This document shows, one piece after another, positions 1 through 64,000 of a stretch of DNA of 64,000 nucleotides. Under the pieces are notes generated by a model. The model was not told the DNA's origin. It saw nothing but the letters and a program-made list of their open reading frames with translations, and ran no database searches. The translations under genes were made by a program, and so were the position numbers. This stretch comes from Candidatus Thorarchaeota archaeon (GTDB lineage Archaea; Asgardarchaeota; Thorarchaeia; Thorarchaeales; Thorarchaeaceae). Within the stretch, counting starts at the first letter, position 1; each line of letters starts with the position of its first letter. The stretch is taken from contig JAGSHN010000005.1 of the NCBI GenBank assembly GCA_029855935.1, positions 142,396 to 206,395 on the forward strand, in the 5' to 3' direction.

Positions 1-1813
1 AGTATACAAGAACGTGAGTTGCATTCCACATCTTGAATACGCGTAGCGACTCCGTCAGATTCAAGGCCATCAACGCATAGCCCATAAGAGCTATCTGCGT
101 CCTATTGTGAGTTGAGTTGTCGACTATTGTTCGCCCGCCACCAGCGCTATTAATCCAGTATCCATAGTCCCACCAGCTGGCAATCGTTGCTGTGGGCGGA
201 AGAACGTTCCTGATGAAGTTCATAGCGGTCTGCCAGTCAGTGTACTGTGCACCCTCGGCAATACTGCCAGATGCGAGCTCTGGACCACTGACCTGATTCA
301 CGGTATAGCTGACACCACCAAAGACTGCCATAGATAGGACTAGAGCAACAAAACCATAGGCCATCAGCGTGTGCTCCGATGTCAGAGAAGTGCTGACTCG
401 AAACCGTCTTCTCTCAAACACCGATTTCTCGGCAACTATCTTTGCATATGGCGACAGAGTCTGATGCACAGCCACAGCTGACAGGATGGCAACCCCTGGC
501 GCGAGAATCAGAGCCAACCGGATCATGCTTCCCGCAAAGTACACCGACGTGAGGCCATATAGAAGGATGAGCCAGTCCTCATCGTGGCCTCGCTTGTAGA
601 GGAAGTACATACCGAGCGGGAAGAAGAATATCAGCACCAGAAGCGTGTTGTAGAAGCTTGACCACGGGCTCGGGAGATGCTCTGCAACAGAGGCGAAGAT
701 CCGCTGGTCGAGCCTATAGAAGGGATTGATGACCGTCAGAAACTTGCCACCGATTCGGAGAACTGCGTTGGAATTGGCGGTTCTGATTGACAGGTCAGTT
801 CCACTCCCGTATAAGAAGTAGGCACCGACGGCAATCAACGGCATGATGAGGCCTATTAGGAGCGGCTTCATGTGCGGAGAGAGTGCTGCAGCCGTAGAAA
901 CACGATACCTCTCTATGCGTGTCCAGACCTCGTAGCTGGCAAGGAGCGCACCCACAGCAATCGGGGCCATATACGAGAGGGAGGTGATGTTCTCAAATCC
1001 GTTGCGAGGAACCAGTCCCCCGATGAATAGGCCCAATGATATCGTAATCATGTAGGAGGATAGAAGGCGCCGGCTGTACCGGCCTGCAACAAACATAAGG
1101 AATGCGTAGACAGCCAGAAGATCAACGAGGAAGTCAGCTGCGCCCCACGAGGCCATCAGATATCCGACCGATAGCCCCGCACCGACCGCAGAGGCAATCG
1201 AGTCGCGTTTGATGCTGCGAGTGAAGAAGAACAGACCGAGCACTATTGCGAAAACACCAATACACTCATTGTCAAAGAAGCCTTCCACAGTTCTCTGTAG
1301 GAAGGCGGGGAGATATCCCATGAACAGCGCAGTCAGAAGCCCTACGGTGTTGTTGTAGAGCTCGCGACCAAGAAAGAATGCAACAATTGTTGTCAGAGCA
1401 CCCATCAGAGCAGGCATGATCACAGAAACAAAGGTCACACTCACGTTGATTCCGAGAGCATGTGCTGCGAAGTAGAGGAAGGCGCTGGTGAATGGTACAC
1501 CAACATAGGTGGCCGTTGCAATGTCCCGGCCAAAGGGCATCCATGTCGTGTCATCGTACCAAGTGAAGAAGGCACCATATCCATGCTCTGAGATGTACTC
1601 AGTGACCTTGAGTTGGAACCAAGGGTCGAACGCGCGGACTATTGGCTGCCTATCGACAAGAGGAAGAAGCCGAAGGGCGAGTGACACGAAGAAAATTATC
1701 GTCAAGGCAACAATGACCATCACGGATCCTCGTGAGATCTTTGCTTTCGGACGGTGAAATACCTGGCGGAGAAATCTGCCTGCAGACCTCTTGAGCTTCC
1801 TGAATCGGGCCAT
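1..1813 (-). CDS. stt3: STT3/AglB-type oligosaccharyltransferase, 3' end cut by window
   Basis: Catalytic subunit of the N-glycosylation machinery, which moves a lipid-linked glycan to Asn in N-X-S/T sequons outside the membrane. The frame stays open from the ATG at 1813 to the window edge (over 600 residues). After a basic N-terminus and first membrane helix comes the acidic motif FDPWF (D63), then many hydrophobic helices. The diagnostic WWDYG sequon-binding motif is at residues 547-551, followed by GYW. The C-terminal globular domain lies outside the window. A TATA-like element sits about 60 bp upstream of the ATG. An OSTC-like candidate subunit is encoded 4 kb away. The family assignment is very secure. 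Confidence 0.95.
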   Translation of the reverse strand, partial: MARFRKLKRSAGRFLRQVFHRPKAKISRGSVMVIVALTIIFFVSLALRLLPLVDRQPIVRAFDPWFQLKVTEYISEHGYGAFFTWYDDTTWMPFGRDIATATYVGVPFTSAFLYFAAHALGINVSVTFVSVIMPALMGALTTIVAFFLGRELYNNTVGLLTALFMGYLPAFLQRTVEGFFDNECIGVFAIVLGLFFFTRSIKRDSIASAVGAGLSVGYLMASWGAADFLVDLLAVYAFLMFVAGRYSRRLLSSYMITISLGLFIGGLVPRNGFENITSLSYMAPIAVGALLASYEVWTRIERYRVSTAAALSPHMKPLLIGLIMPLIAVGAYFLYGSGTDLSIRTANSNAVLRIGGKFLTVINPFYRLDQRIFASVAEHLPSPWSSFYNTLLVLIFFFPLGMYFLYKRGHDEDWLILLYGLTSVYFAGSMIRLALILAPGVAILSAVAVHQTLSPYAKIVAEKSVFERRRFRVSTSLTSEHTLMAYGFVALVLSMAVFGGVSYTVNQVSGPELASGSIAEGAQYTDWQTAMNFIRNVLPPTATIASWWDYGYWINSAGGGRTIVDNSTHNRTQIALMGYALMALNLTESLRVFKMWNATHVLVY

Positions 1814-1865
1814 AATGGGTGCGCTCTCCAATTCGTCTGGAATCATCGGCATCAGACTGTGGATG

Positions 1866-1880
1866 TGCTAAAAAGGTTGC
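1866..1880 (-). promoter_or_regulatory. TATA/BRE promoter of STT3
   Basis: Read on the minus strand the element is CAACCTTTTTAGC, matching the A-rich/C plus TTTAA pattern seen before many genes here. The predicted start near 1845 leaves a leader of about 30 nt. Confidence 0.5.
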
Positions 1881-2127
1881 GTTTGGAGGGGCACTTGTAC
1901 TAGGACTGCAAACAGCTGTCATGTAGAACTTCGTCGTTTTTGGAAATCTCGCGAGTGAATCATAGAGGCTCAAGGCAGAAAAGGAGTGCTACGATTCAGG
2001 AAGACAGGTGGCGAGCCAAGTCAGGGTGCAGATGACCGACGCCATTGGCACACGGTTGCCCACTGGATGGCTAATCAGTATCCAGCGATGTAGGAACACA
2101 GATAGAAGCGGTGAGAGAGGGAACAGG
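1881..2127. other. Gene-free spacer between STT3 promoter and gcvH
   Basis: I see no coding frame with family features, no tRNA-like T-arm and no repeat here. The short frames overlap gcvH antisense or run without recognisable starts. Confidence 0.5.
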
Positions 2128-2155
2128 GTCGCCCCATCACGTGCCCCGGGGCGAC
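2128..2155 (-). terminator. Hairpin just after gcvH stop
   Basis: GTCGCCCC and GGGGCGAC form a perfect 8-bp inverted repeat with a 12-nt loop, starting 3 bp after the gcvH stop. It could end or stabilise the transcript. No clear T-run follows, so termination is only inferred. Confidence 0.4.
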
Positions 2156-2157
2156 TA

Positions 2158-2562
2158 CTATTCTTGCAGTTCCGCGATGTACTTGGAATACTCCTCACTG
2201 GTCATCAGAGATTTGAGGTCCTCTTCTAACTTGGATGGACGAATCTTGAACATCCATCCTCGACCGTACGGGTCCTCATTCACAATCTCGGGAGCATCTT
2301 CAAGTTCGGTGTTGACCTCGATGATCTCACCGCTGACTGGACTGAAGATGTCGGATGAGGCCTTCATCGACTCGACGAGCCCGCATTCTTCCCCCGCATT
2401 GACGACGGTCCCGACCTCACTTATCTCGACATAGGTGATCTCGTGAAGCGCGTGTTGGGCATGGTCGGTTATTCCAACAACGACCACTCCATCTTCAATT
2501 CGAGCCCATTCATGATCCTTCGAGTAGTAGAGCCCGTCAACGACCTTCTTTCCTTCGCTCAT
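2158..2562 (-). CDS. gcvH: Glycine cleavage system H protein
   Basis: Lipoyl carrier protein (134 aa) that shuttles the aminomethyl group between the P, T and L proteins of glycine cleavage. It shows the family start (KDHEWARIEDG), the ITDHAQHALHEITYVE segment and the lipoylation motif ESMKASSD with Lys67. Its length is typical. The ATG at 2562 is preferred because the longer frame adds 11 residues with no similarity to the family. It lies 71 bp downstream of gcvT on the same strand, so the two may be cotranscribed. The P proteins are not in the window. Confidence 0.95.
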   Translation of the reverse strand: MSEGKKVVDGLYYSKDHEWARIEDGVVVVGITDHAQHALHEITYVEISEVGTVVNAGEECGLVESMKASSDIFSPVSGEIIEVNTELEDAPEIVNEDPYGRGWMFKIRPSKLEEDLKSLMTSEEYSKYIAELQE

Positions 2563-2633
2563 CAGAGTGCACCTTCGCTCTTGGCTGACGCACAAGGGTG
2601 CTTAAATGAGTTGCTGCAAAGCTAGCGGCCTAC

Positions 2634-3782
2634 CTACTGATTGCGCGCTTCACCATATCTCTGTGGGTCGTAGAATGGCCATTTGCGAGCCTCAGCACGT
2701 CTAATTCTGCCCTTGATGTCAACCTCTATAGTATCACCCTCGTCGACCGAGCCGGGTGAAACATAGCCCATACCAATGCCCTTACCGAGGATGGGTGAGA
2801 GCCCGCCACTTGTGACAACTCCTATTTCATTGCCATCCGACAATAGTCGATACCCCTGTCGTGGAATACCACGGTCCACCATCACGAATCCTATTCTTGT
2901 CTTGCGAATCGCCCCCTCTTTCTTGTGTCTATATACAACGTCATAGCCAATATAGTGGGGCTCGACCTTCAGCTTAACTGCATAGGGGATCCGTGCCTCA
3001 ATCGGCGATGTGTCCTCATCAAGCTCGTGACCGTACAGCACAAAACCAGCCTCGAGACGGGTCGAGTCGCGAGATCCAAGCCCACAGGGGCGCGCCCCAA
3101 GGTCTTCACCGGTTGAGAGTATTCTCTCCCAGAACTCTATTGCTTTCCTACGTCCCTCATCGTTGAAGGGAGTGTCAAGCAATAGAATCTCGCCACCAGC
3201 CTCACCAGTGTACCCAGTTCGGCACAAGTAGCAATCTTGGCCAAACAATGTCATCCGACTACAGCTGAAACGTGGAAGAGAGCGAACATCGGTGTTTGCC
3301 ATCCTTGAGAGAAGCTCAAGAGCGTTTGGACCTTGGACCGCAATCATGACAACCCTGCGCGACCAGTCCTCCAGATGGACATCGAACCCACTGGAATGCT
3401 CTTGGAGATGGCCCCAGATCTTGGAGGCATTCGATGCATTGGTGACCCAGATGAATTCGTGCTCGCCTACTCGATAGAGCATCAGGTCGTCTCGCACGCC
3501 GCCTCGCTCATTGAGACAGGTCGAGTAGTGTCCCATATTGATGCGCAACTTCCGGACGTTGTTTGTTGTCACGGTCTGCAGAAAGTCGACCGCATCGGGG
3601 CCAGATATGGAGAAGCGTGCCATATGGGTGGTATCGAATATTCCGACCGCCTCTCGAACCGCCATATGCTCCTCGCGAATATCGCTAAACCGGACTGGCA
3701 TCTCCCATCCTGCAAACTCTACGATGTCGCCATGCTTCACATGCCATTCGTATAGGTGAGTCCTCTTCAGACCTGTATTCAT
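2634..3782 (-). CDS. gcvT: Aminomethyltransferase, glycine cleavage T protein
   Basis: Transfers the methylene unit from the aminomethyl-lipoyl H protein to a tetrahydropterin cofactor and releases ammonia. The T-fold begins TGLKRTHLYEWHVKHG and contains the conserved VEFAGWEMPV, GIFDTTHM, RDDLMLYR and TGYTGEAGGEI segments; the C-terminal domain has GEIGVVTSGG and GIGMGYV. Starting from the ATG at 3782 the protein is 382 aa. An ATG at 3812 adds 10 residues, but the TATA-like sequence near 3820 would put the transcription start downstream of it. The gene is followed by gcvH and diverges from the DHPS-like gene. Confidence 0.93.
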   Translation of the reverse strand: MNTGLKRTHLYEWHVKHGDIVEFAGWEMPVRFSDIREEHMAVREAVGIFDTTHMARFSISGPDAVDFLQTVTTNNVRKLRINMGHYSTCLNERGGVRDDLMLYRVGEHEFIWVTNASNASKIWGHLQEHSSGFDVHLEDWSRRVVMIAVQGPNALELLSRMANTDVRSLPRFSCSRMTLFGQDCYLCRTGYTGEAGGEILLLDTPFNDEGRRKAIEFWERILSTGEDLGARPCGLGSRDSTRLEAGFVLYGHELDEDTSPIEARIPYAVKLKVEPHYIGYDVVYRHKKEGAIRKTRIGFVMVDRGIPRQGYRLLSDGNEIGVVTSGGLSPILGKGIGMGYVSPGSVDEGDTIEVDIKGRIRRAEARKWPFYDPQRYGEARNQ

Positions 3783-3813
3783 AGGGGCACCACTGTATGC
3801 TCGGCCGGCCATG

Positions 3814-3832
3814 CTAGGTTTTAATTTCTTCC
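3814..3832. promoter_or_regulatory. Divergent AT-rich promoter, gcvT / DHPS-like
   Basis: The sequence GGTTTTAATTTCTT reads as a TATA box on either strand. It lies about 35 bp from the preferred ATG on each side (3782 and 3859), so one AT-rich core could serve both one-carbon genes. Confidence 0.45.
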
Positions 3833-3858
3833 ATTCTTGCGAAACTTGGCGAGCGCAG

Positions 3859-5088
3859 ATGTTGTATCAACGACAGGTACGTGTGAGGGACACATATGTC
3901 GGGCGTGACGCGCCCACGCGTCTAATGGCCGTTGTGAATGTCTCTAGCGAGTCGTTCTTTGCAGGCTCGGTAGTGGCCCCCGAGAGCATCGACAAGAGAG
4001 TGAGGCTGTTAGAGAGGCAGGGAGCAGAGATCATAGACATAGGTGGGGCATCCAGCGCGCCCACAGAGATCTATGGTACTGAGCATATCTCCGTCGAGGA
4101 AGAATTGAAACGGATACAGCGAGCAATGAGGGTTGCACGAGACGCAACCGACCTCCCCATCTCGATTGACACTAGCTCTGCAGATGTGGCAAGGTTGGCT
4201 CTGGACCTCGGTGCGGATATGGTCAATGATATCACTGGCCTCAAGGGAGACCCACAGATGGCACCTCTTGTAGTGAGAGAGGACGTTCCGGTGGTGATAA
4301 TGGCGAGCTGCAATGGGCCGTGCCAAGATGCAGAAACGACATGGATGGAAATGAAGAGGAGTCTTGAGCTGGCAGCACAGGCAGGAATTGATGATGACAA
4401 GATAGTCATTGACCCGGGCATAGGATTTGGGAGACCACCAGATGAGGACTTCCGGCTCATCAGGGAGTTGCCCATGTTTTGCACTCTCGGTCATCCGGTC
4501 CTAGTAGGAGTTTCTCGAAAGGCATTCATAGGAAGCCTTCTCAATCACCCGAACCCCGAGGACCGCCTCATAGGAAGTGTTGCCGTCACATCAGTCGCAG
4601 TCGCAAATGGCGCGGACATAATCAGGACGCATGATGTCGAGGAAACAAGGGAGGCAATACAGATAGGGCTGGCGCTTAGAAGACCTGAGATACGGAACGA
4701 GGAAACCGTCCTCCTTGACAATGTGGAAGAGCCTCAGCTGATCTCTGTGCTCGAGAGGATTGGTGTTGATCCGGAGATTAGAGGAAGATTGACGAAAAAG
4801 AGTGTCATGCTGAATCTGTTGATTGGAAGTGTTGCCACACCTGCCGCGCTCGTGATAAAGCAGGAGATGCTGGCATTGGGCGGCGATGCCGCCTACCACA
4901 GAGACGTTATTGACTGCAGGGTATCAGACACCACTCTCTTGATTGTGGGGACTCCATTGCAGTTGGAGAAACTAGGGAGGCGACTGCGAAAGATGAACTA
5001 CTTCGGATTGCCGAGGATTGCTGAACAGATTCGATATATCTTGGAGAAGAGAGAGGAGAGGGCGGTGGTCCCGGTTGGACTGGGCTGA
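3859..5088 (+). CDS. Dihydropteroate synthase-like protein with extra C-terminal domain
   Basis: The N-terminal 270 residues form a pterin-binding TIM barrel: MAVVNVSSESFF near the start, IIDIGGASSAP, ISIDTSSADVARLALDLGADMVNDITG, and DPGIGFGR. Family members condense a pterin pyrophosphate with an arylamine, or act in the analogous archaeal methanopterin pathway. The last ~135 residues form a separate domain (VKQEMLALGGDAAYHR-like segment, then RIAEQI) that resembles the accessory N-terminal domain of long clostridial DHPS proteins, here placed at the C-terminus. The ATG at 3859 lies just downstream of a shared TATA; an ATG at 3811 is also possible. The MptE-like gene overlaps its end. Confidence 0.8.
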   Translation: MLYQRQVRVRDTYVGRDAPTRLMAVVNVSSESFFAGSVVAPESIDKRVRLLERQGAEIIDIGGASSAPTEIYGTEHISVEEELKRIQRAMRVARDATDLPISIDTSSADVARLALDLGADMVNDITGLKGDPQMAPLVVREDVPVVIMASCNGPCQDAETTWMEMKRSLELAAQAGIDDDKIVIDPGIGFGRPPDEDFRLIRELPMFCTLGHPVLVGVSRKAFIGSLLNHPNPEDRLIGSVAVTSVAVANGADIIRTHDVEETREAIQIGLALRRPEIRNEETVLLDNVEEPQLISVLERIGVDPEIRGRLTKKSVMLNLLIGSVATPAALVIKQEMLALGGDAAYHRDVIDCRVSDTTLLIVGTPLQLEKLGRRLRKMNYFGLPRIAEQIRYILEKREERAVVPVGLG

Positions 5089-5809
5089 GTGGAAACCTCT
5101 GTATTTGCGGATAGTAGATATGCTTGGTCTCGATGTCGAAGCGGACAGGCGTGCCACTGCCATGTTGGATCGCCTGCTCGCTAGCCGTGACGTAGATGAT
5201 CTCGTGCAGAAACTCAGACGGACAATATATGATACGGAGGTCATAGTGTGTGGAGCTGCCCCCTCACTTGACGCCCATCTCAGGATGATCAAGGAACAGC
5301 ATTTCGCGGACGGGCGGGTGGTCATTGCAGCAGATGGGGCACTGGAGGCGCTGATAGGTGAGGAAGTCCATTGTGATATAGTCGTCACAGACCTTGATGG
5401 TGATCGGGGAGGGCTGATTCCCTCTACAAGACAGGGCACCCTTGCGGTAGTCCATGCACACGGAGACAACATCCCGCTCATACGAAGCGTTGTGCCGAGA
5501 GCATCTAATATCATTGGTAGTACCCAGGTTGAGCCGACTGAACATGTACATCTTTGGGGCGGTTTCACCGATGGGGACAGAGCATGCTATCTAGCGGCCC
5601 ACTACAGCCCACGCAAGATAATCCTAGCAGGCATGGACTTTGGGAGCATAGTTGGGAGATGGTCCAAGCCCGCGTGTGAGTCAGCGTCCCCAGCGAGCAG
5701 ACAAAAGCGTCTCAAGATGTCGATTGGGAGGTGGCTTCTCTCTACGATAGAGAAACGGTTTCACGTCCCTCTGACGTATGTTGACAATGAAACTGTGTTT
5801 CAGCGCTGA
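5075..5809 (+). CDS. mptE: MptE-type 6-hydroxymethyl-7,8-dihydropterin pyrophosphokinase
   Basis: Activates 6-hydroxymethyl-dihydropterin to its diphosphate for methanopterin- or folate-type cofactor synthesis. It resembles the archaeal MptE/DUF115 family: an N-terminal WAEWKPLYLRI helix, VIVCGAAPSLDAHL as the nucleotide-binding loop, VIAADGALEAL, the metal-site stretch DIVVTDLDGD, and a late ILAGMDFG. TTG at 5075 is chosen because family members start at this Trp-rich helix; another TTG at 5018 would extend the protein by 19 residues. The overlap with the DHPS-like gene implies translational coupling and a shared pterin pathway. Confidence 0.82.
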   Translation: MDWAEWKPLYLRIVDMLGLDVEADRRATAMLDRLLASRDVDDLVQKLRRTIYDTEVIVCGAAPSLDAHLRMIKEQHFADGRVVIAADGALEALIGEEVHCDIVVTDLDGDRGGLIPSTRQGTLAVVHAHGDNIPLIRSVVPRASNIIGSTQVEPTEHVHLWGGFTDGDRACYLAAHYSPRKIILAGMDFGSIVGRWSKPACESASPASRQKRLKMSIGRWLLSTIEKRFHVPLTYVDNETVFQR

Positions 5810-6225
5810 GGTGGCAACTTGAGGCCGAAGAGATACGTCATTATGAGGTACGCAGCACCAGCGAGGATAGCACCAAGTATTAGGAGACGAGTCGCGTAAC
5901 CCGGCTGAAACACGTACTTCGAGGAGTAGTATATGAGGCCCAAGCCCAATGTCCCTATGAAAATAACCACCGACGCCACAAGGCCCTCCATTCCTAGCTG
6001 TACGTCAATTCCTCTCACAACAAGAATGGGCTCGCCATTGGGGCCACCAGCAATGGGCGGAGGAGTCTTCACCAGCGTGTAGATGTTTCCGCCGAGAACG
6101 AAGAGTATGGCAATGAACATGATTCCAAAGACCACTATGTCAGGAGGCCGTGTCGGCGTACTGAATCTCGGACGAGCTAGACGCATCCGAGGTCGAACTA
6201 TGAACTTGGGCCACCACATCTTCAC
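5800..6225 (-). CDS. OSTC / Ost3-Ost6-like oligosaccharyltransferase subunit
   Basis: A 141-aa protein with three predicted membrane helices (about 30-52, 78-100, 111-133). It matches the eukaryotic OSTC/DC2 plan closely: GGNIYTLVKTPPPIAGG after helix 1 (OSTC has GG-IY-...-PP-..G), QLGMEGLVAS leading into helix 2 (OSTC: Q-.MEGLASS), and LKLP near the C-terminus (OSTC: MKLP). OSTC and the membrane part of Ost3/Ost6 tether STT3 in eukaryotes, and Ost3/6 homologues are known Asgard signature proteins. No thioredoxin domain is present. The stop overlaps the convergent MptE-like gene by 10 bp. Similarity was judged by eye from remembered sequence. Confidence 0.72.
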   Translation of the reverse strand: MKMWWPKFIVRPRMRLARPRFSTPTRPPDIVVFGIMFIAILFVLGGNIYTLVKTPPPIAGGPNGEPILVVRGIDVQLGMEGLVASVVIFIGTLGLGLIYYSSKYVFQPGYATRLLILGAILAGAAYLIMTYLFGLKLPPQR

Positions 6226-6255
6226 TTGGCAAACCTCAGGCTGCGAAATAGCGGT

Positions 6256-6271
6256 CGGCTTTTAAGAATAT
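6256..6271 (-). promoter_or_regulatory. TATA-like promoter of the OSTC-like gene
   Basis: The minus strand reads TATTCTTAAAAGCC about 35 bp upstream of the ATG at 6225, which suits a short leader. Confidence 0.5.
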
Positions 6272-6406
6272 CGCGAGATGAGAAATCGCACTAGGGCAGG
6301 TCATGGCCAGATCACTCACCAGTGACACAATCACTTCGATAGTCCTTCAAGATACCTTCAACCACCACTCGCAACTATGGCCTCGTCATAACCAGGGGAG
6401 AGAAAG

Positions 6407-8533
6407 ATGGCGAAAGTCCTGATAATCTCAGAGAAGCCGGCTGCAGCCGAGAAAATAGCGTTGGCATTGGATGAGAAGCATGAACCAAAGGTCATCAAGG
6501 CCAGAGGAGCATCATACTATGAATGCGAGAGAAACAACGACACGCTCTTTGTTGTCTATGCACTTGGGCACCTGTACGAACTCAAGCAGACACAGAAGGG
6601 ATGGACGTATCCACGGTTCGAAACCAAATGGGTCCCAAAGTACGAGGTAGAAAAGAAGGCCACGAACGTCAAACCTGTCATCAGTCTCATCCGGAAACTG
6701 TCCAAGGAGTCTGATGCCTTTGTCGTTGCAACGGACTATGACATAGAGGGAAGTCTCATCGGATATCTCGCACTCAAGTACGCGTGCGGAGTCGACCTTC
6801 AGAGGGCAAGAAGAATGCGCTTCTCCACGCTCACCGTGGGAGAACTGGAGAGAGCCTATGTCAACGCTCTGCCCAGCCTAGACTTCCCGCTTGTACGTGC
6901 AGGCTGTCTGAGGCACAAGGTTGACTGGCTATACGGGATCAACCTAACTCGGGCACTGACACTATCAATCAAGAGAGCAGCAGGCTGGTTCAAGATTGTT
7001 TCGACTGGGAGGGTGCAGGGCCCGACGCTGGCGCTTGTGGCTGAACGGGAGAAGCAGATCAATAGCTTTGTTCCCACCCCCTACTGGGTCATAGTCGGCA
7101 GAGTGAGAGTCAATGACAAGACCATCGACATAGATTATAGACGGCAGCGCATCCAGACGCGAATGGAGGCTCAATCTGTCGTCAATGCGCTTCAAGGCAA
7201 GCAACTTACCGTGACGCAAGTAGAAAGCAAGAGAAGGAAGCTCGGCCCACCAGTACCGTTCAATCTCAGCGGACTCCAGAGCGAGGCATACAGGCACTTT
7301 GGCTTCAGGCCAAGTCGTACACTGGCGATAGCGCAGAAACTGTATCTTGATGCCCTCATCTCATATCCCCGGACATCGAGCCAGCAGATTCCCGACAGTA
7401 TAGATACTCGCAGTATATTGCGGCAACTGGGTGAACAGAAGAAGTATGCAAGAATCGTCGAAGAAGTGCTGCAAAGCGGAAGGGAGAGGCCAGTACAAGG
7501 GAAGAAGACGGATCCTGCACATCCTGCCATCCATCCTACAGGCAATGCACCAACAAGGAAATTGACACCAAGCGAGAGGAAGCTGTACGATCTGGTCGTC
7601 CGCAGGTTCGTTGCACTGTTCGGGAAGGATGCCCTGAGGGAGAGCGTGAGGGTGACTCTGAAGCACGATGAGCACATCTTCTACATCAGGGGACGACGCA
7701 TATTGGAGCGTGGCTGGATAGAATACTACGAACCATACGTTGAGATGGGCGAACGGGAGGTCCCGGCACTTGCAGAGGGCGATGTCTTGAAGATTGCGGA
7801 GGTAGTAGCCGAGGAGAAGACAACGACGCCCCCGCCGCGGTACAATCCTTCCAGTCTTTTGAAGGAACTTGAGAAGCAGGGCCTTGGTACGAAGGCCACG
7901 CGCGCCTCCATTGTCGACTCGCTAAAATCACGAGGCTACACTCTGAACGACAAGTTTGAGCTGTCGGCACTTGGCTACGCGGCATTTGAAACACTCGAAC
8001 GTCACGTTCCCGAGATCCTCTCGGCTGAGTTCACACGGAGGTTGGAGCGGCATATGGAGGAGGTACAACTGGGGAAACGCACAATGGAGGAGGTTCTCAA
8101 TGAGGCGGAGGCGACCCTTGGAAGAATCCTCGAACAGTTCAAGGAGAGAGAGGAGGCCATAGGCGAAGAGCTGGTTGCGGGACTCAGAGGCTATTGGAGA
8201 GAGAGGGAGGAGATTGGGCTGTGTCCGAAATGTGGTGAAGGAACCTTGGTCATCATACGCTCCCCAAAGACCGGAAAACGGTTTATCGGATGCTCAAGAT
8301 ACAAAGAGGGTGGCTGTGATGCGACATTCCCGCTACCTCAGAAGGGGACCATCACCCCCTTGAAGAAGAAATGCGAATACTGTGGGTATCAGATGATTAG
8401 GATCTCGCGAGGAAAGAGGGGGTGGGAAACCTGCATCAATTGGGCCCAGTGTCCGGGACGCCAAGATCAGCTCAAGCGGCTGAGAGAGCGACAACGTCAG
8501 GAGGAAACAAAGGAGGGCGACAATAGTGAGTGA
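6407..8533 (+). CDS. topA: DNA topoisomerase I (type IA)
   Basis: Relaxes negatively supercoiled DNA through a 5'-phosphotyrosine intermediate. The 708 residues start with a TOPRIM domain (KVLIISEKPAAAEKIA; acidic DYDIEGSLIG), followed by the toroidal core. The catalytic tyrosine is in SYPRTSS at Y320. RVQGPTLALV and GLGTKATRASIV are conserved type IA segments. The C-terminus has two zinc-ribbon modules (CPKCGEG...CSRYKEGGC and CEYCGYQ...CINWAQCPG). Length is normal for archaeal TopA. GGGGAGAG lies just before the ATG. A small zinc protein gene overlaps its stop. Confidence 0.95.
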   Translation: MAKVLIISEKPAAAEKIALALDEKHEPKVIKARGASYYECERNNDTLFVVYALGHLYELKQTQKGWTYPRFETKWVPKYEVEKKATNVKPVISLIRKLSKESDAFVVATDYDIEGSLIGYLALKYACGVDLQRARRMRFSTLTVGELERAYVNALPSLDFPLVRAGCLRHKVDWLYGINLTRALTLSIKRAAGWFKIVSTGRVQGPTLALVAEREKQINSFVPTPYWVIVGRVRVNDKTIDIDYRRQRIQTRMEAQSVVNALQGKQLTVTQVESKRRKLGPPVPFNLSGLQSEAYRHFGFRPSRTLAIAQKLYLDALISYPRTSSQQIPDSIDTRSILRQLGEQKKYARIVEEVLQSGRERPVQGKKTDPAHPAIHPTGNAPTRKLTPSERKLYDLVVRRFVALFGKDALRESVRVTLKHDEHIFYIRGRRILERGWIEYYEPYVEMGEREVPALAEGDVLKIAEVVAEEKTTTPPPRYNPSSLLKELEKQGLGTKATRASIVDSLKSRGYTLNDKFELSALGYAAFETLERHVPEILSAEFTRRLERHMEEVQLGKRTMEEVLNEAEATLGRILEQFKEREEAIGEELVAGLRGYWREREEIGLCPKCGEGTLVIIRSPKTGKRFIGCSRYKEGGCDATFPLPQKGTITPLKKKCEYCGYQMIRISRGKRGWETCINWAQCPGRQDQLKRLRERQRQEETKEGDNSE

Positions 8534-8756
8534 GTGTAGAATCTGTGGGAGGGAGCCGGTAGATGGCAGGTACTGTAGATATCATAGGGTCGCATTCGAC
8601 AATCTAAGAGAGAAATATGCGGTGTGGAAAGAGGCGGCGGGTGTGTCGTGGGACGACTACCTAGAGCGATTGAGGCAGAACCCGGAAACGGGCCGATGGG
8701 TCTTAGAACTCATCGAGGATCTGATGACAGAAGATGATCCTTCAGTGACTGCATAA
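8526..8756 (+). CDS. Small zinc-binding protein downstream of topA
   Basis: A 76-residue protein with GTG start, overlapping the topA stop by 8 bp, so probably translated with it. The N-terminus has CRICG followed by YCRYH, a likely Cys3His zinc knuckle. The remainder is helical and rich in Trp and acidic residues (VSWDDYLERLRQNP, GRWVLELIEDL). Similar short proteins occur in other archaea, but I know no assigned function. Coupling to topA hints at a nucleic-acid role; that is inference. Its last 47 bp overlap the convergent PAC4-like gene. Confidence 0.75.
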   Translation: MSECRICGREPVDGRYCRYHRVAFDNLREKYAVWKEAAGVSWDDYLERLRQNPETGRWVLELIEDLMTEDDPSVTA

Positions 8757-9096
8757 GACTTGGCAATATGTCCCGACCAAGTCGGTCAACCGACACGATG
8801 GCAAGACATGGGCGGCCAGTCCATCGAGACACCTGTTCCGCTATCACTCGAACAATCATCTGTTCTGCGTCAACACCGAAAAGCGGTGTGGAGAGCGGGC
8901 CCTCCATACCCGATGCTCCAGGAAATGCCAGTGCAATTGGGCCGATACGGAACCCCTCTGTGGAAGACAATAGCAGCACGATAGAGTCTGCGAGATGAAG
9001 CGCTCGCCCATATACCCTTCCAGCTTGCGTTTCAATCACAAAGTCAGACAGTTCGGTGGATGCCATAGGTTCTATGACCTCATTCCCAATAGTCAT
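8710..9096 (-). CDS. PAC4-like protein (candidate proteasome assembly chaperone)
   Basis: 128 residues with the segment order of eukaryotic PAC4/PSMG4: a first strand pair (VIETQAGRVYGRALHLADSI, compare the RL-DS in PAC4), a hydrophobic LLLSS strand, IALAF, then PLSTPLFG (PAC4 has PVSTSLLG), an amphipathic helix (VIAEQVSRWTGRP; PAC4 LAQRLARKTNK), a strand LAIVSVD and a final helix. PAC3/PAC4 help build the 20S alpha ring. The archaeal chaperones I know of are PbaA/PbaB (PAC1/2-like), so a PAC4-type protein would be of interest. Function is inferred from remembered sequence only. ATG 9066 is an alternative start. Divergent from xpd. Confidence 0.55.
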   Translation of the reverse strand: MTIGNEVIEPMASTELSDFVIETQAGRVYGRALHLADSIVLLLSSTEGFRIGPIALAFPGASGMEGPLSTPLFGVDAEQMIVRVIAEQVSRWTGRPCLAIVSVDRLGRDILPSLMQSLKDHLLSSDPR

Positions 9097-9172
9097 GCGT
9101 CAATCTCGACGCCCTACCAACTGTGAGACAATAGCATTATCAAGATGTTGCATGCCTATCCACGAGAGCCGA

Positions 9173-11101
9173 ATGACAGAGAACTACTCGTACAGGGACT
9201 TCTTTCCATATTCGTCAGCCCGAGAGGGGCAGATAGAGATGATGGAAACCATAGAGGAGTGCGTACGGACGGCTCGTCACGTGTGTGCAGAGGCGCCCAA
9301 TGGATTCGGCAAGACCTGTGTGACCCTCGCGGGTGTGCTTCCGTGGGTCAAGGAGAACGAGGGGAAGGTGCTCTATTGCGCAAGAACTCACAAGCAGCTC
9401 GACCGAGTGATGGAGGAGCTCGCAGAGATAGCAACCAAGACCGGCGCGTCGGGGGTTTCTTTCAGAGGACGCCAACATATGTGCATCAACGACTTTGTCA
9501 CAGAGAACGCGGGGACTGTGGCACCGCTCAGTGAGGTGTGCGGCCACCTGAAGGCTGAGAGAAGGTGTCCCTACTATGAAAATCTCAGGCCATATCGCGG
9601 GACTGGCGACTTGCTGGCCGACTTTGACAAATCGGTCCTGACAGCGACCGAGATAGTGCAGTTCGGTCGCGAGGAGGAACTTTGTCCCTACGAACTCGCA
9701 AAGCTCCTTGCCAAAGAGGTTGATGTCGTGGCCCTCTCCTATCTGTATGTCTTCGATCCACATATCCTAGAGCGTTTTGCTCCCGAGCTGGAGATTCCAC
9801 TGTCCAAGGTGGTGCTCGTGGAAGATGAGGCACACAATGTCCCGCACACTGCTCTTGATTCGGCCAGTGATGCGCTCACGCTCCGAACCATCCGACAGGC
9901 AATCAATGAGGGGGGCACTTACAATGACGATTCATCAAAGAGGTTCTGCCGTGGACTCGCGCGTGTCCTGCTCGATTTGTCATCTGACATGAGCGACAAT
10001 TCCGAGATGGTCATTCAACCAGATGATGTGATGGGACGGGTCAAGAGAGAAGCTGACCTGAGAGACTTGACCGAAGTCCTTGTCCACATGGTGGAGCTTG
10101 GACTGAGCATAAAGAGAGGGCTTGTCCGAGTCGGCAAGTATCCTGTGTCAGCCATTCATAGAGTGGCGGAGTTCACGATACGGTTCAGGCAGGTATCCAG
10201 CCGTGAAGACTTTGCCTTTCTTGTATCGTCAAGTATCACCCCCCGTGGGTCAAAACGTGTAGCCCTCGAGATTGTGGCTCTGGACCCCACCTCGGTCACA
10301 GCGCCAATCGTGAGAAGAGTTCATTCTGTGGTCGCGGTATCAGGAACCATGTCGCCACTCTGGGCCTACGCGGAGATGATGGGTCTCAACGCTGATACTA
10401 GGACGTTTGCGGTGAGGAATCCCTTCTCGAGGACGAGCCGGATTGCCCTTGTTGTCGACGGCTTGGATACGTCCTATGCAGAGAGAACCCGAGCACTGTT
10501 TGAGAGGATGGTCAATCATTGTGTTGCAGTGGCGCACTCCACACCCGGAAACACAGGAATCTTCACTACAAGCTACAAGGTGCTCCGAGAGCTATTGGCA
10601 GCAGGCCTAGGTAAGCGGCTGAAGAAGAAACTGTATGTTGAGAAACAGGGTGCCAAGAATACAGAGAATGATCGGCTCGTGGAACAGTTCAGGGAGAGCA
10701 GTACACAGGGAGGAGCTGTTCTGCTGGGGGTGCAGGGTGGACGTAACTCTGAGGGCGGCGATTTCCCGGGCGACACGATGAACAGTGTCGTTGTGGTTGG
10801 AGTGCCCTACGCGCGTCCGACACCAAGAATTGGGGCGCTGATAGAATACTATGATGCTCGTTTCAATGGTCGGGGCAGAGACTACGCATATGTTCTCCCA
10901 GCGATGACAAGGGCGATCCAAGCAGCAGGACGACCAGTGAGGAGACTAGAAGATAGGGGTGCCATAGTATTTTTGGACCAGAGATTTGCAACACCGTACC
11001 TGCGTCGCTTCCTGCCAGCGTGGCTCTCGGAGGTCCTTGAGGTCGTCCCAGACGATCCGTCGACCGTTGCGGAGCGGGTTCATTCATTCTTTGCCGGATG
11101 A
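9173..11101 (+). CDS. xpd: XPD/Rad3-family Fe-S DNA helicase
   Basis: ATP-dependent 5'-3' helicase of nucleotide excision repair. The 642-aa protein has Walker A APNGFGKT (41-48), Walker B DEAH (218-221) and four cysteines between them (C104, C123, C132, C171) that fit the XPD 4Fe-4S domain. Helicase domain 2 contains AVSGTMSP, LLGVQGGRNSEGGDFPGD and AIQAAGRPVRR (motif VI). The ATG at 9173 is preferred because the next 20 residues match the Q-motif region (FFPYSSAREGQIEMM), while upstream residues look non-homologous and would overlap the divergent gene. It converges on the RNase H-fold gene with an 18-bp overlap. Confidence 0.92.
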   Translation: MTENYSYRDFFPYSSAREGQIEMMETIEECVRTARHVCAEAPNGFGKTCVTLAGVLPWVKENEGKVLYCARTHKQLDRVMEELAEIATKTGASGVSFRGRQHMCINDFVTENAGTVAPLSEVCGHLKAERRCPYYENLRPYRGTGDLLADFDKSVLTATEIVQFGREEELCPYELAKLLAKEVDVVALSYLYVFDPHILERFAPELEIPLSKVVLVEDEAHNVPHTALDSASDALTLRTIRQAINEGGTYNDDSSKRFCRGLARVLLDLSSDMSDNSEMVIQPDDVMGRVKREADLRDLTEVLVHMVELGLSIKRGLVRVGKYPVSAIHRVAEFTIRFRQVSSREDFAFLVSSSITPRGSKRVALEIVALDPTSVTAPIVRRVHSVVAVSGTMSPLWAYAEMMGLNADTRTFAVRNPFSRTSRIALVVDGLDTSYAERTRALFERMVNHCVAVAHSTPGNTGIFTTSYKVLRELLAAGLGKRLKKKLYVEKQGAKNTENDRLVEQFRESSTQGGAVLLGVQGGRNSEGGDFPGDTMNSVVVVGVPYARPTPRIGALIEYYDARFNGRGRDYAYVLPAMTRAIQAAGRPVRRLEDRGAIVFLDQRFATPYLRRFLPAWLSEVLEVVPDDPSTVAERVHSFFAG

Positions 11102-11866
11102 TCTCCCGCGCGTAAGTACGAGCAGAGACGTTTCACCAGCAATCACCCGTTTCGCATCACGTGGCGAGAGACCATTGGACCCCGTCAGTTTCGTGAAGAG
11201 CTTCTGGAGTAGCCGTACATATACATCTCGCTCCTCAAGAATCATGTCAGCATCTGTAACAGGAACTCCGCCACGCAGCGCGATTAGGCGGGCCGAGGAA
11301 CAATCATCAGCACCATTCACTGTGGTATTCCGCTCATCGGTCAGCTCGACTGGCGACTCGTTGTCTATCATCTTGAGACTACGGAGATACAGCGCCCCGA
11401 AGAGTCTGGAGCCATTACCCACGCGAATGACAATGCTACAGTATGGAAATCGCTTCCTGATGGCAGAAGTCCAGAGGGCGGTCTTCCTTGCGGCATCACC
11501 TGGCGATAGAGCAAGTGAAGACAGGATGTGTGCACCATCAATCAGGAGAGCCAGGCCAAATCGCATACCGGGATCAATACCAATGGTTGCTGTGTTCGGC
11601 CGTTCGATTCCCCGTAAGAGGGTCAGAGCCGCAATCAATGCATCCTCGATACTGTCAGTTGACTCTATGCCGACCAGATGTGGAATCGTCCCCGAGGCGT
11701 CGTCTGTCAGTACAGACCGAGCGACCCCGCAGATGGGATCGTTTGGATTGCGGACAACAAAGTCCACTCTCAAGTCTTTGAGTCGTTGAATCACAAGAAA
11801 GCGTAGACGTGAGTCATTGATAGCGACAACTATGGTATCGTGCAGCCCCATATTATCGACAGTCAT
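11084..11866 (-). CDS. RNase H-fold protein, RuvC/YqgF-like
   Basis: About 260 residues from the ATG at 11866 (ATG 11851 is equally possible). The middle carries TIGIDPGMRFGLALLIDG, the glycine-rich first strand and acidic residue typical of RuvC/YqgF resolvase folds, followed by IVIRVGNGSR and PVELTDERNTT, a likely second acidic site, and a C-terminal D/E-rich helix (DADMILEERDVYVRLL). The exact family is not recognised; a nuclease or resolvase-like role is inferred from the fold and from placement between xpd and radB. It is divergent from radB with a 45-bp spacer. Confidence 0.7.
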   Translation of the reverse strand: MTVDNMGLHDTIVVAINDSRLRFLVIQRLKDLRVDFVVRNPNDPICGVARSVLTDDASGTIPHLVGIESTDSIEDALIAALTLLRGIERPNTATIGIDPGMRFGLALLIDGAHILSSLALSPGDAARKTALWTSAIRKRFPYCSIVIRVGNGSRLFGALYLRSLKMIDNESPVELTDERNTTVNGADDCSSARLIALRGGVPVTDADMILEERDVYVRLLQKLFTKLTGSNGLSPRDAKRVIAGETSLLVLTRGRSSGKE

Positions 11867-11911
11867 GGAGCAGTTATCCTTATCACTTCTGCGCAATAGG
11901 GCAGAATAGTG

Positions 11912-12619
11912 ATGACAGAGAGTAGTGTCCTCAGCTCGGGACTGGGCTGTATAGACAGACTTCTGGAGGGAGGTCTGAGGGGTGGACAACTGATTCATAT
12001 CTATGGAGAGGCTGCATCTGGAAAGAGCACACTTGCCTATGTCTTCATCAGGGCCGCGTACAGGATGGGCGGTGCGTCTGTCTTGCTGAACTGTGAAACC
12101 AGTTCGCCCGTCGAGCGGCTGGAGCAGGTCCTTGAACGACGAATAAGAGATGTACAGGACCACTTGCGTATCTTTGTGCCAAAGACCTTCGAGGAGCAGG
12201 CGGAGCTCATAGATGATCTCGACCTTTATCTGCCGGAAAATACTATGCTAGTAGTTGTTGACACACTGACCCGGCTGTATAGGGCTAGCCTAGAGGACAA
12301 GGAGAGCAATTATCGGATTCACAGAGAGCTGAACAGACAGATGGGAATATTGAAGGGCATTGCGACACAGCGTGGCCTTCCCGTGTTGGTGCTCAATCAG
12401 GTCAGAGCAGCTCTCAATGGTGATGAGAGCCGATTCGAGCCTGTTGCAAAGAGCATAATGGCATATTGGGCCGATGTCGTCATTCGAATGGAAGTTGGGA
12501 ACCTGCGAGGTGAGAGGATTGTGTCCCGTACGGACCGCAAAGGCAAGCGTTCCGTCTGCCGGTTGGTATTGACTCAAGACGGGCTCGTTACAGCAGGCTC
12601 ATCATATGAGAAAGAGTGA
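11912..12619 (+). CDS. radB: RadB recombinase paralogue
   Basis: Accessory RecA/RadA-family ATPase that assists RadA in homologous recombination. 235 residues, the RadB length, with no N-terminal helix-hairpin-helix domain. It starts SSGLGCIDRLLEGGLRGGQ, has Walker A GEAASGKST, Walker B LVVVDTLTRLY and VLVLNQVRA. A GTG at 11909 directly precedes the ATG. The end overlaps a longer possible start of the CDP-archaeol synthase gene. A SWIM-domain protein that could partner RecA-family paralogues lies 14 kb away. Confidence 0.92.
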   Translation: MTESSVLSSGLGCIDRLLEGGLRGGQLIHIYGEAASGKSTLAYVFIRAAYRMGGASVLLNCETSSPVERLEQVLERRIRDVQDHLRIFVPKTFEEQAELIDDLDLYLPENTMLVVVDTLTRLYRASLEDKESNYRIHRELNRQMGILKGIATQRGLPVLVLNQVRAALNGDESRFEPVAKSIMAYWADVVIRMEVGNLRGERIVSRTDRKGKRSVCRLVLTQDGLVTAGSSYEKE

Positions 12620-12653
12620 TATAACCAACAAAGAAGCACGACAAGAATGTCAG

Positions 12654-13214
12654 ATGTACGAAGAGATTGCCGTCGTCGAGATCGCATTGTGGTTGGGACT
12701 CCCAGCATGGATTGCCAATGCAGTTCCAGTAATCTTAGGGGGAGGACGACCAATCGATGGCGGACGTCGCTTTAGGGATGGACGAAGAATACTCGGTGAT
12801 GGCAAGACCATCAGGGGATTCGTTTCTGGTGTCGTACTGGGAACTGCCACTGGCATTGTTCAGGGCATAGTAGCCCCTTGGATACCCGCGCTCTTGGATA
12901 GGTTTATTGTGGTGACCAATGACATGATTGAGGTCATCTACATCAGGCCCGATACGGCATTCTTGCTGTCTTTTGGGGCCTTGGTCGGGGACCTAGTGGG
13001 CTCGTTCATCAAACGGCGTGTAGGGCTCAGAAGCGGTGGACCAGCGCCAGTATTGGATCAGCTCGGATTTATTGTCATGGCATTGATAATGGCGGCACCT
13101 GTAATTCAGCCAGCGTATCAGTACGTGAGCGTGCTGGTTATTCTGACGCTCATTGTTCACTATCTTAGCAACGTGGGAGGATATCTGCTGGGCTACAAGA
13201 GGCACCCCTGGTAG
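12654..13214 (+). CDS. carS: CDP-archaeol synthase (CarS)
   Basis: Membrane enzyme that activates the unsaturated archaeol phosphate core with CTP before polar head-group attachment. About 186 residues with a hydrophobic first helix (ALWLGLPAWIANAVPVIL), the family motif GDGKTIRGF in a polar loop, GALVGDLVGSFIKRR, and VLDQLGF, then two C-terminal helices. These match the CarS/DUF46 family. The ATG at 12654 places the first helix as in other CarS proteins; an ATG at 12606 overlapping radB would add 16 polar residues. Works downstream of the G1P dehydrogenase encoded at 37.7 kb. Confidence 0.9.
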   Translation: MYEEIAVVEIALWLGLPAWIANAVPVILGGGRPIDGGRRFRDGRRILGDGKTIRGFVSGVVLGTATGIVQGIVAPWIPALLDRFIVVTNDMIEVIYIRPDTAFLLSFGALVGDLVGSFIKRRVGLRSGGPAPVLDQLGFIVMALIMAAPVIQPAYQYVSVLVILTLIVHYLSNVGGYLLGYKRHPW

Positions 13215-13312
13215 TTAGAGGGCGAAACGCCGTGGCAACAGAGTCGGATGCCGAGGATGTGCCACAGCACTGTTGCGCCTGATCCTATTGAGGGGACCCA
13301 CATCAGTGTAAA

Positions 13313-13327
13313 CGTTATATTAAAAAG
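13313..13327 (+). promoter_or_regulatory. TATA promoter of the CBS-domain gene
   Basis: CGTTATATTAAAAAG is the most AT-rich point in the 203-bp spacer 13215-13417 and lies about 90 bp before the ATG. The rest of the spacer shows nothing I can identify. Confidence 0.5.
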
Positions 13328-13417
13328 TACGTACGCGGGGCTATCCTCAAGTGCTCGGAGAGGTGATTCTCCGCACGCACAGTACAACCAATTCTTGATA
13401 CCGGAGTCGTTTGAACA

Positions 13418-14269
13418 ATGAAGGTAGCAGACTTTATGCAGACGGACGTCGTTCATGTGCATGTCCCCGGGACTCGAGAGGACGTTCTGCAGCTGATGGC
13501 CGAGAAGCAGATTAACGGTCTTCCTGTGGTCAAGAAGGGGACGAAGAAACTCGTCGGGATTATCACCAGAACTGACCTCTTGCGGAAGGCCGACGAAGAT
13601 CAGCTTGCTATGTTGATGGTACGTGACCCGCTGACAGTGACCCCGAGAACGACACTGAAGAAGGCTGCAGAACTCATGCTAAAGAGAGGCTATCGACGAC
13701 TGCCGGTAGTTGAGGGAGAAGAACTGGTCGGGCTCATTTCGATACCGGACATTCTTGGTGCAATACTGGAGAATAATGAGGTGGCGCAGAATACTCCAAT
13801 CCGGGAATTTGTCCGTAGGAGTATACTCAGTGTGTGGGAGAAGACCCCATTGCCTCTCGCATACATGATAATGGACATGGCCGGTCAGAACGCTCTTGTT
13901 GTGTTGAATGATCAGGGAGGGGTGACAGGCCTCATCACAGTGAGCGACTTCATCCGTATGTCGGAGGAAACCGTCGAGAACAACGTTTCCGCCACTTTCA
14001 GCGGAACTGAGAATACAGTCGAGTGGGGCTGGACATCCAAGGAGTTTCTCATAGTGACGAAGAAGCTGCTGAGGCTGCCAGACGTGCCAGTGGAGAAGAT
14101 TGTCACAAGGGACATAATCAGCGTCACGGAAGTGACGACTGTGGCTGAATGTATCCGGACAATGCGGAAGAATGATATAGATCAGGCCCCGGTATTGTCA
14201 GCCTCAGGCAATCTGATTGGGATGATTGAGGACCGTGACCTGCTCAGCTTCGCAATCGAACAGATTTAG
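13418..14269 (+). CDS. Four-CBS-domain protein
   Basis: 283 residues made entirely of CBS motifs: about 1-57 (VADFMQTDVVHV, NGLPVVKKG, LVGIITRTDLL), 65-120 (MVRDPLTVTPRTTL, RRLPVVEGEELVGLIS), 126-190 (QNALVVLNDQGGVTGLITVSDFI) and 222-283 (IVTRDIISVTEVTTV, QAPVLSASGNLIGMIEDRDLL). Paired CBS motifs usually bind adenine nucleotides and regulate a partner. No effector domain is fused and the neighbours give no clear partner. The stop overlaps the convergent polD large-subunit stop by 4 bp. Confidence 0.9.
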   Translation: MKVADFMQTDVVHVHVPGTREDVLQLMAEKQINGLPVVKKGTKKLVGIITRTDLLRKADEDQLAMLMVRDPLTVTPRTTLKKAAELMLKRGYRRLPVVEGEELVGLISIPDILGAILENNEVAQNTPIREFVRRSILSVWEKTPLPLAYMIMDMAGQNALVVLNDQGGVTGLITVSDFIRMSEETVENNVSATFSGTENTVEWGWTSKEFLIVTKKLLRLPDVPVEKIVTRDIISVTEVTTVAECIRTMRKNDIDQAPVLSASGNLIGMIEDRDLLSFAIEQI

Positions 14270-17200
14270 AAGAAGTCCGTCAGAGCCGTCTGTTTCGACA
14301 CGAAGAGAGAGTCTAGGGAGGCCTCCATCAGACGTACGCGTTCGCGGAGGTAGTTGCTGAGGTCGTATTCGTCCAACATTCTCTTTGCAATGTCAAGATA
14401 CTTGGATATGTTGCGTTCGCGGACCGTAAGGGATAGGCTTGCTCCACAGACGCATTTTCCTGAGAGAGGAACTCTTCGGTAGACTCTGTGGCATCTCAGG
14501 CACTGTATCTTCTGAGTGGAGTAAGCACGGAGATTGCCTCGAATGTCGCGGATGAAGTGGTGGGAGAGAACGCGCTCGGCCACATCCCTTGCGTCCACCG
14601 CAGCAATGAGCTTTGCAATCTTCAACTGGGCCTCGAGCTTCTCGGCCATAGTACCGAGAACCTTGTACCTCGTGGTTTCTGGACCGGAATTGATGTTCGA
14701 GGTGCCGTGTGTGAACGCGAAACCCTCATACTGCGCAGCAGTCCCAAGACGCCTAGCCAGTATGTCTACAAGACGTTCCACGTCCTTTGGGCTACCACCG
14801 CGTGCGGCCATGTCATAAAACTCGGCGGGATACCGACCGCACACCTCCATGTTGTGACTCTCGTCATCCACCTCCGCAGGATTCAATATCACAGAGAGAA
14901 CGAGAGGCGCATCCATAAAACCTCCGCGTCCCGCAGGGAGAAAGTGCTTCGAGAAATTGAGGAGCGCATCGAGTACCAGAATTACCGCATCCTCGTCACC
15001 ATCGCAGTTTCGACGCTTGGCCGCGTGCCAGTATGGATGCGCATAGCATACACTGGCACTGGTAAAGCCGATTACCCGCCCTATGATTCCAGCCGATGTA
15101 TGTGGAGCAAGACCAATTACAAGATGCCCCACAACATCGTCGCGTTTCTTGAACTTGTAGTACCGTGACATATTGTAGATCTTCTCTAGACAGTCGTCGA
15201 CAAACTTGCCCACTCGTACAAGGTAATCTGCACAGTTCTCAGGAACAACAATGTCCTGCACTTTCAGTTCTAGAACTTGATCCTCCGATGTTAGTGGCAT
15301 GCCTTGGTAGTCCGTATGATATCCGAGACCGCGCAAACGTTCAACGGATACACCAATCTCTCGTGGCGTAAAATGAGTGAGTGGAGCATCTGTCGCGTCA
15401 AAGCGCGCAGTACCGTCTCGGTAGGAGTAGACTCCGTGCTTCGCTCTCAGAATTCCCTTACCGATATACTCGGGAATCTTGAAACTGCTGGTCAGTCCAA
15501 GAACACCACGAACACCATACGTCTGTGTTTCGCCAATCTCGGACTTGACACGTTCGAGTAGTTCTCGCATGTCTATACTGTACGTTCTGGTCGCCTTGAC
15601 GAGGTTGACATCGTGACCCAATGGGCACATTCCGGTCTTCGGATCCACAGGGCGACCACAGTCCTCATACGAACAGTAACGTATGATGTCGGTATGCGAG
15701 CCACACTCGGGACATCGCGACTCGAAGGTGTTGTGATGGCAGGTGGGACATAAGCGATTGACCATCTCAACAGTTATCCCACGTGAGGCAGTGTCCAAAG
15801 AGTGACCGGATCCATCCTCAGTGAGTACAGCTGAGGAGGAGTTTACACTCATTCCCTCGGCCACACGCTCCAGAGAGCGCTCACTCCCCATCTCTCTGCC
15901 AACTGGAAAGAGTACTTGGACAGGGGGATGCATGCGACGTTCTTCGGCTTTCTCCGGACGACCCATACGGGCACCTATTGAAACACCAAGCTTGTCACGA
16001 AGTGGAACCTCGGACACAGAGTTTAGGAGAGCAACCGCAGAGTCGCCAGAAGGGGTCGCCTCCGGCGAGCCTAGCTGAGCAAGGATTGTCACGGGGCTGT
16101 CTGCAAGAGTCAGATGCGCATGTGTTGGGATGTGTGGAATGCCCGCACGTTCTAATAGGGACTTGAAGTACTGATCGGATGGGATGACAATATGCTTAGC
16201 ATCCTTGACCTCTAGTATCTCCATATTGGATAGTATCCAGTTTCTCAGCTCCATGACCTCTTCAGCGGAGAGGGCTTGCCAGCGATAGAGGTAGGAGGGG
16301 TGTAGTGGCACTCCGAAGACCTTTGAGAGAGCAACGGCCTGCTCGGGGGTAGGAGTGTGCGATAGAGGCAACTTGATGAACTGATCAAGAAGTTGTGCGG
16401 TCACTCCACACTTCGTCAATCGTCCTGCCAGTTCACGCTCAGGAACCGAACTCACAGCCCTCTCAAGATCGTGTGACCACCACTCCTCACAATACCCAAT
16501 GGGCACTAGCGGATGATTGTTCTCTATGAACTCTCCAACCGCCACTAGAATGTCACCAAGATAGAGAATCTTGGCAACACGGTCACGCACCTCAAGTGCT
16601 CTCTTGACAGTGGATATCTGTTCGACACTGCCATCATCCAGTAGCACTATCGGCCCTTCAATGGAGTCCACGGGCGCAGCAATAGAGCCCTTGCCAGGGC
16701 GTTCAGTGCGAATGTGCGTTCCCGGCGCCAAGAACTCGTCAACAAGATACATCGTGGCGGGGTGGATTCCGACACCAGCGAGGCCAGTGTTTCTGGATCG
16801 GCCATAGCGGAGCCTAAAACCCCCTGTGCGGGAGGGGTGCGAGAATACGGGTCGTCCACCTATGACATCCTCAAGATACTCGGTCTTGGGCGCAATTGCC
16901 TTAGCGATATCATCACCAGTCTCTGCCTGCTTTGCCTTTGATGTTTTCTTCACAAGGTCCTCAAGCCATTCCCAACCCGGAATGTTGATTCTGCTCACTA
17001 TGCGGGCGAGCTTCGCAGCTCGGCCGACCACTCCATCATTCAGAACAAGGACCATCCCGCTCCGTACACGGTTGGTCTCTATCCGGGGCAGGTCGCGGGT
17101 CCCTGATACCTCAAAATCCTCGGTCGGTTCGCCAGTGAGCATTATGGGAAGATGGGATGCAGCGTAGCGAATCAGCTCTGGTTGTACAGAGTATTGTAGA

Positions 17201-17802
17201 TGGACGGCACGTGCGTACAGCTCGACCTCCTCTAGGGCACGCTCGACCTCCTCGGGTGTCGACTTTAGCGCAGGGAGACCTAGAACCTGCCGGACGTAAT
17301 CTGTGACCAAAACAGTCATTGCGGCCTCGGTGCCACCTGCAGCGCGAATGGGACCTGCAAGATAGAGCGCTAGGTATCGCTCGTCACCGGACCCGCGGAT
17401 GCGTACCTTTGCTATGCCCTCAAGAGGGGCTGCTGTGATGCTCTCCGTCAGAATTGAGAGAGCGACACGGACAGCCTTGTCGGCGGCCTTCTCAGGATCG
17501 GCGATATCGCCCAGCGTCCCCTGCGCAATCTCCTTGGCAATCTGGAACGCCACCTCTTCACGTGACATCTTGCTCTGGAGCTCGCGAATACGTGCGGCAA
17601 CACCTTGTGGCCCCTCCAGCGTTGCCTCTACACGGGCGGCCACATCGTGAGCATGCGGAATCTCCACGCGTCGTACAGGATCAACCCCCACAGCGCGTGC
17701 TCTCTCCGCAATGTGGTATATCCGCTGCACCTCCTCACTTAGCTTCTGAAAGTAGAGCGCATACGCTGGACTATGCTCCGGAAGAGTGTGTTCTACCGCC
17801 AT
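14266..17802 (-). CDS. polC: DNA polymerase D large subunit DP2
   Basis: Catalytic subunit of the archaeal replicative polymerase PolD. 1178 residues, intein-free. The double-psi beta-barrel active site motif NCDGDED is at 932-938 with the catalytic aspartates. Zinc-binding clusters include CPTCHHN...CPECG...CSYEDCG and, near the C-terminus, CLRCHRVY...CVCG. Other conserved segments are RAAGGTEAAMTVLV and TNRVRSGMVLVLNDGV. DP2 needs DP1 (not in the window). Presence of PolD excludes Crenarchaeota and fits Euryarchaeota, Thaumarchaeota or Asgard. It diverges from the RPA-like gene over a 218-bp spacer. Confidence 0.96.
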   Translation of the reverse strand: MAVEHTLPEHSPAYALYFQKLSEEVQRIYHIAERARAVGVDPVRRVEIPHAHDVAARVEATLEGPQGVAARIRELQSKMSREEVAFQIAKEIAQGTLGDIADPEKAADKAVRVALSILTESITAAPLEGIAKVRIRGSGDERYLALYLAGPIRAAGGTEAAMTVLVTDYVRQVLGLPALKSTPEEVERALEEVELYARAVHLQYSVQPELIRYAASHLPIMLTGEPTEDFEVSGTRDLPRIETNRVRSGMVLVLNDGVVGRAAKLARIVSRINIPGWEWLEDLVKKTSKAKQAETGDDIAKAIAPKTEYLEDVIGGRPVFSHPSRTGGFRLRYGRSRNTGLAGVGIHPATMYLVDEFLAPGTHIRTERPGKGSIAAPVDSIEGPIVLLDDGSVEQISTVKRALEVRDRVAKILYLGDILVAVGEFIENNHPLVPIGYCEEWWSHDLERAVSSVPERELAGRLTKCGVTAQLLDQFIKLPLSHTPTPEQAVALSKVFGVPLHPSYLYRWQALSAEEVMELRNWILSNMEILEVKDAKHIVIPSDQYFKSLLERAGIPHIPTHAHLTLADSPVTILAQLGSPEATPSGDSAVALLNSVSEVPLRDKLGVSIGARMGRPEKAEERRMHPPVQVLFPVGREMGSERSLERVAEGMSVNSSSAVLTEDGSGHSLDTASRGITVEMVNRLCPTCHHNTFESRCPECGSHTDIIRYCSYEDCGRPVDPKTGMCPLGHDVNLVKATRTYSIDMRELLERVKSEIGETQTYGVRGVLGLTSSFKIPEYIGKGILRAKHGVYSYRDGTARFDATDAPLTHFTPREIGVSVERLRGLGYHTDYQGMPLTSEDQVLELKVQDIVVPENCADYLVRVGKFVDDCLEKIYNMSRYYKFKKRDDVVGHLVIGLAPHTSAGIIGRVIGFTSASVCYAHPYWHAAKRRNCDGDEDAVILVLDALLNFSKHFLPAGRGGFMDAPLVLSVILNPAEVDDESHNMEVCGRYPAEFYDMAARGGSPKDVERLVDILARRLGTAAQYEGFAFTHGTSNINSGPETTRYKVLGTMAEKLEAQLKIAKLIAAVDARDVAERVLSHHFIRDIRGNLRAYSTQKIQCLRCHRVYRRVPLSGKCVCGASLSLTVRERNISKYLDIAKRMLDEYDLSNYLRERVRLMEASLDSLFVSKQTALTDFF

Positions 17803-18020
17803 CTCCGTCCAATAGAAGATGCCTTTGCCCGCTTTTGAGTGTTGAGATACAAGGCGGCAGAAGAGAGTGCCTCAGCGACCTTCATGCGCATAGTCAATGG
17901 TCGCATAATGCGTGAGGAAGATTGCGTCAGGCCAACATAGCTCTGAACCACCGAGCAGTGACACTTTAAGGGTCATTGTACAACAGAGAGGCAGAGTCGA
18001 ATTGAGAGGATGAACTGTAG
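17803..18020. other. Divergent spacer DP2 / RPA
   Basis: Holds promoters for both genes by position; ACACTTTAAGGG near 17961-17972 is a TATA candidate for the RPA gene. I see no RNA gene or small coding frame. GAGAGGAT at 18004-18011 is a likely ribosome-binding site for the TTG start of the next gene. Confidence 0.4.
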
Positions 18021-19784
18021 TTGCTCACGCTAGAGGAAACAATTCAATTGATTCTCAAGAACAGGACGGACTTGGATCGCAAGGCAGTCATGGAGATGAT
18101 AGAACAGAAGCGCCAACAGATGGGGCCCGAGTTAGTGAACGAGGAGTCTGCCGCAATGATTGTGGCGCGCGACTTGGGTATCGACCTCCACCAGATAACA
18201 GCGAGACCGCGCATGAAGATTGAGGACATCACGGAGGGGAGCAGAAGTGTCACTCTTACTGCGAAGGTGGTTGGAGTGGACACCGTGAGGGAGTTCTCCA
18301 GGAGTGGAGGAGGGACTGGCAGGGTCGCAAGTATCACTGTGGCCGACGACACGGGAAGAATAAGGGTCGTTCTATGGGACGAAACGACAAGACTTGTTTC
18401 AGATGGCCTGGTGACCGTAGGATCGTGGGTCCAGATACGGAACGCCTATGTAAAACAGGGATTGAGGGGCGCACTTGAGCTGAACATCGGACGAATGGGA
18501 GGAATAAGGGCTCTTGAGGATTACGAGATTGAGGAACTCGACATCGAAGTCGCCGATGCTGAAACCGTCAAGCTGGGAGAACTCAGGGAGAATATGTACG
18601 ACGTCGTTGTGGTCTTCGCGGTTCAGAGAGTATTTGGGCTATCCACGTTCACTAGGAAGTCAGATGGCAGTGAGGGAAAGGTGCTCAGCCTGATTGGCGC
18701 GGATGAAACAGGATCCGCGCGCATAGTATTCTGGGACGATCAAGCGGAGCAGATGAGAGATGTCGAGGAGGGTGAGGTGATACGACTCTCGGGAGCATAC
18801 ACAAGAAAGGGCAGATACGGCGACATAGAGGTACATGCCGGAAGATCGTCGCGGATTGACAGAGGACTGGACCAGAAGATTGAGGCCGTTGAAACTCCAT
18901 CCGCGAAGTTCCAAGAGATGGGGCTACAGCCAATCAAGAGCCTCTCCATTGAGATGAGGGACGTGGATATCGAGGGTAAAGTGCTCAAGATATTCCCCGC
19001 GACCACCTTTCAGAGAGAAAATGGAGAGGGGCGGGTTCAAAATATTCTCGTCACAGATGGCACGGGCACTGTCAGAGTGACATTCTGGAATGACGATGTC
19101 GACAAAGTGAAAGACCTACATGAAGGCGACATCATAAGAATCAGACATGGCTATATCAAGGAGGGGTTCAGGGGAGGAGTGGACTTTCAGGTGGGTCGAA
19201 GAGCCGAGATTGAGATAAATCCAAGAGGGACTGGCCTTGAGAACCTGGATTTGAGTCAGGTCGATCTCGTTCCCACCACCTTGGGAAACCGAGTGCAGAT
19301 CGCAAAGATTGACGAGAGCATGGAGGGTAAGAGTGTGGAGATAAGCGGCCTAATAATGACCGTTTCGCGGAGGAGCCCAATCTACGCAGCCTGTCCCAAC
19401 TGTAAGAAGAAGGTTGAGGAGGATGCACAGGGATACACCTGTCCAGTCTGTGGCCCAGTTCCTCAGCCAGAGTACCGTATGCTGTACAAGGTGACAATAG
19501 ACGACGGGACCAGTTCAATTCCGGTGACGCTCTTCGGACAGACTGCCGAGGAGTTGTTGGGCATGACTGCAGCAGAGGCGCATGAACTCATCACGAGGAG
19601 TGGGAAGGAGAGCGAGCCATTCGACAGGAACTCCCATCGAATGCTTGGAGTGCGCGTAGCAGTCAGAGGTAGAGTGACAAGGTTTCGAGACTCGTTGGAG
19701 ATCGCCGCCTCATCCCTAGCGTTTCCCGACATCATAAGAGAGATAGAGAGAGAACGAGAGAGGATTGGACAGCTCATGAGGTGA
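18021..19784 (+). CDS. rpa: Replication protein A, multi-OB-fold ssDNA-binding protein
   Basis: Coats single-stranded DNA in replication and repair. 587 residues with at least three similar OB folds of about 100 residues (each with a V-x-DxTG-x-x-RVxxWDD-type strand: SITVADDTGRIRVVLWDE, LIGADETGSARIVFWDD, ILVTDGTGTVRVTFWND), then a C-terminal OB fold containing a zinc finger (CPNCKKKVEEDAQGYTCPVCG). The N-terminal 50 residues look like a small helical domain. Start is TTG, supported by a ribosome-binding site; an upstream ATG runs into a stop. Divergent to PolD DP2, a functional neighbour. Confidence 0.92.
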   Translation: MLTLEETIQLILKNRTDLDRKAVMEMIEQKRQQMGPELVNEESAAMIVARDLGIDLHQITARPRMKIEDITEGSRSVTLTAKVVGVDTVREFSRSGGGTGRVASITVADDTGRIRVVLWDETTRLVSDGLVTVGSWVQIRNAYVKQGLRGALELNIGRMGGIRALEDYEIEELDIEVADAETVKLGELRENMYDVVVVFAVQRVFGLSTFTRKSDGSEGKVLSLIGADETGSARIVFWDDQAEQMRDVEEGEVIRLSGAYTRKGRYGDIEVHAGRSSRIDRGLDQKIEAVETPSAKFQEMGLQPIKSLSIEMRDVDIEGKVLKIFPATTFQRENGEGRVQNILVTDGTGTVRVTFWNDDVDKVKDLHEGDIIRIRHGYIKEGFRGGVDFQVGRRAEIEINPRGTGLENLDLSQVDLVPTTLGNRVQIAKIDESMEGKSVEISGLIMTVSRRSPIYAACPNCKKKVEEDAQGYTCPVCGPVPQPEYRMLYKVTIDDGTSSIPVTLFGQTAEELLGMTAAEAHELITRSGKESEPFDRNSHRMLGVRVAVRGRVTRFRDSLEIAASSLAFPDIIREIERERERIGQLMR

Positions 19785-19880
19785 CGGACTGGATTCTCCT
19801 GTCAGCCACGACGACCCCGAGCAGAGAACGACTGGTGATGGCGGGGACTACATAGTCGGAGTGTAAAGATATCTCTAGCA

Positions 19881-21122
19881 TCACCTACTGGCCTCGACTA
19901 GGGACTGCAGACCCTCCAGAAAGACATCAACATCGTGCTGGTTATTATAGAGGTAGAAGCTCGCACGCGCCGTGCCTACAGTCGGAGGTATTCCTTCTTG
20001 ATAGTGGAACGGGTGGGCACAATGAGCCCCCGACCTTACCATCACCGCAAACTCGTCATTGAGAAACGTTGCAACATCGTGGGCCGAGCCCACCGTGTCT
20101 ACTCCGAATGTCACGAGACCAGTACGCACGTCGACATCGGTGGAACCTAGGATGTGCACGTGATCCATCTCCTTCATGCTCTTCAGTGCTCTCGCCAGCA
20201 GTCTTCGTTCGTGCCTCTCAATCTCATGCATCCCTATTGACAAGAGGTAGTCGGCAGCGGCACCAGCACCAATCGCACCCGCATAGTTCTGGAGACCCGC
20301 CTCAAACTTCTCCGGAGGCGGGAGATACTCGGGGATTATCCGACCATTCTCATATCGGACGTCAGCCACTGTGTCGCCACCCGTGAGAAACATGTCCATT
20401 GACTTGAGATGCTCAATCTTCCCGTAGAGAAGGCCCATTCCACTCGGACCACACATCTTGTGAACAGACAGCGCTGAGAAGTCAACATCCAATGCCTGTA
20501 CGTCCAATGGATGGTGTGGGGCATACTGAGCATCATCTGAAACAACAATGGCGCCTCGGTCGTGAGCTATCTCCACAATCTCGCGCAAAGGTGCCACAGT
20601 GCCTGTGACATTTGAGGAGTGGACGACGGAAACGATCTTAGTCTTACTGTCAATCGCCTCTTTCCAACGCTCTATGTCAAAGGTGCCATCACTACGAGCG
20701 GGGACTATCTCAATCCCGAGGCCATCTCGCCGTGCTCGTTCTACGAAGGGTAAGGAACCACTGTGATGCTCCAAGGAAGTTGTCACAATCTTTGACCCCT
20801 GGGGCAGGGGGAATGAGCGAGCCACTATGTTGAGGGCTTCAGTGGCATTGCGAGTCCAGATACATTCATCCTCGCGTGTGGCATTGATGAAAGAGGCCAT
20901 CTTCCTTCGGGCCTCCGCATAGGCGGCGGAAACCTCTTTCCCCAATGTATGGATACTGCGTCCTCCGCAAGCGGGAAACCTCAGATAGTATTCGTTCATC
21001 GCATCTATGACCTGCTGTGGCTTGAGGGACATGCAGGCGCTATCCAAGTACACGATTGGCCTGCCGTTGATCTTGCGTTTCAACGCAGGAAAATCGTCGC
21101 GTATCTGATTCCAATCGACCAT
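19881..21122 (-). CDS. sufS: Cysteine desulfurase, SufS type
   Basis: PLP enzyme that takes sulfur from cysteine as a persulfide for Fe-S cluster assembly or tRNA thiolation. 413 residues from the ATG at 21122 (an in-frame GTG lies two codons upstream). It has YLDSACMSLKP near the N-terminus, SLEHHSGSLPF, the SDDAQ cofactor-binding stretch, the PLP lysine K222 in SVHKMCGPSG, and the catalytic loop RSGAHCAHP with C368. It directly follows the winged-helix gene, so the two are probably cotranscribed. No SufBCD genes are in the window. Confidence 0.92.
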   Translation of the reverse strand: MVDWNQIRDDFPALKRKINGRPIVYLDSACMSLKPQQVIDAMNEYYLRFPACGGRSIHTLGKEVSAAYAEARRKMASFINATREDECIWTRNATEALNIVARSFPLPQGSKIVTTSLEHHSGSLPFVERARRDGLGIEIVPARSDGTFDIERWKEAIDSKTKIVSVVHSSNVTGTVAPLREIVEIAHDRGAIVVSDDAQYAPHHPLDVQALDVDFSALSVHKMCGPSGMGLLYGKIEHLKSMDMFLTGGDTVADVRYENGRIIPEYLPPPEKFEAGLQNYAGAIGAGAAADYLLSIGMHEIERHERRLLARALKSMKEMDHVHILGSTDVDVRTGLVTFGVDTVGSAHDVATFLNDEFAVMVRSGAHCAHPFHYQEGIPPTVGTARASFYLYNNQHDVDVFLEGLQSLVEASR

Positions 21123-21128
21123 GGTCAC

Positions 21129-21359
21129 TTACCTCACTATCGACCAGCGGTAGCCACCCTTGCCGAACCGCTTCGTTATCAGACCAAGTGATACCAGTTC
21201 ATTTGCCGCTGCAACAAAGGCGTCACCACCAGCACAGTCCGTACAGACCTCTGCAAATTCGGGACGCCGTGCCATCTCGAGAATCTCCGAGGTGGTGAGC
21301 GAACCGGCAGTTTCGAGAATCTTGAGTACACACTGGGCATTCCTAGACAGGTCGGACAT
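21129..21359 (-). CDS. Winged-helix protein upstream of sufS
   Basis: A 76-residue protein (97 if the ATG at 21422 is used). It looks like a winged helix: NAQCVLKILETAGSLTTSEILEMA, a helix pair, then a strand LITKRFGKGGYRW. It contains CTDCAGG, three residues that could sense metal, Fe-S or thiols. Being immediately upstream of sufS it could regulate sulfur or cluster metabolism; this is inference from position. No exact family was recognised. Confidence 0.7.
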   Translation of the reverse strand: MSDLSRNAQCVLKILETAGSLTTSEILEMARRPEFAEVCTDCAGGDAFVAAANELVSLGLITKRFGKGGYRWSIVR

Positions 21360-21433
21360 CTTGGAATGCCACGGGCCAAACAACAATATGAAGACTTCTG
21401 TCGAGCCAATGTCGATAGGCATTCTCGTTACCG

Positions 21434-21450
21434 AACAAAATCCTTAAATG
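21434..21450. promoter_or_regulatory. TATA promoter, elf1 / winged-helix divergent region
   Basis: CAAAATCCTTAAATG matches the local promoter pattern on the plus strand, about 40 bp before the elf1 start region. The reverse strand is also AT-rich and may serve the winged-helix and sufS genes. Confidence 0.5.
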
Positions 21451-21479
21451 AATGCCAGAGTGCGCAATAATGCTCCTTC

Positions 21480-21779
21480 TTGCAGGGCCCTCTGAACTTG
21501 TGGAAAATAGATAAGGTGAAGGAATTGGGAAGACGACGACGACAAAAGGTCATTAGACGACCTCAGAAGAAGATCCCAGATGTGTATCCGTGCCCAGAGT
21601 GTGGTAACACAGCAATCAAGATTGAGCTGTACAAGGATAACAAGGTGGCACTCGTCAAGTGTGGCTCCTGTGGACTTGAAACGCTGATTGACGAGGTGAC
21701 CCCTCTGACTGAAGCAGTCGATGTGTATGGAACATTCATCGACAGGTACTATGAGGAGAGGCGACTCACGACCACATAG
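21480..21779 (+). CDS. elf1: Elf1-like transcription elongation factor
   Basis: A zinc-ribbon protein of up to 99 residues. A basic N-terminus (LGRRRRQKVIRRPQKK) precedes CPECGN...KCGSCG, the four-cysteine ribbon of Elf1, then an acidic tail. In eukaryotes Elf1 travels with RNA polymerase II and helps it pass nucleosomes; archaeal homologues are known in Asgard and TACK groups. The start is uncertain: TTG 21480, TTG 21498 and GTG 21516 are all possible, the last being closest to the usual family start. Confidence 0.85.
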   Translation: MQGPLNLWKIDKVKELGRRRRQKVIRRPQKKIPDVYPCPECGNTAIKIELYKDNKVALVKCGSCGLETLIDEVTPLTEAVDVYGTFIDRYYEERRLTTT

Positions 21780-21821
21780 GCACAGGGCGCACAGATAGAG
21801 TAGCCCAACGAAGTTAGCAAC

Positions 21822-21833
21822 CGTTATAAGAGG
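21822..21833 (+). promoter_or_regulatory. TATA promoter of the 38-aa membrane protein
   Basis: CCGTTATAAGAGG lies about 35 bp before the ATG at 21862, a good spacing for a short leader. Confidence 0.5.
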
Positions 21834-21861
21834 ACAGCAATCTCGCAGGAAACGATCTCCA

Positions 21862-21978
21862 ATGCAGGCTGAAGTCACAACACAAATCTTGAGCATTATT
21901 CTGACGGCTCTAGGTATCATTGCCCTGCTACTGATTCTAGGATACTCCATCTACGGCGAGGAGGAGGCACAGGAGTAA
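21862..21978 (+). CDS. 38-residue single-span membrane protein
   Basis: A short frame with its own TATA box. The product has a nine-residue polar N-terminus (MQAEVTTQI), one hydrophobic helix of about 20 residues ending at LGYSIYG, and an acidic tail EEEAQE. Size and layout resemble Ost4 (36-37 residues, one helix), which would fit the other oligosaccharyltransferase genes, but such layouts are common and I see no decisive motif. It could equally be a Sec or respiratory accessory peptide. Confidence 0.55.
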   Translation: MQAEVTTQILSIILTALGIIALLLILGYSIYGEEEAQE

Positions 21979-22011
21979 TACAAGAGAAGAGTAGGTGGGG
22001 GCTCGCCATCC

Positions 22012-22257
22012 TTGTGGTCGGAGATCGCAAGTGTGGTCAATAGATCATTCGAGCAGGCGGCCGCGCATCTGGCGAACTTGGGACCAGTGAGAAACATTAT
22101 CGATGACCTACTCAAAGAGAGTCGGTCCATAGAGGGGTTTCTCGCTCGGCTGGAGGAATACGAGCGCACAGGCCAGGATGTAACAATCAGAACAGACATC
22201 CGCATCCTCATCAATGAGATAAGACACATAATGGCGCAGCGGAAGGCAACAAGATGA
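22012..22257 (+). CDS. Small helical protein coupled to Lhr helicase
   Basis: Up to 81 residues, predicted all-helical and highly charged (FEQAAAHLANLGPVRNIIDDLLKES, then LEEYERTGQDV and INEIRHIMAQRKATR). Its stop TGA overlaps the ATG of the helicase gene, so the two are translationally coupled and may act together. Start is TTG at 22012 or GTG at 22033; the latter has GGAG at good spacing. I do not recognise the family. Confidence 0.65.
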   Translation: MWSEIASVVNRSFEQAAAHLANLGPVRNIIDDLLKESRSIEGFLARLEEYERTGQDVTIRTDIRILINEIRHIMAQRKATR

Positions 22258-25103
22258 CCTCGGCGTTTGGCCGCTTGAGTAGCGAGATTGTCGAGTACAT
22301 ATCGAGTGAGGGGATTAGTGAGCCGACGCCAATCCAAGAAACCGCAATTCCGCAGATTCTTGACTCAGACGACTGTTTCCTGCTCTCGGCACCTACTGGA
22401 ACTGGAAAGACCGAGGCCGCGCTACTGCCTCTGCTTCACAAGCTATCCGCGAGGATAGAGAAGGACGGAGGCATCTTTGGAATAGCGATACTCTACATAA
22501 CACCGCTCAAGGCCCTGAATAGAGATGTGTTCAAGAGAGTAAGGGGGCTCTGCGAACATCTAGGGGTCGGAATAGATGTCAGGCATGGAGACACGACCGC
22601 CTATGCCAGAAGAAAGCAAGCACTCTATCCTCCCAACCTGATGGTCACAACCCCCGAAACCCTTCAGGCAATCCTCCCGGGAAAACGAATGCGCTTTAAT
22701 CTGCGCAGTGTCACGGCGGTTGTAGTAGATGAGGTTCATGAGATTGCAGGGAGCAAGAGAGGGGTCCAGCTTGCTGTCGCACTGGAACGACTTGAGCATC
22801 TAGTAGGGCGGCCAGTGCAGCGGGTCGGACTCTCGGCGACTGTTGGAAATACGCGAGAGGTCGCCAGACTCGTGGGAGGTGTAGGAAGACCAGTCAAGAT
22901 GCTCTGGGCGGGATATGCCACCAGAGATCTGTCAATGAGAGTAGAGATGCCAGTTCCGACCGACAAACATCATCTGCTCGCCAAGCGATTGGCCTACCCT
23001 GCACACCCCATATCACGTCTCGATAGAATCAGGGAGCTAGTGGAGGGACACGAGAGCACGATAGTATTTGCGAATACACGGTCACTGGCCGAAACTATGG
23101 GGGCGAAACTAAGGCTTCTGGCGCCCTCACTGGAGTTCGAGGTCCATCATGGATCGCTCTCTAAGGATGCACGCCTTGCGGCAGAACACCGTCTAAGAGA
23201 GGGAGAGATAAGAGCGATTATTGCCACATCAAGCCTGGAACTGGGTATAGACATCGGCCAGGTCGATCTTGTGATTCAATATGGCAGCCCCCGAAACACA
23301 TCTAGGGCGGTTCAGCGGGTTGGAAGGGCAGGTCATAGAGTTGGAGGTAAGTCAGAGGGGGTGATCATTGCCACAGTCAACCTAGATGATGTCACGGAGT
23401 CGGGGGTGATACTCCGAAGAGCACGGGCGAACAGAATCGAGAGAACGCACGTGTTACGCAGGGCATGGGACGTATTGGCACACCAGGTGGCAGGCATTGT
23501 TCTAGAGCATAGAGCTATAGATGTCAGAACGATACTTCAGATTGTCAGAAAGGCGAGCCCCTTCAGAAACGTTTCAATGGCCGAACTGAATAGAATCATC
23601 GATTTCCTAGCCAAGCGAGGTATGCTGCGTCGAAACGAGTATGAGGTCAAGATGGGACCGCGCACCCGAGCGTACTACTATGAGGGGCTGAGCACAATTC
23701 CTGATGTCCAGCAAGTTATGGTTGTCGACAGCATCACACGATCCAGCATCGGAGTGCTGGACGAAGAATATGTGCGCGAGTATATTGACACAGGGTCGAC
23801 TTTCGTGATACGTGGACGCCCGTATGTTGTTGTTTCAGTCGACGACGAAGAGGTACTGTGTCAACCAATCGTTGGGACTGACCCCACCGCACCGCGTTGG
23901 ATTGGTGAGATGATACCTGTTCCATTCGAGGTCGCATGTGAGGTTGCGGACCTGTGGAATAAGGCTGCAGAGAGGAACGAGAGAGAAGTTCGCAGAGACA
24001 TCAAGAAGAGATACTGCCTAGAGGATGCTGCGGTGGGCTTTCTTCTGAGGGAGAGTAGGAGGGCCAGAGAGGAGCTGGGATGCCTGCCCTCAAAACGCAG
24101 GATTGTGATAGAACAGTTTCCGAGTGGTACTGTGATCCACGCCCCCCTTGGAACTCAAGGTAATGAAACTCTCGGGCTGATCGTGGCGGCAGTCCTTACA
24201 ACGCGGATTGGCTCTGAGATTTTGGTCGAACACGACCCCTACAGAATCCTCCTCGTATCGAGGGGCACCGTCGATGCGCAGGCCGTCAAGAGTATTCTTC
24301 GCACCTATGATCGAGAACAAATCAATGTGGTTCTTCGACTGGCACTCAAGAACACACAGACCTTTGCATCAAGATTCGTACAAGTGGCCCGGAGAATGGG
24401 GATAGTCAAGAGAAACGCAAGGCTGCGTGACATTCCGGTAGGGAGGCTGATCGAGAGCTACGTGGACAGTCCTGTGTTCGAGGAGGCTATGGAGGAAGTG
24501 TTGTCCGAAAAGATGGACCCTATGCTGATTGGAAACGTGATCGACCGTGTCCGAGAGGGTACTGTTGAGATTACTACGGTCAGAACCGAGAAACCCTCAA
24601 CTCTGGCAAGGCTGATAGTCGAGCACAAGACTCGATTCGAAATGATCACAGAGGTCACTGGCGAAGAGGATGTCCTGCGCCTCCTTGAGGAGCGACTGCT
24701 ATCAAGACGGATGAGATTGGTGTGTATGAGGGGGGACTGGGAGAGCATAAGAACGGTGTCCACCTTGGACGACACCGTCAGATGTACGAGATGTGGGTCG
24801 ACACTCGTTGCGGTGACCAACACCACAGACAAGGACTTGAAACAGCTGATTGCACGAGTGCAGAGGGGAGAGAGTCTCACTAGAAACGAGAGGAGAAGAT
24901 ACGAACGGGCCGCACTGTCATCTAGCTTGGTGGCAACATACGGCAAGGTTGCGGTAATGGTATTGGCTGGACGCGGAATAGGACCAGAAACAGCATCAAG
25001 GATTCTCAGGCCGGGAAATGTAGAGCACCGATTGACTCTTTTGAGGGCGGTGGCAAGAGCAGAGAGAGACTATGCACGAACCCATCAGTACTGGGCCAGA
25101 TGA
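22254..25103 (+). CDS. lhr: Lhr-type superfamily 2 helicase
   Basis: 949-residue ATP-dependent helicase. N-terminal RecA domain: PTPIQETAIPQIL (Q motif), Walker A APTGTGKTEAALLP, DEVHE in motif II, SATVGN in motif III. Second RecA domain: IVFANTRSLAE, IATSSLELGIDIG, QRVGRAGHR (motif VI). A winged-helix/Lhr-core region follows, and the C-terminus has CTRCGS, half of a possible zinc site. Lhr-core helicases unwind DNA and DNA:RNA hybrids in repair. Its end overlaps the EngB-like gene by 32 bp. Confidence 0.92.
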   Translation: MTSAFGRLSSEIVEYISSEGISEPTPIQETAIPQILDSDDCFLLSAPTGTGKTEAALLPLLHKLSARIEKDGGIFGIAILYITPLKALNRDVFKRVRGLCEHLGVGIDVRHGDTTAYARRKQALYPPNLMVTTPETLQAILPGKRMRFNLRSVTAVVVDEVHEIAGSKRGVQLAVALERLEHLVGRPVQRVGLSATVGNTREVARLVGGVGRPVKMLWAGYATRDLSMRVEMPVPTDKHHLLAKRLAYPAHPISRLDRIRELVEGHESTIVFANTRSLAETMGAKLRLLAPSLEFEVHHGSLSKDARLAAEHRLREGEIRAIIATSSLELGIDIGQVDLVIQYGSPRNTSRAVQRVGRAGHRVGGKSEGVIIATVNLDDVTESGVILRRARANRIERTHVLRRAWDVLAHQVAGIVLEHRAIDVRTILQIVRKASPFRNVSMAELNRIIDFLAKRGMLRRNEYEVKMGPRTRAYYYEGLSTIPDVQQVMVVDSITRSSIGVLDEEYVREYIDTGSTFVIRGRPYVVVSVDDEEVLCQPIVGTDPTAPRWIGEMIPVPFEVACEVADLWNKAAERNEREVRRDIKKRYCLEDAAVGFLLRESRRAREELGCLPSKRRIVIEQFPSGTVIHAPLGTQGNETLGLIVAAVLTTRIGSEILVEHDPYRILLVSRGTVDAQAVKSILRTYDREQINVVLRLALKNTQTFASRFVQVARRMGIVKRNARLRDIPVGRLIESYVDSPVFEEAMEEVLSEKMDPMLIGNVIDRVREGTVEITTVRTEKPSTLARLIVEHKTRFEMITEVTGEEDVLRLLEERLLSRRMRLVCMRGDWESIRTVSTLDDTVRCTRCGSTLVAVTNTTDKDLKQLIARVQRGESLTRNERRRYERAALSSSLVATYGKVAVMVLAGRGIGPETASRILRPGNVEHRLTLLRAVARAERDYARTHQYWAR

Positions 25104-25719
25104 CACGCGAGAACTAGTCGTCTTCGTAGGAAGAAGTAATGTCGGGAAGAGCAGTATCATCAGAGCCCTCACGGGGAAGCGGGTCCGTGTCGGAAAGCAT
25201 CCCGGCAGCACTCGCAAGTTCCTAGCTCTCGATATGGGGCCAGTCATCTTCATAGACATGCCCGGATTTGGGTATATGGCCAAGCAGAGCAGGACCAAGA
25301 TTGAGGAAACTAAGACAGCCATAGTCAGGTCTCTTGAGAAGCTTCAGGAGAGAATCGTATTGGGAGTTCTCATACTGGATGTTTCCCTATTCAGAGAAAT
25401 AGTAGAGAGATGGGAGCGGCGTGGAGAGATTCCAATAGATGTGGAGTTCTATGCGTTCCTCCACGAGGTGGCAAGACAGGTCATAGTTGTGGCCAACAAG
25501 ATCGATAAGGTGCGTAGACGCGATAGAGGGGACGTATTGAGTTACGTCGCTCAGCGTCTGACCGAGGCGATGCCAACAAAACAACTCAATCTTGTCGTGA
25601 CATCTGCGTCTAAGAAACACGGCATCTCAGAGCTGAGAGAGGCCATAGAGGCATGTCTTGATAGCGAGGGTGTTGGCATCCCGCGCTGGCCAGGGATTGA
25701 AGTTGATCAGAGCGACTAG
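25072..25719 (+). CDS. engB: EngB-like TRAFAC GTPase
   Basis: A 215-residue GTPase with G1 GRSNVGKSS, a G2 threonine in HPGSTRK, G3 DMPGFGYM, G4 NKID and G5 TSASKKHG. DMPGFGY is typical of the EngB/YihA family, which in bacteria assists large-subunit ribosome assembly; the archaeal role is less clear. It overlaps the lhr stop, implying coupling, and converges on the next gene with a 4-bp stop overlap. Confidence 0.88.
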   Translation: MHEPISTGPDDTRELVVFVGRSNVGKSSIIRALTGKRVRVGKHPGSTRKFLALDMGPVIFIDMPGFGYMAKQSRTKIEETKTAIVRSLEKLQERIVLGVLILDVSLFREIVERWERRGEIPIDVEFYAFLHEVARQVIVVANKIDKVRRRDRGDVLSYVAQRLTEAMPTKQLNLVVTSASKKHGISELREAIEACLDSEGVGIPRWPGIEVDQSD

Positions 25720-26819
25720 CGTCGTTTCCTCACAGAATAGTATATGACTCCGAGCATAAGAACGACCGACGATACTGTGAGCATAGGAGTGATCGCAGTC
25801 GGCGATTCGATGTGCTGCTCTGAGAGCCAGTTGAGGATGTTCATGAATAGGCGTGCATTGTCAGCAGTGTAGAACCACTTCATCTCCGAACGGGCGTCGG
25901 ACTCTGGAAGGTCAAGTGGTCGACCGGTGAACATTATGGTAGACCCCGATATGACAATACGACTACGACCATACTCGAATGCGGCAAGCCAAGGCGGGAA
26001 AGTACCGTTGATTGCCGAGTACGAATAGGGGCGCTCCTCAAACTCGGCCAGACTCATATTCGGAAACGAGATGTTAGCAAAAGAATACGGGCCCTTCCTG
26101 TACTGAGCAAAAGATGTGTCATAACCACGTGCAATCGCGCAGGAAACGTCAATGGGCTTGAGCGTAGCGGTCATCACGACCAGCTCATTGATGTCATTGA
26201 ATATTGGATGAGAGGTGTTCCAAGTGGTACTGTCCAACCGAATGACCTGAGGGCGCGTTTCATTGAGCGCATGCTCATAATCGAACATAGAGTCAGACCA
26301 GTATCTATCCTCCGTGGCATTGATGCTGAACCGCACACCAGACATGTTGAGAGCATCGAGAAGCCTGTTGACCGCGATATTGTCTCCTAGGTCCTGAAAC
26401 GGCTGTTCAGACCAGTATGTCGAGTTCTGATCGATTGCTGGATCTCCCATAATGAGCATGTCGCTCCCATTTTTGAGAAAGTCTGAGATGGCTCTAATCT
26501 CGGAGGGCTCGAATTCGCCGCTTCGGTCAGGATCCGCGATTATCAGAAGGTCGACATCGTTGAGGAGCGACTCATTGAGTGGGGAACCCTCGTGCACCTT
26601 GACGAGGTATCGCGTGGAGGCGTTCACCATATCGAGCATCAGCTTCAGACCGTTCTCTTCGTCGTCGGGAGCAAACTGTTGGAGATGGCTCGCGTCGTAC
26701 AGGACCACAATCGGATCCAACGTGGATTGGGCCCGAACGCCTAACGGGATGGACGACGCCATTGTCAGGGCAATAATGGCAATGGCAAGGAACTTTGACG
26801 ATCTACTGAGCCTCGACAT
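25716..26819 (-). CDS. Secreted/membrane-anchored GIFT-like protein (possible OST48/WBP1-like)
   Basis: 367 residues: a signal peptide (cleavage probably after GVRAQ), a large outside domain, and a C-terminal membrane helix (PMLTVSSVVLMLGVIYY) followed by KRR. The outside domain starts with a strand (IVVLYD), has DVDLLIIADPD, SDFLKNGSDMLIMGD and RSRIVISGSTIMFTG, a Rossmann-like order close to GIFT/DUF4350 folds and to OST48/WBP1, where the same order ends in a NARVIFSGS-type strand and one membrane helix. Eleven N-X-S/T sequons suggest heavy glycosylation. OST48 identity is a hypothesis; a generic surface GIFT protein is the alternative. Confidence 0.6.
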   Translation of the reverse strand: MSRLSRSSKFLAIAIIALTMASSIPLGVRAQSTLDPIVVLYDASHLQQFAPDDEENGLKLMLDMVNASTRYLVKVHEGSPLNESLLNDVDLLIIADPDRSGEFEPSEIRAISDFLKNGSDMLIMGDPAIDQNSTYWSEQPFQDLGDNIAVNRLLDALNMSGVRFSINATEDRYWSDSMFDYEHALNETRPQVIRLDSTTWNTSHPIFNDINELVVMTATLKPIDVSCAIARGYDTSFAQYRKGPYSFANISFPNMSLAEFEERPYSYSAINGTFPPWLAAFEYGRSRIVISGSTIMFTGRPLDLPESDARSEMKWFYTADNARLFMNILNWLSEQHIESPTAITPMLTVSSVVLMLGVIYYSVRKRR

Positions 26820-26867
26820 CTTGGGGTTTCCGACCTTCCTGCTCAGACTGCGACCACCAATCTGGCT

Positions 26868-26884
26868 TCGGTTTTAAAGATATT
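26868..26884 (-). promoter_or_regulatory. TATA promoter of the GIFT-like gene
   Basis: The minus strand reads ATATCTTTAAAACC about 55 bp upstream of the ATG at 26819. Confidence 0.5.
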
Positions 26885-26972
26885 CCTCGGATTTTGGGAT
26901 GAAATGAACTCAACGAGAGGCAGCCTCTAGTGAGGCCGGACAGCAGGAGGGCCACTGGGGGCTGACAGAGGC

Positions 26973-27359
26973 CTAGTCTGTGCGTCGCCATCGTGCGAGG
27001 AACTCTTTCCGTTCGGAATCGTGTACGTGGACACGTGTAAAACGACCGAGAATCTGAGCAATCTCCTGTGCTAGGAGATGATAACAGAAGTCTAAACGAT
27101 GAGACAGTACTACGTCTTGGTAGAAACTTCGGCAGCTGCAATAGACGTTGGGTATCACCAGGTATTCTCGTTTGGCCCCGAGCACTATCCACCTGCTTGT
27201 TCCACTCGGTCTGAAAATGTAGTGCTGTACTCTATCCTCTTCCACTGCTCGAGCCGCACGAATGAATCTATTGCCATATTGATTGGTGAGAACTTCCACT
27301 GTCCTATTGTTAATACCGTTTGACCTGATCAGTTCAATCTCAGACTCGCTAAGGACCAT
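26973..27359 (-). CDS. SWIM zinc-finger protein (Sws1-like)
   Basis: 128 residues. After a helical N-terminus and two strands (HYIFRPSGTSRWIVLGA, EYLVIPNVYC) comes CSCRSFYQDVV...CYHLL, the CxC...CxH SWIM signature. Eukaryotic Sws1 carries this motif and pairs with RAD51 paralogues; SWIM proteins of this size in archaea have been proposed as its relatives. A RadA/RadB partnership is inferred. It shares a short intergenic region with the divergent phosphoesterase gene. Confidence 0.75.
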   Translation of the reverse strand: MVLSESEIELIRSNGINNRTVEVLTNQYGNRFIRAARAVEEDRVQHYIFRPSGTSRWIVLGAKREYLVIPNVYCSCRSFYQDVVLSHRLDFCYHLLAQEIAQILGRFTRVHVHDSERKEFLARWRRTD

Positions 27360-27384
27360 CCTTGGTCAATAGGTCATTACAGCA

Positions 27385-27399
27385 GCGGTTAAAACATTG
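27385..27399 (+). promoter_or_regulatory. TATA promoter of the phosphoesterase gene
   Basis: GCGGTTAAAACATTG lies about 30 bp upstream of the ATG at 27422, supporting that start over a TTG at 27362. Confidence 0.45.
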
Positions 27400-27421
27400 T
27401 GCCCTCTCAGATGACGGTGAA

Positions 27422-28252
27422 ATGGAGATCATTCTTGAGAGACGTGGAATGATTCTATCGTCCGGTGACCGATCGTCACTTCTTGTCGCAGACCTACACC
27501 TGGGACTCCACAGAGAACTTGAAACTAGGACTGGTGCTGTCTTCGACTCAGAGCAGGAGGCCATCACACACGATATTGAGAAACTCATCAGGCGATACAG
27601 AGTGGATAATCTGTGGATTGTAGGCGATCTGAAACACTCCATTGGAGTTGACACGGGATACAACTGGAGCGAGATTCCCAAGTTCCTAGACAGACTCAGT
27701 AGCAGGGTGAACGTCACGATACTTCCAGGCAACCACGATGGCGAGATTCGCGCACTAGTTCCAAGGAGAGTTGTAATAGGCGACGCTAGGGGGTGTACGG
27801 TCTGGCGCGGGGAACTGGTAATAGCCGCCGTTCATGGTCATGCTTGGCCCTCACCAGAGGTGCTGAGCGCAGATGTCATTGTGATGGGACATAATCATCC
27901 AGCCATTCGTATCATCCATGAAGTTCCCCTCGGCAGTGGCGGACGAGTTAGAAGGAGAGGAATGCCAGTTCCTGTCTTTCTGAAGATGCCATTGAGCAGG
28001 CAATGCGTCGCAAGGCACGCGAGGATGAACTCAAGAACCGAGAGACGCGGAGAGGCAGTATTGTTCGTCATGCCAAGTTTCAATCCGCTCGCAGCAGGTG
28101 TAAACATAGGCAGAGCGGATGCGAAACTACGCGGACCTATGATAGAGAGCGGATGTGCTGACAAGTCCCAAGCGGACGTATACAGCGAGAACGGAGTATT
28201 CCTGGGAGATCTGGCGAGTCTATCAGAGAGAACTAACGAAAGCATTAAATGA
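27422..28252 (+). CDS. Calcineurin-like metallophosphoesterase
   Basis: 276 residues with the full binuclear-metal motif set: DLHLG, GDLKH, GNHDG, HGHAWP and GHNHP. The layout resembles the archaeal/bacterial group often found beside DNA ligase or Lhr helicase genes; here lhr is 2.3 kb upstream. The substrate cannot be told from sequence. After the core, a ~90-residue tail (VFLKMPLSRQCVARHARM, VMPSFNPLAAGVNIG) is also typical of this group. tRNA-Pro follows 25 bp after the stop. Confidence 0.85.
   Translation: MEIILERRGMILSSGDRSSLLVADLHLGLHRELETRTGAVFDSEQEAITHDIEKLIRRYRVDNLWIVGDLKHSIGVDTGYNWSEIPKFLDRLSSRVNVTILPGNHDGEIRALVPRRVVIGDARGCTVWRGELVIAAVHGHAWPSPEVLSADVIVMGHNHPAIRIIHEVPLGSGGRVRRRGMPVPVFLKMPLSRQCVARHARMNSRTERRGEAVLFVMPSFNPLAAGVNIGRADAKLRGPMIESGCADKSQADVYSENGVFLGDLASLSERTNESIK
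28238..28252 (+). promoter_or_regulatory. Promoter of tRNA-Pro
   Basis: CGAAAGCATTAAATG lies inside the 3' end of the phosphoesterase gene, about 30 bp before the tRNA, and matches the local BRE/TATA pattern. Confidence 0.55.
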
Positions 28253-28277
28253 CTCCAGAGGCGGAATTGAGATTGAT

Positions 28278-28354
28278 GGGTCGGTGGTCTAGCTTGGTAT
28301 GATTCTTGGTTCGGGACCAAGAGGTCGCGAGTTCAAATCTCGTCCGGCCCACCA
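28278..28354 (+). tRNA. tRNA-Pro (CGG), intron-free
   Basis: Acceptor GGGTCGG pairs with CCGGCCC, anticodon stem CTTGG/CCAAG encloses TTCGGGA (anticodon CGG), and the T-arm loop is TTCAAAT. CCA is encoded (28352-28354). No intron, unlike most tRNAs in this window. Confidence 0.95.
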
Positions 28355-28423
28355 CCGACCCACCGTCTTCTGCTAGAGCATAGCTCGGAAACATTGACAC
28401 TGTCTTCGGGGGGGAATTACACA

Positions 28424-28900
28424 TCACTGTTGTGCCGATTTGATTGCGTGGAGAAGAACGGACGCCGTTGCGGCCGGACCAATATCGATCTGGGAGTCAA
28501 TGCTTACACACTCGCCAAGGTCCATCTCTCGCCTTGAGAATGAACTGGTACTGCCGGACAGGGTTATCATAACACGCTCACCGTTTGTTACCTGCCGCGA
28601 CAAATCGTGCAGATTCACACGATTCTTCGTCAACATTGGGGAAACCAGCATCAGAGGACGCGCTACGCCCAACAGTTCGATGGCATCTGACAAGTCTGGC
28701 AAGACGATGAATCTACCGTTCATCTTCAGAGCAAGTTTGTTCGCATCTGGAACACCGCTCTGGGCAGCAGCACCCTCCGGTTTCGATACTATGAATGTTG
28801 GAAAACCCATCCCGTACACAACTTGGGCAGTGTCTACGACTTTGCTGACGGAGTGGACATTGTGGAGTACGACGAATACGTTATCAAACTTATGAAACAT
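28424..28900 (-). CDS. SPOUT-superfamily-like protein (COG4080-type)
   Basis: About 158 residues. VFVVLHNVHSVSKVVDTAQ near the start, FIVSKPEGAAAQSG, LMLVSPMLTKN, and a late ERVMITLSGSTSSFSRREMDLG resemble the archaeal family labelled SpoU/SPOUT-like or, less aptly, RecB-family nuclease. An RNA 2'-O-methylation role is possible but untested. The start at ATG 28900 is decided by a perfect AGGAGG nine bases upstream, inside the end of the C5 methyltransferase gene, which it overlaps by 11 bp. Confidence 0.75.
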   Translation of the reverse strand: MFHKFDNVFVVLHNVHSVSKVVDTAQVVYGMGFPTFIVSKPEGAAAQSGVPDANKLALKMNGRFIVLPDLSDAIELLGVARPLMLVSPMLTKNRVNLHDLSRQVTNGERVMITLSGSTSSFSRREMDLGECVSIDSQIDIGPAATASVLLHAIKSAQQ

Positions 28901-29852
28901 GAACCTGAACCTCCTGTGCAATCAGATGGGAGATCAGAGGTGGAACACTCTCTCCAACTTGATTGTATTGGCTTTCAATCGGGCCTACAAACTGGTAGTC
29001 ATCAGGATAACTCATCAGTCTTGCGTGTTCTCTCACAGTGAGTAATCGGTGCTCATATGGATGTATGTATCGTGAGAGACCGTTGACAGATGTTGCGACT
29101 TGATTTGGATGAAGACGTACCCAGTTGGGGATGGTCCGTCCACGAGATCGAAAGTACCGAATTCCTTGACCCCAACGAGTCTTACGTACGAGCTTCTCTC
29201 GCGACGGGGGCAGCAGGCGCAGCTGATGATTCGGAACATCGTTCGCTTGAGGTGAGAACAGAGCATCAAGACCTAATGGTGGTAAGTCGCCGATGGCCTC
29301 CTCAACAACTGGGGCACGACGACGAGGCAGATGCAGTCGAATGTTGCTGATGAATAGCCTCAGCCTGCGAGACGGGTTCCCGTGCTCTTCAGCCCGGATC
29401 AGATTGAAGTTGACGTTGCTGATACCAGCCCGCTCCATCTCCTCCAGCACTATGTCTCGGCCACCTGCACGAAGCAGAGCTGCTACGTTCTCGATAACAT
29501 AGACCTGTGGCTCTAGGTCGCCGATGAGCCGAATCGCATCGAGGAGTAGTCGCGCTGTCCCCTCGCCATAGACCCGCTCGATTGCAGGGCGCTCACTAGT
29601 CGGGTTGGCCAAACTGAACTCCTCACATGGGGGAGAGGCGATGACTATATCCGGTCGACCTCCAAGGAACCGTTCAATAGTCAGGGAGTGAAGGGCGCGG
29701 ATATCGTGTAGCAGCACCGTTGCCTGCGGATTATTCAACTGGTAGGTTGCAAGAGCGAACGAATCCACATCTATTGCAAGATGATGCGTTGCAAGATGGG
29801 CGAATCCCTGTGAGAAGCCTCCAGCGCCGCAGAAGAGGTCAACAATCTTCAT
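28890..29852 (-). CDS. C5-cytosine DNA methyltransferase
   Basis: 320 residues from the ATG at 29852. Motifs in order: DLFCGAGGFSQG (I), ASPPCEEFS (IV, catalytic Cys), YVIENV (VI), RRLRLF (VIII), a target-recognition region with PNHQLR, and QVGESVPP (X). It is close to the small HaeIII-like class. No restriction enzyme gene is adjacent, so it appears orphan. The downstream SPOUT-like gene overlaps it and is probably cotranslated. An RNA substrate cannot be excluded. Confidence 0.9.
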   Translation of the reverse strand: MKIVDLFCGAGGFSQGFAHLATHHLAIDVDSFALATYQLNNPQATVLLHDIRALHSLTIERFLGGRPDIVIASPPCEEFSLANPTSERPAIERVYGEGTARLLLDAIRLIGDLEPQVYVIENVAALLRAGGRDIVLEEMERAGISNVNFNLIRAEEHGNPSRRLRLFISNIRLHLPRRRAPVVEEAIGDLPPLGLDALFSPQANDVPNHQLRLLPPSREKLVRKTRWGQGIRYFRSRGRTIPNWVRLHPNQVATSVNGLSRYIHPYEHRLLTVREHARLMSYPDDYQFVGPIESQYNQVGESVPPLISHLIAQEVQVHVS

Positions 29853-29964
29853 GCTCGTCACCGGGTCGGAACCAGGCAATAGAAACCTATCGGTTGATGA
29901 TTAACCAAGAAGAGTTCAAACAGGTGTGCTAGGCAGCTGTCGACGGAAGAGTTCAAATGGAACG

Positions 29965-30948
29965 ATGAACAACAGACCGCTCACACCGCAACAAGAGAGT
30001 GAGAGAATGGGCACCGGAACAGGAAAGGGCAAGACCATTCTGTTTGGTGAGCACTTTGTCGTATACGGATATCCAGCACTAGCTGCAGGAATTGCAGCTG
30101 AAACTGTTGCTGTTGTGACGAGAAAGGAAGAGCCCGGCTGGACGCTTGACGATCAGAGACCCGAGATGCCGGGCTACAAGAAGGAGAAAGCCGAAGAGCA
30201 GCGCATCTCGATAGAAAACGTCCTGCGATTCTGTGGAATTGATGTGTCAAAACAGGGCATTCACATAGAGTTTGGTGGTAATCTCGTTTGTGCCTCAGGA
30301 ATAGGTGCGAGTGCGGCAAGCTGCGTTGCACTTGCACGTGCACTGAATGACGAGTTTGGACTGGGCTTCGACGACGAGAAGATAAATGAGGCTGCATACG
30401 AGGGGGAGAAAGGCTATCATGGGACCCCCTCGGGGATAGACAATACCGCATCGACATTTGGCGGACTTGTGTGGTATGTGCGGAATTTGGAGGGCGGACC
30501 ACCAACCTTTGAGAGAATCAAACTATCAAGGGGAGTAGACCTCGTCATTGCGGCAACGGGACTGACTGCTAGTACGAGGGAAGTGGTGGGTGATGTTAGA
30601 AGGAAGAAGGAGAGTAACCCTGAATGGTTCAAGGAGATAGTGACGGAGTATGATGGACTCGTCAGATCGGCTAGGGAGGCCCTCATCGCCCTCGACCTCA
30701 AGAAGGTGGGAGAACTGATGAACAGAAACCACGAACTGCTACAGGAACTGACAGTTTCCTGCGAGGAGCTAGACAATCTTGTGGGCATAGCACGAGAGAA
30801 CGGTGCTCTGGGGGCAAAGCTTACGGGAACGGGACGAGGGGGGAATATGATAGCGCTGGCAGAAAGCCCACAGGCGGCACAAGACATCGGGGAGGCCTTG
30901 AAAAGGGGAGGTGCTGCTGCTGTGTGGATAACATCGTTTGGACTATGA
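29965..30948 (+). CDS. mvk: Mevalonate kinase
   Basis: GHMP kinase making mevalonate 5-phosphate, first step of the operon. Motifs: GKGKTILFGEHFVVYGYPALAAG (motif 1), CASGIGASAASCVALARAL (ATP-binding loop), the catalytic region YHGTPSGIDN, and GAKLTGTGRGGNMIAL (motif 3). 327 residues from ATG 29965; ATG 30007 would still keep all motifs. The next genes supply the dehydratase/decarboxylase branch, which confirms substrate assignment by context. Confidence 0.93.
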   Translation: MNNRPLTPQQESERMGTGTGKGKTILFGEHFVVYGYPALAAGIAAETVAVVTRKEEPGWTLDDQRPEMPGYKKEKAEEQRISIENVLRFCGIDVSKQGIHIEFGGNLVCASGIGASAASCVALARALNDEFGLGFDDEKINEAAYEGEKGYHGTPSGIDNTASTFGGLVWYVRNLEGGPPTFERIKLSRGVDLVIAATGLTASTREVVGDVRRKKESNPEWFKEIVTEYDGLVRSAREALIALDLKKVGELMNRNHELLQELTVSCEELDNLVGIARENGALGAKLTGTGRGGNMIALAESPQAAQDIGEALKRGGAAAVWITSFGL

Positions 30949-30975
30949 GAACTAATCAAGAGGAGGTAGAGAACG

Positions 30976-32283
30976 GTGATTCTGGAGGAATACGTCAACA
31001 CCCAACGAAATGATGGCAGACTCAGAGTGGTAAGAAAAGAGGTTTCCAAGAACTTGGAGGCCGCGGGAGTTCTAAGTGCAATGGAGCCTACTCCAATTCT
31101 CTTCGAAAACATAGCGGAGTCCGAATTCAGGGTTGTGGGAAACCTCTTCTGCACGAAGATGCAGATAGCAGACTACTTCGGCATCTCGGTTCAGGACATC
31201 ATCCCCATCCTCACCGCAGCGATTGAGAAGAGAAGCCCACCAGAGGTCACGGACAATGCACCATGTCAAGAGGTTGTGAGAGAGCACGTCGACCTGAATG
31301 AGCTGCCGATACTCGTGCACAATGAGGTTGATGGTGGGCCGTACATCTCGTCGGGCGTGATGGTGGCATCCGACCCGGAGTATGGTCAGAACCTGGACTT
31401 CCACAGAGCCATGCAATTTGACAAAGACAAGATGGTGATTCGTGTTGTCCGTGGGCGCGACTTTCACAAGTTCCTACAGAAGAATGGAGAACTTGATGTG
31501 GCACTTTGTGTTGGAAACACTCCAGAGGTTCTCATCGCGGCCGCAACGTCGGTAGAAACTGGCATCAACGAGCTTGAGATTGCGAATGCGCTTCGGCCAA
31601 TTCAGGTCACAAAGGCCAAGCTCTCAGACCTGTTGATTCCTGCCGACTGTGAGTTCGTTCTCGAGGGGCGGGTCTTTCTTGAGGAGCTTCACGACGAAGG
31701 ACCATTCATTGACCTCACAGAAACTGTCGATGTAGTCCGACAGGAACCGGTCTTTGAAGTCAGGAAGATAACTCATAGGAAGACGGCCATCTGGCAGGCT
31801 CTGCTCCCAGGTAAGCTGGAGCACAAGATCCTGATGGGAATGCCACGTGAGCCCACAATATTCAGAAAGGTCAGGGAGAGAAACGTGGAGGTTCTCGACG
31901 TGTACATCACACCGGGAGGCGCGAGCTGGCTCCATGTCGCTGTCAAAATAAGAAAGCACAATGAGGATGACGGGCTGAGAGCCGTCCAGGCTGCATTTGA
32001 GGGCCATAAGAGCGCAAAGCATGTCTGGGTGTACGACGATGATATAGACATCTATGATGAGCGTGAGCGTGAGTGGGCCATGGCAACTAGGTTTCAGGCC
32101 GATGAGGACCTTCTGATCAAAGACAGGGAGCCCGGTAGCTCTCTCGACCCCAGCGCCGAGCCGGGCACCAAGATGACGACCAAGGTGGGATTTGACTGTA
32201 CAAAGCCCCTTGTCACAAAGGGCAAGAGCTTTGACAAGGCGAAATTCCCTGTCGTTGATGTTGATAAGTATCTGGGTGAGTGA
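30976..32283 (+). CDS. UbiD-family anhydromevalonate phosphate decarboxylase
   Basis: 435-residue UbiD-family enzyme. In the archaeal mevalonate pathway the family member decarboxylates trans-anhydromevalonate 5-phosphate to isopentenyl phosphate using prenylated FMN. Segments include FENIAESEFRVVGNLFCTKMQ, a PILVHNEVDGGPYISSG block, LEGRVFLEELHDEGPF and GASWLHVAVKI. Start is GTG with a strong AGGAGGT nine bases upstream. Its place between mevalonate kinase and the two dehydratase subunits assigns the role; by sequence alone it could be another UbiD decarboxylase. A UbiX-type flavin prenyltransferase is needed and is not in the window. Confidence 0.88.
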   Translation: MILEEYVNTQRNDGRLRVVRKEVSKNLEAAGVLSAMEPTPILFENIAESEFRVVGNLFCTKMQIADYFGISVQDIIPILTAAIEKRSPPEVTDNAPCQEVVREHVDLNELPILVHNEVDGGPYISSGVMVASDPEYGQNLDFHRAMQFDKDKMVIRVVRGRDFHKFLQKNGELDVALCVGNTPEVLIAAATSVETGINELEIANALRPIQVTKAKLSDLLIPADCEFVLEGRVFLEELHDEGPFIDLTETVDVVRQEPVFEVRKITHRKTAIWQALLPGKLEHKILMGMPREPTIFRKVRERNVEVLDVYITPGGASWLHVAVKIRKHNEDDGLRAVQAAFEGHKSAKHVWVYDDDIDIYDEREREWAMATRFQADEDLLIKDREPGSSLDPSAEPGTKMTTKVGFDCTKPLVTKGKSFDKAKFPVVDVDKYLGE

Positions 32284-32284
32284 A

Positions 32285-33472
32285 ATGGGACTCGAACTGA
32301 CGAGAGAAGAACAAGAGATGCTGGACGGGAAACACGGCAAGGCAACCCAGAAAGCAATGGAGATTATCACAACACTGGGAGAAATATATGGTGCAGAGAA
32401 ACTGATTCCGGTTTCAAGCGTGCAGATTGCGGGTGTCTCATATCACAACCTCGGAGAGGCTGGGCTTGAGTATCTCGCGGAGATGGCGGAGGACGGAAGG
32501 GTGCGCGTTCTGACCACTCTCAATCCAGCAGGTATGGACCTGACCGAGTGGAAAAAACATGGAATTCCCGAGGACTTTGCCAAGAATCAGCAACGAGTGG
32601 TCGAAGCATTTGCAAGGATGGGGGTCATAACTACCTGCACCTGCACCCCCTATCTGATTGGCAACCTTCCGCACTACGGTGAACACATAGCTTGGGCCGA
32701 GTCCTCTGCGGTCTGCTTTGCTAACTCGATTATCGGAGCACGAACGAATCGCGAGGGCGGTCCCAGCGCTCTCGCCGCGGCACTCACTGGACGGACAGCG
32801 GAATACGGACTTCATCTCGATGAAAACAGGAATGCACAAGTGAGATACATTGTGGAGGCCGACCTTGAAAACACGGACGACTTTGGTCTGCTGGGAAAGG
32901 TGATAGGTGACCGTACCAAGAAGAGGGTGCCATATATAGTCGGCATAGAGAGTGCGACCACTGAGGAATTGAAGTCTCTCTGTGCATCCATTGCGACATA
33001 CGGCGGTCTGGGCATATTTCACATCGAGGGCATAACGCCCAACCGAACACCAATCCCTGAAGAAACAGAAACGGTCACTCAAGAAGATCTGGAGCAGGCG
33101 AGGGACGAACTCGACGACCGGGACGCGGAAATAGACTTCATCAGCATTGGATGCCCTCACGCCAGCATAAAGGAGATAGTGAGGGTTGCTGAACTCCTGA
33201 AGGGGAAAAAGATTGCTGAGGGGAAGACTGTCTGGATAACCACTGCAAGGCCAACAAAGGATCTTGCCATCAAGATGGGATACTATGACATCATAGAACA
33301 GGCAGGAGCATTCCTTGTCAGCGATGCTTGCTGTGCAGTGGCCCCGCTCAAGGGCAGGTTCAAGGGCCTGATGACGGACTCCGCCAAGGCTTGCTTCTAT
33401 GCCAGAGGCAAGAACAAGTTCAGGACCGAGATTCGGACTGTGGAGGAATGCATCAGGGAGGCGACATCATGA
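32285..33472 (+). CDS. Phosphomevalonate dehydratase large subunit (AcnX type)
   Basis: 395-residue aconitase-X large subunit, which with the small subunit dehydrates mevalonate 5-phosphate to trans-anhydromevalonate 5-phosphate at an Fe-S cluster. Segments: GKATQKAMEIITTLG, VQIAGVSYHNLGEAGLE, CTCTPYLIGNLPHYGEHIAWAESSA, FANSIIGARTNREGGPSALAAALTGRT, and late DFISIGCPHASIKEI and VSDACCAVAPLKG. The cysteines in TCTCTPY, IGCPHA and CCA are cluster-ligand candidates. ATG is one base after the decarboxylase stop; the end overlaps the small subunit by ATGA. Confidence 0.9.
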   Translation: MGLELTREEQEMLDGKHGKATQKAMEIITTLGEIYGAEKLIPVSSVQIAGVSYHNLGEAGLEYLAEMAEDGRVRVLTTLNPAGMDLTEWKKHGIPEDFAKNQQRVVEAFARMGVITTCTCTPYLIGNLPHYGEHIAWAESSAVCFANSIIGARTNREGGPSALAAALTGRTAEYGLHLDENRNAQVRYIVEADLENTDDFGLLGKVIGDRTKKRVPYIVGIESATTEELKSLCASIATYGGLGIFHIEGITPNRTPIPEETETVTQEDLEQARDELDDRDAEIDFISIGCPHASIKEIVRVAELLKGKKIAEGKTVWITTARPTKDLAIKMGYYDIIEQAGAFLVSDACCAVAPLKGRFKGLMTDSAKACFYARGKNKFRTEIRTVEECIREATS

Positions 33473-33861
33473 AACTCCAGGGAAGGCGCATATTCAAGGG
33501 AAAAGCAACGGGAGAGGTCCTCGCCACCTCCGAGGACATCTCGTTCTACGGAGGCTGCGATCCGGAAACAGGGGAGATTGTCGAGAAGAACCACCCTCTT
33601 GAGGGGCAGTCCGTTGCGGGGAAAGTTCTGGTATTTCCAACGGGAAAGGGCAGCACAGTCGGATCATACGTTCTGTACGCCCTGAAGAAAGCAGGTAAGG
33701 CCCCTCTTGCAATTATCAATAGGGCGACGGACCCCGTCATTGCCGTCGGATGTATAATAAGTGAGATTCCCGCAGTGGATCAGATAGACATAGACCATCT
33801 CAGGACGGGACAGAGAGTGGAAGTGGATGCAGACAACGGCACCGTCACAATCTTGGACTAG
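33469..33861 (+). CDS. Phosphomevalonate dehydratase small subunit (AcnX type)
   Basis: 130-residue swivelling domain partner of the large subunit. Conserved stretches are GKATGEVLATSEDISFYGGCDPETG, PLEGQSVAGKVLVFPTGKGSTVGSYVLYAL and ATDPVIAVGCIISEIPAVDQ. Start ATG overlaps the large-subunit stop (ATGA), indicating tight coupling and equal production. Last gene of the mevalonate operon; converges on rps2 with a 4-bp overlap. Confidence 0.9.
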   Translation: MKLQGRRIFKGKATGEVLATSEDISFYGGCDPETGEIVEKNHPLEGQSVAGKVLVFPTGKGSTVGSYVLYALKKAGKAPLAIINRATDPVIAVGCIISEIPAVDQIDIDHLRTGQRVEVDADNGTVTILD

Positions 33862-34478
33862 AGCCGCTGAATCTGCGGCTCAAAGTCCTCCACCGTGAAC
33901 GCCGGCTCTGCATCTTCAGGAATATCCCCGCGTTCGATTAGTACCTGCTTCGTGAGGAGATAGTAGATCAACGCCAGTGCCTTGCGTCCGCGGTTGTTCG
34001 TCGGGATGACTAAATCGACGTTGGTCACCACGTTGTCGGTGTCGCACAGTGCCACAACGGGAACACCGATTTTCGATGCCTCTGTCAGGGCCTGCTGATC
34101 GGTACGCGGGTCTGTCAGTATGACCAGCTCCGGCTCCACGTATACACGAGGACCAGCAATGCTCGGGTTTGTTAGCGTTCCTGGAATGAACCTTGTTGTG
34201 AACGCATTTGCACCCGTGTAGTGCGCGAAGGTTTCCACAGGACGCTTACCATATGCGCGACCCGATACCACCGCGATCTTTGATGGTTCAAACCTTGCAA
34301 TGAACTTGGCAGCAACACGTAGACGCTCATCGGTCTTGCGGACATCCAGAACATAGACGCCCGTTGGTCGCTGACGATAGACGAACTGATCCATATCCTC
34401 TGTCTTCATTGTCGTGCCTATGTGACATCCAGCAGCGAGATAGTTGTCCAGTGATGTCAGCAGGTCAATCTCAGCCAT
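33858..34478 (-). CDS. rps2: 30S ribosomal protein S2
   Basis: 206 residues; LAAGCHIGT, VYVLDVRKTDERLR, FIPGTLTNP, EPELVILTDPRTDQQALTEA and IPTNNRGRKALALIYYLL are typical archaeal/eukaryotic S2 (uS2) blocks. ATG 34478 overlaps nothing and gives the family start; the longer frame includes rpoN sequence. Last gene of the rpoD-L18e-L13-S9-rpoN-S2 cluster. The usual rpoK and enolase genes are absent from this spot. Confidence 0.95.
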   Translation of the reverse strand: MAEIDLLTSLDNYLAAGCHIGTTMKTEDMDQFVYRQRPTGVYVLDVRKTDERLRVAAKFIARFEPSKIAVVSGRAYGKRPVETFAHYTGANAFTTRFIPGTLTNPSIAGPRVYVEPELVILTDPRTDQQALTEASKIGVPVVALCDTDNVVTNVDLVIPTNNRGRKALALIYYLLTKQVLIERGDIPEDAEPAFTVEDFEPQIQRL

Positions 34479-34485
34479 CTCAGTA

Positions 34486-34728
34486 TCACTCACTCTGCTT
34501 AGCCTCCTCTGCGCCAATTGTCGCAAACGCCATGAAGCTGTCGATGATGTCAATATGGGCGAGCAACATCCGACGACAGCAGTACCGATGAAGCCCCAGA
34601 TTGTCTAGAACCTCAGCGGGATCAGCTCCCTGTCGGACCTGACGCCGAAACTCTTCATACTTGTCTGCAACAACTTTTCCGCACGTGAAACATCGCACTG
34701 GGATTATCAATCGTTCACACCTCATCAT
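34486..34728 (-). CDS. rpoN: RNA polymerase subunit N (RPB10 homologue)
   Basis: 80 residues with the zinc-binding [12 protein letters not shown] start motif and YCCRRMLL, which together provide the four zinc-ligand cysteines of RpoN/RPB10. It has a slightly longer C-terminal tail ([13 protein letters not shown]) than most. Two tandem ATGs begin the frame; it follows S9 without a gap. Confidence 0.94.
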
Positions 34729-35133
34729 CTACCTGTATGACTTCTGATATCGTGCTCTTGCAGACGGGCCTCCGAACTTCTTGGGCTCGGTTCGACGCGC
34801 GTCACCCACAAGCATCGTACGATCATGCTCGAGCATTCGGGAGCGGGCCTCGTAGTCCTGACTCATCTTGATCAGGCCAGTCGCAATTGCCATTCTCACT
34901 GCATCAGCCTGACTCATAAAACCGCCACCGCGTACCCTGACACGGATGTCGTATTTCTTCCATCCGTCACCAAACAGAAGCAGTGGTTCCATAATCCTCA
35001 GCCTTGCCACCTCGGGCTCAAGTATCTCAAGGGGCTTGCCGTTGATACGGATACGTCCCTTCCCCTCCCGGATTGTGGCCTTAGCCAAGGATGTCTTTCT
35101 CTTTCCTGTAGACACTACGACCCGCACTTTCAC
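34729..35133 (-). CDS. rps9: 30S ribosomal protein S9
   Basis: 134 residues, uS9 family: STGKRKTSLAKATIREGKG at the start, RVRGGGFMSQADAVRMAIA in the middle and the basic tail KFGGPSARARYQKSYR. Start is GTG overlapping the L13 stop (GTGA) and preceded by GGAGGAGG, showing translational coupling. A longer reading from 35172 would run through L13 sequence. Confidence 0.95.
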   Translation of the reverse strand: MKVRVVVSTGKRKTSLAKATIREGKGRIRINGKPLEILEPEVARLRIMEPLLLFGDGWKKYDIRVRVRGGGFMSQADAVRMAIATGLIKMSQDYEARSRMLEHDRTMLVGDARRTEPKKFGGPSARARYQKSYR

Positions 35134-35585
35134 GCCTCCTCCATGGGATTCCTCCAGCCAAGCTCGTGACATAGCTCGCCGACCGTTATGTATTTCCTAG
35201 TCAGACTGGTGTACCGGGCCCCCTCCAGCACGATGGGGTCTATGTCAGCATATTCCTCCGGAACCCCTATGTAGACACGAATCCGCTTGTAAGCAGCCTT
35301 GCCTCTGGGCTTGGGCCAAGGCAACATTCCACGGATGATTCTACGCACCAAAGTATCAGGCCTCTTGGGATGAAAAGGCCCTTTGCGAGGATTGTATGAC
35401 GTACGAATCCGACGCTTGGACTTGTATGCCTTGATCACTGTATACCGGTCGCCCGTTATGATTGCTTTCTCAGCGTTGACGATGACCACAATCTCGCCCA
35501 AGAGCGCAGCCTTTGCCGCCTTGGCCGCAAGGCGCCCTACGACCAGATTCGATGCATCGTACACTTTGACTCGCTGTTCGTTCAT
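35130..35585 (-). CDS. rpl13: 50S ribosomal protein L13
   Basis: uL13 family, about 151 residues: KVYDASNLVVGRLAAKAAKAAL, IVNAEKAIITG, FHPKRPDTLVRRIIRGMLPW and a C-terminal KYITVGELCHELGW. Three ATG codons stand in tandem (35591, 35588, 35585); GAGGTGG sits about six bases before the third, which is therefore preferred. Confidence 0.95.
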   Translation of the reverse strand: MNEQRVKVYDASNLVVGRLAAKAAKAALLGEIVVIVNAEKAIITGDRYTVIKAYKSKRRIRTSYNPRKGPFHPKRPDTLVRRIIRGMLPWPKPRGKAAYKRIRVYIGVPEEYADIDPIVLEGARYTSLTRKYITVGELCHELGWRNPMEEA

Positions 35586-35596
35586 CATCATCCACC

Positions 35597-35959
35597 TCAA
35601 ATAATGATTGTCACCCCTCGCCCAGTTGGCCGCTGGGCCAGTAGTTCGTCAATCGAAATCAGTGATCCACCAGCACCTACAATCATAGACCGCGCAGATG
35701 CTGATGCGTTCAAGGCGGCAACTGTGACCTTGTGCGCAATGGTCCCGGCTCCAAGTACTTTGCCAGGGACCACAACTATGTCCCCGTCATCTGTATAGCG
35801 TGCAATCTTGCCGATGTTGACCACCACTCTCTTGCGTGCAGGCCGAGCGATGAGCTCAGCGACACGCTTCCATATGTTCACACCGTGCCTGTTCGCAGTT
35901 CTGCGAAGGGCCTTGATTAGAGCACGGGTGTTGGGGTCTGTTGCTCCGGATTTCACCAT
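35597..35959 (-). CDS. rpl18e: 50S ribosomal protein L18e
   Basis: 120-residue eL18 homologue with TRALIKALRRTANRHGVNIW, KRVVVNIGKIARYTDDGD, VVPGKVLGAGTIAHKVTVAAL and LLAQRPTGRGVTII. Placed between RpoD and L13, as in most archaea. Confidence 0.95.
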   Translation of the reverse strand: MVKSGATDPNTRALIKALRRTANRHGVNIWKRVAELIARPARKRVVVNIGKIARYTDDGDIVVVPGKVLGAGTIAHKVTVAALNASASARSMIVGAGGSLISIDELLAQRPTGRGVTIII

Positions 35960-35974
35960 TTGTTGTCTCCGCTC

Positions 35975-36775
35975 CTATAACAAGTTCGCAAAGTCCAAGG
36001 CGATACGTATCCGCTCCTTCAGGATGTCAAGAGCCTTCTCTATAATTACGGTCGGTTCTAACGCACCGGTCGACTCAACCTTGAACAAGAAGCTATCAGG
36101 TTTTGAGTCGATTGTTATTGCATTCGGCTCACATTCTTTCACGCAGAGCTCACACAGGCTGCATTCGAGTGTGTTCTGCGTCGATAAGACATCCCCCTCA
36201 AGACGGAATATCTTCTTCGGGCATATCTCGACGCAGACACCGCACCTGTCGCAGGCCTTGGTGTCTATGCTCACTACAGGAACATACTTGTATGCAACCG
36301 TGGACACCGGCTGGAACTTCGCATTCTCCCGACCAGTTCCCAGACGGGCATAGGCCTCGATGATGATTCTCTGTCCAGGAGCGAGTTTGACGAGCGGGAT
36401 CTTGTCTGAGGCGGGCACAACCTTTGGGTCCTGAGACATTAGGTCGCCAGAGTAGACGAGCTTCTCCTCGCCCTCAGCCTCAACCTCAAGAGTGAGTGTA
36501 CACTGGCAGAGGCTACAGCCCTTCCCCTCGCAATCGCACTCGTCGGGATGATTGTAGTCTTCCAGTGGTGTCACCAAGGGTATGAGGCCAAGGCGGTGCG
36601 CCAGCATCTCATCGTACATTACACTCGTGTTCTCCAGAATGAGAACTTCATCTATGGCCATTGATGGCACCCGCGTCAACATAGTACGCCGGAGAGCATT
36701 TGCAAAGGCCACGTCTACTCCTTCGATGAGGAAGTGGCACACGTCATCTTTCATATATATGATTGTGACTTCCAC
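35975..36775 (-). CDS. rpoD: RNA polymerase subunit D with two 4Fe-4S motifs
   Basis: 266-residue homologue of RPB3/AC40, which nucleates polymerase assembly. The dimerisation domain starts FANALRRTMLTRVPSMAIDEV. A cysteine-rich insert follows (C80, C82, C87, C90, C92). A ferredoxin-like domain has two full four-cysteine motifs: CDRCGVCVEICP (C175, C178, C181, C185) and CSLCELCVKEC (C205, C208, C211, C215). Many archaea keep one or neither. Start is GTG at 36775. The usual S13-S4-S11 genes are not upstream; instead there is a leader with its own promoter. Confidence 0.94.
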   Translation of the reverse strand: MEVTIIYMKDDVCHFLIEGVDVAFANALRRTMLTRVPSMAIDEVLILENTSVMYDEMLAHRLGLIPLVTPLEDYNHPDECDCEGKGCSLCQCTLTLEVEAEGEEKLVYSGDLMSQDPKVVPASDKIPLVKLAPGQRIIIEAYARLGTGRENAKFQPVSTVAYKYVPVVSIDTKACDRCGVCVEICPKKIFRLEGDVLSTQNTLECSLCELCVKECEPNAITIDSKPDSFLFKVESTGALEPTVIIEKALDILKERIRIALDFANLL

Positions 36776-36882
36776 CTAATCACCTGACCTCAGAGGCTGT
36801 GTGTGTCCACCCAAAAGACACTGTTCCCGGACGGACTCGCTATCGACCGGTGTGTCGTCTAGCTCACTCGCCCGTGTCCTGG

Positions 36883-36899
36883 GCAGGTCTGCGACCTGC
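36883..36899. repeat. Perfect palindrome at predicted rpoD-operon start site
   Basis: GCAGGTCTGCGACCTGC is a 7-bp inverted repeat with a 3-nt centre. It lies about 22 bp downstream of the TATA element, where transcription should start, so it may be an operator or a 5'-end hairpin. Function inferred. Confidence 0.4.
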
Positions 36900-36905
36900 G
36901 CACGA

Positions 36906-36921
36906 CAATAAAAGGATTACC
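36906..36921 (-). promoter_or_regulatory. Promoter of the rpoD ribosomal cluster
   Basis: The minus strand reads GGTAATCCTTTTATTG, the same element found before S12, tRNA-Lys and tRNA-Tyr. The predicted leader to the GTG is about 110 nt. The rest of the 261-bp gap 36776-37036 holds nothing else I can identify. Confidence 0.6.
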
Positions 36922-37036
36922 GTAGAGCCGTGTGATTTTGTCCAGTAGCGCAGATCGAATTGGGCAAGCAGGAGTACGCGATGCAGGGTGGGCGAACGTC
37001 CGTCCCCACAAATCAAGTGCCTAATGACCAAGGTGC

Positions 37037-37534
37037 CTAGGCAGCCAGTTGGACCATGTCCCTCAGACCCTCCACTATCAGTCGATATCCACGTAGGCGC
37101 TGTTTCGGATCAATTGCTATCATCCCGTAGGTCGGAATTCCTAGGAGGTCCTGAACAGACTCCGGGCGCATTGAACCAGGCAGGTCTTGTTTGTTAGCGA
37201 TGGCGATTACCTGTTTCCCAGCCAAGAGAGCTTCGTATTTCTTCAGCAGCTGGCGGGTCTTGAGAACTGCCTTGGGAGTACTCTCTGTGACCACGACAAT
37301 CATCTCGCTGCCCTTCATAAAATCGGGCCACATAAACTCAAAATGAGCTTGACCACCCATCTCAACAAGTGTGATCTTCGTCCGATCATCGAGGGTGATT
37401 GTCCCGCAGTCCATTCCTGCGGTCGGCTGGTACTTGCTTTGAAGCTTGGTGACATCATCCGTCAACAGACGAATCAGAGTAGATTTGCCAGCGTACCCCG
37501 CGCCCATCAGGGCAACCTTGACGTATCGAGTCAT
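37037..37534 (-). CDS. Arf-like small GTPase
   Basis: 165 residues with the full Ras-superfamily motif order: P-loop GAGYAGKS (11-18), a switch I Thr (T38), EMGGQ (58-62, the Arf-type glycine pair and Gln62), and NKQD (114-117). NKQD rather than NKxD with other residues is the Arf-family form; most Ras/Rab proteins have NKCD/NKSD. No N-terminal amphipathic helix with a myristoylation glycine is evident. Expanded small GTPases are an Asgard hallmark. ATG 37534 is used because the P-loop strand starts six residues later; an upstream TTG/ATG would add non-conserved residues. Adjacent to G1P dehydrogenase, divergently. Confidence 0.85.
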   Translation of the reverse strand: MTRYVKVALMGAGYAGKSTLIRLLTDDVTKLQSKYQPTAGMDCGTITLDDRTKITLVEMGGQAHFEFMWPDFMKGSEMIVVVTESTPKAVLKTRQLLKKYEALLAGKQVIAIANKQDLPGSMRPESVQDLLGIPTYGMIAIDPKQRLRGYRLIVEGLRDMVQLAA

Positions 37535-37638
37535 TTCATACGGCTCCAGTCGAGTTCTCGACGGGGATAAGGGATACAATACATATCAGCCATCGTGTTA
37601 CGATTGTAACACAGGCTGCTCCAGAGATAGGTACATAT

Positions 37639-37653
37639 TGCCCCCTTTAAACT
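37639..37653. promoter_or_regulatory. TATA element between Arf-like and G1PDH genes
   Basis: TTGCCCCCTTTAAAC reads as a TATA box on the plus strand and, because TTTAAA is self-complementary, also on the minus strand. It is about 70 bp before G1PDH and 110 bp before the GTPase gene. Confidence 0.45.
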
Positions 37654-37716
37654 GCCACACGGTCTAACAGAAGCTCTTAACAAGCGGCTTACAGCTGTGA
37701 CTGTTGGTCGGGTAAC

Positions 37717-38700
37717 ATGGACAATGTTCGTCCCGAAATAGTGTTCATCCAAAACGATGCAATAGAGAGGCTTCCGGAGATTGTTTCAAGGTACGGAAAA
37801 GGACTCGTAGTTACAGACAGTATCATCTTCAAGCGATACGGGGAGAGGCTTGCCAAGACTTGTGATAGTGACCCAACGTGGGTGCTGGTGGACAAGGGAA
37901 TTCCCAATGACCTGCAGGTAGAGGGAATCGATGTCATTGTGGGGTTTGGAGGAGGACGAAGCATTGATGCAGCTAAGCTCATAGCCGCGCAGACCAAGTT
38001 GGATTGGATTTCCGTTCCGACTGCAGCATCGCACGATGGTATTGCTAGTGAGGCAGCCTCTGTCGCCCACAATGGTTATCGATACTCGAAGCGTTGTAAG
38101 CTACCCGTTGCTGTAGTGGCAGACCTGTCGATAATCTCAGATGCGCCAGTGGAGCTGAAGCAGGCTGGAACGGGGGACATACTGTGCAAGGCATCCAGCC
38201 TTAGTGAGTGGAAGTTCGCACACGAGAGGTATGAGGAACCGTTTGTCCAAGAGGCATACAACCTGGTCAGGCGCGCACTAGACCAAGTAATTCGGGACGA
38301 CCGCCTTGAAACCCTAGTGCGTGCGGAGATTGATGCGGGACGGGCCATGTACTTGGCACAGAGCTCTAGACCCTGTTCGGGGACCGAACACGCAATATCA
38401 CATGCGATGGAGCGTCGGAACCATGCGCTTCACGGTCTACAGGTCATCTTTGCCACACCTTTGTGCCTGCACTACCTAGAGGCGAGAGGCCAAGCGCTCT
38501 ATTCAAGGGACTTTATGACTGAGGTGATCAGTGAAAGAGGACTGCCACGTATGCTTGAAGACCTAGACCTCACTCTAGAGATGTTCGTCGACGATATTCA
38601 TCATGCACTCAAGATAATGCAGCGGAGGAACAGACACTCGATACTCGCGGACGTTGAGGACGAGGAACTCAGACGAGTGATATTGGATCTGTACACATAG
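37717..38700 (+). CDS. egsA: sn-Glycerol-1-phosphate dehydrogenase
   Basis: Reduces dihydroxyacetone phosphate to sn-glycerol-1-phosphate, setting the archaeal stereochemistry of membrane lipids. 327 residues: GFGGGRSIDAAK (NAD(P)-binding), TAASHDGIASEAAS, GTGDILCK, and metal-site histidines in SGTEHAISHAME and HALHGLQV. Length fits the family. The archaeal lipid enzyme confirms the domain of the host. Confidence 0.95.
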   Translation: MDNVRPEIVFIQNDAIERLPEIVSRYGKGLVVTDSIIFKRYGERLAKTCDSDPTWVLVDKGIPNDLQVEGIDVIVGFGGGRSIDAAKLIAAQTKLDWISVPTAASHDGIASEAASVAHNGYRYSKRCKLPVAVVADLSIISDAPVELKQAGTGDILCKASSLSEWKFAHERYEEPFVQEAYNLVRRALDQVIRDDRLETLVRAEIDAGRAMYLAQSSRPCSGTEHAISHAMERRNHALHGLQVIFATPLCLHYLEARGQALYSRDFMTEVISERGLPRMLEDLDLTLEMFVDDIHHALKIMQRRNRHSILADVEDEELRRVILDLYT

Positions 38701-38716
38701 ATGCGCTGACACTTCG

Positions 38717-38731
38717 ACAGTTTTAAAAGAA
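38717..38731 (+). promoter_or_regulatory. Promoter of L7Ae-S28e-L24e
   Basis: GACAGTTTTAAAAGA is an A-rich/C plus TTTTAAAA element about 85 bp before the L7Ae ATG. Confidence 0.5.
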
Positions 38732-38810
38732 CCAGCCATGACGACGACCAGAGCGCCGATAAGAGAGCGTTCTCATTACCAATGAAGTATTAGACAGAGG
38801 TAGTTGAAAC

Positions 38811-39182
38811 ATGCCGAAACCGAGTTTTGTTGACTGGGAACCCACAGAGGACCTCCAGAAGAAGGCTTTGCAGGCACTGGAGATGGCAAGGGATACGGGT
38901 CGTATCAAGAAGGGAATAAACGAAACGACCAAATCCATCGAGAGAGGCATTGCAAAACTGGTCCTTATTGCCGAGGATGTGGAACCTCAGGAGGTCATTA
39001 TGTACCTGCCTGGGCTGTGCGACGACAAGAACGTGCCCTATATCTTCGTAAAGAGCAAAAAGGATCTCGGTGCGGCTGCGGGAATTCAGCGACCCACAGC
39101 TGCTGCCTCGATTCTTGTTGAGGGTAAAGGAAAAGACCTTGTTGCCGATGTTGTAGACAAGATTGCTGCACTACGTAAGTGA
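38811..39182 (+). CDS. rpl7ae: Ribosomal protein L7Ae
   Basis: 123-residue kink-turn-binding protein (eL8) that serves in the ribosome, in box C/D and H/ACA guide RNPs and in RNase P. Blocks: RDTGRIKKGINETTKSIERG, KLVLIAEDVEPQEVIMYLPGLCDDKNVPY and AAGIQRPTAAASIL. First gene of the conserved L7Ae-S28e-L24e cluster. Confidence 0.96.
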   Translation: MPKPSFVDWEPTEDLQKKALQALEMARDTGRIKKGINETTKSIERGIAKLVLIAEDVEPQEVIMYLPGLCDDKNVPYIFVKSKKDLGAAAGIQRPTAAASILVEGKGKDLVADVVDKIAALRK

Positions 39183-39207
39183 AGATTGAAGTAGGTGATG
39201 GTTTTCA

Positions 39208-39432
39208 ATGAGTAAGGAAGCAGAGAAGGAGCCAGCCATCCCTGCCGAGGTCCTCGAACTGCTCGGTAGAACTGGCGTGACCGGGGAGATTACTCAGGTC
39301 AGGGTCAGGATACTTGAGGGCAGAGACGAGGGGCGTGTTCTCACACGCAACGTGAAGGGCCCCGTGCGTGTCGGGGACATTCTCATTCTACGGGAAACCG
39401 AGCGTGAGGCCCGCAAGATGAGGAGGCGCTAG
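39208..39432 (+). CDS. rps28e: 30S ribosomal protein S28e
   Basis: 74-residue eS28: [41 protein letters not shown] with the C-terminal basic [15 protein letters not shown] start 25 bp after L7Ae, with GTAGGTGATGG upstream. Confidence 0.96.
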
Positions 39433-39434
39433 TC

Positions 39435-39632
39435 GTGGTTGGTACTCAGAAATGCGTCTTTTGCGGTCGAGACATCGAGCCGGGGACGGGCATTGCTTTT
39501 GTTAGAACAAAGGATGGGGCGGTGCTCTGGTTCTGTTCCAATAAATGCAAGGTTGCCAGTCTGAAGCGGGGGATGAAGCCCCGGGACACGAAGTGGACTG
39601 CAGAATACAAGAAAGGTGCAAGGGGCAAATAG
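39435..39632 (+). CDS. rpl24e: 50S ribosomal protein L24e
   Basis: 65-residue zinc-ribbon eL24: CVFCGRDIEPGTG and FCSNKC supply four cysteines, followed by LKRGMKPRDTKWTAEYKK. Start is GTG two bases after the S28e stop, so coupled. In most archaea NDK and aIF5B follow on the same strand; here NDK is inverted. Confidence 0.95.
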   Translation: MVGTQKCVFCGRDIEPGTGIAFVRTKDGAVLWFCSNKCKVASLKRGMKPRDTKWTAEYKKGARGK

Positions 39633-39690
39633 AGAGCGGAAGCAGAGTGACCCTTTGTCGCCATTTGGGCGTCGCTGACGAAGGAGCAAG

Positions 39691-39720
39691 GGCCCGTTGG
39701 GCCCCGTTGGGCCCCGCTCC
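39691..39720. repeat. Triple GGCCCCGTTG-like repeat between convergent L24e and ndk
   Basis: Three near-identical ten-base units GGCCCCGTTG rich in GGGCCC palindromes, between two converging genes. They could fold as alternative hairpins and act as a two-way transcription end, though no T-run is obvious. Confidence 0.4.
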
Positions 39721-39747
39721 ATCACAAGTATAGCGATGAGATGCCGT

Positions 39748-40413
39748 TCATCCGCTCTTCGAAACCTCTTCCTTTACCAACGCGAAGATTGCCTCAGCTA
39801 GTTTCTCGACCTCATCGTCCTCCACATCGCGCGCGTCCTTGGCGATGAGGACCTCTAGCGACTCCAGAACCGAGGAACTAACATCATCACTATCTATTGC
39901 GTGCACAACAACCTCACGAATCTCGGATGTGTGATCAGAAGCCTCAGCTGTGTATCGTTCAATGTAGGTCAGCATCTCTTTTTCAGCTCCATCTGACTCC
40001 CGAACATTGCCCTCTCTGCTCCAGAGGTCAATCTCGGTGGCAGCCGTTTCTGGACTATCGGACGCATGGGCTATGTTGATGCCCCCCCAGATGCCATACC
40101 TACCACGCAGGGTGTCAGGTGGGGCCTTCTGCACGAATGTGGGCCCAAGTGCATCACGTATCCTCTGAATCGCATTCTCTCCCTCAAACACCAGCACAAG
40201 AACGCGTCCAGATGTGATGAACTGGACAAGCCAAGGAAAGAACGGCTTTCCTTTATGAACTGCATAATGCTTCTCGGCAAGCTCTTGAGAAACTCGCATC
40301 TCTCGAAAGGCACGGACCCTGAGGCCGAGTCCGTGAAGTGCTTCAATGACACGGGCTCCGACTGTCCTGCGTACTGCGCCATCAGGCTTGATTATGACAA
40401 GAGAACGTTCCAT
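39748..40413 (-). CDS. ndk: Nucleoside diphosphate kinase with acidic C-terminal extension
   Basis: Residues 1-145 form the NDK fold, which equalises NTP pools by phosphohistidine transfer: SLVIIKPDGAVRR, HYAVHKGKPFFPWLVQFITSG, TLRGRYGIWGG and the catalytic His116 in IAHASDSPETA. About 75 further residues follow, acidic and helical (IREVVVHAIDSDDVSSSVLESLEVL, DVEDDEVEKLAEAIF), unlike the usual ~150-residue enzyme. The gene is on the opposite strand to its normal neighbours L24e and aIF5B. ATG 40413 is the family start. Confidence 0.9.
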   Translation of the reverse strand: MERSLVIIKPDGAVRRTVGARVIEALHGLGLRVRAFREMRVSQELAEKHYAVHKGKPFFPWLVQFITSGRVLVLVFEGENAIQRIRDALGPTFVQKAPPDTLRGRYGIWGGINIAHASDSPETAATEIDLWSREGNVRESDGAEKEMLTYIERYTAEASDHTSEIREVVVHAIDSDDVSSSVLESLEVLIAKDARDVEDDEVEKLAEAIFALVKEEVSKSG

Positions 40414-40462
40414 TCGATTCACCAACTTGATTCGTGCTTGCACCAAGGCAAAACGTGGCTTA

Positions 40463-40477
40463 TTTTAGCATTGTGAC
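40463..40477 (+). promoter_or_regulatory. TATA-like element before aIF5B
   Basis: GCTTATTTTAGCATT is about 80 bp upstream of the ATG at 40554. A moderate match only. Confidence 0.35.
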
Positions 40478-40553
40478 GTCGCCAGTCTCTAAGGCAAGTT
40501 TCATATGCTCGCAGTAGTTGCCCGCTCATAGTTTAGTCAGCGAGGGCCTGCCA

Positions 40554-42350
40554 ATGAAGCCGTCAGAGAGAAACACGAGGGAACGACTTCGCTCGCCAAT
40601 TGTCACCGTCCTTGGTCACATAGACCACGGAAAGACTTCGCTCCTTGACAAGATGCGCGGAACAGCTGTGCAGCACAGGGAAGCGGCAGGAATAACCCAG
40701 CACATTGGCGCATCGTTTTTCCCCACTGAAACGATAATGTCCATATGTGGCAACCTCCTCAAGGCCATAAAGACCGAACTCAGGATAGATGGGTTGCTGT
40801 TCATAGATACCCCAGGACATGAAGCGTACCTGAACCTCCGCCGACGAGGCGGAGCCATAGCTGACATAGCAATATTGGTTATCGACATAAACGAGGGGCC
40901 CCTCACACAGACCTACGAGTCCCTGAAGATTCTGCGAGCTGGGAGGACGCCATTCCTAATTGCAGCGAACAAACTCGACAAGGTCCCCGGTTGGCAGCCA
41001 AAGCCTGAGCTTCCGCTGGTACAGGCAATTAAAGCACAGAGTAGGACCACCCAAGCAGAGATTGATCGGAGGCTCTATGAGATAGTTGGAGCGCTATCAG
41101 CAAATGGGATTCAGTCGGAGCGATTCGACAGGGTGAGGGACTTCACAAGGACTGTTGCCATTGTCCCCACAAGCGCGAAGACTGGTGAGGGAATTCCTGA
41201 GCTTCTCATGGTCTTGGCGGGACTGACGCAGCAATATATGAAGGAACGGCTCCGAGTGTCGACAGGTCCGGCAAAGGGTGTAGTTCTAGAAGTGAGGGAG
41301 GAAACTGGGTTGGGGGTCACACTAGACACAATTATCTATGACGGAGTGTTGCGAAAGACTGACACAATTGTCGTCGGGGGTCTTGAGGATGCCATTGTGG
41401 CGAAGATAAGGGCGCTCCTTCTACCAAAGCCACTCGATGAGATTCGTGATCCAAGGGAGAGGTTCACACAGGTCGATGAGATACACGCTGCAGCAGGAGT
41501 TAAGATAGTTTCGCCAGACATTCAGGGAGCAGTGGCGGGAGCACCCATTTATGGGGTCGGCGAAACAGATGATATCGAGGAGATTAAGCAGAAAGTCCGC
41601 GATGAGGTGGGCGCTGTCAGAATCCATCGCGACTCATCGGGTATCGTTGTCAAGGCTGACACCCTGGGGTCGCTAGAGGCTGTGACACAGTTCCTTCAAG
41701 AGAGAAAGATACCCGTGCGAGTCGCGGATGTGGGGCCAATTGTGAAACGTGACATAATCGAGGCAAGTGCGGCAGGGGAAACTGACCCACTTAATGCTGT
41801 TGTCCTAGGATTCAATGTCAAGGTAGCTCCCGGTATTGAGGACCTTGCCGCAGAATACGGAGTAGAGATATTCGTCAGTGATGTCATATATCGCCTCTAT
41901 GACGAGTATTACGCTTGGCTTATTGTCAAGAGGGAACAAGCCAAGGCTAAAACTCTGGGCCACATGATACGGCCAGGAAAGATAGAGATTCTCCCAGACT
42001 ACGTATTTCGAAACAAGGATCCAGCAATCGTAGGAGTCCGGGTTCACGGCATAATCCGTCCCAAGACTGCACTGATAAATGCTGAGGGGCGCCGTATTGG
42101 TACAATCCTCCAGATTCAAGACAGAGGTGTGGCGATAGAGGAGGCTACTGACGGAATGGAGGTGGCAGTATCCATTAGGGGGCCAACCATTGGGAGACAG
42201 GTGAAGCCTAGTGAAACCCTGTATGTTGATGTGCCTGACAAGCACATTCAGGCACTCCGCAAGAAGTTCAGGGAGGAGCTGAGTCAATCCGAGCTAGAGA
42301 TTCTAGAAGAGATTATCCGCATTAAGAGAGCGGCAGGGGCGTTGATATAG
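40554..42350 (+). CDS. infB: Translation initiation factor aIF5B (IF2)
   Basis: GTPase that promotes ribosomal subunit joining. 598 residues: G1 GHIDHGKTS, a switch I region GITQHIGASFFP, G3 DTPGHEAY, G4 NKLD and a G5-like TSAKTGEGI, then domains II-IV ending in RKKFREELSQSELEILEEI. No intein is present. ATG 40554 is used; a TTG at 40518 would add 12 residues. Confidence 0.95.
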   Translation: MKPSERNTRERLRSPIVTVLGHIDHGKTSLLDKMRGTAVQHREAAGITQHIGASFFPTETIMSICGNLLKAIKTELRIDGLLFIDTPGHEAYLNLRRRGGAIADIAILVIDINEGPLTQTYESLKILRAGRTPFLIAANKLDKVPGWQPKPELPLVQAIKAQSRTTQAEIDRRLYEIVGALSANGIQSERFDRVRDFTRTVAIVPTSAKTGEGIPELLMVLAGLTQQYMKERLRVSTGPAKGVVLEVREETGLGVTLDTIIYDGVLRKTDTIVVGGLEDAIVAKIRALLLPKPLDEIRDPRERFTQVDEIHAAAGVKIVSPDIQGAVAGAPIYGVGETDDIEEIKQKVRDEVGAVRIHRDSSGIVVKADTLGSLEAVTQFLQERKIPVRVADVGPIVKRDIIEASAAGETDPLNAVVLGFNVKVAPGIEDLAAEYGVEIFVSDVIYRLYDEYYAWLIVKREQAKAKTLGHMIRPGKIEILPDYVFRNKDPAIVGVRVHGIIRPKTALINAEGRRIGTILQIQDRGVAIEEATDGMEVAVSIRGPTIGRQVKPSETLYVDVPDKHIQALRKKFREELSQSELEILEEIIRIKRAAGALI

Positions 42351-42468
42351 CGCGCGAATCAGGCACCCACTCGGTTTCACCACTGTGGGGAGAAACAATA
42401 CGAAAAAGAATCGAACACGGGCCACTAGGGCCCGGTTCACGTGTACACGTGTTTGTTCTACGATGGAG

Positions 42469-43776
42469 CTACTTGCCACGCGGTGTGATGTCAAGTACCA
42501 CACCGACAGCGACCGTCATGCCCATATCTCGAACAGCGAATCGACCAAGTTGAGGAATCTCCTTGTACTTCTCAATGACCATAGGCTTGAGGGGTACAAG
42601 CTTTGCAATCATCGACTCGCCTCTCTTGACGAAGTCAGGGTTCTCCTGAATCACCTGACCTGTGCGCTGGTCGATCTTCTTCAGTAGCTCCTCAAATCGG
42701 CACGCCACCTGAGCCGTGTGAGCATGGACGACTGGCGTATACCCCTTCGTGATTGCCGTCGGATGCTGGATGACCATAATCTGCCCGGTGAAGTCGGCAG
42801 CGACCGTGGGCGGAGTATCAGCATGACCTGCAACATCACCGCGTCCGAGGTCCTTTCGCTCAATGCCACGAACGTTGAATCCTATGTTGTCACCGGGGAC
42901 AGCCTGATCCAGCTGCTCATGATGCATCTCAATAGACTTGACCTCGCCAGTCTTGTTCGGCGGCATGAATGTAACCTTGTCGCCAGGCCTGAGAATGCCC
43001 GTTTCAACACGACCGACAGGTACGGTGCCGACACCCTTGATCGAGTACACGTCGTTGATTGGGATTCGCAAGGGCTTATCGACGGGCTTCGGCGGAGGCT
43101 CGACCAAGTCAAGCGCCTCCAGCAGACAAGGCCCATCGTACCAGGGGGTCAGATCGGGTGTTCGTTCCTTCAAGTTGGCCGCGTCGAGAGCCGAGGTTGG
43201 AATGAAGGGAATCTTATCGGTCTTGTAGCCGATACTCTTAAGGAATGATTCAACCTCTTCCTTGACCTCTTTGTAGCGCTCCTCGCTGTACTTGACGCTC
43301 TCGTCATCCATCTTGTTGATACAGACAATCATACTGGGAACGCCGAGCGTCATCGCGAGATACGCATGCTCCTTTGTCTGACCACCAGGACCAATTCCGG
43401 CCTCAAACTCGCCCTTCTTGGCAGACACGACCAGCAGGGCCACATCAGCCTGCGATGCGCCAGTGATCATGTTCTTGATGAAGTCCTTGTGACCGGGCGC
43501 ATCGATGATGGTGTAGTAGTACCTTTTCGTCATGAACTTGAAGAAGGCGATGTCAATCGTGAGGCCACGCTCCCGTTCCTCCTTGAGACGGTCCAGCGCA
43601 AAAGCCCATGCCCAGCTGGGCCGCCCAAGTTTCTCAGCTTCGGCCTTATACTGCTGGAACGTACGTTCGTCAACAGCGCCTGTTTCGTATAGGAGCCTGC
43701 CAGTCATCGTGCTCTTGCCGTGGTCAACATGACCGATGACGACGAGATTCAGGTGCTCCTTCTCTTTCTTGGACAA
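42469..43776 (-). CDS. tuf: Elongation factor 1-alpha
   Basis: Delivers aminoacyl-tRNA to the ribosome. 435 residues: G1 GHVDHGKST, DIAFFKF in switch I, G3 DAPGHKDFIKNM, G4 NKMD, then GVGTVPVGRVETG and GDNIGFNVRG in domain II and FAVRDMGMTVAVGVV at the end. The start is TTG at 43776, decided by AAGGAGA (43785-43791) eight bases upstream; an out-of-frame ATG lies between. EF-2 and S10, normally flanking in this operon, are absent here. Confidence 0.96.
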   Translation of the reverse strand: MSKKEKEHLNLVVIGHVDHGKSTMTGRLLYETGAVDERTFQQYKAEAEKLGRPSWAWAFALDRLKEERERGLTIDIAFFKFMTKRYYYTIIDAPGHKDFIKNMITGASQADVALLVVSAKKGEFEAGIGPGGQTKEHAYLAMTLGVPSMIVCINKMDDESVKYSEERYKEVKEEVESFLKSIGYKTDKIPFIPTSALDAANLKERTPDLTPWYDGPCLLEALDLVEPPPKPVDKPLRIPINDVYSIKGVGTVPVGRVETGILRPGDKVTFMPPNKTGEVKSIEMHHEQLDQAVPGDNIGFNVRGIERKDLGRGDVAGHADTPPTVAADFTGQIMVIQHPTAITKGYTPVVHAHTAQVACRFEELLKKIDQRTGQVIQENPDFVKRGESMIAKLVPLKPMVIEKYKEIPQLGRFAVRDMGMTVAVGVVLDITPRGK

Positions 43777-43804
43777 GGCATTAGTCTCCTTTCTCTTTTT
43801 TAGT

Positions 43805-43819
43805 CGGTTCACTGAACCG
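43805..43819. repeat. Palindrome in the EF-1alpha leader
   Basis: CGGTTCACTGAACCG is a perfect 7-bp inverted repeat around one base, located between the promoter and the ribosome-binding site. It may form a hairpin at the very 5' end of the mRNA or bind a regulator. Confidence 0.4.
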
Positions 43820-43843
43820 GGACTCTGGTCAACCCTTCGTGAG

Positions 43844-43858
43844 ATGCTTTTAACGCTT
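43844..43858 (-). promoter_or_regulatory. Promoter of EF-1alpha
   Basis: The minus strand reads CGAAAGCGTTAAAAGC, close to the elements before tRNA-Pro and L30e. The expected start site is near 43825. Confidence 0.55.
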
Positions 43859-43985
43859 TCGACAATACACATTGACCAAGTCGCGGAACTGGCGACCTGA
43901 CCAAGAGAATGACTCTAGGACAAAGGAGAACTGGATGAATTGAGAAACAAGAGAACAGGGAATGCTACAAGGGTGGCATTGAGAG

Positions 43986-44101
43986 TGGCGCCGGGGGAGG
44001 GATTTGTCCCAAGTTGGCCACAGTCCAACTCGTTTGAACCCTCGCGTGCGGAGCACACCAACTTAGCAGGCTGGCTCCTTACCAGGCTAGGAAACCCCGG
44101 C
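43986..44101 (-). tRNA. tRNA-Ser (GCU) with T-loop intron
   Basis: Acceptor GCCGGGG/CCCCGGC, D-stem TCCT/AGGA, anticodon stem CCAGC/GTTGG enclosing CTGCTAA (GCU), a long serine-type variable arm (TGTGCTCCGCACGC), and T-stem GAGGG/CCCTC. The T-loop TTCAAAT is interrupted by about 30 nt (44003-44032, boundaries shiftable within an A-run). The intron holds an AGTTGG/CCAACT hairpin and ends GGGACAAA. CCA is encoded. It lies downstream of the SRP RNA gene, an arrangement known from some methanogens. Confidence 0.92.
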
Positions 44102-44125
44102 AGCGTGACAAAGGCCCTTGAATCC

Positions 44126-44141
44126 TCTCTTAAACATTGCC
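44126..44141 (-). promoter_or_regulatory. Promoter of tRNA-Ser
   Basis: The minus strand reads GGCAATGTTTAAGAGA about 30 bp before the tRNA 5' end. Confidence 0.5.
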
Positions 44142-44169
44142 GTAGTATCGCGGGTCAAAACTAGGTCTA

Positions 44170-44495
44170 TGAGGTGCAGCGGCCCCTTGGCCTCGAGCGT
44201 CCCTCGCCTTGGCGCGATCTCGCACCTTTCTCGGAGCGGCTACCTCCGAGGCTCCACCACTCCTCCTTAGGGCTGTTCCCGCCAGGGCCTGACCCGGTTC
44301 GGAGGTCTAAGCCAATCCCAGCAGTCCTACAACCGCCGTTATGGCCGTGGCAGACTTCGGAGACCGCCCGTCATGGTCTAGTGCGAGGGCGCACAAGGCT
44401 TGGGTTTCGCCCTCAGCCTCGGTTACTGGTCCCGGCTATTGCCATACCGGTCACAGGTCGCGGCAAACGACCCGACCCTACCCGCTGCAATAGGA
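44170..44495 (-). ncRNA. ffs: SRP RNA (7S RNA)
   Basis: RNA core of the signal recognition particle. The terminal helix pairs GCAGCGG at the 5' end (near 44488) with CCGCTGC at the 3' end (near 44176). The helix 8 / SRP54-binding element is at about 44270-44300: GGTCAGG-CCC-TGGC-GGG-AACAGCC, against the usual GGTCAGG...AGCAGCC with a GNAR loop. About 320 nt, right for an archaeal 7S RNA. Ends are approximate. Its own TATA lies just upstream and tRNA-Ser follows. Confidence 0.88.
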
Positions 44496-44510
44496 GGTTC
44501 GTGGACTTGT

Positions 44511-44525
44511 GCCTAAAAACGTTGT
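44511..44525 (-). promoter_or_regulatory. Promoter of the SRP RNA
   Basis: The minus strand reads GACAACGTTTTTAGGC, centred about 25-30 bp before the predicted RNA start near 44490. Confidence 0.55.
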
Positions 44526-44582
44526 CAAACAGTAGGATTCTTACTCTATGAATCGTACCCGCAACGAGAGCCCAGATAGGAA

Positions 44583-44777
44583 GTGATTCTGACGGAACAG
44601 GGAGATGGGTCTCTGAGGCGACTAGTACTGCTGATATTGTTGATTCTGCTGCTGACATCTCCAGGAACGCTCTTGGTCTTTCTCTCGCTGGGACCGATGG
44701 ACCCATTGCCCCTATTGATTATGTGGCCAGTCGGCATTGCGTTCGTTGCATGGTGGATACGAAAGACACGGAGGTAG
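44583..44777 (+). CDS. Small two-span membrane protein
   Basis: 64 residues, GTG start. Two hydrophobic helices (LVLLILLILLLTSPGTLLVFL and LLIMWPVGIAFVAWW) separated by GPMDPLP, ending in RKTRR. No family recognised. It sits between the SRP RNA promoter and the convergent S7 gene; it may be real because hydrophobicity and a positive C-terminus are well ordered, but the start and expression are unproven. Confidence 0.5.
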   Translation: MILTEQGDGSLRRLVLLILLILLLTSPGTLLVFLSLGPMDPLPLLIMWPVGIAFVAWWIRKTRR

Positions 44778-44804
44778 TATGAGCGAAGAGGGCAATCCTC
44801 TACT

Positions 44805-45467
44805 CTACCGTGCCGACCGCGCGACACGCTCACGCTCATCTTTCCTGGCAATTGCAAAACTCGCGGAATCGCCCTTGTAAGCCAAGAGCAACTCGTCCAC
44901 GATGCACTCCTCATACGACTTGGCACTGTTATGGGCATTGCGGGTCGCTCCAACAGCAAGATACCGTAATGCGAGATCAATTCTTCGCTGAGGGGCAACA
45001 TCTACCGAGCGGGGATAGGCCATTCCACCATAGGATATTCGTGTTGTTTCTTCTGCGGGGGCGGCATTCTCCACAGCTGTGACTAGCACCTGAATGGGGT
45101 TGAGGCCCGTTCGGTGATCAATCATCTCGAAGACACGTCGTAGGATACCTATCGCACGGGCCTTCTTGCCAGAACCGCGACCAGTGCGCGTCTTCTTCTC
45201 TTTCCGCGAACCGGCATTCATTAGCTTGTTGACGAATCGTTCAACAATTGGTACTTTCGACTTGTGGAAACGGTGGTTGGCATGCCGACCAGCTGTGTGT
45301 GGTATCAGTACGGGTTTGAGAGATATGTATCGCTGGAGGCCGATATCGCGCACTTGAACCTCAGAGGGGTTCCACTTGCCGAATAGCAGGAGATGAGGTG
45401 TTTCATGTTTTGCATCGTCAGTCGTTTCAGATGACGCAGCAGGAGTCGTATGTTCTTTGTCGGACAT
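44805..45467 (-). CDS. rps7: 30S ribosomal protein S7
   Basis: About 220 residues, uS7. An acidic low-complexity N-terminus (HTTPAASSETTDDAKHE) precedes the archaeal core: SLKPVLIPHTAGRHANHRF, IVERFVNKLM, NPIQVLVTAVENAAPAEETTRI and RNAHNSAKSYEECIVDELLLA. ATG 45467 chosen; GTG/ATG at 45479/45476 are possible. Follows S12 closely. Confidence 0.94.
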   Translation of the reverse strand: MSDKEHTTPAASSETTDDAKHETPHLLLFGKWNPSEVQVRDIGLQRYISLKPVLIPHTAGRHANHRFHKSKVPIVERFVNKLMNAGSRKEKKTRTGRGSGKKARAIGILRRVFEMIDHRTGLNPIQVLVTAVENAAPAEETTRISYGGMAYPRSVDVAPQRRIDLALRYLAVGATRNAHNSAKSYEECIVDELLLAYKGDSASFAIARKDERERVARSAR

Positions 45468-45481
45468 GACGTGCATCACCC

Positions 45482-45925
45482 TTATCTAATCGGTTTCTCG
45501 GCCTTGCCATAGATCAGCGACTCTAGACTGACACCATTGACCTTGAAGACGCGCCATCGAACACCAGGCAGATCACCGATAGCACCACCCATAGCGCCAC
45601 CAATCCCCTCGACTAACACGGTGTCATGCTCGTCGATGAACTTCAGGCCCCCATCACCGGGTACAAACGCCGTAATCTGCTTGCCGTTTTTTGAGAGCTG
45701 AACACGGACGCACTTGCGGATTGCAGAGTTGGGCTGTTTGCTCTCGACGCCCACTTTCTCCAGCACAATTCCCCTCGCCTGAGGAGCGCCCTCTAGTGGA
45801 TCGGTCTTCCGCTTCAGCTTGAGCATTCGTCTCTTGTAGCTCGACTTCTTCCAGCGAAACCTCTTTCGCTTGACTCGGAGGGGTCGCGCTGCAAACTCTC
45901 CTAGCGGACTCTTGGACCTGGTCAC
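45482..45925 (-). CDS. rps12: 30S ribosomal protein S12
   Basis: 147-residue uS12, decoding-centre protein: [23 protein letters not shown], the [13 protein letters not shown] motif, [15 protein letters not shown] and [19 protein letters not shown] start; an overlapping ATG meets a stop at once. Own promoter upstream at about 46000. Confidence 0.95.
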
Positions 45926-45991
45926 ATAATCTACCTCTGTCGAGATTTGTGGCTTAACGTATGGATGGTTCAGTGCTTCGCCCTGTCATAG

Positions 45992-46007
45992 ACTTAAAAG
46001 GATTATG
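45992..46007 (-). promoter_or_regulatory. Promoter of S12-S7
   Basis: The minus strand reads CATAATCCTTTTAAG, in the 3' flank of the nusA gene, about 70 bp before the S12 GTG. Confidence 0.55.
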
Positions 46008-46039
46008 AACATGACCCATCCTTGATGATAGAGGAGGGC

Positions 46040-46474
46040 TCACACTATTACCACATTGTCGAGGCCGAAATGGCGTTTGGCAAGTATTCGGGCCCGCGCT
46101 ACGTTCCGCCCATCACGGCCGATGGCTATTCCACGATCCTCTTCTTTGACCGTGACTTGGGCAATACGGGCTCCATTCCGACCACGGACTATCTTGACCT
46201 CTTCCACACGAGCAGGCGAGAGGGCACCCTTGACGAACTCCTCGGGCGTGTCGGCCATTTCCACAACATCAATGACCCTTCCGAAGGCCTCTGATGCATT
46301 TCGGACATTCGCACCACCACGACCTATTGCACGACCAAGCTGTTTCGGACGAACAACGAAAATCAGGCGGTTGGCCTCGTCGTCCCTGACAACATCCACC
46401 GCAGAGGCGCCAGTAATACGCTCAAATGTTGCTATGAGGGCCATGTCCTCCATAGAGAGTCGCACCCGAGGCAT
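46040..46474 (-). CDS. nusA: NusA-like KH-domain protein
   Basis: 144 residues of two KH domains: VRPKQLGRAIGRGGANVR (GxxG loop in KH1) and EDRGIAIGRDGRNVARARIL (KH2). Archaeal NusA lacks the bacterial N-terminal polymerase-binding and S1 domains; role in transcription termination or RNA binding is assumed from family. In its standard place between L30e and S12. Confidence 0.94.
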   Translation of the reverse strand: MPRVRLSMEDMALIATFERITGASAVDVVRDDEANRLIFVVRPKQLGRAIGRGGANVRNASEAFGRVIDVVEMADTPEEFVKGALSPARVEEVKIVRGRNGARIAQVTVKEEDRGIAIGRDGRNVARARILAKRHFGLDNVVIV

Positions 46475-46483
46475 ATGACCGCC

Positions 46484-46810
46484 TCACACCATCTCTAGAA
46501 TCTTAGAGTCACCAGGATCGATTATTGCAATGGCTGACACCATAAAGGGTTTCCCGATGACTTCGCCAAGATCCCAAGAGGTGCCATTGAATTTGTAGAC
46601 CCGGGTGTTGGTCATCTGTGCATACCGTTCGATGTCCTCGTAGTGCTCTCGGGGGCAATTAGAGGCGACAACTATTAGCTTGGCCGCTCCCTTTCTCAAC
46701 GCATCAATTGATGACCTTGCGCCAATTCGGCACTGGCCCGTACTTACTGCACTTGCAATCGGCTGATTCATGCTCAATTCTGATGACCTCACATCATAAT
46801 TATCATTCAT
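46484..46810 (-). CDS. rpl30e: 50S ribosomal protein L30e
   Basis: 108 residues (95 from ATG 46771), eL30/L7Ae-like fold: RIGARSSIDALRKGAAKLIVVASNCPRE, HYEDIERYAQMTNTRVYKFNGTSWDLG and GKPFMVSAIAIIDPGDS. Its own TATA precedes the ATG at 46810. Confidence 0.93.
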   Translation of the reverse strand: MNDNYDVRSSELSMNQPIASAVSTGQCRIGARSSIDALRKGAAKLIVVASNCPREHYEDIERYAQMTNTRVYKFNGTSWDLGEVIGKPFMVSAIAIIDPGDSKILEMV

Positions 46811-46842
46811 TCCACTGGATGGCCAACCCGACCAAACCAGTT

Positions 46843-46858
46843 ATGGTTTTAATGCTTG
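46843..46858 (-). promoter_or_regulatory. Promoter of L30e-nusA
   Basis: The minus strand reads GCAAGCATTAAAACC between the rpoA2 stop and the L30e start. Confidence 0.5.
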
Positions 46859-46903
46859 CGCCGCGACACATCTTGGGGAAACTGTTATCTATGAGTGTCA
46901 TCA

Positions 46904-48103
<1,200 letters not shown>

Positions 48104-48109
48104 TCACTC

Positions 48110-50767
48110 CTACTCAATCCTGCTCTTACCAAGAACTTTCTCGATGGCGATATCAATGTTGACGGCACGCCCGTGGTCAGATTTGCTCGGATCGACACCG
48201 TCATCCCCAAACTTGAACTGAACTATACGGCCGCTTGCAGTGCGAACCGTCTGATCCGTTTCCACCTTGAGGTCCTGAAGGGCCGTCATCAGTCGACGTT
48301 GCATGTAACCCGATGTGGATGTTCTCACAGCCGTGTCCACAAGACCCTCTCGCCCTCCAGCAGCGTGGAACCAGTACTCAATGGGATCGAGACCCCTCTT
48401 GTAGCTCGATGTGACGAATCCCCTAGCCCGGGCCCCCAGATCGCCCTTCTCAAAGTGGGGCAGGGTCCGGCCTTTGTAGCCGCGTTTGATTCTCTCTCCA
48501 CGAACAGCCTGCTGGCCAACGACTGCGGCCATCTGGGAGAGGTTGAGGCGTGAGCCTCGCGCACCAGTCTGGGCCATTATCACAGCAGAGTTCTCCAAGC
48601 CAAGATGCTCGCCAGCAATCTCGCCTGCCGAGTCACGGGCCTCTGCAAGTGTGGCCATAATCCGCTGTTCCAGAGTTTCAAGCAGAGTCTGGCCAGGGTT
48701 GGCATCGAGCTCACCACGCTTGTAAATCTCAATGAGCTGATTCACCTTCTCCTCGGCCTGCTCCAAGATGACCTTGATACGCTCTTCGGCCTCCCGTGGC
48801 AACGTGACATCATCGAGACCCATTGAAAAGCCGCGATCGGTGATTAGGCGGACGAGGAGTCGACCCACAGAGTCCATGAACTTCCGCGCGGCCGTTGGAC
48901 CCTTCTCCTTGATGATTCGGTGGAACAGAGAGTCGGGTTCACCTGCACCGAATGCCTTCTCGTCAACAACGCCGAACTCCAAGTTGCCGTCGCGGACCAC
49001 AACATAGGCATCGTATTCACAGTCCTCCCGCTTGCAGACCGCGCACTTGCGACATATGTTGGCCTTGAATGAGATGTTGATTCCCTCAGGTACAAACATG
49101 CTAAAGATCTGCTTGCCGGTCCACAAGCGCACCGGGGCCTTGATTGCAGGCTCCGGCAACTTTCCCTCGAACCCTGTGACGGCCATGAGCTGGTTCACGC
49201 GGTCTAGAGTGAACAGGCTCGATTTTCGGGTCAATAGAAAAGCGGCAGAGATATAGTCCTGAAGAGCGCCGATGATTGGTCCGCCGTACCTCGGGGACAG
49301 TATCTGCTCCTGAACACGCATCAGCACACGGGCCTCGGCACGAGCCTCTTCAGATTGAGGGACATGGAGGTTCATCTCATCGCCATCGAAGTCTGCGTTA
49401 TATGGTGGACAGACGTATAGGGATAATCTAAAGGTGCGGTATGGCATTACCCGGACCTCGTGCGCCATTATCGACATGCGGTGCAACGACGGCTGTCTGT
49501 TGAAGAGAACTATATCGCCATCTGCAAGGTGCCGCTCGACTATGAACCCTGGCTCGATGGTATTGGCGATGATTGTCCGGTCCTTGACAAAGCGCAGGTC
49601 GACTCGTCTTCCGTCAGTACGGATAAGGTAATTGGCACCTGGGTGTCTATCAGGCCCGCGGATGACGAGCTCTTTCATTTCCTCGATGTTCCACTCGGTG
49701 ACACGCTGCGGTATTGTCAGAATCTTTGCTATCTCCTCCGGGACGCCCACCTCGTTCATACTGAGATTGGGGTCTGGTGAGATGACAGTACGAGCGGAGA
49801 AGTCCACCCTCTTGCCGGAGAGGTTAGAGCGGAAGCGACCCTCCTTTCCCTTTAGACGCTGAGCCAAAGTGCGCAGTGCGCGGCCCGATCTGTGTCGTGC
49901 AGGGGGGATACCACTCACGCCGTTATCAAAGTACGTCGTCACGTGATACTGGAGCAGCTCCCATAGATCCTCTACAATGAGGGCTGGAGCGCCAGCGTCC
50001 AGGTTCTCTCGCAGACGTTGGTTTATTCGGATGATATCGATTAGTTTGTGGGAGAGATCATCCTCAGAGCGGACGCCGCTCTCAAGAGTGATTGACGGAC
50101 GGACTGTGACAGGAGGAACAGGGAGCACCGTGAGAATTGCCCATTCTAGACGGGCGGCGTTTGGATTGATTCCCATCAGGCGATAGTCGTCATCTGTGAT
50201 GTTCTCTAGGCGTTCACGAATGTCGATGGGTGTGAGCCTCACAGAACCCGCCTCACCAATCTCATAGATGGAGGTCGGTTTCTCAAGCTTCAGCTTCAGC
50301 TGTTCGGCGCCACAGTGAGGACACGTCTTGACCTTGGCAGCACGCTTGAGAATCTCCTTCGAAAGTACTGAAGTCCGCTCTCCTATCTCGGGATATCGTT
50401 TGAAGAGCTGTTTGAACTCCTCAATCTCATCGTCGCTCAGAAGAAGACGATTGCATTCACGACACGTGGCTCGGAGAACCTTATGTATGACTTTGGCATA
50501 TCCCTCATGCATCACTGGTCGAGCGAGCTCTATGTGACCGAAATGTCCGGGACAGTTGCCGACACGATTGCCACAGGTCTTACACCTTTGACCGGGATCA
50601 ATCACACCGAGACGCGGGTCCATTATTCCCGACTCTATGGGATAGCCATCTTCGTCATACGTGTCAGCGACGACTATCTGCGCAACCGACATCTTGCGGA
50701 TATCGTCGGGCGAGAGGAGCCCAAACTCAACTGCATCAATCTTTTTGATACTAAGTCCAGACAACAT
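48110..50767 (-). CDS. rpoA1: RNA polymerase subunit A' (RpoA1)
   Basis: 885 residues: clamp-core zinc site CKTCGNRVGNCPGHFGHIEL, CPHCG, LSGKRVDFSARTVISPDPNL, and the catalytic Mg-binding NADFDGDE at 457-464. The bridge-helix region is near LPHFEKGDLGARARGFV. No intein. It starts one base after the rpoB stop, showing tight coupling. Confidence 0.97.
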   Translation of the reverse strand: MLSGLSIKKIDAVEFGLLSPDDIRKMSVAQIVVADTYDEDGYPIESGIMDPRLGVIDPGQRCKTCGNRVGNCPGHFGHIELARPVMHEGYAKVIHKVLRATCRECNRLLLSDDEIEEFKQLFKRYPEIGERTSVLSKEILKRAAKVKTCPHCGAEQLKLKLEKPTSIYEIGEAGSVRLTPIDIRERLENITDDDYRLMGINPNAARLEWAILTVLPVPPVTVRPSITLESGVRSEDDLSHKLIDIIRINQRLRENLDAGAPALIVEDLWELLQYHVTTYFDNGVSGIPPARHRSGRALRTLAQRLKGKEGRFRSNLSGKRVDFSARTVISPDPNLSMNEVGVPEEIAKILTIPQRVTEWNIEEMKELVIRGPDRHPGANYLIRTDGRRVDLRFVKDRTIIANTIEPGFIVERHLADGDIVLFNRQPSLHRMSIMAHEVRVMPYRTFRLSLYVCPPYNADFDGDEMNLHVPQSEEARAEARVLMRVQEQILSPRYGGPIIGALQDYISAAFLLTRKSSLFTLDRVNQLMAVTGFEGKLPEPAIKAPVRLWTGKQIFSMFVPEGINISFKANICRKCAVCKREDCEYDAYVVVRDGNLEFGVVDEKAFGAGEPDSLFHRIIKEKGPTAARKFMDSVGRLLVRLITDRGFSMGLDDVTLPREAEERIKVILEQAEEKVNQLIEIYKRGELDANPGQTLLETLEQRIMATLAEARDSAGEIAGEHLGLENSAVIMAQTGARGSRLNLSQMAAVVGQQAVRGERIKRGYKGRTLPHFEKGDLGARARGFVTSSYKRGLDPIEYWFHAAGGREGLVDTAVRTSTSGYMQRRLMTALQDLKVETDQTVRTASGRIVQFKFGDDGVDPSKSDHGRAVNIDIAIEKVLGKSRIE

Positions 50768-50768
50768 C

Positions 50769-53700
50769 TCAAATCAACTCCTTCAGGCGTAGTCTGCAGG
50801 CAAGACCCAATGACATCATCTCTTGTATGAGAAGCTTGAATGCATAAGAAACGACAACACTGCTGATCTTGGCATTCGGGCCGCAGATAGGACAATAGTA
50901 GATGTCCTTGTTACGATCGTAAACACCGATGAGGCCACACTGCTCACAGACAAGCATATTACTCTTGTCCGACTCATCAAGGAGGCGGCCCTTGAGCAGG
51001 ATTGCGGCTCCGTGGCCTATCAGCACGTCGCGCTCCATCTCACCGAAGCGCAGACCTCCCTCTCGAGCGCGTCCCTCGGTCGGCTGCCTTGTAAGAATCT
51101 GGACCGGACCTCGTGCCCGTGCATGAATCTTGTCTGCCACCATATGATGGAGCTTCTGATAGAAGATTGCACCTATGAAGACTGTAGTCTGCAGCCGCTC
51201 TCCAGTGATGCCGGAGTACATGGTTTCGCGGCCATTGTACTGGAAACCATGCTCTTGGAGAATCTTGAACAGTTCCTCCTCTGTCACCCCTGAGAAGGGG
51301 GTTGCATCTTGTTGCTTGCCCTCAAGACAGGCTGCTTTTCCCGCAATCATCTCAAGAATCTGACCGATTGTCATTCTGCTTGGTATCGCATGCGGATTAA
51401 TAATGAGGTCTGGGACAACACCATCCTCTGTGAAGGGCACATCCTCCTGGGGAACGATGTAGCCGATCACACCCTTCTGACCATGCCGCGAGGCATATTT
51501 GTCGCCCAGTTCCGGAATCCGCAGGTCACGGACCTTGACCTTGACGAGCCTATTGCCATCTATGGTTTCCGTAAGTATCACACGGTCTACAACTCCCGAC
51601 TCGCCGTGCCGGACAGCAACGGACGTTTCCCTTCGGTTTGGAGATGTTATCTCGAACTCAGAGAACTCCTCAAGGAATCGCGGAGGAGATGTCCTGCCGA
51701 TGAGAACATCGCCTCCCTGTACCTCGACCTCCGTTTCAATTATGCCATCATCGCCGAGATTGCGGTAGGCCTCGGATGCTCTGTATCCTCGGACACTTCT
51801 GTCGGGGATTGTGAACTTGTCCTCTTGACCACCAGGGTACTTCCGCTCCTCACTCTCGTAGACACGGATGAACGTACTACGACCTAGGCCTCTCTCGATG
51901 GACGCCTTGTTCATGATGAGGGCGTCCTCAATATTGTAGCCTTCGAAGGAGAGAATTGCAACGATGAAGTTCTGCCCCGCGGGCCGCTCCTCATATCCGA
52001 TTGAGTCCATAGCCCGTGTCTTGACAAGTGGCACCTGTGGATAGTGAAAGAAGTGTGAGCGTGTGTCAGCGCGATAGGCGAAATTGGAGGCGGGGACGCC
52101 CACAGACTGCTTTGCCATTCCTGCCATGTACACGTTCCGTGGAGACTGATTGTGTTCGGGGAATGGGATGAGAGCCGCAGAGATTCCCAAGATGGTCGAG
52201 GGGACGATCTCAAGGTGAGTTGTTTTCGGCCCGATCTCCTCTGGATACATAGCGATGAGGGTGTTCTCTTCCTCCTCTGCATCTAGAAACTCCACAATTC
52301 CATTCCGAACTAGGTCCTGGAAGCCCCACTCACCCTCCTCAATCATTCTGATGTGTTCGTCCGTCAGCCGACTCTTACCGTTCTCAACGACAATAAGAGG
52401 CCTGCGCACACGACCAGCATCACAATTGACCTGAACCTCATGTGTGTCCTCATAATAGGCAATGTTGACCTCATAGTCAATCTCACCCGCACGGCGTTTC
52501 TGCCGGATCGTCTTCACGAGGACCTGGGGCGCCGGATGTACGCCGACCAGCCGGCCGTTCAGAAAGACGTCGGCCCACTTACTGCTTCGCTTGCCCCGGC
52601 GCTGCTCGATAGGTTCGACCTCGGCCCTGAAGAGAGCTCGTTCTACGGCTTCCTCATCGGTGCCAACAGAGATGTATGCCATCATTGCTAGGTTCTTGAC
52701 AAGCCCGCAGTTCGGTCCCTCCGGGGTTTCATTGGGGCAGATCTTGCCCCAGTGTGTGGCATGCAGGTCACGTGCCTCGAAGTGGGGCTGCGACCGTGAC
52801 AGTGGCGAAACCACACGGCGCAGGTGTGACAACGAGGAGATGTAGTTGGTCCTATCGAGGAGCTGAGAAACACCTGCTTTTCCGCCCACCCAGTTTCCCG
52901 TTGCGAGGGCATGTTTCAGACGCTGTGTGATGACATCGGCACGGACCGCAGTACGAATGTTCGGTTTTCGTCCGCGCACAGCTGTACGCTCCAACTGATA
53001 CTTGATGTCACGTGTAAGGGAGTATAGTGCCACGCGGAACAGCGACATCAGAAGATCGCCGCTCAGCTTGAGCCGCTTGTTCGCATAGTGGTCCTTGTCG
53101 TCAGGCTGGCGCTTCCCCAGCACGAGCTCCAATAGACGTTCGACCATCTGACCTAGGTAGTAGGCCTTCTTGATACGATGCTCTGGCTCAGTGCCTATGT
53201 GGGGCAGAAGATATCTATCGAGAACCTTCTCGGCGCGTGCCAGACGGTATTCCTTGGTCTGGCCCACGGCCACACGTTTCCCTATGTAGTCCAGCGCATT
53301 CTCACGGGTAGAACCCTTCTCCGCATCCGGACCAGCATTTATGGGCGCGGACTGCTCAATGGTGACAATCAGTTCGGTCTGAATCTCCTCATCATCTGAG
53401 ATTACCTCGACTATCTCGCGGTCCGATTCCAGCCCCAGAGCCTTCATCAGAATTGCAAGCGGAATCTTGCCGGGGACGGAGGGGAAGGACACACGAAGCT
53501 CACCTGTGCGTTTACGCTCAATCGTCACCGGAGCACGGAACCCTCTCGATGTGGAGAAGACCTTTGCCACGTGTGTGTATCCAGAGGACTTGCTCGCCTC
53601 CTCAATGAGGATTCTGTTTGGCGCCAAATCCTCTTGTGTGACAAGAACCCGCTCAGATCCATTGATTATGAAGTATCCACCAGGATCACGGGGGTCCTCT

Positions 53701-54203
53701 CCATGTTTAATCAACTCCTCGTCGCTCATTCCATAGAGTAGGCACTTTTCACTGCGCAGCATTATCGGCAGGTCACCAATGTAGATCTTCAGAGTTTCCA
53801 ACCGCGTTGTAACAGAGCCCTCCTTCTTTACGGGAGTCATCTCGAGATACAATTTGCTTGCGTACGTCAGGTTGCGAATTCTCGCCTCCAGAGGATAGAG
53901 AGGATGTTCGCTCCCGTCAGCCTCCCGAACAGAAGGCGGTTCAACGTAGATCTTGCCCAGCTCGACATAGTAGCCTTCTACCTTGGGCGTGATTCTGCCA
54001 ACGCTGTCTACTACTTCTTGTAGCTCGTATTTCACGAAGCGATTGAAGGAATCAAGATGTTGACCTACAAGACCTCTATCCTTGAAGTATGCCTCGATTA
54101 TCGGCCAGTACTTCTGACGCTCTTCTGTGCCCAACTTGTCACCACACACCTCGGCCGTGAAAGGCGGGGGAACTACTGCTGTCTTGATTGCTTCCCAGTG
54201 CAT
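50769..54203 (-). CDS. rpoB: RNA polymerase subunit B, unsplit
   Basis: 1144 residues, both halves in one chain (several euryarchaeal groups split it). GYFIINGSERVLVTQEDLAPN, NCGLVKNLAMMAYISVG, IVAILSFEGYNIEDALIMNK, RHGQKGVIGYIVPQEDVPF, and the C-terminal zinc ribbon CEQCGLIGV...CPICG. The usual upstream neighbour rpoH is missing; tRNA-Lys is the next gene upstream on the same strand. Confidence 0.97.
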   Translation of the reverse strand: MHWEAIKTAVVPPPFTAEVCGDKLGTEERQKYWPIIEAYFKDRGLVGQHLDSFNRFVKYELQEVVDSVGRITPKVEGYYVELGKIYVEPPSVREADGSEHPLYPLEARIRNLTYASKLYLEMTPVKKEGSVTTRLETLKIYIGDLPIMLRSEKCLLYGMSDEELIKHGEDPRDPGGYFIINGSERVLVTQEDLAPNRILIEEASKSSGYTHVAKVFSTSRGFRAPVTIERKRTGELRVSFPSVPGKIPLAILMKALGLESDREIVEVISDDEEIQTELIVTIEQSAPINAGPDAEKGSTRENALDYIGKRVAVGQTKEYRLARAEKVLDRYLLPHIGTEPEHRIKKAYYLGQMVERLLELVLGKRQPDDKDHYANKRLKLSGDLLMSLFRVALYSLTRDIKYQLERTAVRGRKPNIRTAVRADVITQRLKHALATGNWVGGKAGVSQLLDRTNYISSLSHLRRVVSPLSRSQPHFEARDLHATHWGKICPNETPEGPNCGLVKNLAMMAYISVGTDEEAVERALFRAEVEPIEQRRGKRSSKWADVFLNGRLVGVHPAPQVLVKTIRQKRRAGEIDYEVNIAYYEDTHEVQVNCDAGRVRRPLIVVENGKSRLTDEHIRMIEEGEWGFQDLVRNGIVEFLDAEEEENTLIAMYPEEIGPKTTHLEIVPSTILGISAALIPFPEHNQSPRNVYMAGMAKQSVGVPASNFAYRADTRSHFFHYPQVPLVKTRAMDSIGYEERPAGQNFIVAILSFEGYNIEDALIMNKASIERGLGRSTFIRVYESEERKYPGGQEDKFTIPDRSVRGYRASEAYRNLGDDGIIETEVEVQGGDVLIGRTSPPRFLEEFSEFEITSPNRRETSVAVRHGESGVVDRVILTETIDGNRLVKVKVRDLRIPELGDKYASRHGQKGVIGYIVPQEDVPFTEDGVVPDLIINPHAIPSRMTIGQILEMIAGKAACLEGKQQDATPFSGVTEEELFKILQEHGFQYNGRETMYSGITGERLQTTVFIGAIFYQKLHHMVADKIHARARGPVQILTRQPTEGRAREGGLRFGEMERDVLIGHGAAILLKGRLLDESDKSNMLVCEQCGLIGVYDRNKDIYYCPICGPNAKISSVVVSYAFKLLIQEMMSLGLACRLRLKELI

Positions 54204-54298
54204 GAACCCATAGAAAGTCGAGTTCCATCATAGACCGCAATAGCCGCCCCGCATGCTTTGCTCTTCTGGGCTACCGCATCCCATCCTGCAAGGACCAA

Positions 54299-54375
54299 TG
54301 GCGGGCTCGGCGGGATTTGAACCCGCGGCCATCAGGTTAAAAGCCTGCTGCGCTACCTGGCTGCGCCACGAGCCC
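54299..54375 (-). tRNA. tRNA-Lys (UUU), intron-free
   Basis: Acceptor GGGCTCG/CGAGCCC, D-stem GCGC/GCGC, loop CTTTTAA (UUU) in stem GCAGG/CCTGA with one terminal mismatch, T-loop TTCAAAT in stem GCGGG/CCCGC. CCA is encoded. It stands 95 bp upstream of rpoB, same strand. Confidence 0.95.
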
Positions 54376-54504
54376 AGCATTCCTACGAGATTCCAGTTCA
54401 CGGCTCTCATATGGAGTCCGCACCAGACGCTCTGAGCAATGTGGCAGATGGTCATGCATGATGGGAAGCAGCTCCGCCTGAGCAATCGAGGGGAATTCTG
54501 TAGC

Positions 54505-54520
54505 CATAAAAGGATTGCGA
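54505..54520 (-). promoter_or_regulatory. Promoter upstream of tRNA-Lys and rpoB
   Basis: The minus strand reads GCAATCCTTTTATGG, the same core as before rpoD, S12 and tRNA-Tyr. It is 130 bp from the tRNA, so a leader transcript is expected. No other TATA lies between tRNA-Lys and rpoB, suggesting they may share a transcript. Confidence 0.5.
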
Positions 54521-54686
54521 TGACACAAAGGTTTGGAGTATCATCTCTTCAGGTCGGCACTGATGCCAGTACTATTAGGGCTCAGTTCTCCATATAAACT
54601 TGGTTTGTTCGACTACCGATCCGACTGAATGGGGGTGTGGACTCATAAGACATAGGAGGAGAGTGCTGAAATCCAGAGGGACTATC

Positions 54687-54701
54687 CGACAACTTTAATA
54701 G
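54687..54701 (+). promoter_or_regulatory. Promoter of tRNA-Asp
   Basis: CCGACAACTTTAATAG lies about 30 bp before the tRNA. Confidence 0.5.
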
Positions 54702-54727
54702 AAAATCGATTGGACGACATCCGCGAT

Positions 54728-54835
54728 GCCCCTGTAGTGTAGTCCGGCCCACGTTTCGAGAATCTCGAAACGTACGGAATAGCATATGTGACTGTCACTC
54801 ACATGACCCGGGTTCAAATCCCGGCGGGGGCGCCA
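54728..54835 (+). tRNA. tRNA-Asp (GUC) with D-loop intron
   Basis: Acceptor GCCCCTG/CGGGGGC, D-stem GTGT/GCAT (with G-U pairs), anticodon stem TGTGA/TCACA enclosing CTGTCAC (GUC), T-arm CCGGG-TTCAAAT-CCCGG, encoded CCA. A 30-nt insert splits the D-loop next to the conserved GG (about 54748-54777; the repeated CGG makes the junction ambiguous). Without it the D-loop is AGTCCGGAATA. The insert contains ACGTTTCGAGA and TCTCGAAACGT, a near-perfect 11-bp hairpin. Confidence 0.92.
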
Positions 54836-54943
54836 TCTTCCTTTTGCCACAGATTCTGGGACATTACTGACGATCTCACGGTGTACGAGCCATCATCGTT
54901 AAGTGCGGACTCGGTCGAGTGATTGTTCTCAAGGGTGGTTCGA

Positions 54944-55942
54944 ATGGTGAGCAAGTTTCTCAAGCAATGCCACGAGGGTCTGCATTCGCAGGTGAAGGGA
55001 CTAACGAAGACATTACAAGGATTGTCGGGAGACGAGAGAGAGTCTGTTATTGGTAGGCGATTGGTCGTGCTCACTGGTTGTGGAGACTCGCTGGCCGTCG
55101 CATCGTATGGAGTGTGGGCACTATTGCAAGAGGGGGTCTGTGCAATCTCAGTGTCACCACCGGACCTCCAGAGGCTGCCTCTTGACAACAGTTGCACAGT
55201 CATAGGAGTGAGTGCTTCTGGAAGAAGCATATCCACAATGAGAGCAATTGAATACGCCAAACGGTGTGGCGCTACAACGGTGGCACTGACCGACAATGAA
55301 CAAGGAAGAATCAATGAGACGGTCGATAGTCTGTGGCTCACGAACTCAGGAGTCGAAACGTATGACATTATTCCCACGGCCCCGACTACATGCGGAATGG
55401 CATTCATCCTAGGAGTGGTGGGGCAGATCAATCCAGCTAAGTATGGCGATGACTTGCATGTCCTTCAACGATTGATTGACGATATCTGGGAGTGGGCCGA
55501 ACTAGAGGGACTCAGCATCTCACAAATGATTGACGTCAATCGGAGAGTCACGTTTGTTGCGGACGGCCCATGCTATGTGTCGGCTGAACTTGGAGTGATG
55601 AAGATTAGTGAATCTTCCCTGACATACGCCACGAGTGTGCCTACAGAGGAGTTCCAACACTATGGCGGCCTCTCGACTAAGAGGAATGATTTGGTCATCT
55701 TTGTGACCGAGAAACGATTGACAGCAGCTGATGCTAGATTCTTGAACATACTGAGAGATGTGTTGGGCTTGAGGACATACCATCTGCACCCACCCGAAAC
55801 AATCAGTTTCACCACATCCATGGCCCGAGTGATACCCAATGTGATGGCGATTCAGATTGGGACGTACTACACGCTTGTTCGGGTGGATCCCGAGAGAAAG
55901 TGGTTCAGACTCCCCCATGCTAGGGCCTTCAAGATATACTGA
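54944..55942 (+). CDS. SIS-domain sugar isomerase-like protein
   Basis: 332 residues, two SIS halves. RLVVLTGCGDSLAVASYGVWALL, VIGVSASGRSISTMRAIEYAKRCGATTVALTDN (typical SxSG...S phosphosugar loop) and VTFVADGPCYVSAELGVMKISE in the second half with EEFQHYGG. This is the layout of GlmS isomerase-like and related proteins without the glutaminase domain; substrate unknown. ATG 54944 is chosen; a TTG at 54923 is possible. Confidence 0.8.
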   Translation: MVSKFLKQCHEGLHSQVKGLTKTLQGLSGDERESVIGRRLVVLTGCGDSLAVASYGVWALLQEGVCAISVSPPDLQRLPLDNSCTVIGVSASGRSISTMRAIEYAKRCGATTVALTDNEQGRINETVDSLWLTNSGVETYDIIPTAPTTCGMAFILGVVGQINPAKYGDDLHVLQRLIDDIWEWAELEGLSISQMIDVNRRVTFVADGPCYVSAELGVMKISESSLTYATSVPTEEFQHYGGLSTKRNDLVIFVTEKRLTAADARFLNILRDVLGLRTYHLHPPETISFTTSMARVIPNVMAIQIGTYYTLVRVDPERKWFRLPHARAFKIY

Positions 55943-56006
55943 TGCAAACAACCCAATTGGAAAGACATAACTCGCCTCAGGAGGAGTACCGCATGAGTGA
56001 GAGATA

Positions 56007-56960
56007 GTGCTCGCGGAGGTCATAGATGCTCTGCAGACAGGCCAGATTGACGCCGCAGTCAAGATTGTCACAGACCGAGGAGAAGAATTTCTTGCTGAAA
56101 CCGAGTCTATCTTCCGACAGCGCGGGGAGGATGTACGACATACGAAGGAACGTATTCTGAGTCTGGGCGACCATCTCCCTGACGACATTTCGGCGGCTGT
56201 CATTCGGATGGCCATTGCAGATGATGATGAGATAATACGTGTAAGAGGCCTCCAAGCAGCATACAGAAGACGGGTGAATCTGTTGAAGGAAGACATCACC
56301 CGCATTCTTCGCGATCAGCATGAGAACTTCGAGGCCCGGAAGTGGGCCATCCATATCCTTGCCACTACAGAGGGGGAATGTTGCGGGGACTTGATTCGCG
56401 CCCTTGCTAGGGACCGAACAGAAACCCCTGAGATGAGAAGAGAGGCCATCTTCGCGTTGACGAGCATCGCTGGTGAGGGGAGCATAGGCACGCTCTGTGT
56501 CCTGCTGGGGGACGCACTTCCTGAGATACGGCAGGCGGCTGCATGGGCACTTGGGAGGATATCCTCTCCTCGGTCAACAGACTGCCTTCTGGCCGCGATA
56601 GAAGACGAGGACTCGGAGGTGAGGGACTGGGCAATTCGTGCTCTTAGAGATATGGACGACACCCGCGCCCTGCAGGGTCTTGCCGATGCTCTGTCAAAAT
56701 CAGAACCTGAGGAACAGGTCAAGCTGATCCGGCTCTTGGCAGAGAAACGCTCGGAGATAATACATCGGGCAATTACCGAGGCGCTAGGCTCACCGCACGC
56801 CGTCGTGCGGCGGGAGGCAGCGTGGGCACTGAGTGTTACTCCATACCCTCCTTCGGCTGTGGCCCTCCGCGAACTCCTTTCCGATGATGACGAGGAGGTT
56901 CGGAAGTACGCCATGAGTGCACTCAAGAGGCTTGGTGAGAGCCACGGCGCCTTGGACTAG
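56007..56960 (+). CDS. HEAT-repeat protein
   Basis: 317 residues. From about residue 60 it is built of roughly 30-residue helical repeats with the PBS-lyase/HEAT pattern (VRRxAAWALG-like: EIRQAAAWALGRI, EVRDWAIRALRDM, VVRREAAWALSV, EVRKYAMSALKRL). Such solenoids are usually scaffolds. GTG start with a weak upstream purine run. No catalytic domain, partner or membrane segment is visible; function unknown. Confidence 0.82.
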   Translation: MLAEVIDALQTGQIDAAVKIVTDRGEEFLAETESIFRQRGEDVRHTKERILSLGDHLPDDISAAVIRMAIADDDEIIRVRGLQAAYRRRVNLLKEDITRILRDQHENFEARKWAIHILATTEGECCGDLIRALARDRTETPEMRREAIFALTSIAGEGSIGTLCVLLGDALPEIRQAAAWALGRISSPRSTDCLLAAIEDEDSEVRDWAIRALRDMDDTRALQGLADALSKSEPEEQVKLIRLLAEKRSEIIHRAITEALGSPHAVVRREAAWALSVTPYPPSAVALRELLSDDDEEVRKYAMSALKRLGESHGALD

Positions 56961-56970
56961 GTGCGGCTGC

Positions 56971-57726
56971 CTACATCATCCCTTGGTATAGGCCACCGTC
57001 GACAAGCAGTAGTGCCCCATGAACATAGCTGGCAAGGGGGCTCAACAGAAATGCACATACTGCACCAAATTCCTCGGGATTGCCCATCCTTCCAAGCGGG
57101 ATGGAGGAAAGTATCTCACTCTCTCTCTCGGGCGTTCGTGAGAGAAGCTGTCTAACACGGTCCGTACGAATCCAGCCTGGACACACGGCATTGACTCTGA
57201 TACCGTCAGTGGCCAGTTCGCGGGACAGTGTACGCATCATTCCCACAACAGCTGGCCGAAGTGCGTTGGACAGTAGTAGGTTCTCAATAGGTTGCTTGAC
57301 CGAGATTGACGTGCTGTAAAGGATTGATGGTGCATCCGACTTCTTTAGCAGAGGCAGTGCCTCCCGTGTCAGCCGTACTGCGCTCATCACTGTCAAATTG
57401 AATGACCTCTGCCAGTCATTGTCAGAGAAAGAAACAAAGGGGCCGGGAGGTGGTCCTCCCGCATTGACGAACACACCATCAAGTCCACCCCATTGTTTTC
57501 TGATGTCACTCATTAGGTGGACTATGTCGTCAGGTCGGGTTAAGTCGGCGACAACATACCGGCCCCGACTGCCCAACGTCTTGACTGCTTGGGCGAGCGC
57601 GCTTTCATCTCTACTGCAGATTGTGACATCGGCGCCCTCTGCAACCAAGGCTTTTGCTACACTGAATCCCAGTCCCTTTGAAGCTGCGGTCACCAAGTAC
57701 CGTCGGTCCTTCAGTAAGAGATTCAT
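56971..57726 (-). CDS. SDR-family protein lacking the YxxxK pair
   Basis: 251 residues, Rossmann fold: VTAASKGLGFSVAKAL (cofactor loop), ADVTICSRDE, VADLTRPDD, FVNAGGPPPGPF and RVNAVCPGWIRTDR. The serine is in YSTSISV, but where YxxxK is expected the sequence is LLLSNALRPAVVGMM, with no Tyr or Lys. This matches a subgroup of FabG-like SDRs with altered active site, so chemistry may differ. It converges on the HEAT-repeat gene. Confidence 0.85.
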   Translation of the reverse strand: MNLLLKDRRYLVTAASKGLGFSVAKALVAEGADVTICSRDESALAQAVKTLGSRGRYVVADLTRPDDIVHLMSDIRKQWGGLDGVFVNAGGPPPGPFVSFSDNDWQRSFNLTVMSAVRLTREALPLLKKSDAPSILYSTSISVKQPIENLLLSNALRPAVVGMMRTLSRELATDGIRVNAVCPGWIRTDRVRQLLSRTPERESEILSSIPLGRMGNPEEFGAVCAFLLSPLASYVHGALLLVDGGLYQGMM

Positions 57727-57924
57727 TTACCAGTCACCGTTAGAGCTTGGCTTGCGGGTAGACTCCCCGCATAGGTCCATTTCAAGCTCGACCTTGCAGA
57801 GTGAGTCGTATTAAGTGCTGTTGTGAAGAGAAAGACTACCGTGCAATTCCACATACGAGATTGCCTTACAATAACTCCTCGTAACGCACACCGTTTGACC
57901 GCCGAAATCGCGACGGATCTGTAC

Positions 57925-58212
57925 TCACCCAGCGCGGGGCGAAACCTCGGCCTTGCTCCTAGCTCCCAGGCGAACCTCTAGATGCAGAAATGCAGAGCTC
58001 AGCCGGTGGAACCGCTCCTGCGCCTTAAAGTCTGCTATGCCCAATGAATTGAGGACACGCTCGACTCTGGAGGGGGTCAACCTCTGGCTCTCTGTGGCGC
58101 TAAAGGCAATCACCAGCTTCGGGTCGTCAGGGTCAGGAAGGGAGAACACTGTGTGGCAGGCAATGCCTCGTCGTTTGAGCTCTGTCTTTATCTGAGACTC
58201 CAGTTGACGCAT
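57925..58212 (-). CDS. Small protein of unknown function
   Basis: About 95 residues from ATG 58212 (104 from 58239). Predicted alpha/beta: MRQLESQIKTELKRRGIACHTVFSL, LVIAFSA, TPSRVERVLNSLGI, RLSSAFLHLEVRLGAR. A TATA-like GTTTAGTAG lies about 40 bp upstream. No family recognised. The 198-bp stretch 57727-57924 after it shows no other gene. Confidence 0.5.
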   Translation of the reverse strand: MRQLESQIKTELKRRGIACHTVFSLPDPDDPKLVIAFSATESQRLTPSRVERVLNSLGIADFKAQERFHRLSSAFLHLEVRLGARSKAEVSPRAG

Positions 58213-58365
58213 GGCACTCTCCTCATCCAAAGGCTGCACATCAGACTACTAAACACCAAGTAAGAGCACAGTAATACCTGCTGAGGGACAGGAGGACCAT
58301 CCCATTAGCGAGCTGTGAATACCATCGGTACCCTCTTAGTCCTGTTACCACGGGGGATGCTATGG

Positions 58366-58381
58366 AAGGCCTTAAGAATCG
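58366..58381 (+). promoter_or_regulatory. Promoter of tRNA-Arg (UCG)
   Basis: GGAAGGCCTTAAGAATC lies about 28 bp before the tRNA. Confidence 0.5.
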
Positions 58382-58402
58382 AGCAGCTCTCAAGGAACAT
58401 GT

Positions 58403-58513
58403 GGGCGCGTAGTCTAGTCTGGATAGGGCGCCAGCCTTCGGAGTTGGATGTCCCAGGTTCGAAATCCCATCACTTCGGGTTGTGATGGGACGGGAATCCT
58501 GGCGCGCCCGCCA
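58403..58513 (+). tRNA. tRNA-Arg (UCG) with T-loop intron
   Basis: Acceptor GGGCGCG/CGCGCCC, D-stem GTCT/GGGC, anticodon stem CCAGC/GTTGG enclosing CTTCGGA (UCG), T-stem CCAGG/CCTGG, encoded CCA. The T-loop TTCGAAT is interrupted by 33 nt (58463-58495 or one base later). The insert contains CCCATCAC and GTGATGGG, an 8-bp hairpin. The anticodon loop has no intron. Confidence 0.92.
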
Positions 58514-58729
58514 TCACATCCCCAATTTTTCACTCCACACCTTGATGAAATACTCCAGAGAACGATCATACGTTCGTTCGGCATCTTCGGGGAAGAGGCA
58601 ACCCGGGAGCTCACGATGGCGCCAGTGATAGGCAAGACAGTCGCAGCAGTATCCCTTCCTAGAGCACCCTGGATACGAACACGTACAACGCATTTTGTTA
58701 CGGTCAACACTACATTCTCGTCCGGTCAT
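58514..58729 (-). CDS. Cysteine-rich small protein (DUF6485-like)
   Basis: 71 residues, or 59 from the second ATG. Core CTCSYPGCSRKGYCCDCLAYH followed by RELPGCLFPEDAERTYDRS resembles short prokaryotic cysteine-rich proteins of the DUF6485 type; six or more cysteines and two histidines suggest metal binding. ATG 58729 fits a strong TATA (GATATATAAG near 58765) about 35 bp upstream. Its stop begins one base after the tRNA-Arg CCA. Confidence 0.75.
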   Translation of the reverse strand: MTGRECSVDRNKMRCTCSYPGCSRKGYCCDCLAYHWRHRELPGCLFPEDAERTYDRSLEYFIKVWSEKLGM

Positions 58730-58955
58730 CGGAACCCCCTGACAGTCTTTTTCGGGTGTCTTATATATCTGATAGTATCGTGGCGATGAACTCACAGCCG
58801 ATTGACACTGTAGTTACACTTGCACTAGAACGGCCCAGTCACTTGGGAATCGTGTCAAGAAGCACTGAGGTGTCAGCTTGGTTGCGAAGAAGATGCCATC
58901 TATCGTACAAGAACCATCCGTGGCTAGTTGCGACAAGAGATTTCGCAAGAAGGAG

Positions 58956-59062
58956 TGGTCGGGACGGGGAGATTTGCTCCCGTCCGAGGCTTGCTCGGAT
59001 GGTTTGAACTCCCAACCGACGGATCTACAGTCCGCTGCTCTGCCAGATTGAGCTACGTCCCG
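58956..59062 (-). tRNA. tRNA-Tyr (GUA) with T-loop intron
   Basis: Acceptor CGGGACG/CGTCCCG, D-stem GCTC/GAGC, anticodon stem GCGGA/TCCGT enclosing CTGTAGA (GUA), T-stem GGGAG/CTCCC, encoded CCA. TTCAAAT is interrupted by 30 nt (58973-59002, or one base up). The intron contains TCCGAG/CTCGGA, a 6-bp hairpin, and ends GGGAGCAAA, nearly repeating the exon GGGAGTTCAAA. The usual anticodon-loop intron of archaeal tRNA-Tyr is absent. Confidence 0.92.
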
Positions 59063-59110
59063 ACCTTTGGAATCAGCACCGTAGCCGATTCGAGAGAGTA
59101 CCTAGTCTGA

Positions 59111-59127
59111 CATAATAAAAGGATTAC
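59111..59127 (-). promoter_or_regulatory. Promoter of tRNA-Tyr
   Basis: The minus strand reads GTAATCCTTTTATTATG, about 50 bp before the tRNA. Confidence 0.55.
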
Positions 59128-59143
59128 TCCGCAGACAGTCGGA

Positions 59144-60175
59144 CTACCCCTCAAACATACTACGCATCTTATCTTCATTCGGGGCCTCAATCACGCCCCG
59201 GTCCGTTATTATGGCTGTCACAAGCTCAGGGGGTGTGATGTCGAAGGCGGGATTGTAGACCTTGGCTGTCGGCACTGTGATGTACTGGTTATTGATAATC
59301 CTCACTTCATCGGGGGACCGTTCCTCAATGACAACATCCTCAACATCTGTCACCATATCAATGGTCGAAGTTGGCGCGGCCACATAGAACGGAATATTGT
59401 GATGGTGGGCTGTAATTGCCATCGTGTATGTCCCAATCTTGTTGATGACATGGCCAGTTCGAAGTATCCTGTCAGCGCCAACAACACAGCAGTCGATTCG
59501 GCCCTGGTGGAACACCGTGCCAATCATTCCATCAGTTATCAATGTCGTATCTATCCCATCCTCCATGAACTCGAACACTGTCAGCCTTGCGCCTTGCTGA
59601 CGGGGGCGGGTTTCAGCAGCGTATACCTTGATGTCACCATATCGCTCTTGCGCGACGCGGACCACTGCTCCTACCGTTCCAAGATGCACTGTCGCCAATG
59701 AGCCAGCATTACATATAGTCTGAATCGTGAAACCAGGCCTAATGAATTGTAACGCGTTCTCACCAATTTGACGACACATCCGAACGTCCTCTTCTGCAAT
59801 CTCCTTAGCCTCTTCAATCAGCCGCTGGACGATTGACTGAACACTGCCTTCAGTGTTTCTCGCGACACGGAGCATGCGGGAAGTAGCCCATGTCAGGTTG
59901 ACAGCTGTCGGGCGAGTGTTCAAAGTGCGAGCCGCGGTTTCGAGATCGGCAAGAAGGCGCTCTTTGGTGGACGCCTCACTCTCTATTGCAGCAAGAGCCA
60001 TTCCCATAGCCGCAGCTGCACCAATTGCAGGGGCGCCTCGAATCTCCATCACCTTGATTGCCTGAGCAATCCGTTTGTGACTTGATGTTTCGATAAACTC
60101 GACTGCAAGGGGAAGCTTCGTCTGGTCAACGAGCTTGACCGTGTTGTTCTCTTGCCATTCAATTGTGCGGAACAT
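59144..60175 (-). CDS. mtnA: S-methyl-5-thioribose-1-phosphate isomerase
   Basis: Aldose-ketose isomerase of methionine salvage, eIF2B-alpha-like fold, 343 residues. EIRGAPAIGAAAAMGMAL, CNAGSLATVHLGT (catalytic Cys), YAAETRPRQQGARLT, VGADRILRTG (catalytic Asp) and YNPAFDITPPELVTAIITD are MtnA hallmarks that distinguish it from ribose-1,5-bisphosphate isomerase. Overlaps the hydrogenase protease gene by 17 bp. Confidence 0.92.
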   Translation of the reverse strand: MFRTIEWQENNTVKLVDQTKLPLAVEFIETSSHKRIAQAIKVMEIRGAPAIGAAAAMGMALAAIESEASTKERLLADLETAARTLNTRPTAVNLTWATSRMLRVARNTEGSVQSIVQRLIEEAKEIAEEDVRMCRQIGENALQFIRPGFTIQTICNAGSLATVHLGTVGAVVRVAQERYGDIKVYAAETRPRQQGARLTVFEFMEDGIDTTLITDGMIGTVFHQGRIDCCVVGADRILRTGHVINKIGTYTMAITAHHHNIPFYVAAPTSTIDMVTDVEDVVIEERSPDEVRIINNQYITVPTAKVYNPAFDITPPELVTAIITDRGVIEAPNEDKMRSMFEG

Positions 60176-60677
60176 CGGACTGACCTCGCAGATGCAATTC
60201 TATGACCTGCTTGAGGATGCTAATAATCTTCCGAGCTGTTTCCTCAATCACGGGAGTTAGGCCTTCACCAAAGTCGATATCTTGCGGTTGCACTCCCAGT
60301 AAGATAGTCTGGGCACCAGTTTCCTGCTCGAGATACATCATCAAGAAGGACAGGGGGAGATGATGAGTGCTAATCGCAATCCCACCAATCCGGTCCTTGG
60401 TTATGAGATCAACCGCTCCCGGGGACCTGCGCATATCTGCGGCATCAATGAGAATGACCCTCTGCGCCCCAAACTCGGCAATGGGCCGAGCAAATGCCTC
60501 AGGAACAGAGCCAACATTTTCAATCATCAAATTCGAATCATTGATGGAGAGAGAACGGACTATATACGGACCAAGACCATCATCTCTTCTCAGGTCGTTC
60601 CCAATGCCCAAGATGGCAATCCGCTGAGCGCCTCGGAGGAACTCGCGGAGCTTCCCAGCTAGAACATCTACATCCAT
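60159..60677 (-). CDS. hycI: Hydrogenase maturation protease (HycI/HyaD family)
   Basis: 172 residues: AILGIGNDLRRDDGLGPYI (nickel-sensing Asp region), NVGSVPEAFARPI, VILIDAADMRRSPG and the conserved STHHLPLSFLM with the metal-binding His. This endopeptidase clips the C-terminus of a [NiFe]-hydrogenase large subunit after nickel insertion, so a hydrogenase should be encoded elsewhere. Its end overlaps mtnA, an unexpected operon partner. Confidence 0.9.
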   Translation of the reverse strand: MDVDVLAGKLREFLRGAQRIAILGIGNDLRRDDGLGPYIVRSLSINDSNLMIENVGSVPEAFARPIAEFGAQRVILIDAADMRRSPGAVDLITKDRIGGIAISTHHLPLSFLMMYLEQETGAQTILLGVQPQDIDFGEGLTPVIEETARKIISILKQVIELHLRGQSDVPHN

Positions 60678-60802
60678 AACAGGACTCGATGCGCGAGTAA
60701 GTCGGCTATAGTTCTTTTGAAATGACTGTCCACTACGAAGGGTTTTTCACACTTTGATATCGAGTTGGGCAAGAGCACTTGGATGTGAGATGTGACCACC
60801 CG

Positions 60803-61414
60803 ATGAGCGATGATGGGGACGGACCGTCCAATAGGGCAGATAGCATATCCGAAACCGATGAAGTGACCGTAGCGCCAGTTGATGTCAGACTGATTGGAAA
60901 CAAGGCGTATGCCGAGAGAGAGAATGCCGAGAAGATATCGCAAGGGGGACTATATGGCACACTGCTCGAAGATGGACGACTGGAGATAGACCTAGTTGAG
61001 TTATTGCTGCTGATGGAGAGAGGAAGAGTACATGTATATGACGAGAGGGGATCCCAATTAGAAACGAGGGATATTGTGCAGCGGGGCTATTCGAACAATC
61101 CTAGTCTATGGATTCACTATCTCGTCTATCGGGATCTCCGTAGCAGAGGATACGCGGTGCGTCAGGGACTAGGGGGACGAATTGGATTTCGGGTCTATGC
61201 ACGGGGAGAAAGGCCAAGGACAGCAAGTGCAAATCAGCTGGTGTACGTCTTGAGGGACGGTGAGCCAATATCTCTTCAGGATCTTGACTCTGTGACTCGA
61301 ATCGCATCAGAATCGCGAAAGAAGCTAGTCTTTGCGCTCATTGACCAGAATGGAGAGGTGAACTACTACAGGGTGGCACAGATAGAGTTGATGAACAAGG
61401 AGAGCGCGTCATAA
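60803..61414 (+). CDS. endA: tRNA splicing endonuclease subunit, catalytic His replaced
   Basis: 203 residues with an EndA fold. The C-terminal nuclease domain has NPSLWIHYLVYRDLRSRGYAV, GFRVYARG with catalytic Tyr132, and RKKLVFALID with Lys173, spaced 41 residues apart exactly as Tyr115 and Lys156 in the Methanocaldococcus enzyme. The residue ten after Tyr, where His is expected, is Ser142, and no His follows. This looks like a structural subunit of a heteromeric endonuclease, or an enzyme with changed chemistry. ATG 60803 avoids a TTG at 60779. The ATPase gene overlaps its stop (TAATG). Confidence 0.85.
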   Translation: MSDDGDGPSNRADSISETDEVTVAPVDVRLIGNKAYAERENAEKISQGGLYGTLLEDGRLEIDLVELLLLMERGRVHVYDERGSQLETRDIVQRGYSNNPSLWIHYLVYRDLRSRGYAVRQGLGGRIGFRVYARGERPRTASANQLVYVLRDGEPISLQDLDSVTRIASESRKKLVFALIDQNGEVNYYRVAQIELMNKESAS

Positions 61415-62673
61415 TGGCAGATTGGTATGATGAAGAGATCGAGCTGCTTGAGTCGTATTTTGACGAACACACTATGAGTGTTCATCTAATTGAGAACACG
61501 CCCCCACGTGCCAAAAGAGGCTCGCCGGGAGACTGGACTCTGGTTGATCTATCGGATGAGATTCTGTCCTATGAGGATCTCGACGCAATGGCCAATGCGA
61601 TAATGGAGAGCGCAAGGAATGACAGATTCTCGTTTATAGAGATACAGGAGGAGGGAGCAGTAGTCGTTCAGCTGCGGAACCTCAGGATAGCAATTGCTTC
61701 ACCACCGTTCGCCGATAAATATGAGATATCCGCCATTAGACCCATCACAAAGCTCTCGATGGAGGACTATGATTTGAGCCCTAAGCTGATGAAACGGCTT
61801 GAAACAAGAGCAGAGGGAATTCTGGTATCTGGTGCTCCCGGCTCAGGCAAGAGCACGTTCGCGGCAGCGCTTGCCGAGTTCTACAGTCAGCAGGGCAATG
61901 TTGTCAAGACACTGGAACAGCCAAGAGACCTCCAAGTGAGTGAAGACATAGTCCAGTATTCACCGCTCGACGGGAGTATGGAAAAGGCAGCGGATGTACT
62001 ACTCCTAGTACGACCAGATTATGTAGTCTATGATGAGCTTCGAAAAGACTCAGACTTTCAGGCCTATGCCGACCTTAGGTCTGCAGGCGTCGGCATGGTG
62101 GGTGTCGTCCATGCAGGATCCGCCATTGATGCTATCCAGCGTCTGATACATGGCGGGAGAGTGGAGCTCGGGCAGGTGCCCAGCACTGTCGATACGGTCA
62201 TCCATATAGAGGCAGGCCGAGTGGCGAAGGTGTCATCTCTCTCCTTGAAGGTGAAGCTCCCAACCGGAATGAGTAGCTCCCAGAGAGATCTTGCACGACC
62301 AGTGGTGGAGGTTCGTGACTTTGAGGAGGGGATACTCGAATACGAGATGTTCACTTTTGGCGGTGAGCGCGTTGTGATGCCAGTCAGAGGGGAGGTGACA
62401 ACGTATCGTCGGGCTGGCCGTACGCCTGTGAAACGGGGTGTGCCAGGTGAGTCCGTTCCTATCTCCGTTAGCTACTCAAAGAAGAAGGTAACAATCTATG
62501 CTGGGCGCAAATATGCTAGACAGCGCCTTGATATATACGCAGACAACACCTATCTCTTCACGACCGTGATAGGACGGAATGGGGAGAGTTCAATCAGAAT
62601 CAAGACCAAACAGGGTAAGGCCCTCGTTGACGCAATTGAGGAGGGCGCAGTGATAACTGCTAAGATAGCCTAG
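61414..62673 (+). CDS. PilT/PINA-type ATPase with KH domain, no PIN domain
   Basis: 419 residues. After an N-terminal 120-residue region comes Walker A SGAPGSGKST, LEQPRDLQ, Walker B DYVVYDELRK and VGVVHAGSAIDAIQRLI, the core of archaeal PilT-like ATPases. The C-terminal region ends in a KH-like module (IRIKTKQGKALVDAIEEG). Related archaeal PINA proteins carry an N-terminal PIN nuclease, which is missing here. Coupled to the splicing endonuclease by TAATG, suggesting work on RNA; inference. Confidence 0.8.
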   Translation: MADWYDEEIELLESYFDEHTMSVHLIENTPPRAKRGSPGDWTLVDLSDEILSYEDLDAMANAIMESARNDRFSFIEIQEEGAVVVQLRNLRIAIASPPFADKYEISAIRPITKLSMEDYDLSPKLMKRLETRAEGILVSGAPGSGKSTFAAALAEFYSQQGNVVKTLEQPRDLQVSEDIVQYSPLDGSMEKAADVLLLVRPDYVVYDELRKDSDFQAYADLRSAGVGMVGVVHAGSAIDAIQRLIHGGRVELGQVPSTVDTVIHIEAGRVAKVSSLSLKVKLPTGMSSSQRDLARPVVEVRDFEEGILEYEMFTFGGERVVMPVRGEVTTYRRAGRTPVKRGVPGESVPISVSYSKKKVTIYAGRKYARQRLDIYADNTYLFTTVIGRNGESSIRIKTKQGKALVDAIEEGAVITAKIA

Positions 62674-62687
62674 CTGTACAAAACCTT

Positions 62688-62703
62688 TAACAACACAGGA
62701 CAG
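62688..62703 (+). promoter_or_regulatory. Promoter of tRNA-Arg (CCU)
   Basis: CAAAACCTTTAACAAC lies about 25-30 bp before the tRNA and is close to consensus for this window. Confidence 0.55.
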
Positions 62704-62722
62704 GTTCACGAAATCAGACAGC

Positions 62723-62857
62723 GGGCCCGTGGCCTAGCCTGGACCTCTGGCGGAATCGTCGAAGGAGGTAGATAGGGCACCAGCCTCCTATCCGTCATCC
62801 CCATAGTGACGGAGAGAGAGTTGGTAATCGCCGGTTCGAATCCGGCCGGGCCCGCCA
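62723..62857 (+). tRNA. tRNA-Arg (CCU) with two introns
   Basis: Acceptor GGGCCCG/CGGGCCC, D-stem GCCT/GGGC, anticodon stem CCAGC/GTTGG, T-arm GCCGG-TTCGAAT-CCGGC, encoded CCA. Intron 1 (29 nt, about 62744-62772) splits the D-loop after GGA; it contains CCTC/GAGG and GGCG/CGTC pairing. Intron 2 (28 nt, 62791-62818) is at the classical site after position 37 of the loop CTCCTAA (anticodon CCU), with a TCCGTCA/TGACGGA hairpin. Confidence 0.92.
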
Positions 62858-62862
62858 CGCTC

Positions 62863-63567
62863 CTATTTCTCCGGTTCTGAGTTGTTCCGCCTTAGAATTC
62901 TCACACCATCATCGGTTCCAATATGAACCTCGTCACACATCCCAACGAATAGGCCGGTTTCCAGCACACCAGGAATACCCTTCAGGCGAGAGTCCATCTC
63001 CGGAGGATTTTGGATTGGCGAGGAGAATTCTAGGTCAACGATGAAGTTTCCATTATCTGTGACGACTGGCCCTAGTTTACCGGATGCCTCTCGGAGGCGA
63101 GGAGTTATCCCCATACGGCGTATGTGCTCCGTGACAAACCCTAGTGCAAATGGCAGTACCTCGATGGGTACGTCGTGACGTGTCGCAAGCCTGTCCACCA
63201 GTTTTGAGTCATCCACAATGATTACAAGCCGTCCAGCTGCCGCTGCAATCACCTTCTCTCGCAGAAGAGCAGCGCCGCCACCCTTTGTGAGATTCAGATG
63301 AGGATCGACCTCATCGGCGCCATCAATTGTCACGTGCAGAAAAGGATGGAGGTCAAGAGACGTCAGAGGAATATTGTTCTCGATTGCAAGCTGGTATGCT
63401 TGGTACGAGCTTGGTACAACAGCGATGTCATATCTGCGTGTGGCAATCAACTCGCCCAAGATTCGTGCAAAGATTGCTACTGTAGAACCACTTCCCAGAC
63501 CTACTATCCCCCTACGTGGTAGTACGGACACTGCACTCTCGGCGGAGATCCTCTTCTTCTCGGACAT
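62863..63567 (-). CDS. rpiA: Ribose-5-phosphate isomerase A
   Basis: Interconverts ribose 5-phosphate and ribulose 5-phosphate for nucleotide synthesis. 234 residues: VGLGSGSTVAIFARIL (phosphate loop), VPSSYQAYQLA, TIDGADEVDPHLNLTKGGGAALLREKV (active site), VPIEVLPFALG and DNGNFIVDLEF. ATG 63567 gives the family start. It converges on tRNA-Arg. Confidence 0.95.
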   Translation of the reverse strand: MSEKKRISAESAVSVLPRRGIVGLGSGSTVAIFARILGELIATRRYDIAVVPSSYQAYQLAIENNIPLTSLDLHPFLHVTIDGADEVDPHLNLTKGGGAALLREKVIAAAAGRLVIIVDDSKLVDRLATRHDVPIEVLPFALGFVTEHIRRMGITPRLREASGKLGPVVTDNGNFIVDLEFSSPIQNPPEMDSRLKGIPGVLETGLFVGMCDEVHIGTDDGVRILRRNNSEPEK

Positions 63568-63720
63568 AGGGAACACTCCAGACGGTCACATTGACGATTG
63601 ATAGGTTTGAGGCAGGAAAGTTCAAGACTGTACTACACTGCACCTCAAGATTAGTTTATTCCCGGAACTGGTGAAGACAAGCCAGATGAAACCCAGCACC
63701 GACACGAGAGGTTGGTGGAG
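63568..63720. other. Spacer before rpiA
   Basis: AAGATTAGTTTATTCC near 63647-63662 is AT-rich and may serve rpiA on the minus strand. Nothing else is recognised. Confidence 0.3.
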
Positions 63721-64000
63721 TTAGTCCCCGCTCATCAACGCCTTCAGCCGTTCCATTTCAGCGAGCATCTCCGACTGTAGAGAGCTCCGCGGTGCGGAGC
63801 CAGCCGGTCGAGCTGCACCTGCAGACGGACCTGGTGCTCCACCACCCGGAGGCCCACCACTCGGAGGTCCACCACCCGGAGGCCCACCACTCGGAGGCCC
63901 ACCACTCGGAGGTCCACCACTCGGAGGCCCACCACCCGGAGGTCCACCACCCGGAGGCCCACCACTCGGAGGCCCACCACCCGGAGGCCCACCACTCGGA
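63721..64000 (-). CDS. Protein with Pro/Gly pentapeptide tail, 5' part outside the window
   Basis: The minus-strand frame ending at TAA (63721-63723) is open to the window edge. It encodes a long run of PPSGG/PPGGG pentapeptides, then APGPSAGAARPAGSAPRSS and a C-terminal amphipathic helix SLQSEMLAEMERLKALMSG. Other frames through the repeat are also open but lack such a sensible end. Low-complexity Pro/Gly tails of this kind occur on membrane-trafficking and adaptor-like proteins; no function can be given without the rest. Confidence 0.6.
   Translation of the reverse strand, partial: PSGGPPGGGPPSGGPPGGGPPGGGPPSGGPPSGGPPSGGPPGGGPPSGGPPGGGAPGPSAGAARPAGSAPRSSLQSEMLAEMERLKALMSGD
63839..64000. 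repeat. Tandem 15-bp repeat, about 11 units
   Basis: Units of CCACCACCCGGAGGC with C/T and A/C variants run to the window edge. The 15-bp period keeps the reading frame and encodes the pentapeptide PPSGG or PPGGG on the minus strand. Confidence 0.9.

Follow-up and report, generated by a model that had tools for sequence, protein, structure and literature searches.

Non-canonical tRNA introns were reportedly described in Thermoproteales by Sugahara in 2008 and Fujishima in 2010. Intron positions 20/21, 53/54, 59/60 and others are known from Crenarchaeota (PMC4090602), and the published mean number of introns per tRNA gene is 0.21 in archaea and 0.84 in Thermoproteales (PMC8450103). The reviewed Thermoproteales introns resemble the Thorarchaeal ones reported here in having bulge-helix-bulge motifs, in lying in the D-loop, the T-loop, the variable region or the canonical site, and in being gained rapidly; however, their hosts are thermophiles of a different phylum in which similar introns recur in different tRNA genes, a sign of transposition (PMC4090602), whereas Thorarchaeota give no more than a hint of it. 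The Caldiarchaeum tRNA-Thr polymorphism is alike in that intron presence differs between close relatives, but it is tied to a mobile element there (PMC3293823). Among Asgard archaea, the complete genomes of Atabeyarchaeia and Freyarchaeia have introns in 92-95% of their tRNA genes (PMC11291895, Nat Commun 2024); as in Thorarchaeota, these introns are many and often non-canonical, with several per gene, whereas the proportion of interrupted genes is lower in the Thorarchaeal genome studied here (20/44). A sequence-only reading of the present locus had supposed that no such case was described for an Asgard-like archaeon, and this claim of novelty fails because of that 2024 report. Our literature search, outside which most subscription papers and the supplements of PMC11291895 lay, found nothing on tRNA introns of Thorarchaeota, their turnover or the Asgard endonuclease loop described below. 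The kind of intron is one already known from archaea, seen now in a further lineage; what is new is the Thorarchaeal case with its intron-free sister genes, the turnover rate, and the finding of that loop in alpha subunits of Asgard archaea.

The window, that is, the whole 64,000-nt stretch of DNA that was analysed, corresponds to contig C14:142396-206395 of a Thorarchaeota genome (G000) assembled as 2.97 Mb in 32 contigs and 97% complete. RpoB identity is 96-97% with Candidatus Thorarchaeota isolate B65_G9; with about thirty other Thorarchaeota it is 85-90%. A cloverleaf parser permitting introns anywhere was built for the purpose. In a scan of 769 of the 854 tiles of the window, the minus-strand end being covered by targeted parsing only, all tRNA genes scored at least 59.7, compared with 39.6 for the top background match. 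Seven tRNA genes were found, of which five are interrupted and only Pro-CGG and Lys-UUU are not:

28278..28354, plus strand: tRNA-Pro(CGG), uninterrupted control (ARAGORN, Rfam and parser); outside the interval of the sequence-only reading
43986..44101, minus strand: tRNA-Ser(GCU), interrupted (parser); intron-free orthologues in three same-genus genomes
44004..44033, minus strand: tRNA-Ser(GCU) intron, 30 nt, T-loop 58/59; helix GUUC(53-56):GGAC, bulges AA|A and AA|A
54299..54375, minus strand: tRNA-Lys(UUU), uninterrupted here (ARAGORN, Rfam and parser); syntenic orthologues have introns at several positions
54728..54835, plus strand: tRNA-Asp(GUC), interrupted (parser)
54749..54780, plus strand: tRNA-Asp(GUC) intron, 30-32 nt, D-loop at about 20/21; helix UCCG:CGGA, relaxed bulge-helix-bulge
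58403..58513, plus strand: tRNA-Arg(UCG), interrupted (parser)
58464..58496, plus strand: tRNA-Arg(UCG) intron, 33 nt, T-loop 59/60; strict bulge-helix-bulge, helix UUCG:CGGG; T-loop introns also in two same-genus genomes
58956..59062, minus strand: tRNA-Tyr(GUA), interrupted (parser); intron-free orthologues in two same-genus genomes
58974..59003, minus strand: tRNA-Tyr(GUA) intron, 30 nt, T-loop 58/59; helix GUUC:GAGC
60779..61414, plus strand: EndA beta, non-catalytic tRNA-splicing endonuclease subunit (PF01974, 74 bits); best solved relatives are tRNA-splicing endonucleases
62723..62857, plus strand: tRNA-Arg(CCU), two introns (ARAGORN with introns allowed, and parser)
62743..62771, plus strand: tRNA-Arg(CCU) intron, 29 nt, D-loop 19/20; helix GCCU:AGGU
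62791..62818, plus strand: tRNA-Arg(CCU) canonical intron, 28 nt, 37/38 (bulge-helix-bulge test)

The parser confirmed the proposal of the sequence-only reading that five of seven tRNA genes carry D-loop or T-loop introns. The T-loop inserts of 30-33 nt that it described in Ser-GCU, Arg-UCG and Tyr-GUA can now be placed at 58/59 (Ser and Tyr) and 59/60 (Arg-UCG), and its D-loop inserts in Asp-GUC (30 nt) and Arg-CCU (29 nt) become 30-32 nt and 29 nt at 19/20, respectively; the Asp-GUC intron is 32 nt long by the bulge-helix-bulge rule and 30 nt if intron-free relatives set the D-loop length. The classical 37/38 intron assigned to Arg-CCU alone of the five genes was also found, removal of the inserts restored a full cloverleaf with encoded CCA in all five genes when parsed, and the hairpin predicted inside every insert was borne out. 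An archaeal SRP RNA gene (Rfam; window 44177-44487, minus strand) directly adjoins tRNA-Ser(GCU). Genomes of the genus retain the cluster at 58403-62857, in which Arg-UCG, Tyr and Arg-CCU lie together with the gene for EndA beta, apart from a rearrangement of Arg-UCG and Tyr.

The intron junctions were compared with the strict archaeal geometry, which comprises a 4-bp central helix, 3-nt bulges and a cut after the second bulge nucleotide. The bulge-helix-bulge fold that the sequence-only reading had named as the check on its claim was present at every one of the six introns, in relaxed form in Asp, and each intron outperformed its shuffled versions (p 0.003-0.017). The central helix has four pairs at five of the six introns and three of four pairs at Arg-CCU 37/38. 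When 101 distinct introns from G000 and related genomes were pooled, the strict motif (here a four-pair central helix plus no fewer than three of the four inner pairs) occurred in 51% of the introns versus 13% of the shuffles; the pooled D-loop introns gave a weaker signal (48% at p<=0.05), in part owing to their imprecise placement by the parser. When folded to minimum free energy, the Ser and Tyr precursors displayed the intron hairpin but lacked the full bulge-helix-bulge, and the Arg-UCG precursor had part of the tRNA body refolded. The geometry would account for the likeness of T-loop 59/60 to anticodon-loop 37/38, each being a seven-base loop on a five-pair stem.

Across G000, Rfam plus the parser yielded 44 distinct standard tRNA genes and one selenocysteine tRNA gene. 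Introns were found in 20 of the 44 genes, amounting by hand count to 23 introns (14 of them non-canonical), or about 0.52 per gene, to be set against the published means of 0.21 and 0.84 given above; because D-loop and variable-region introns are placed approximately, the related counts (Met L014 and Asn L035) are less sure. A search for missing tRNAs recovered Pro-GGG with a 37/38 intron and did not find Val-CAC or Leu-UAA. Intron-free copies of the five interrupted genes, which the sequence-only reading had named as evidence against its claim, were looked for in this 97%-complete genome and none was found. The similarity among introns of different tRNAs, examined as a test of transposition, was weak (top pair Trp versus the CAU tRNA, p ~0.04), and mobility is therefore not claimed. 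The introns of tRNA-Trp and the CAU tRNA (L025 and L026 in G000; L202 in another genus) have in common the motif GAAGACACGGGGTCA or close variants of it, with an exact match of 15 nt across distinct tRNAs from distinct genera; a shared guide RNA and intron transposition are both possibilities. Two other observations concern the tRNA set: the sole tRNA-Cys (L029, G000:C25:20567-20638) carries G55, lacks the GG in an unusual D-loop, and may be a divergent gene or come from a contaminant contig, and two contigs bear the same tRNA-Ala(GGC) sequence at an end (C14:67-140 and C21:12-85), probably because the assembly broke within a single gene common to both. As foreseen from the sequence, standard finders missed or truncated these genes: ARAGORN detected 2/7 window tRNA genes at default and 3/7 with introns allowed, while Rfam at gathering score detected 3/7, namely Pro, Lys and, from the interrupted five, Tyr alone and in part.

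The same genes were compared in related Thorarchaeota. Ser-GCU is intron-free in all three same-genus genomes and matches the predicted spliced product at 98-99% over 86/86 nt, and Tyr-GUA is intron-free in both same-genus genomes where it was found, with matches of 96% and 99% over 77/77 nt. Given these matches at 96-99%, the Ser-GCU and Tyr-GUA introns are probably recent gains within the genus. The T-loop intron of Arg-UCG is kept in two same-genus genomes (three including G000), among which the exons are 99-100% identical and the introns have drifted to 67-76%; five other genera have an intron-free Arg-UCG matching the predicted spliced product at 86-95%. For Arg-CCU, both introns occur in B65_G9 and the 37/38 intron alone in a second same-genus genome and, judging from match length, probably in the third. 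One other genus has an intron-free Arg-CCU with a 95% match to the predicted spliced product.

Thorarchaeal tRNA introns turn over quickly. Near rpoB, Lys-UUU and Asp-GUC have either no intron or introns at 37/38, in the D-loop, in the variable region, at 53/54 or at 59/60, and the RpoB tree requires at least 29 changes of intron presence at eight sites in these two tRNA genes (Lys 4+2+3+4; Asp 6+7+2+1), based on intron states assigned by eye in up to 31 Thorarchaeota. For example, tRNA-Asp has a 37/38 intron in the closest relative versus the D-loop intron in G000. Moreover, in the tRNA-Lys near rpoB a precise 37/38 intron of 16 nt separates L057 and L059 from L099, although these genomes are near-identical, which shows that introns can come or go rapidly and leave no scar.

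Two EndA genes are present in G000, one for a catalytic alpha subunit on contig C5 (L046) and one for the non-catalytic beta subunit in the window. The alpha subunit has the catalytic Tyr, His and Lys, and the catalytic His is not conserved in beta. The Thorarchaeal alpha aligns almost end to end with the (alpha-beta)2 EndA of Aeropyrum pernix (PDB 3p1z, 3ajv; PMC6379350), with an E-value of 3.8e-47 and no gap over the Crenarchaea-specific loop, K44 included; this loop lysine was reported to give crenarchaeal EndA its broad specificity (PMC6379350), and it is common to both proteins, as are the catalytic residues. Unlike in the Aeropyrum case, the bearers here are Asgard archaea: loop and lysine, with the motif GIRKPK or slight variations of it, occur in all Asgard alpha subunits recovered (L046, L128-L149). 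The loop is thus not confined to Crenarchaea, and the name 'Crenarchaea-specific loop' no longer fits. Both alpha and beta EndA were found in most Asgard relatives searched; in a few, mostly less complete genomes, one alone was found. G000 also encodes RtcB (595 bits).

We conclude that the inserts are almost certainly protein-spliced archaeal tRNA introns, with splicing and subunit assembly predicted from the genes. They interrupt tRNA genes, their removal restores the tRNA, and their junctions form bulge-helix-bulge motifs, in one case relaxed; an RtcB-type ligase is encoded, as are endonuclease alpha and beta subunits with the conserved loop lysine in alpha, which are predicted to assemble into an (alpha-beta)2 enzyme that, like the epsilon-2 type, would accept non-canonical sites. 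The interrupted gene would be transcribed whole and the intron would pair with the neighbouring exon into a bulge-helix-bulge, re-creating the 37/38 geometry with a helix drawn from 53-57 in the T-loop case and from 15-18 in the D-loop case. EndA, as an (alpha-beta)2 heterotetramer, would then cleave each bulge behind its second nucleotide, its broad specificity being ascribed to the alpha-subunit loop with the conserved lysine, and RtcB would ligate the exons. The view that the inserts are tRNA introns in an Asgard-like archaeon accordingly stands: the genome is that of a Thorarchaeote, the folds are present and no intron-free copies were found. Other kinds of explanation were rejected. The catalytic core of a group I intron takes up at least about 200 nt; the inserts measure 28-33 nt, and Rfam matches at gathering score were tRNA and SRP RNA only. 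Split or permuted tRNAs do not fit, both halves lying in order within 107-135 bp, nor do pseudogenes, the exons being intact and conserved.

The introns of Ser-GCU and Tyr-GUA might instead be old ones that were repeatedly and precisely lost elsewhere. Precise scarless change does occur, as the 16 nt Lys intron of L057, L059 and L099 attests, and the Arg-UCG T-loop introns are common to three same-genus genomes; nevertheless, the Ser and Tyr T-loop introns are absent from all same-genus genomes in which the gene was found and from most other genera, and intron sites vary from genus to genus, which makes repeated loss rather unlikely. It is very improbable that the inserts are retained, either in tRNAs with expanded D- or T-loops or in decayed genes: the genes are single-copy for needed anticodons, their exons are intact and 98-100% conserved in the genus while the Arg-UCG introns drift, an insertion in the T-loop would destroy its contact with the D-loop, and the genome encodes the splicing enzymes. 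The assembly in 32 contigs would speak for an artefact or chimeric insertion, but this reading is extremely improbable and is refuted by independently assembled Thorarchaeota genomes that have introns of the same architecture in the same genes and positions.

Taking the inserts as spliced introns, these results extend intron-rich tRNA genes to Thorarchaeota, where ordinary finders make for unreliable tRNA annotation, and with same-genus genomes that have these genes free of introns, intron gain can be put to a direct test. We tentatively suggest, while regarding it as open to considerable doubt, that Thorarchaeal introns are actively gained and enter tRNA genes wherever a bulge-helix-bulge is possible, and that what allows this is an endonuclease of broad specificity, ancestral to Asgard archaea as a whole and hence plausibly to the eukaryotic tRNA-splicing enzyme. 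The loop in the catalytic subunits recovered from Asgard relatives bears on the origin of that eukaryotic enzyme.
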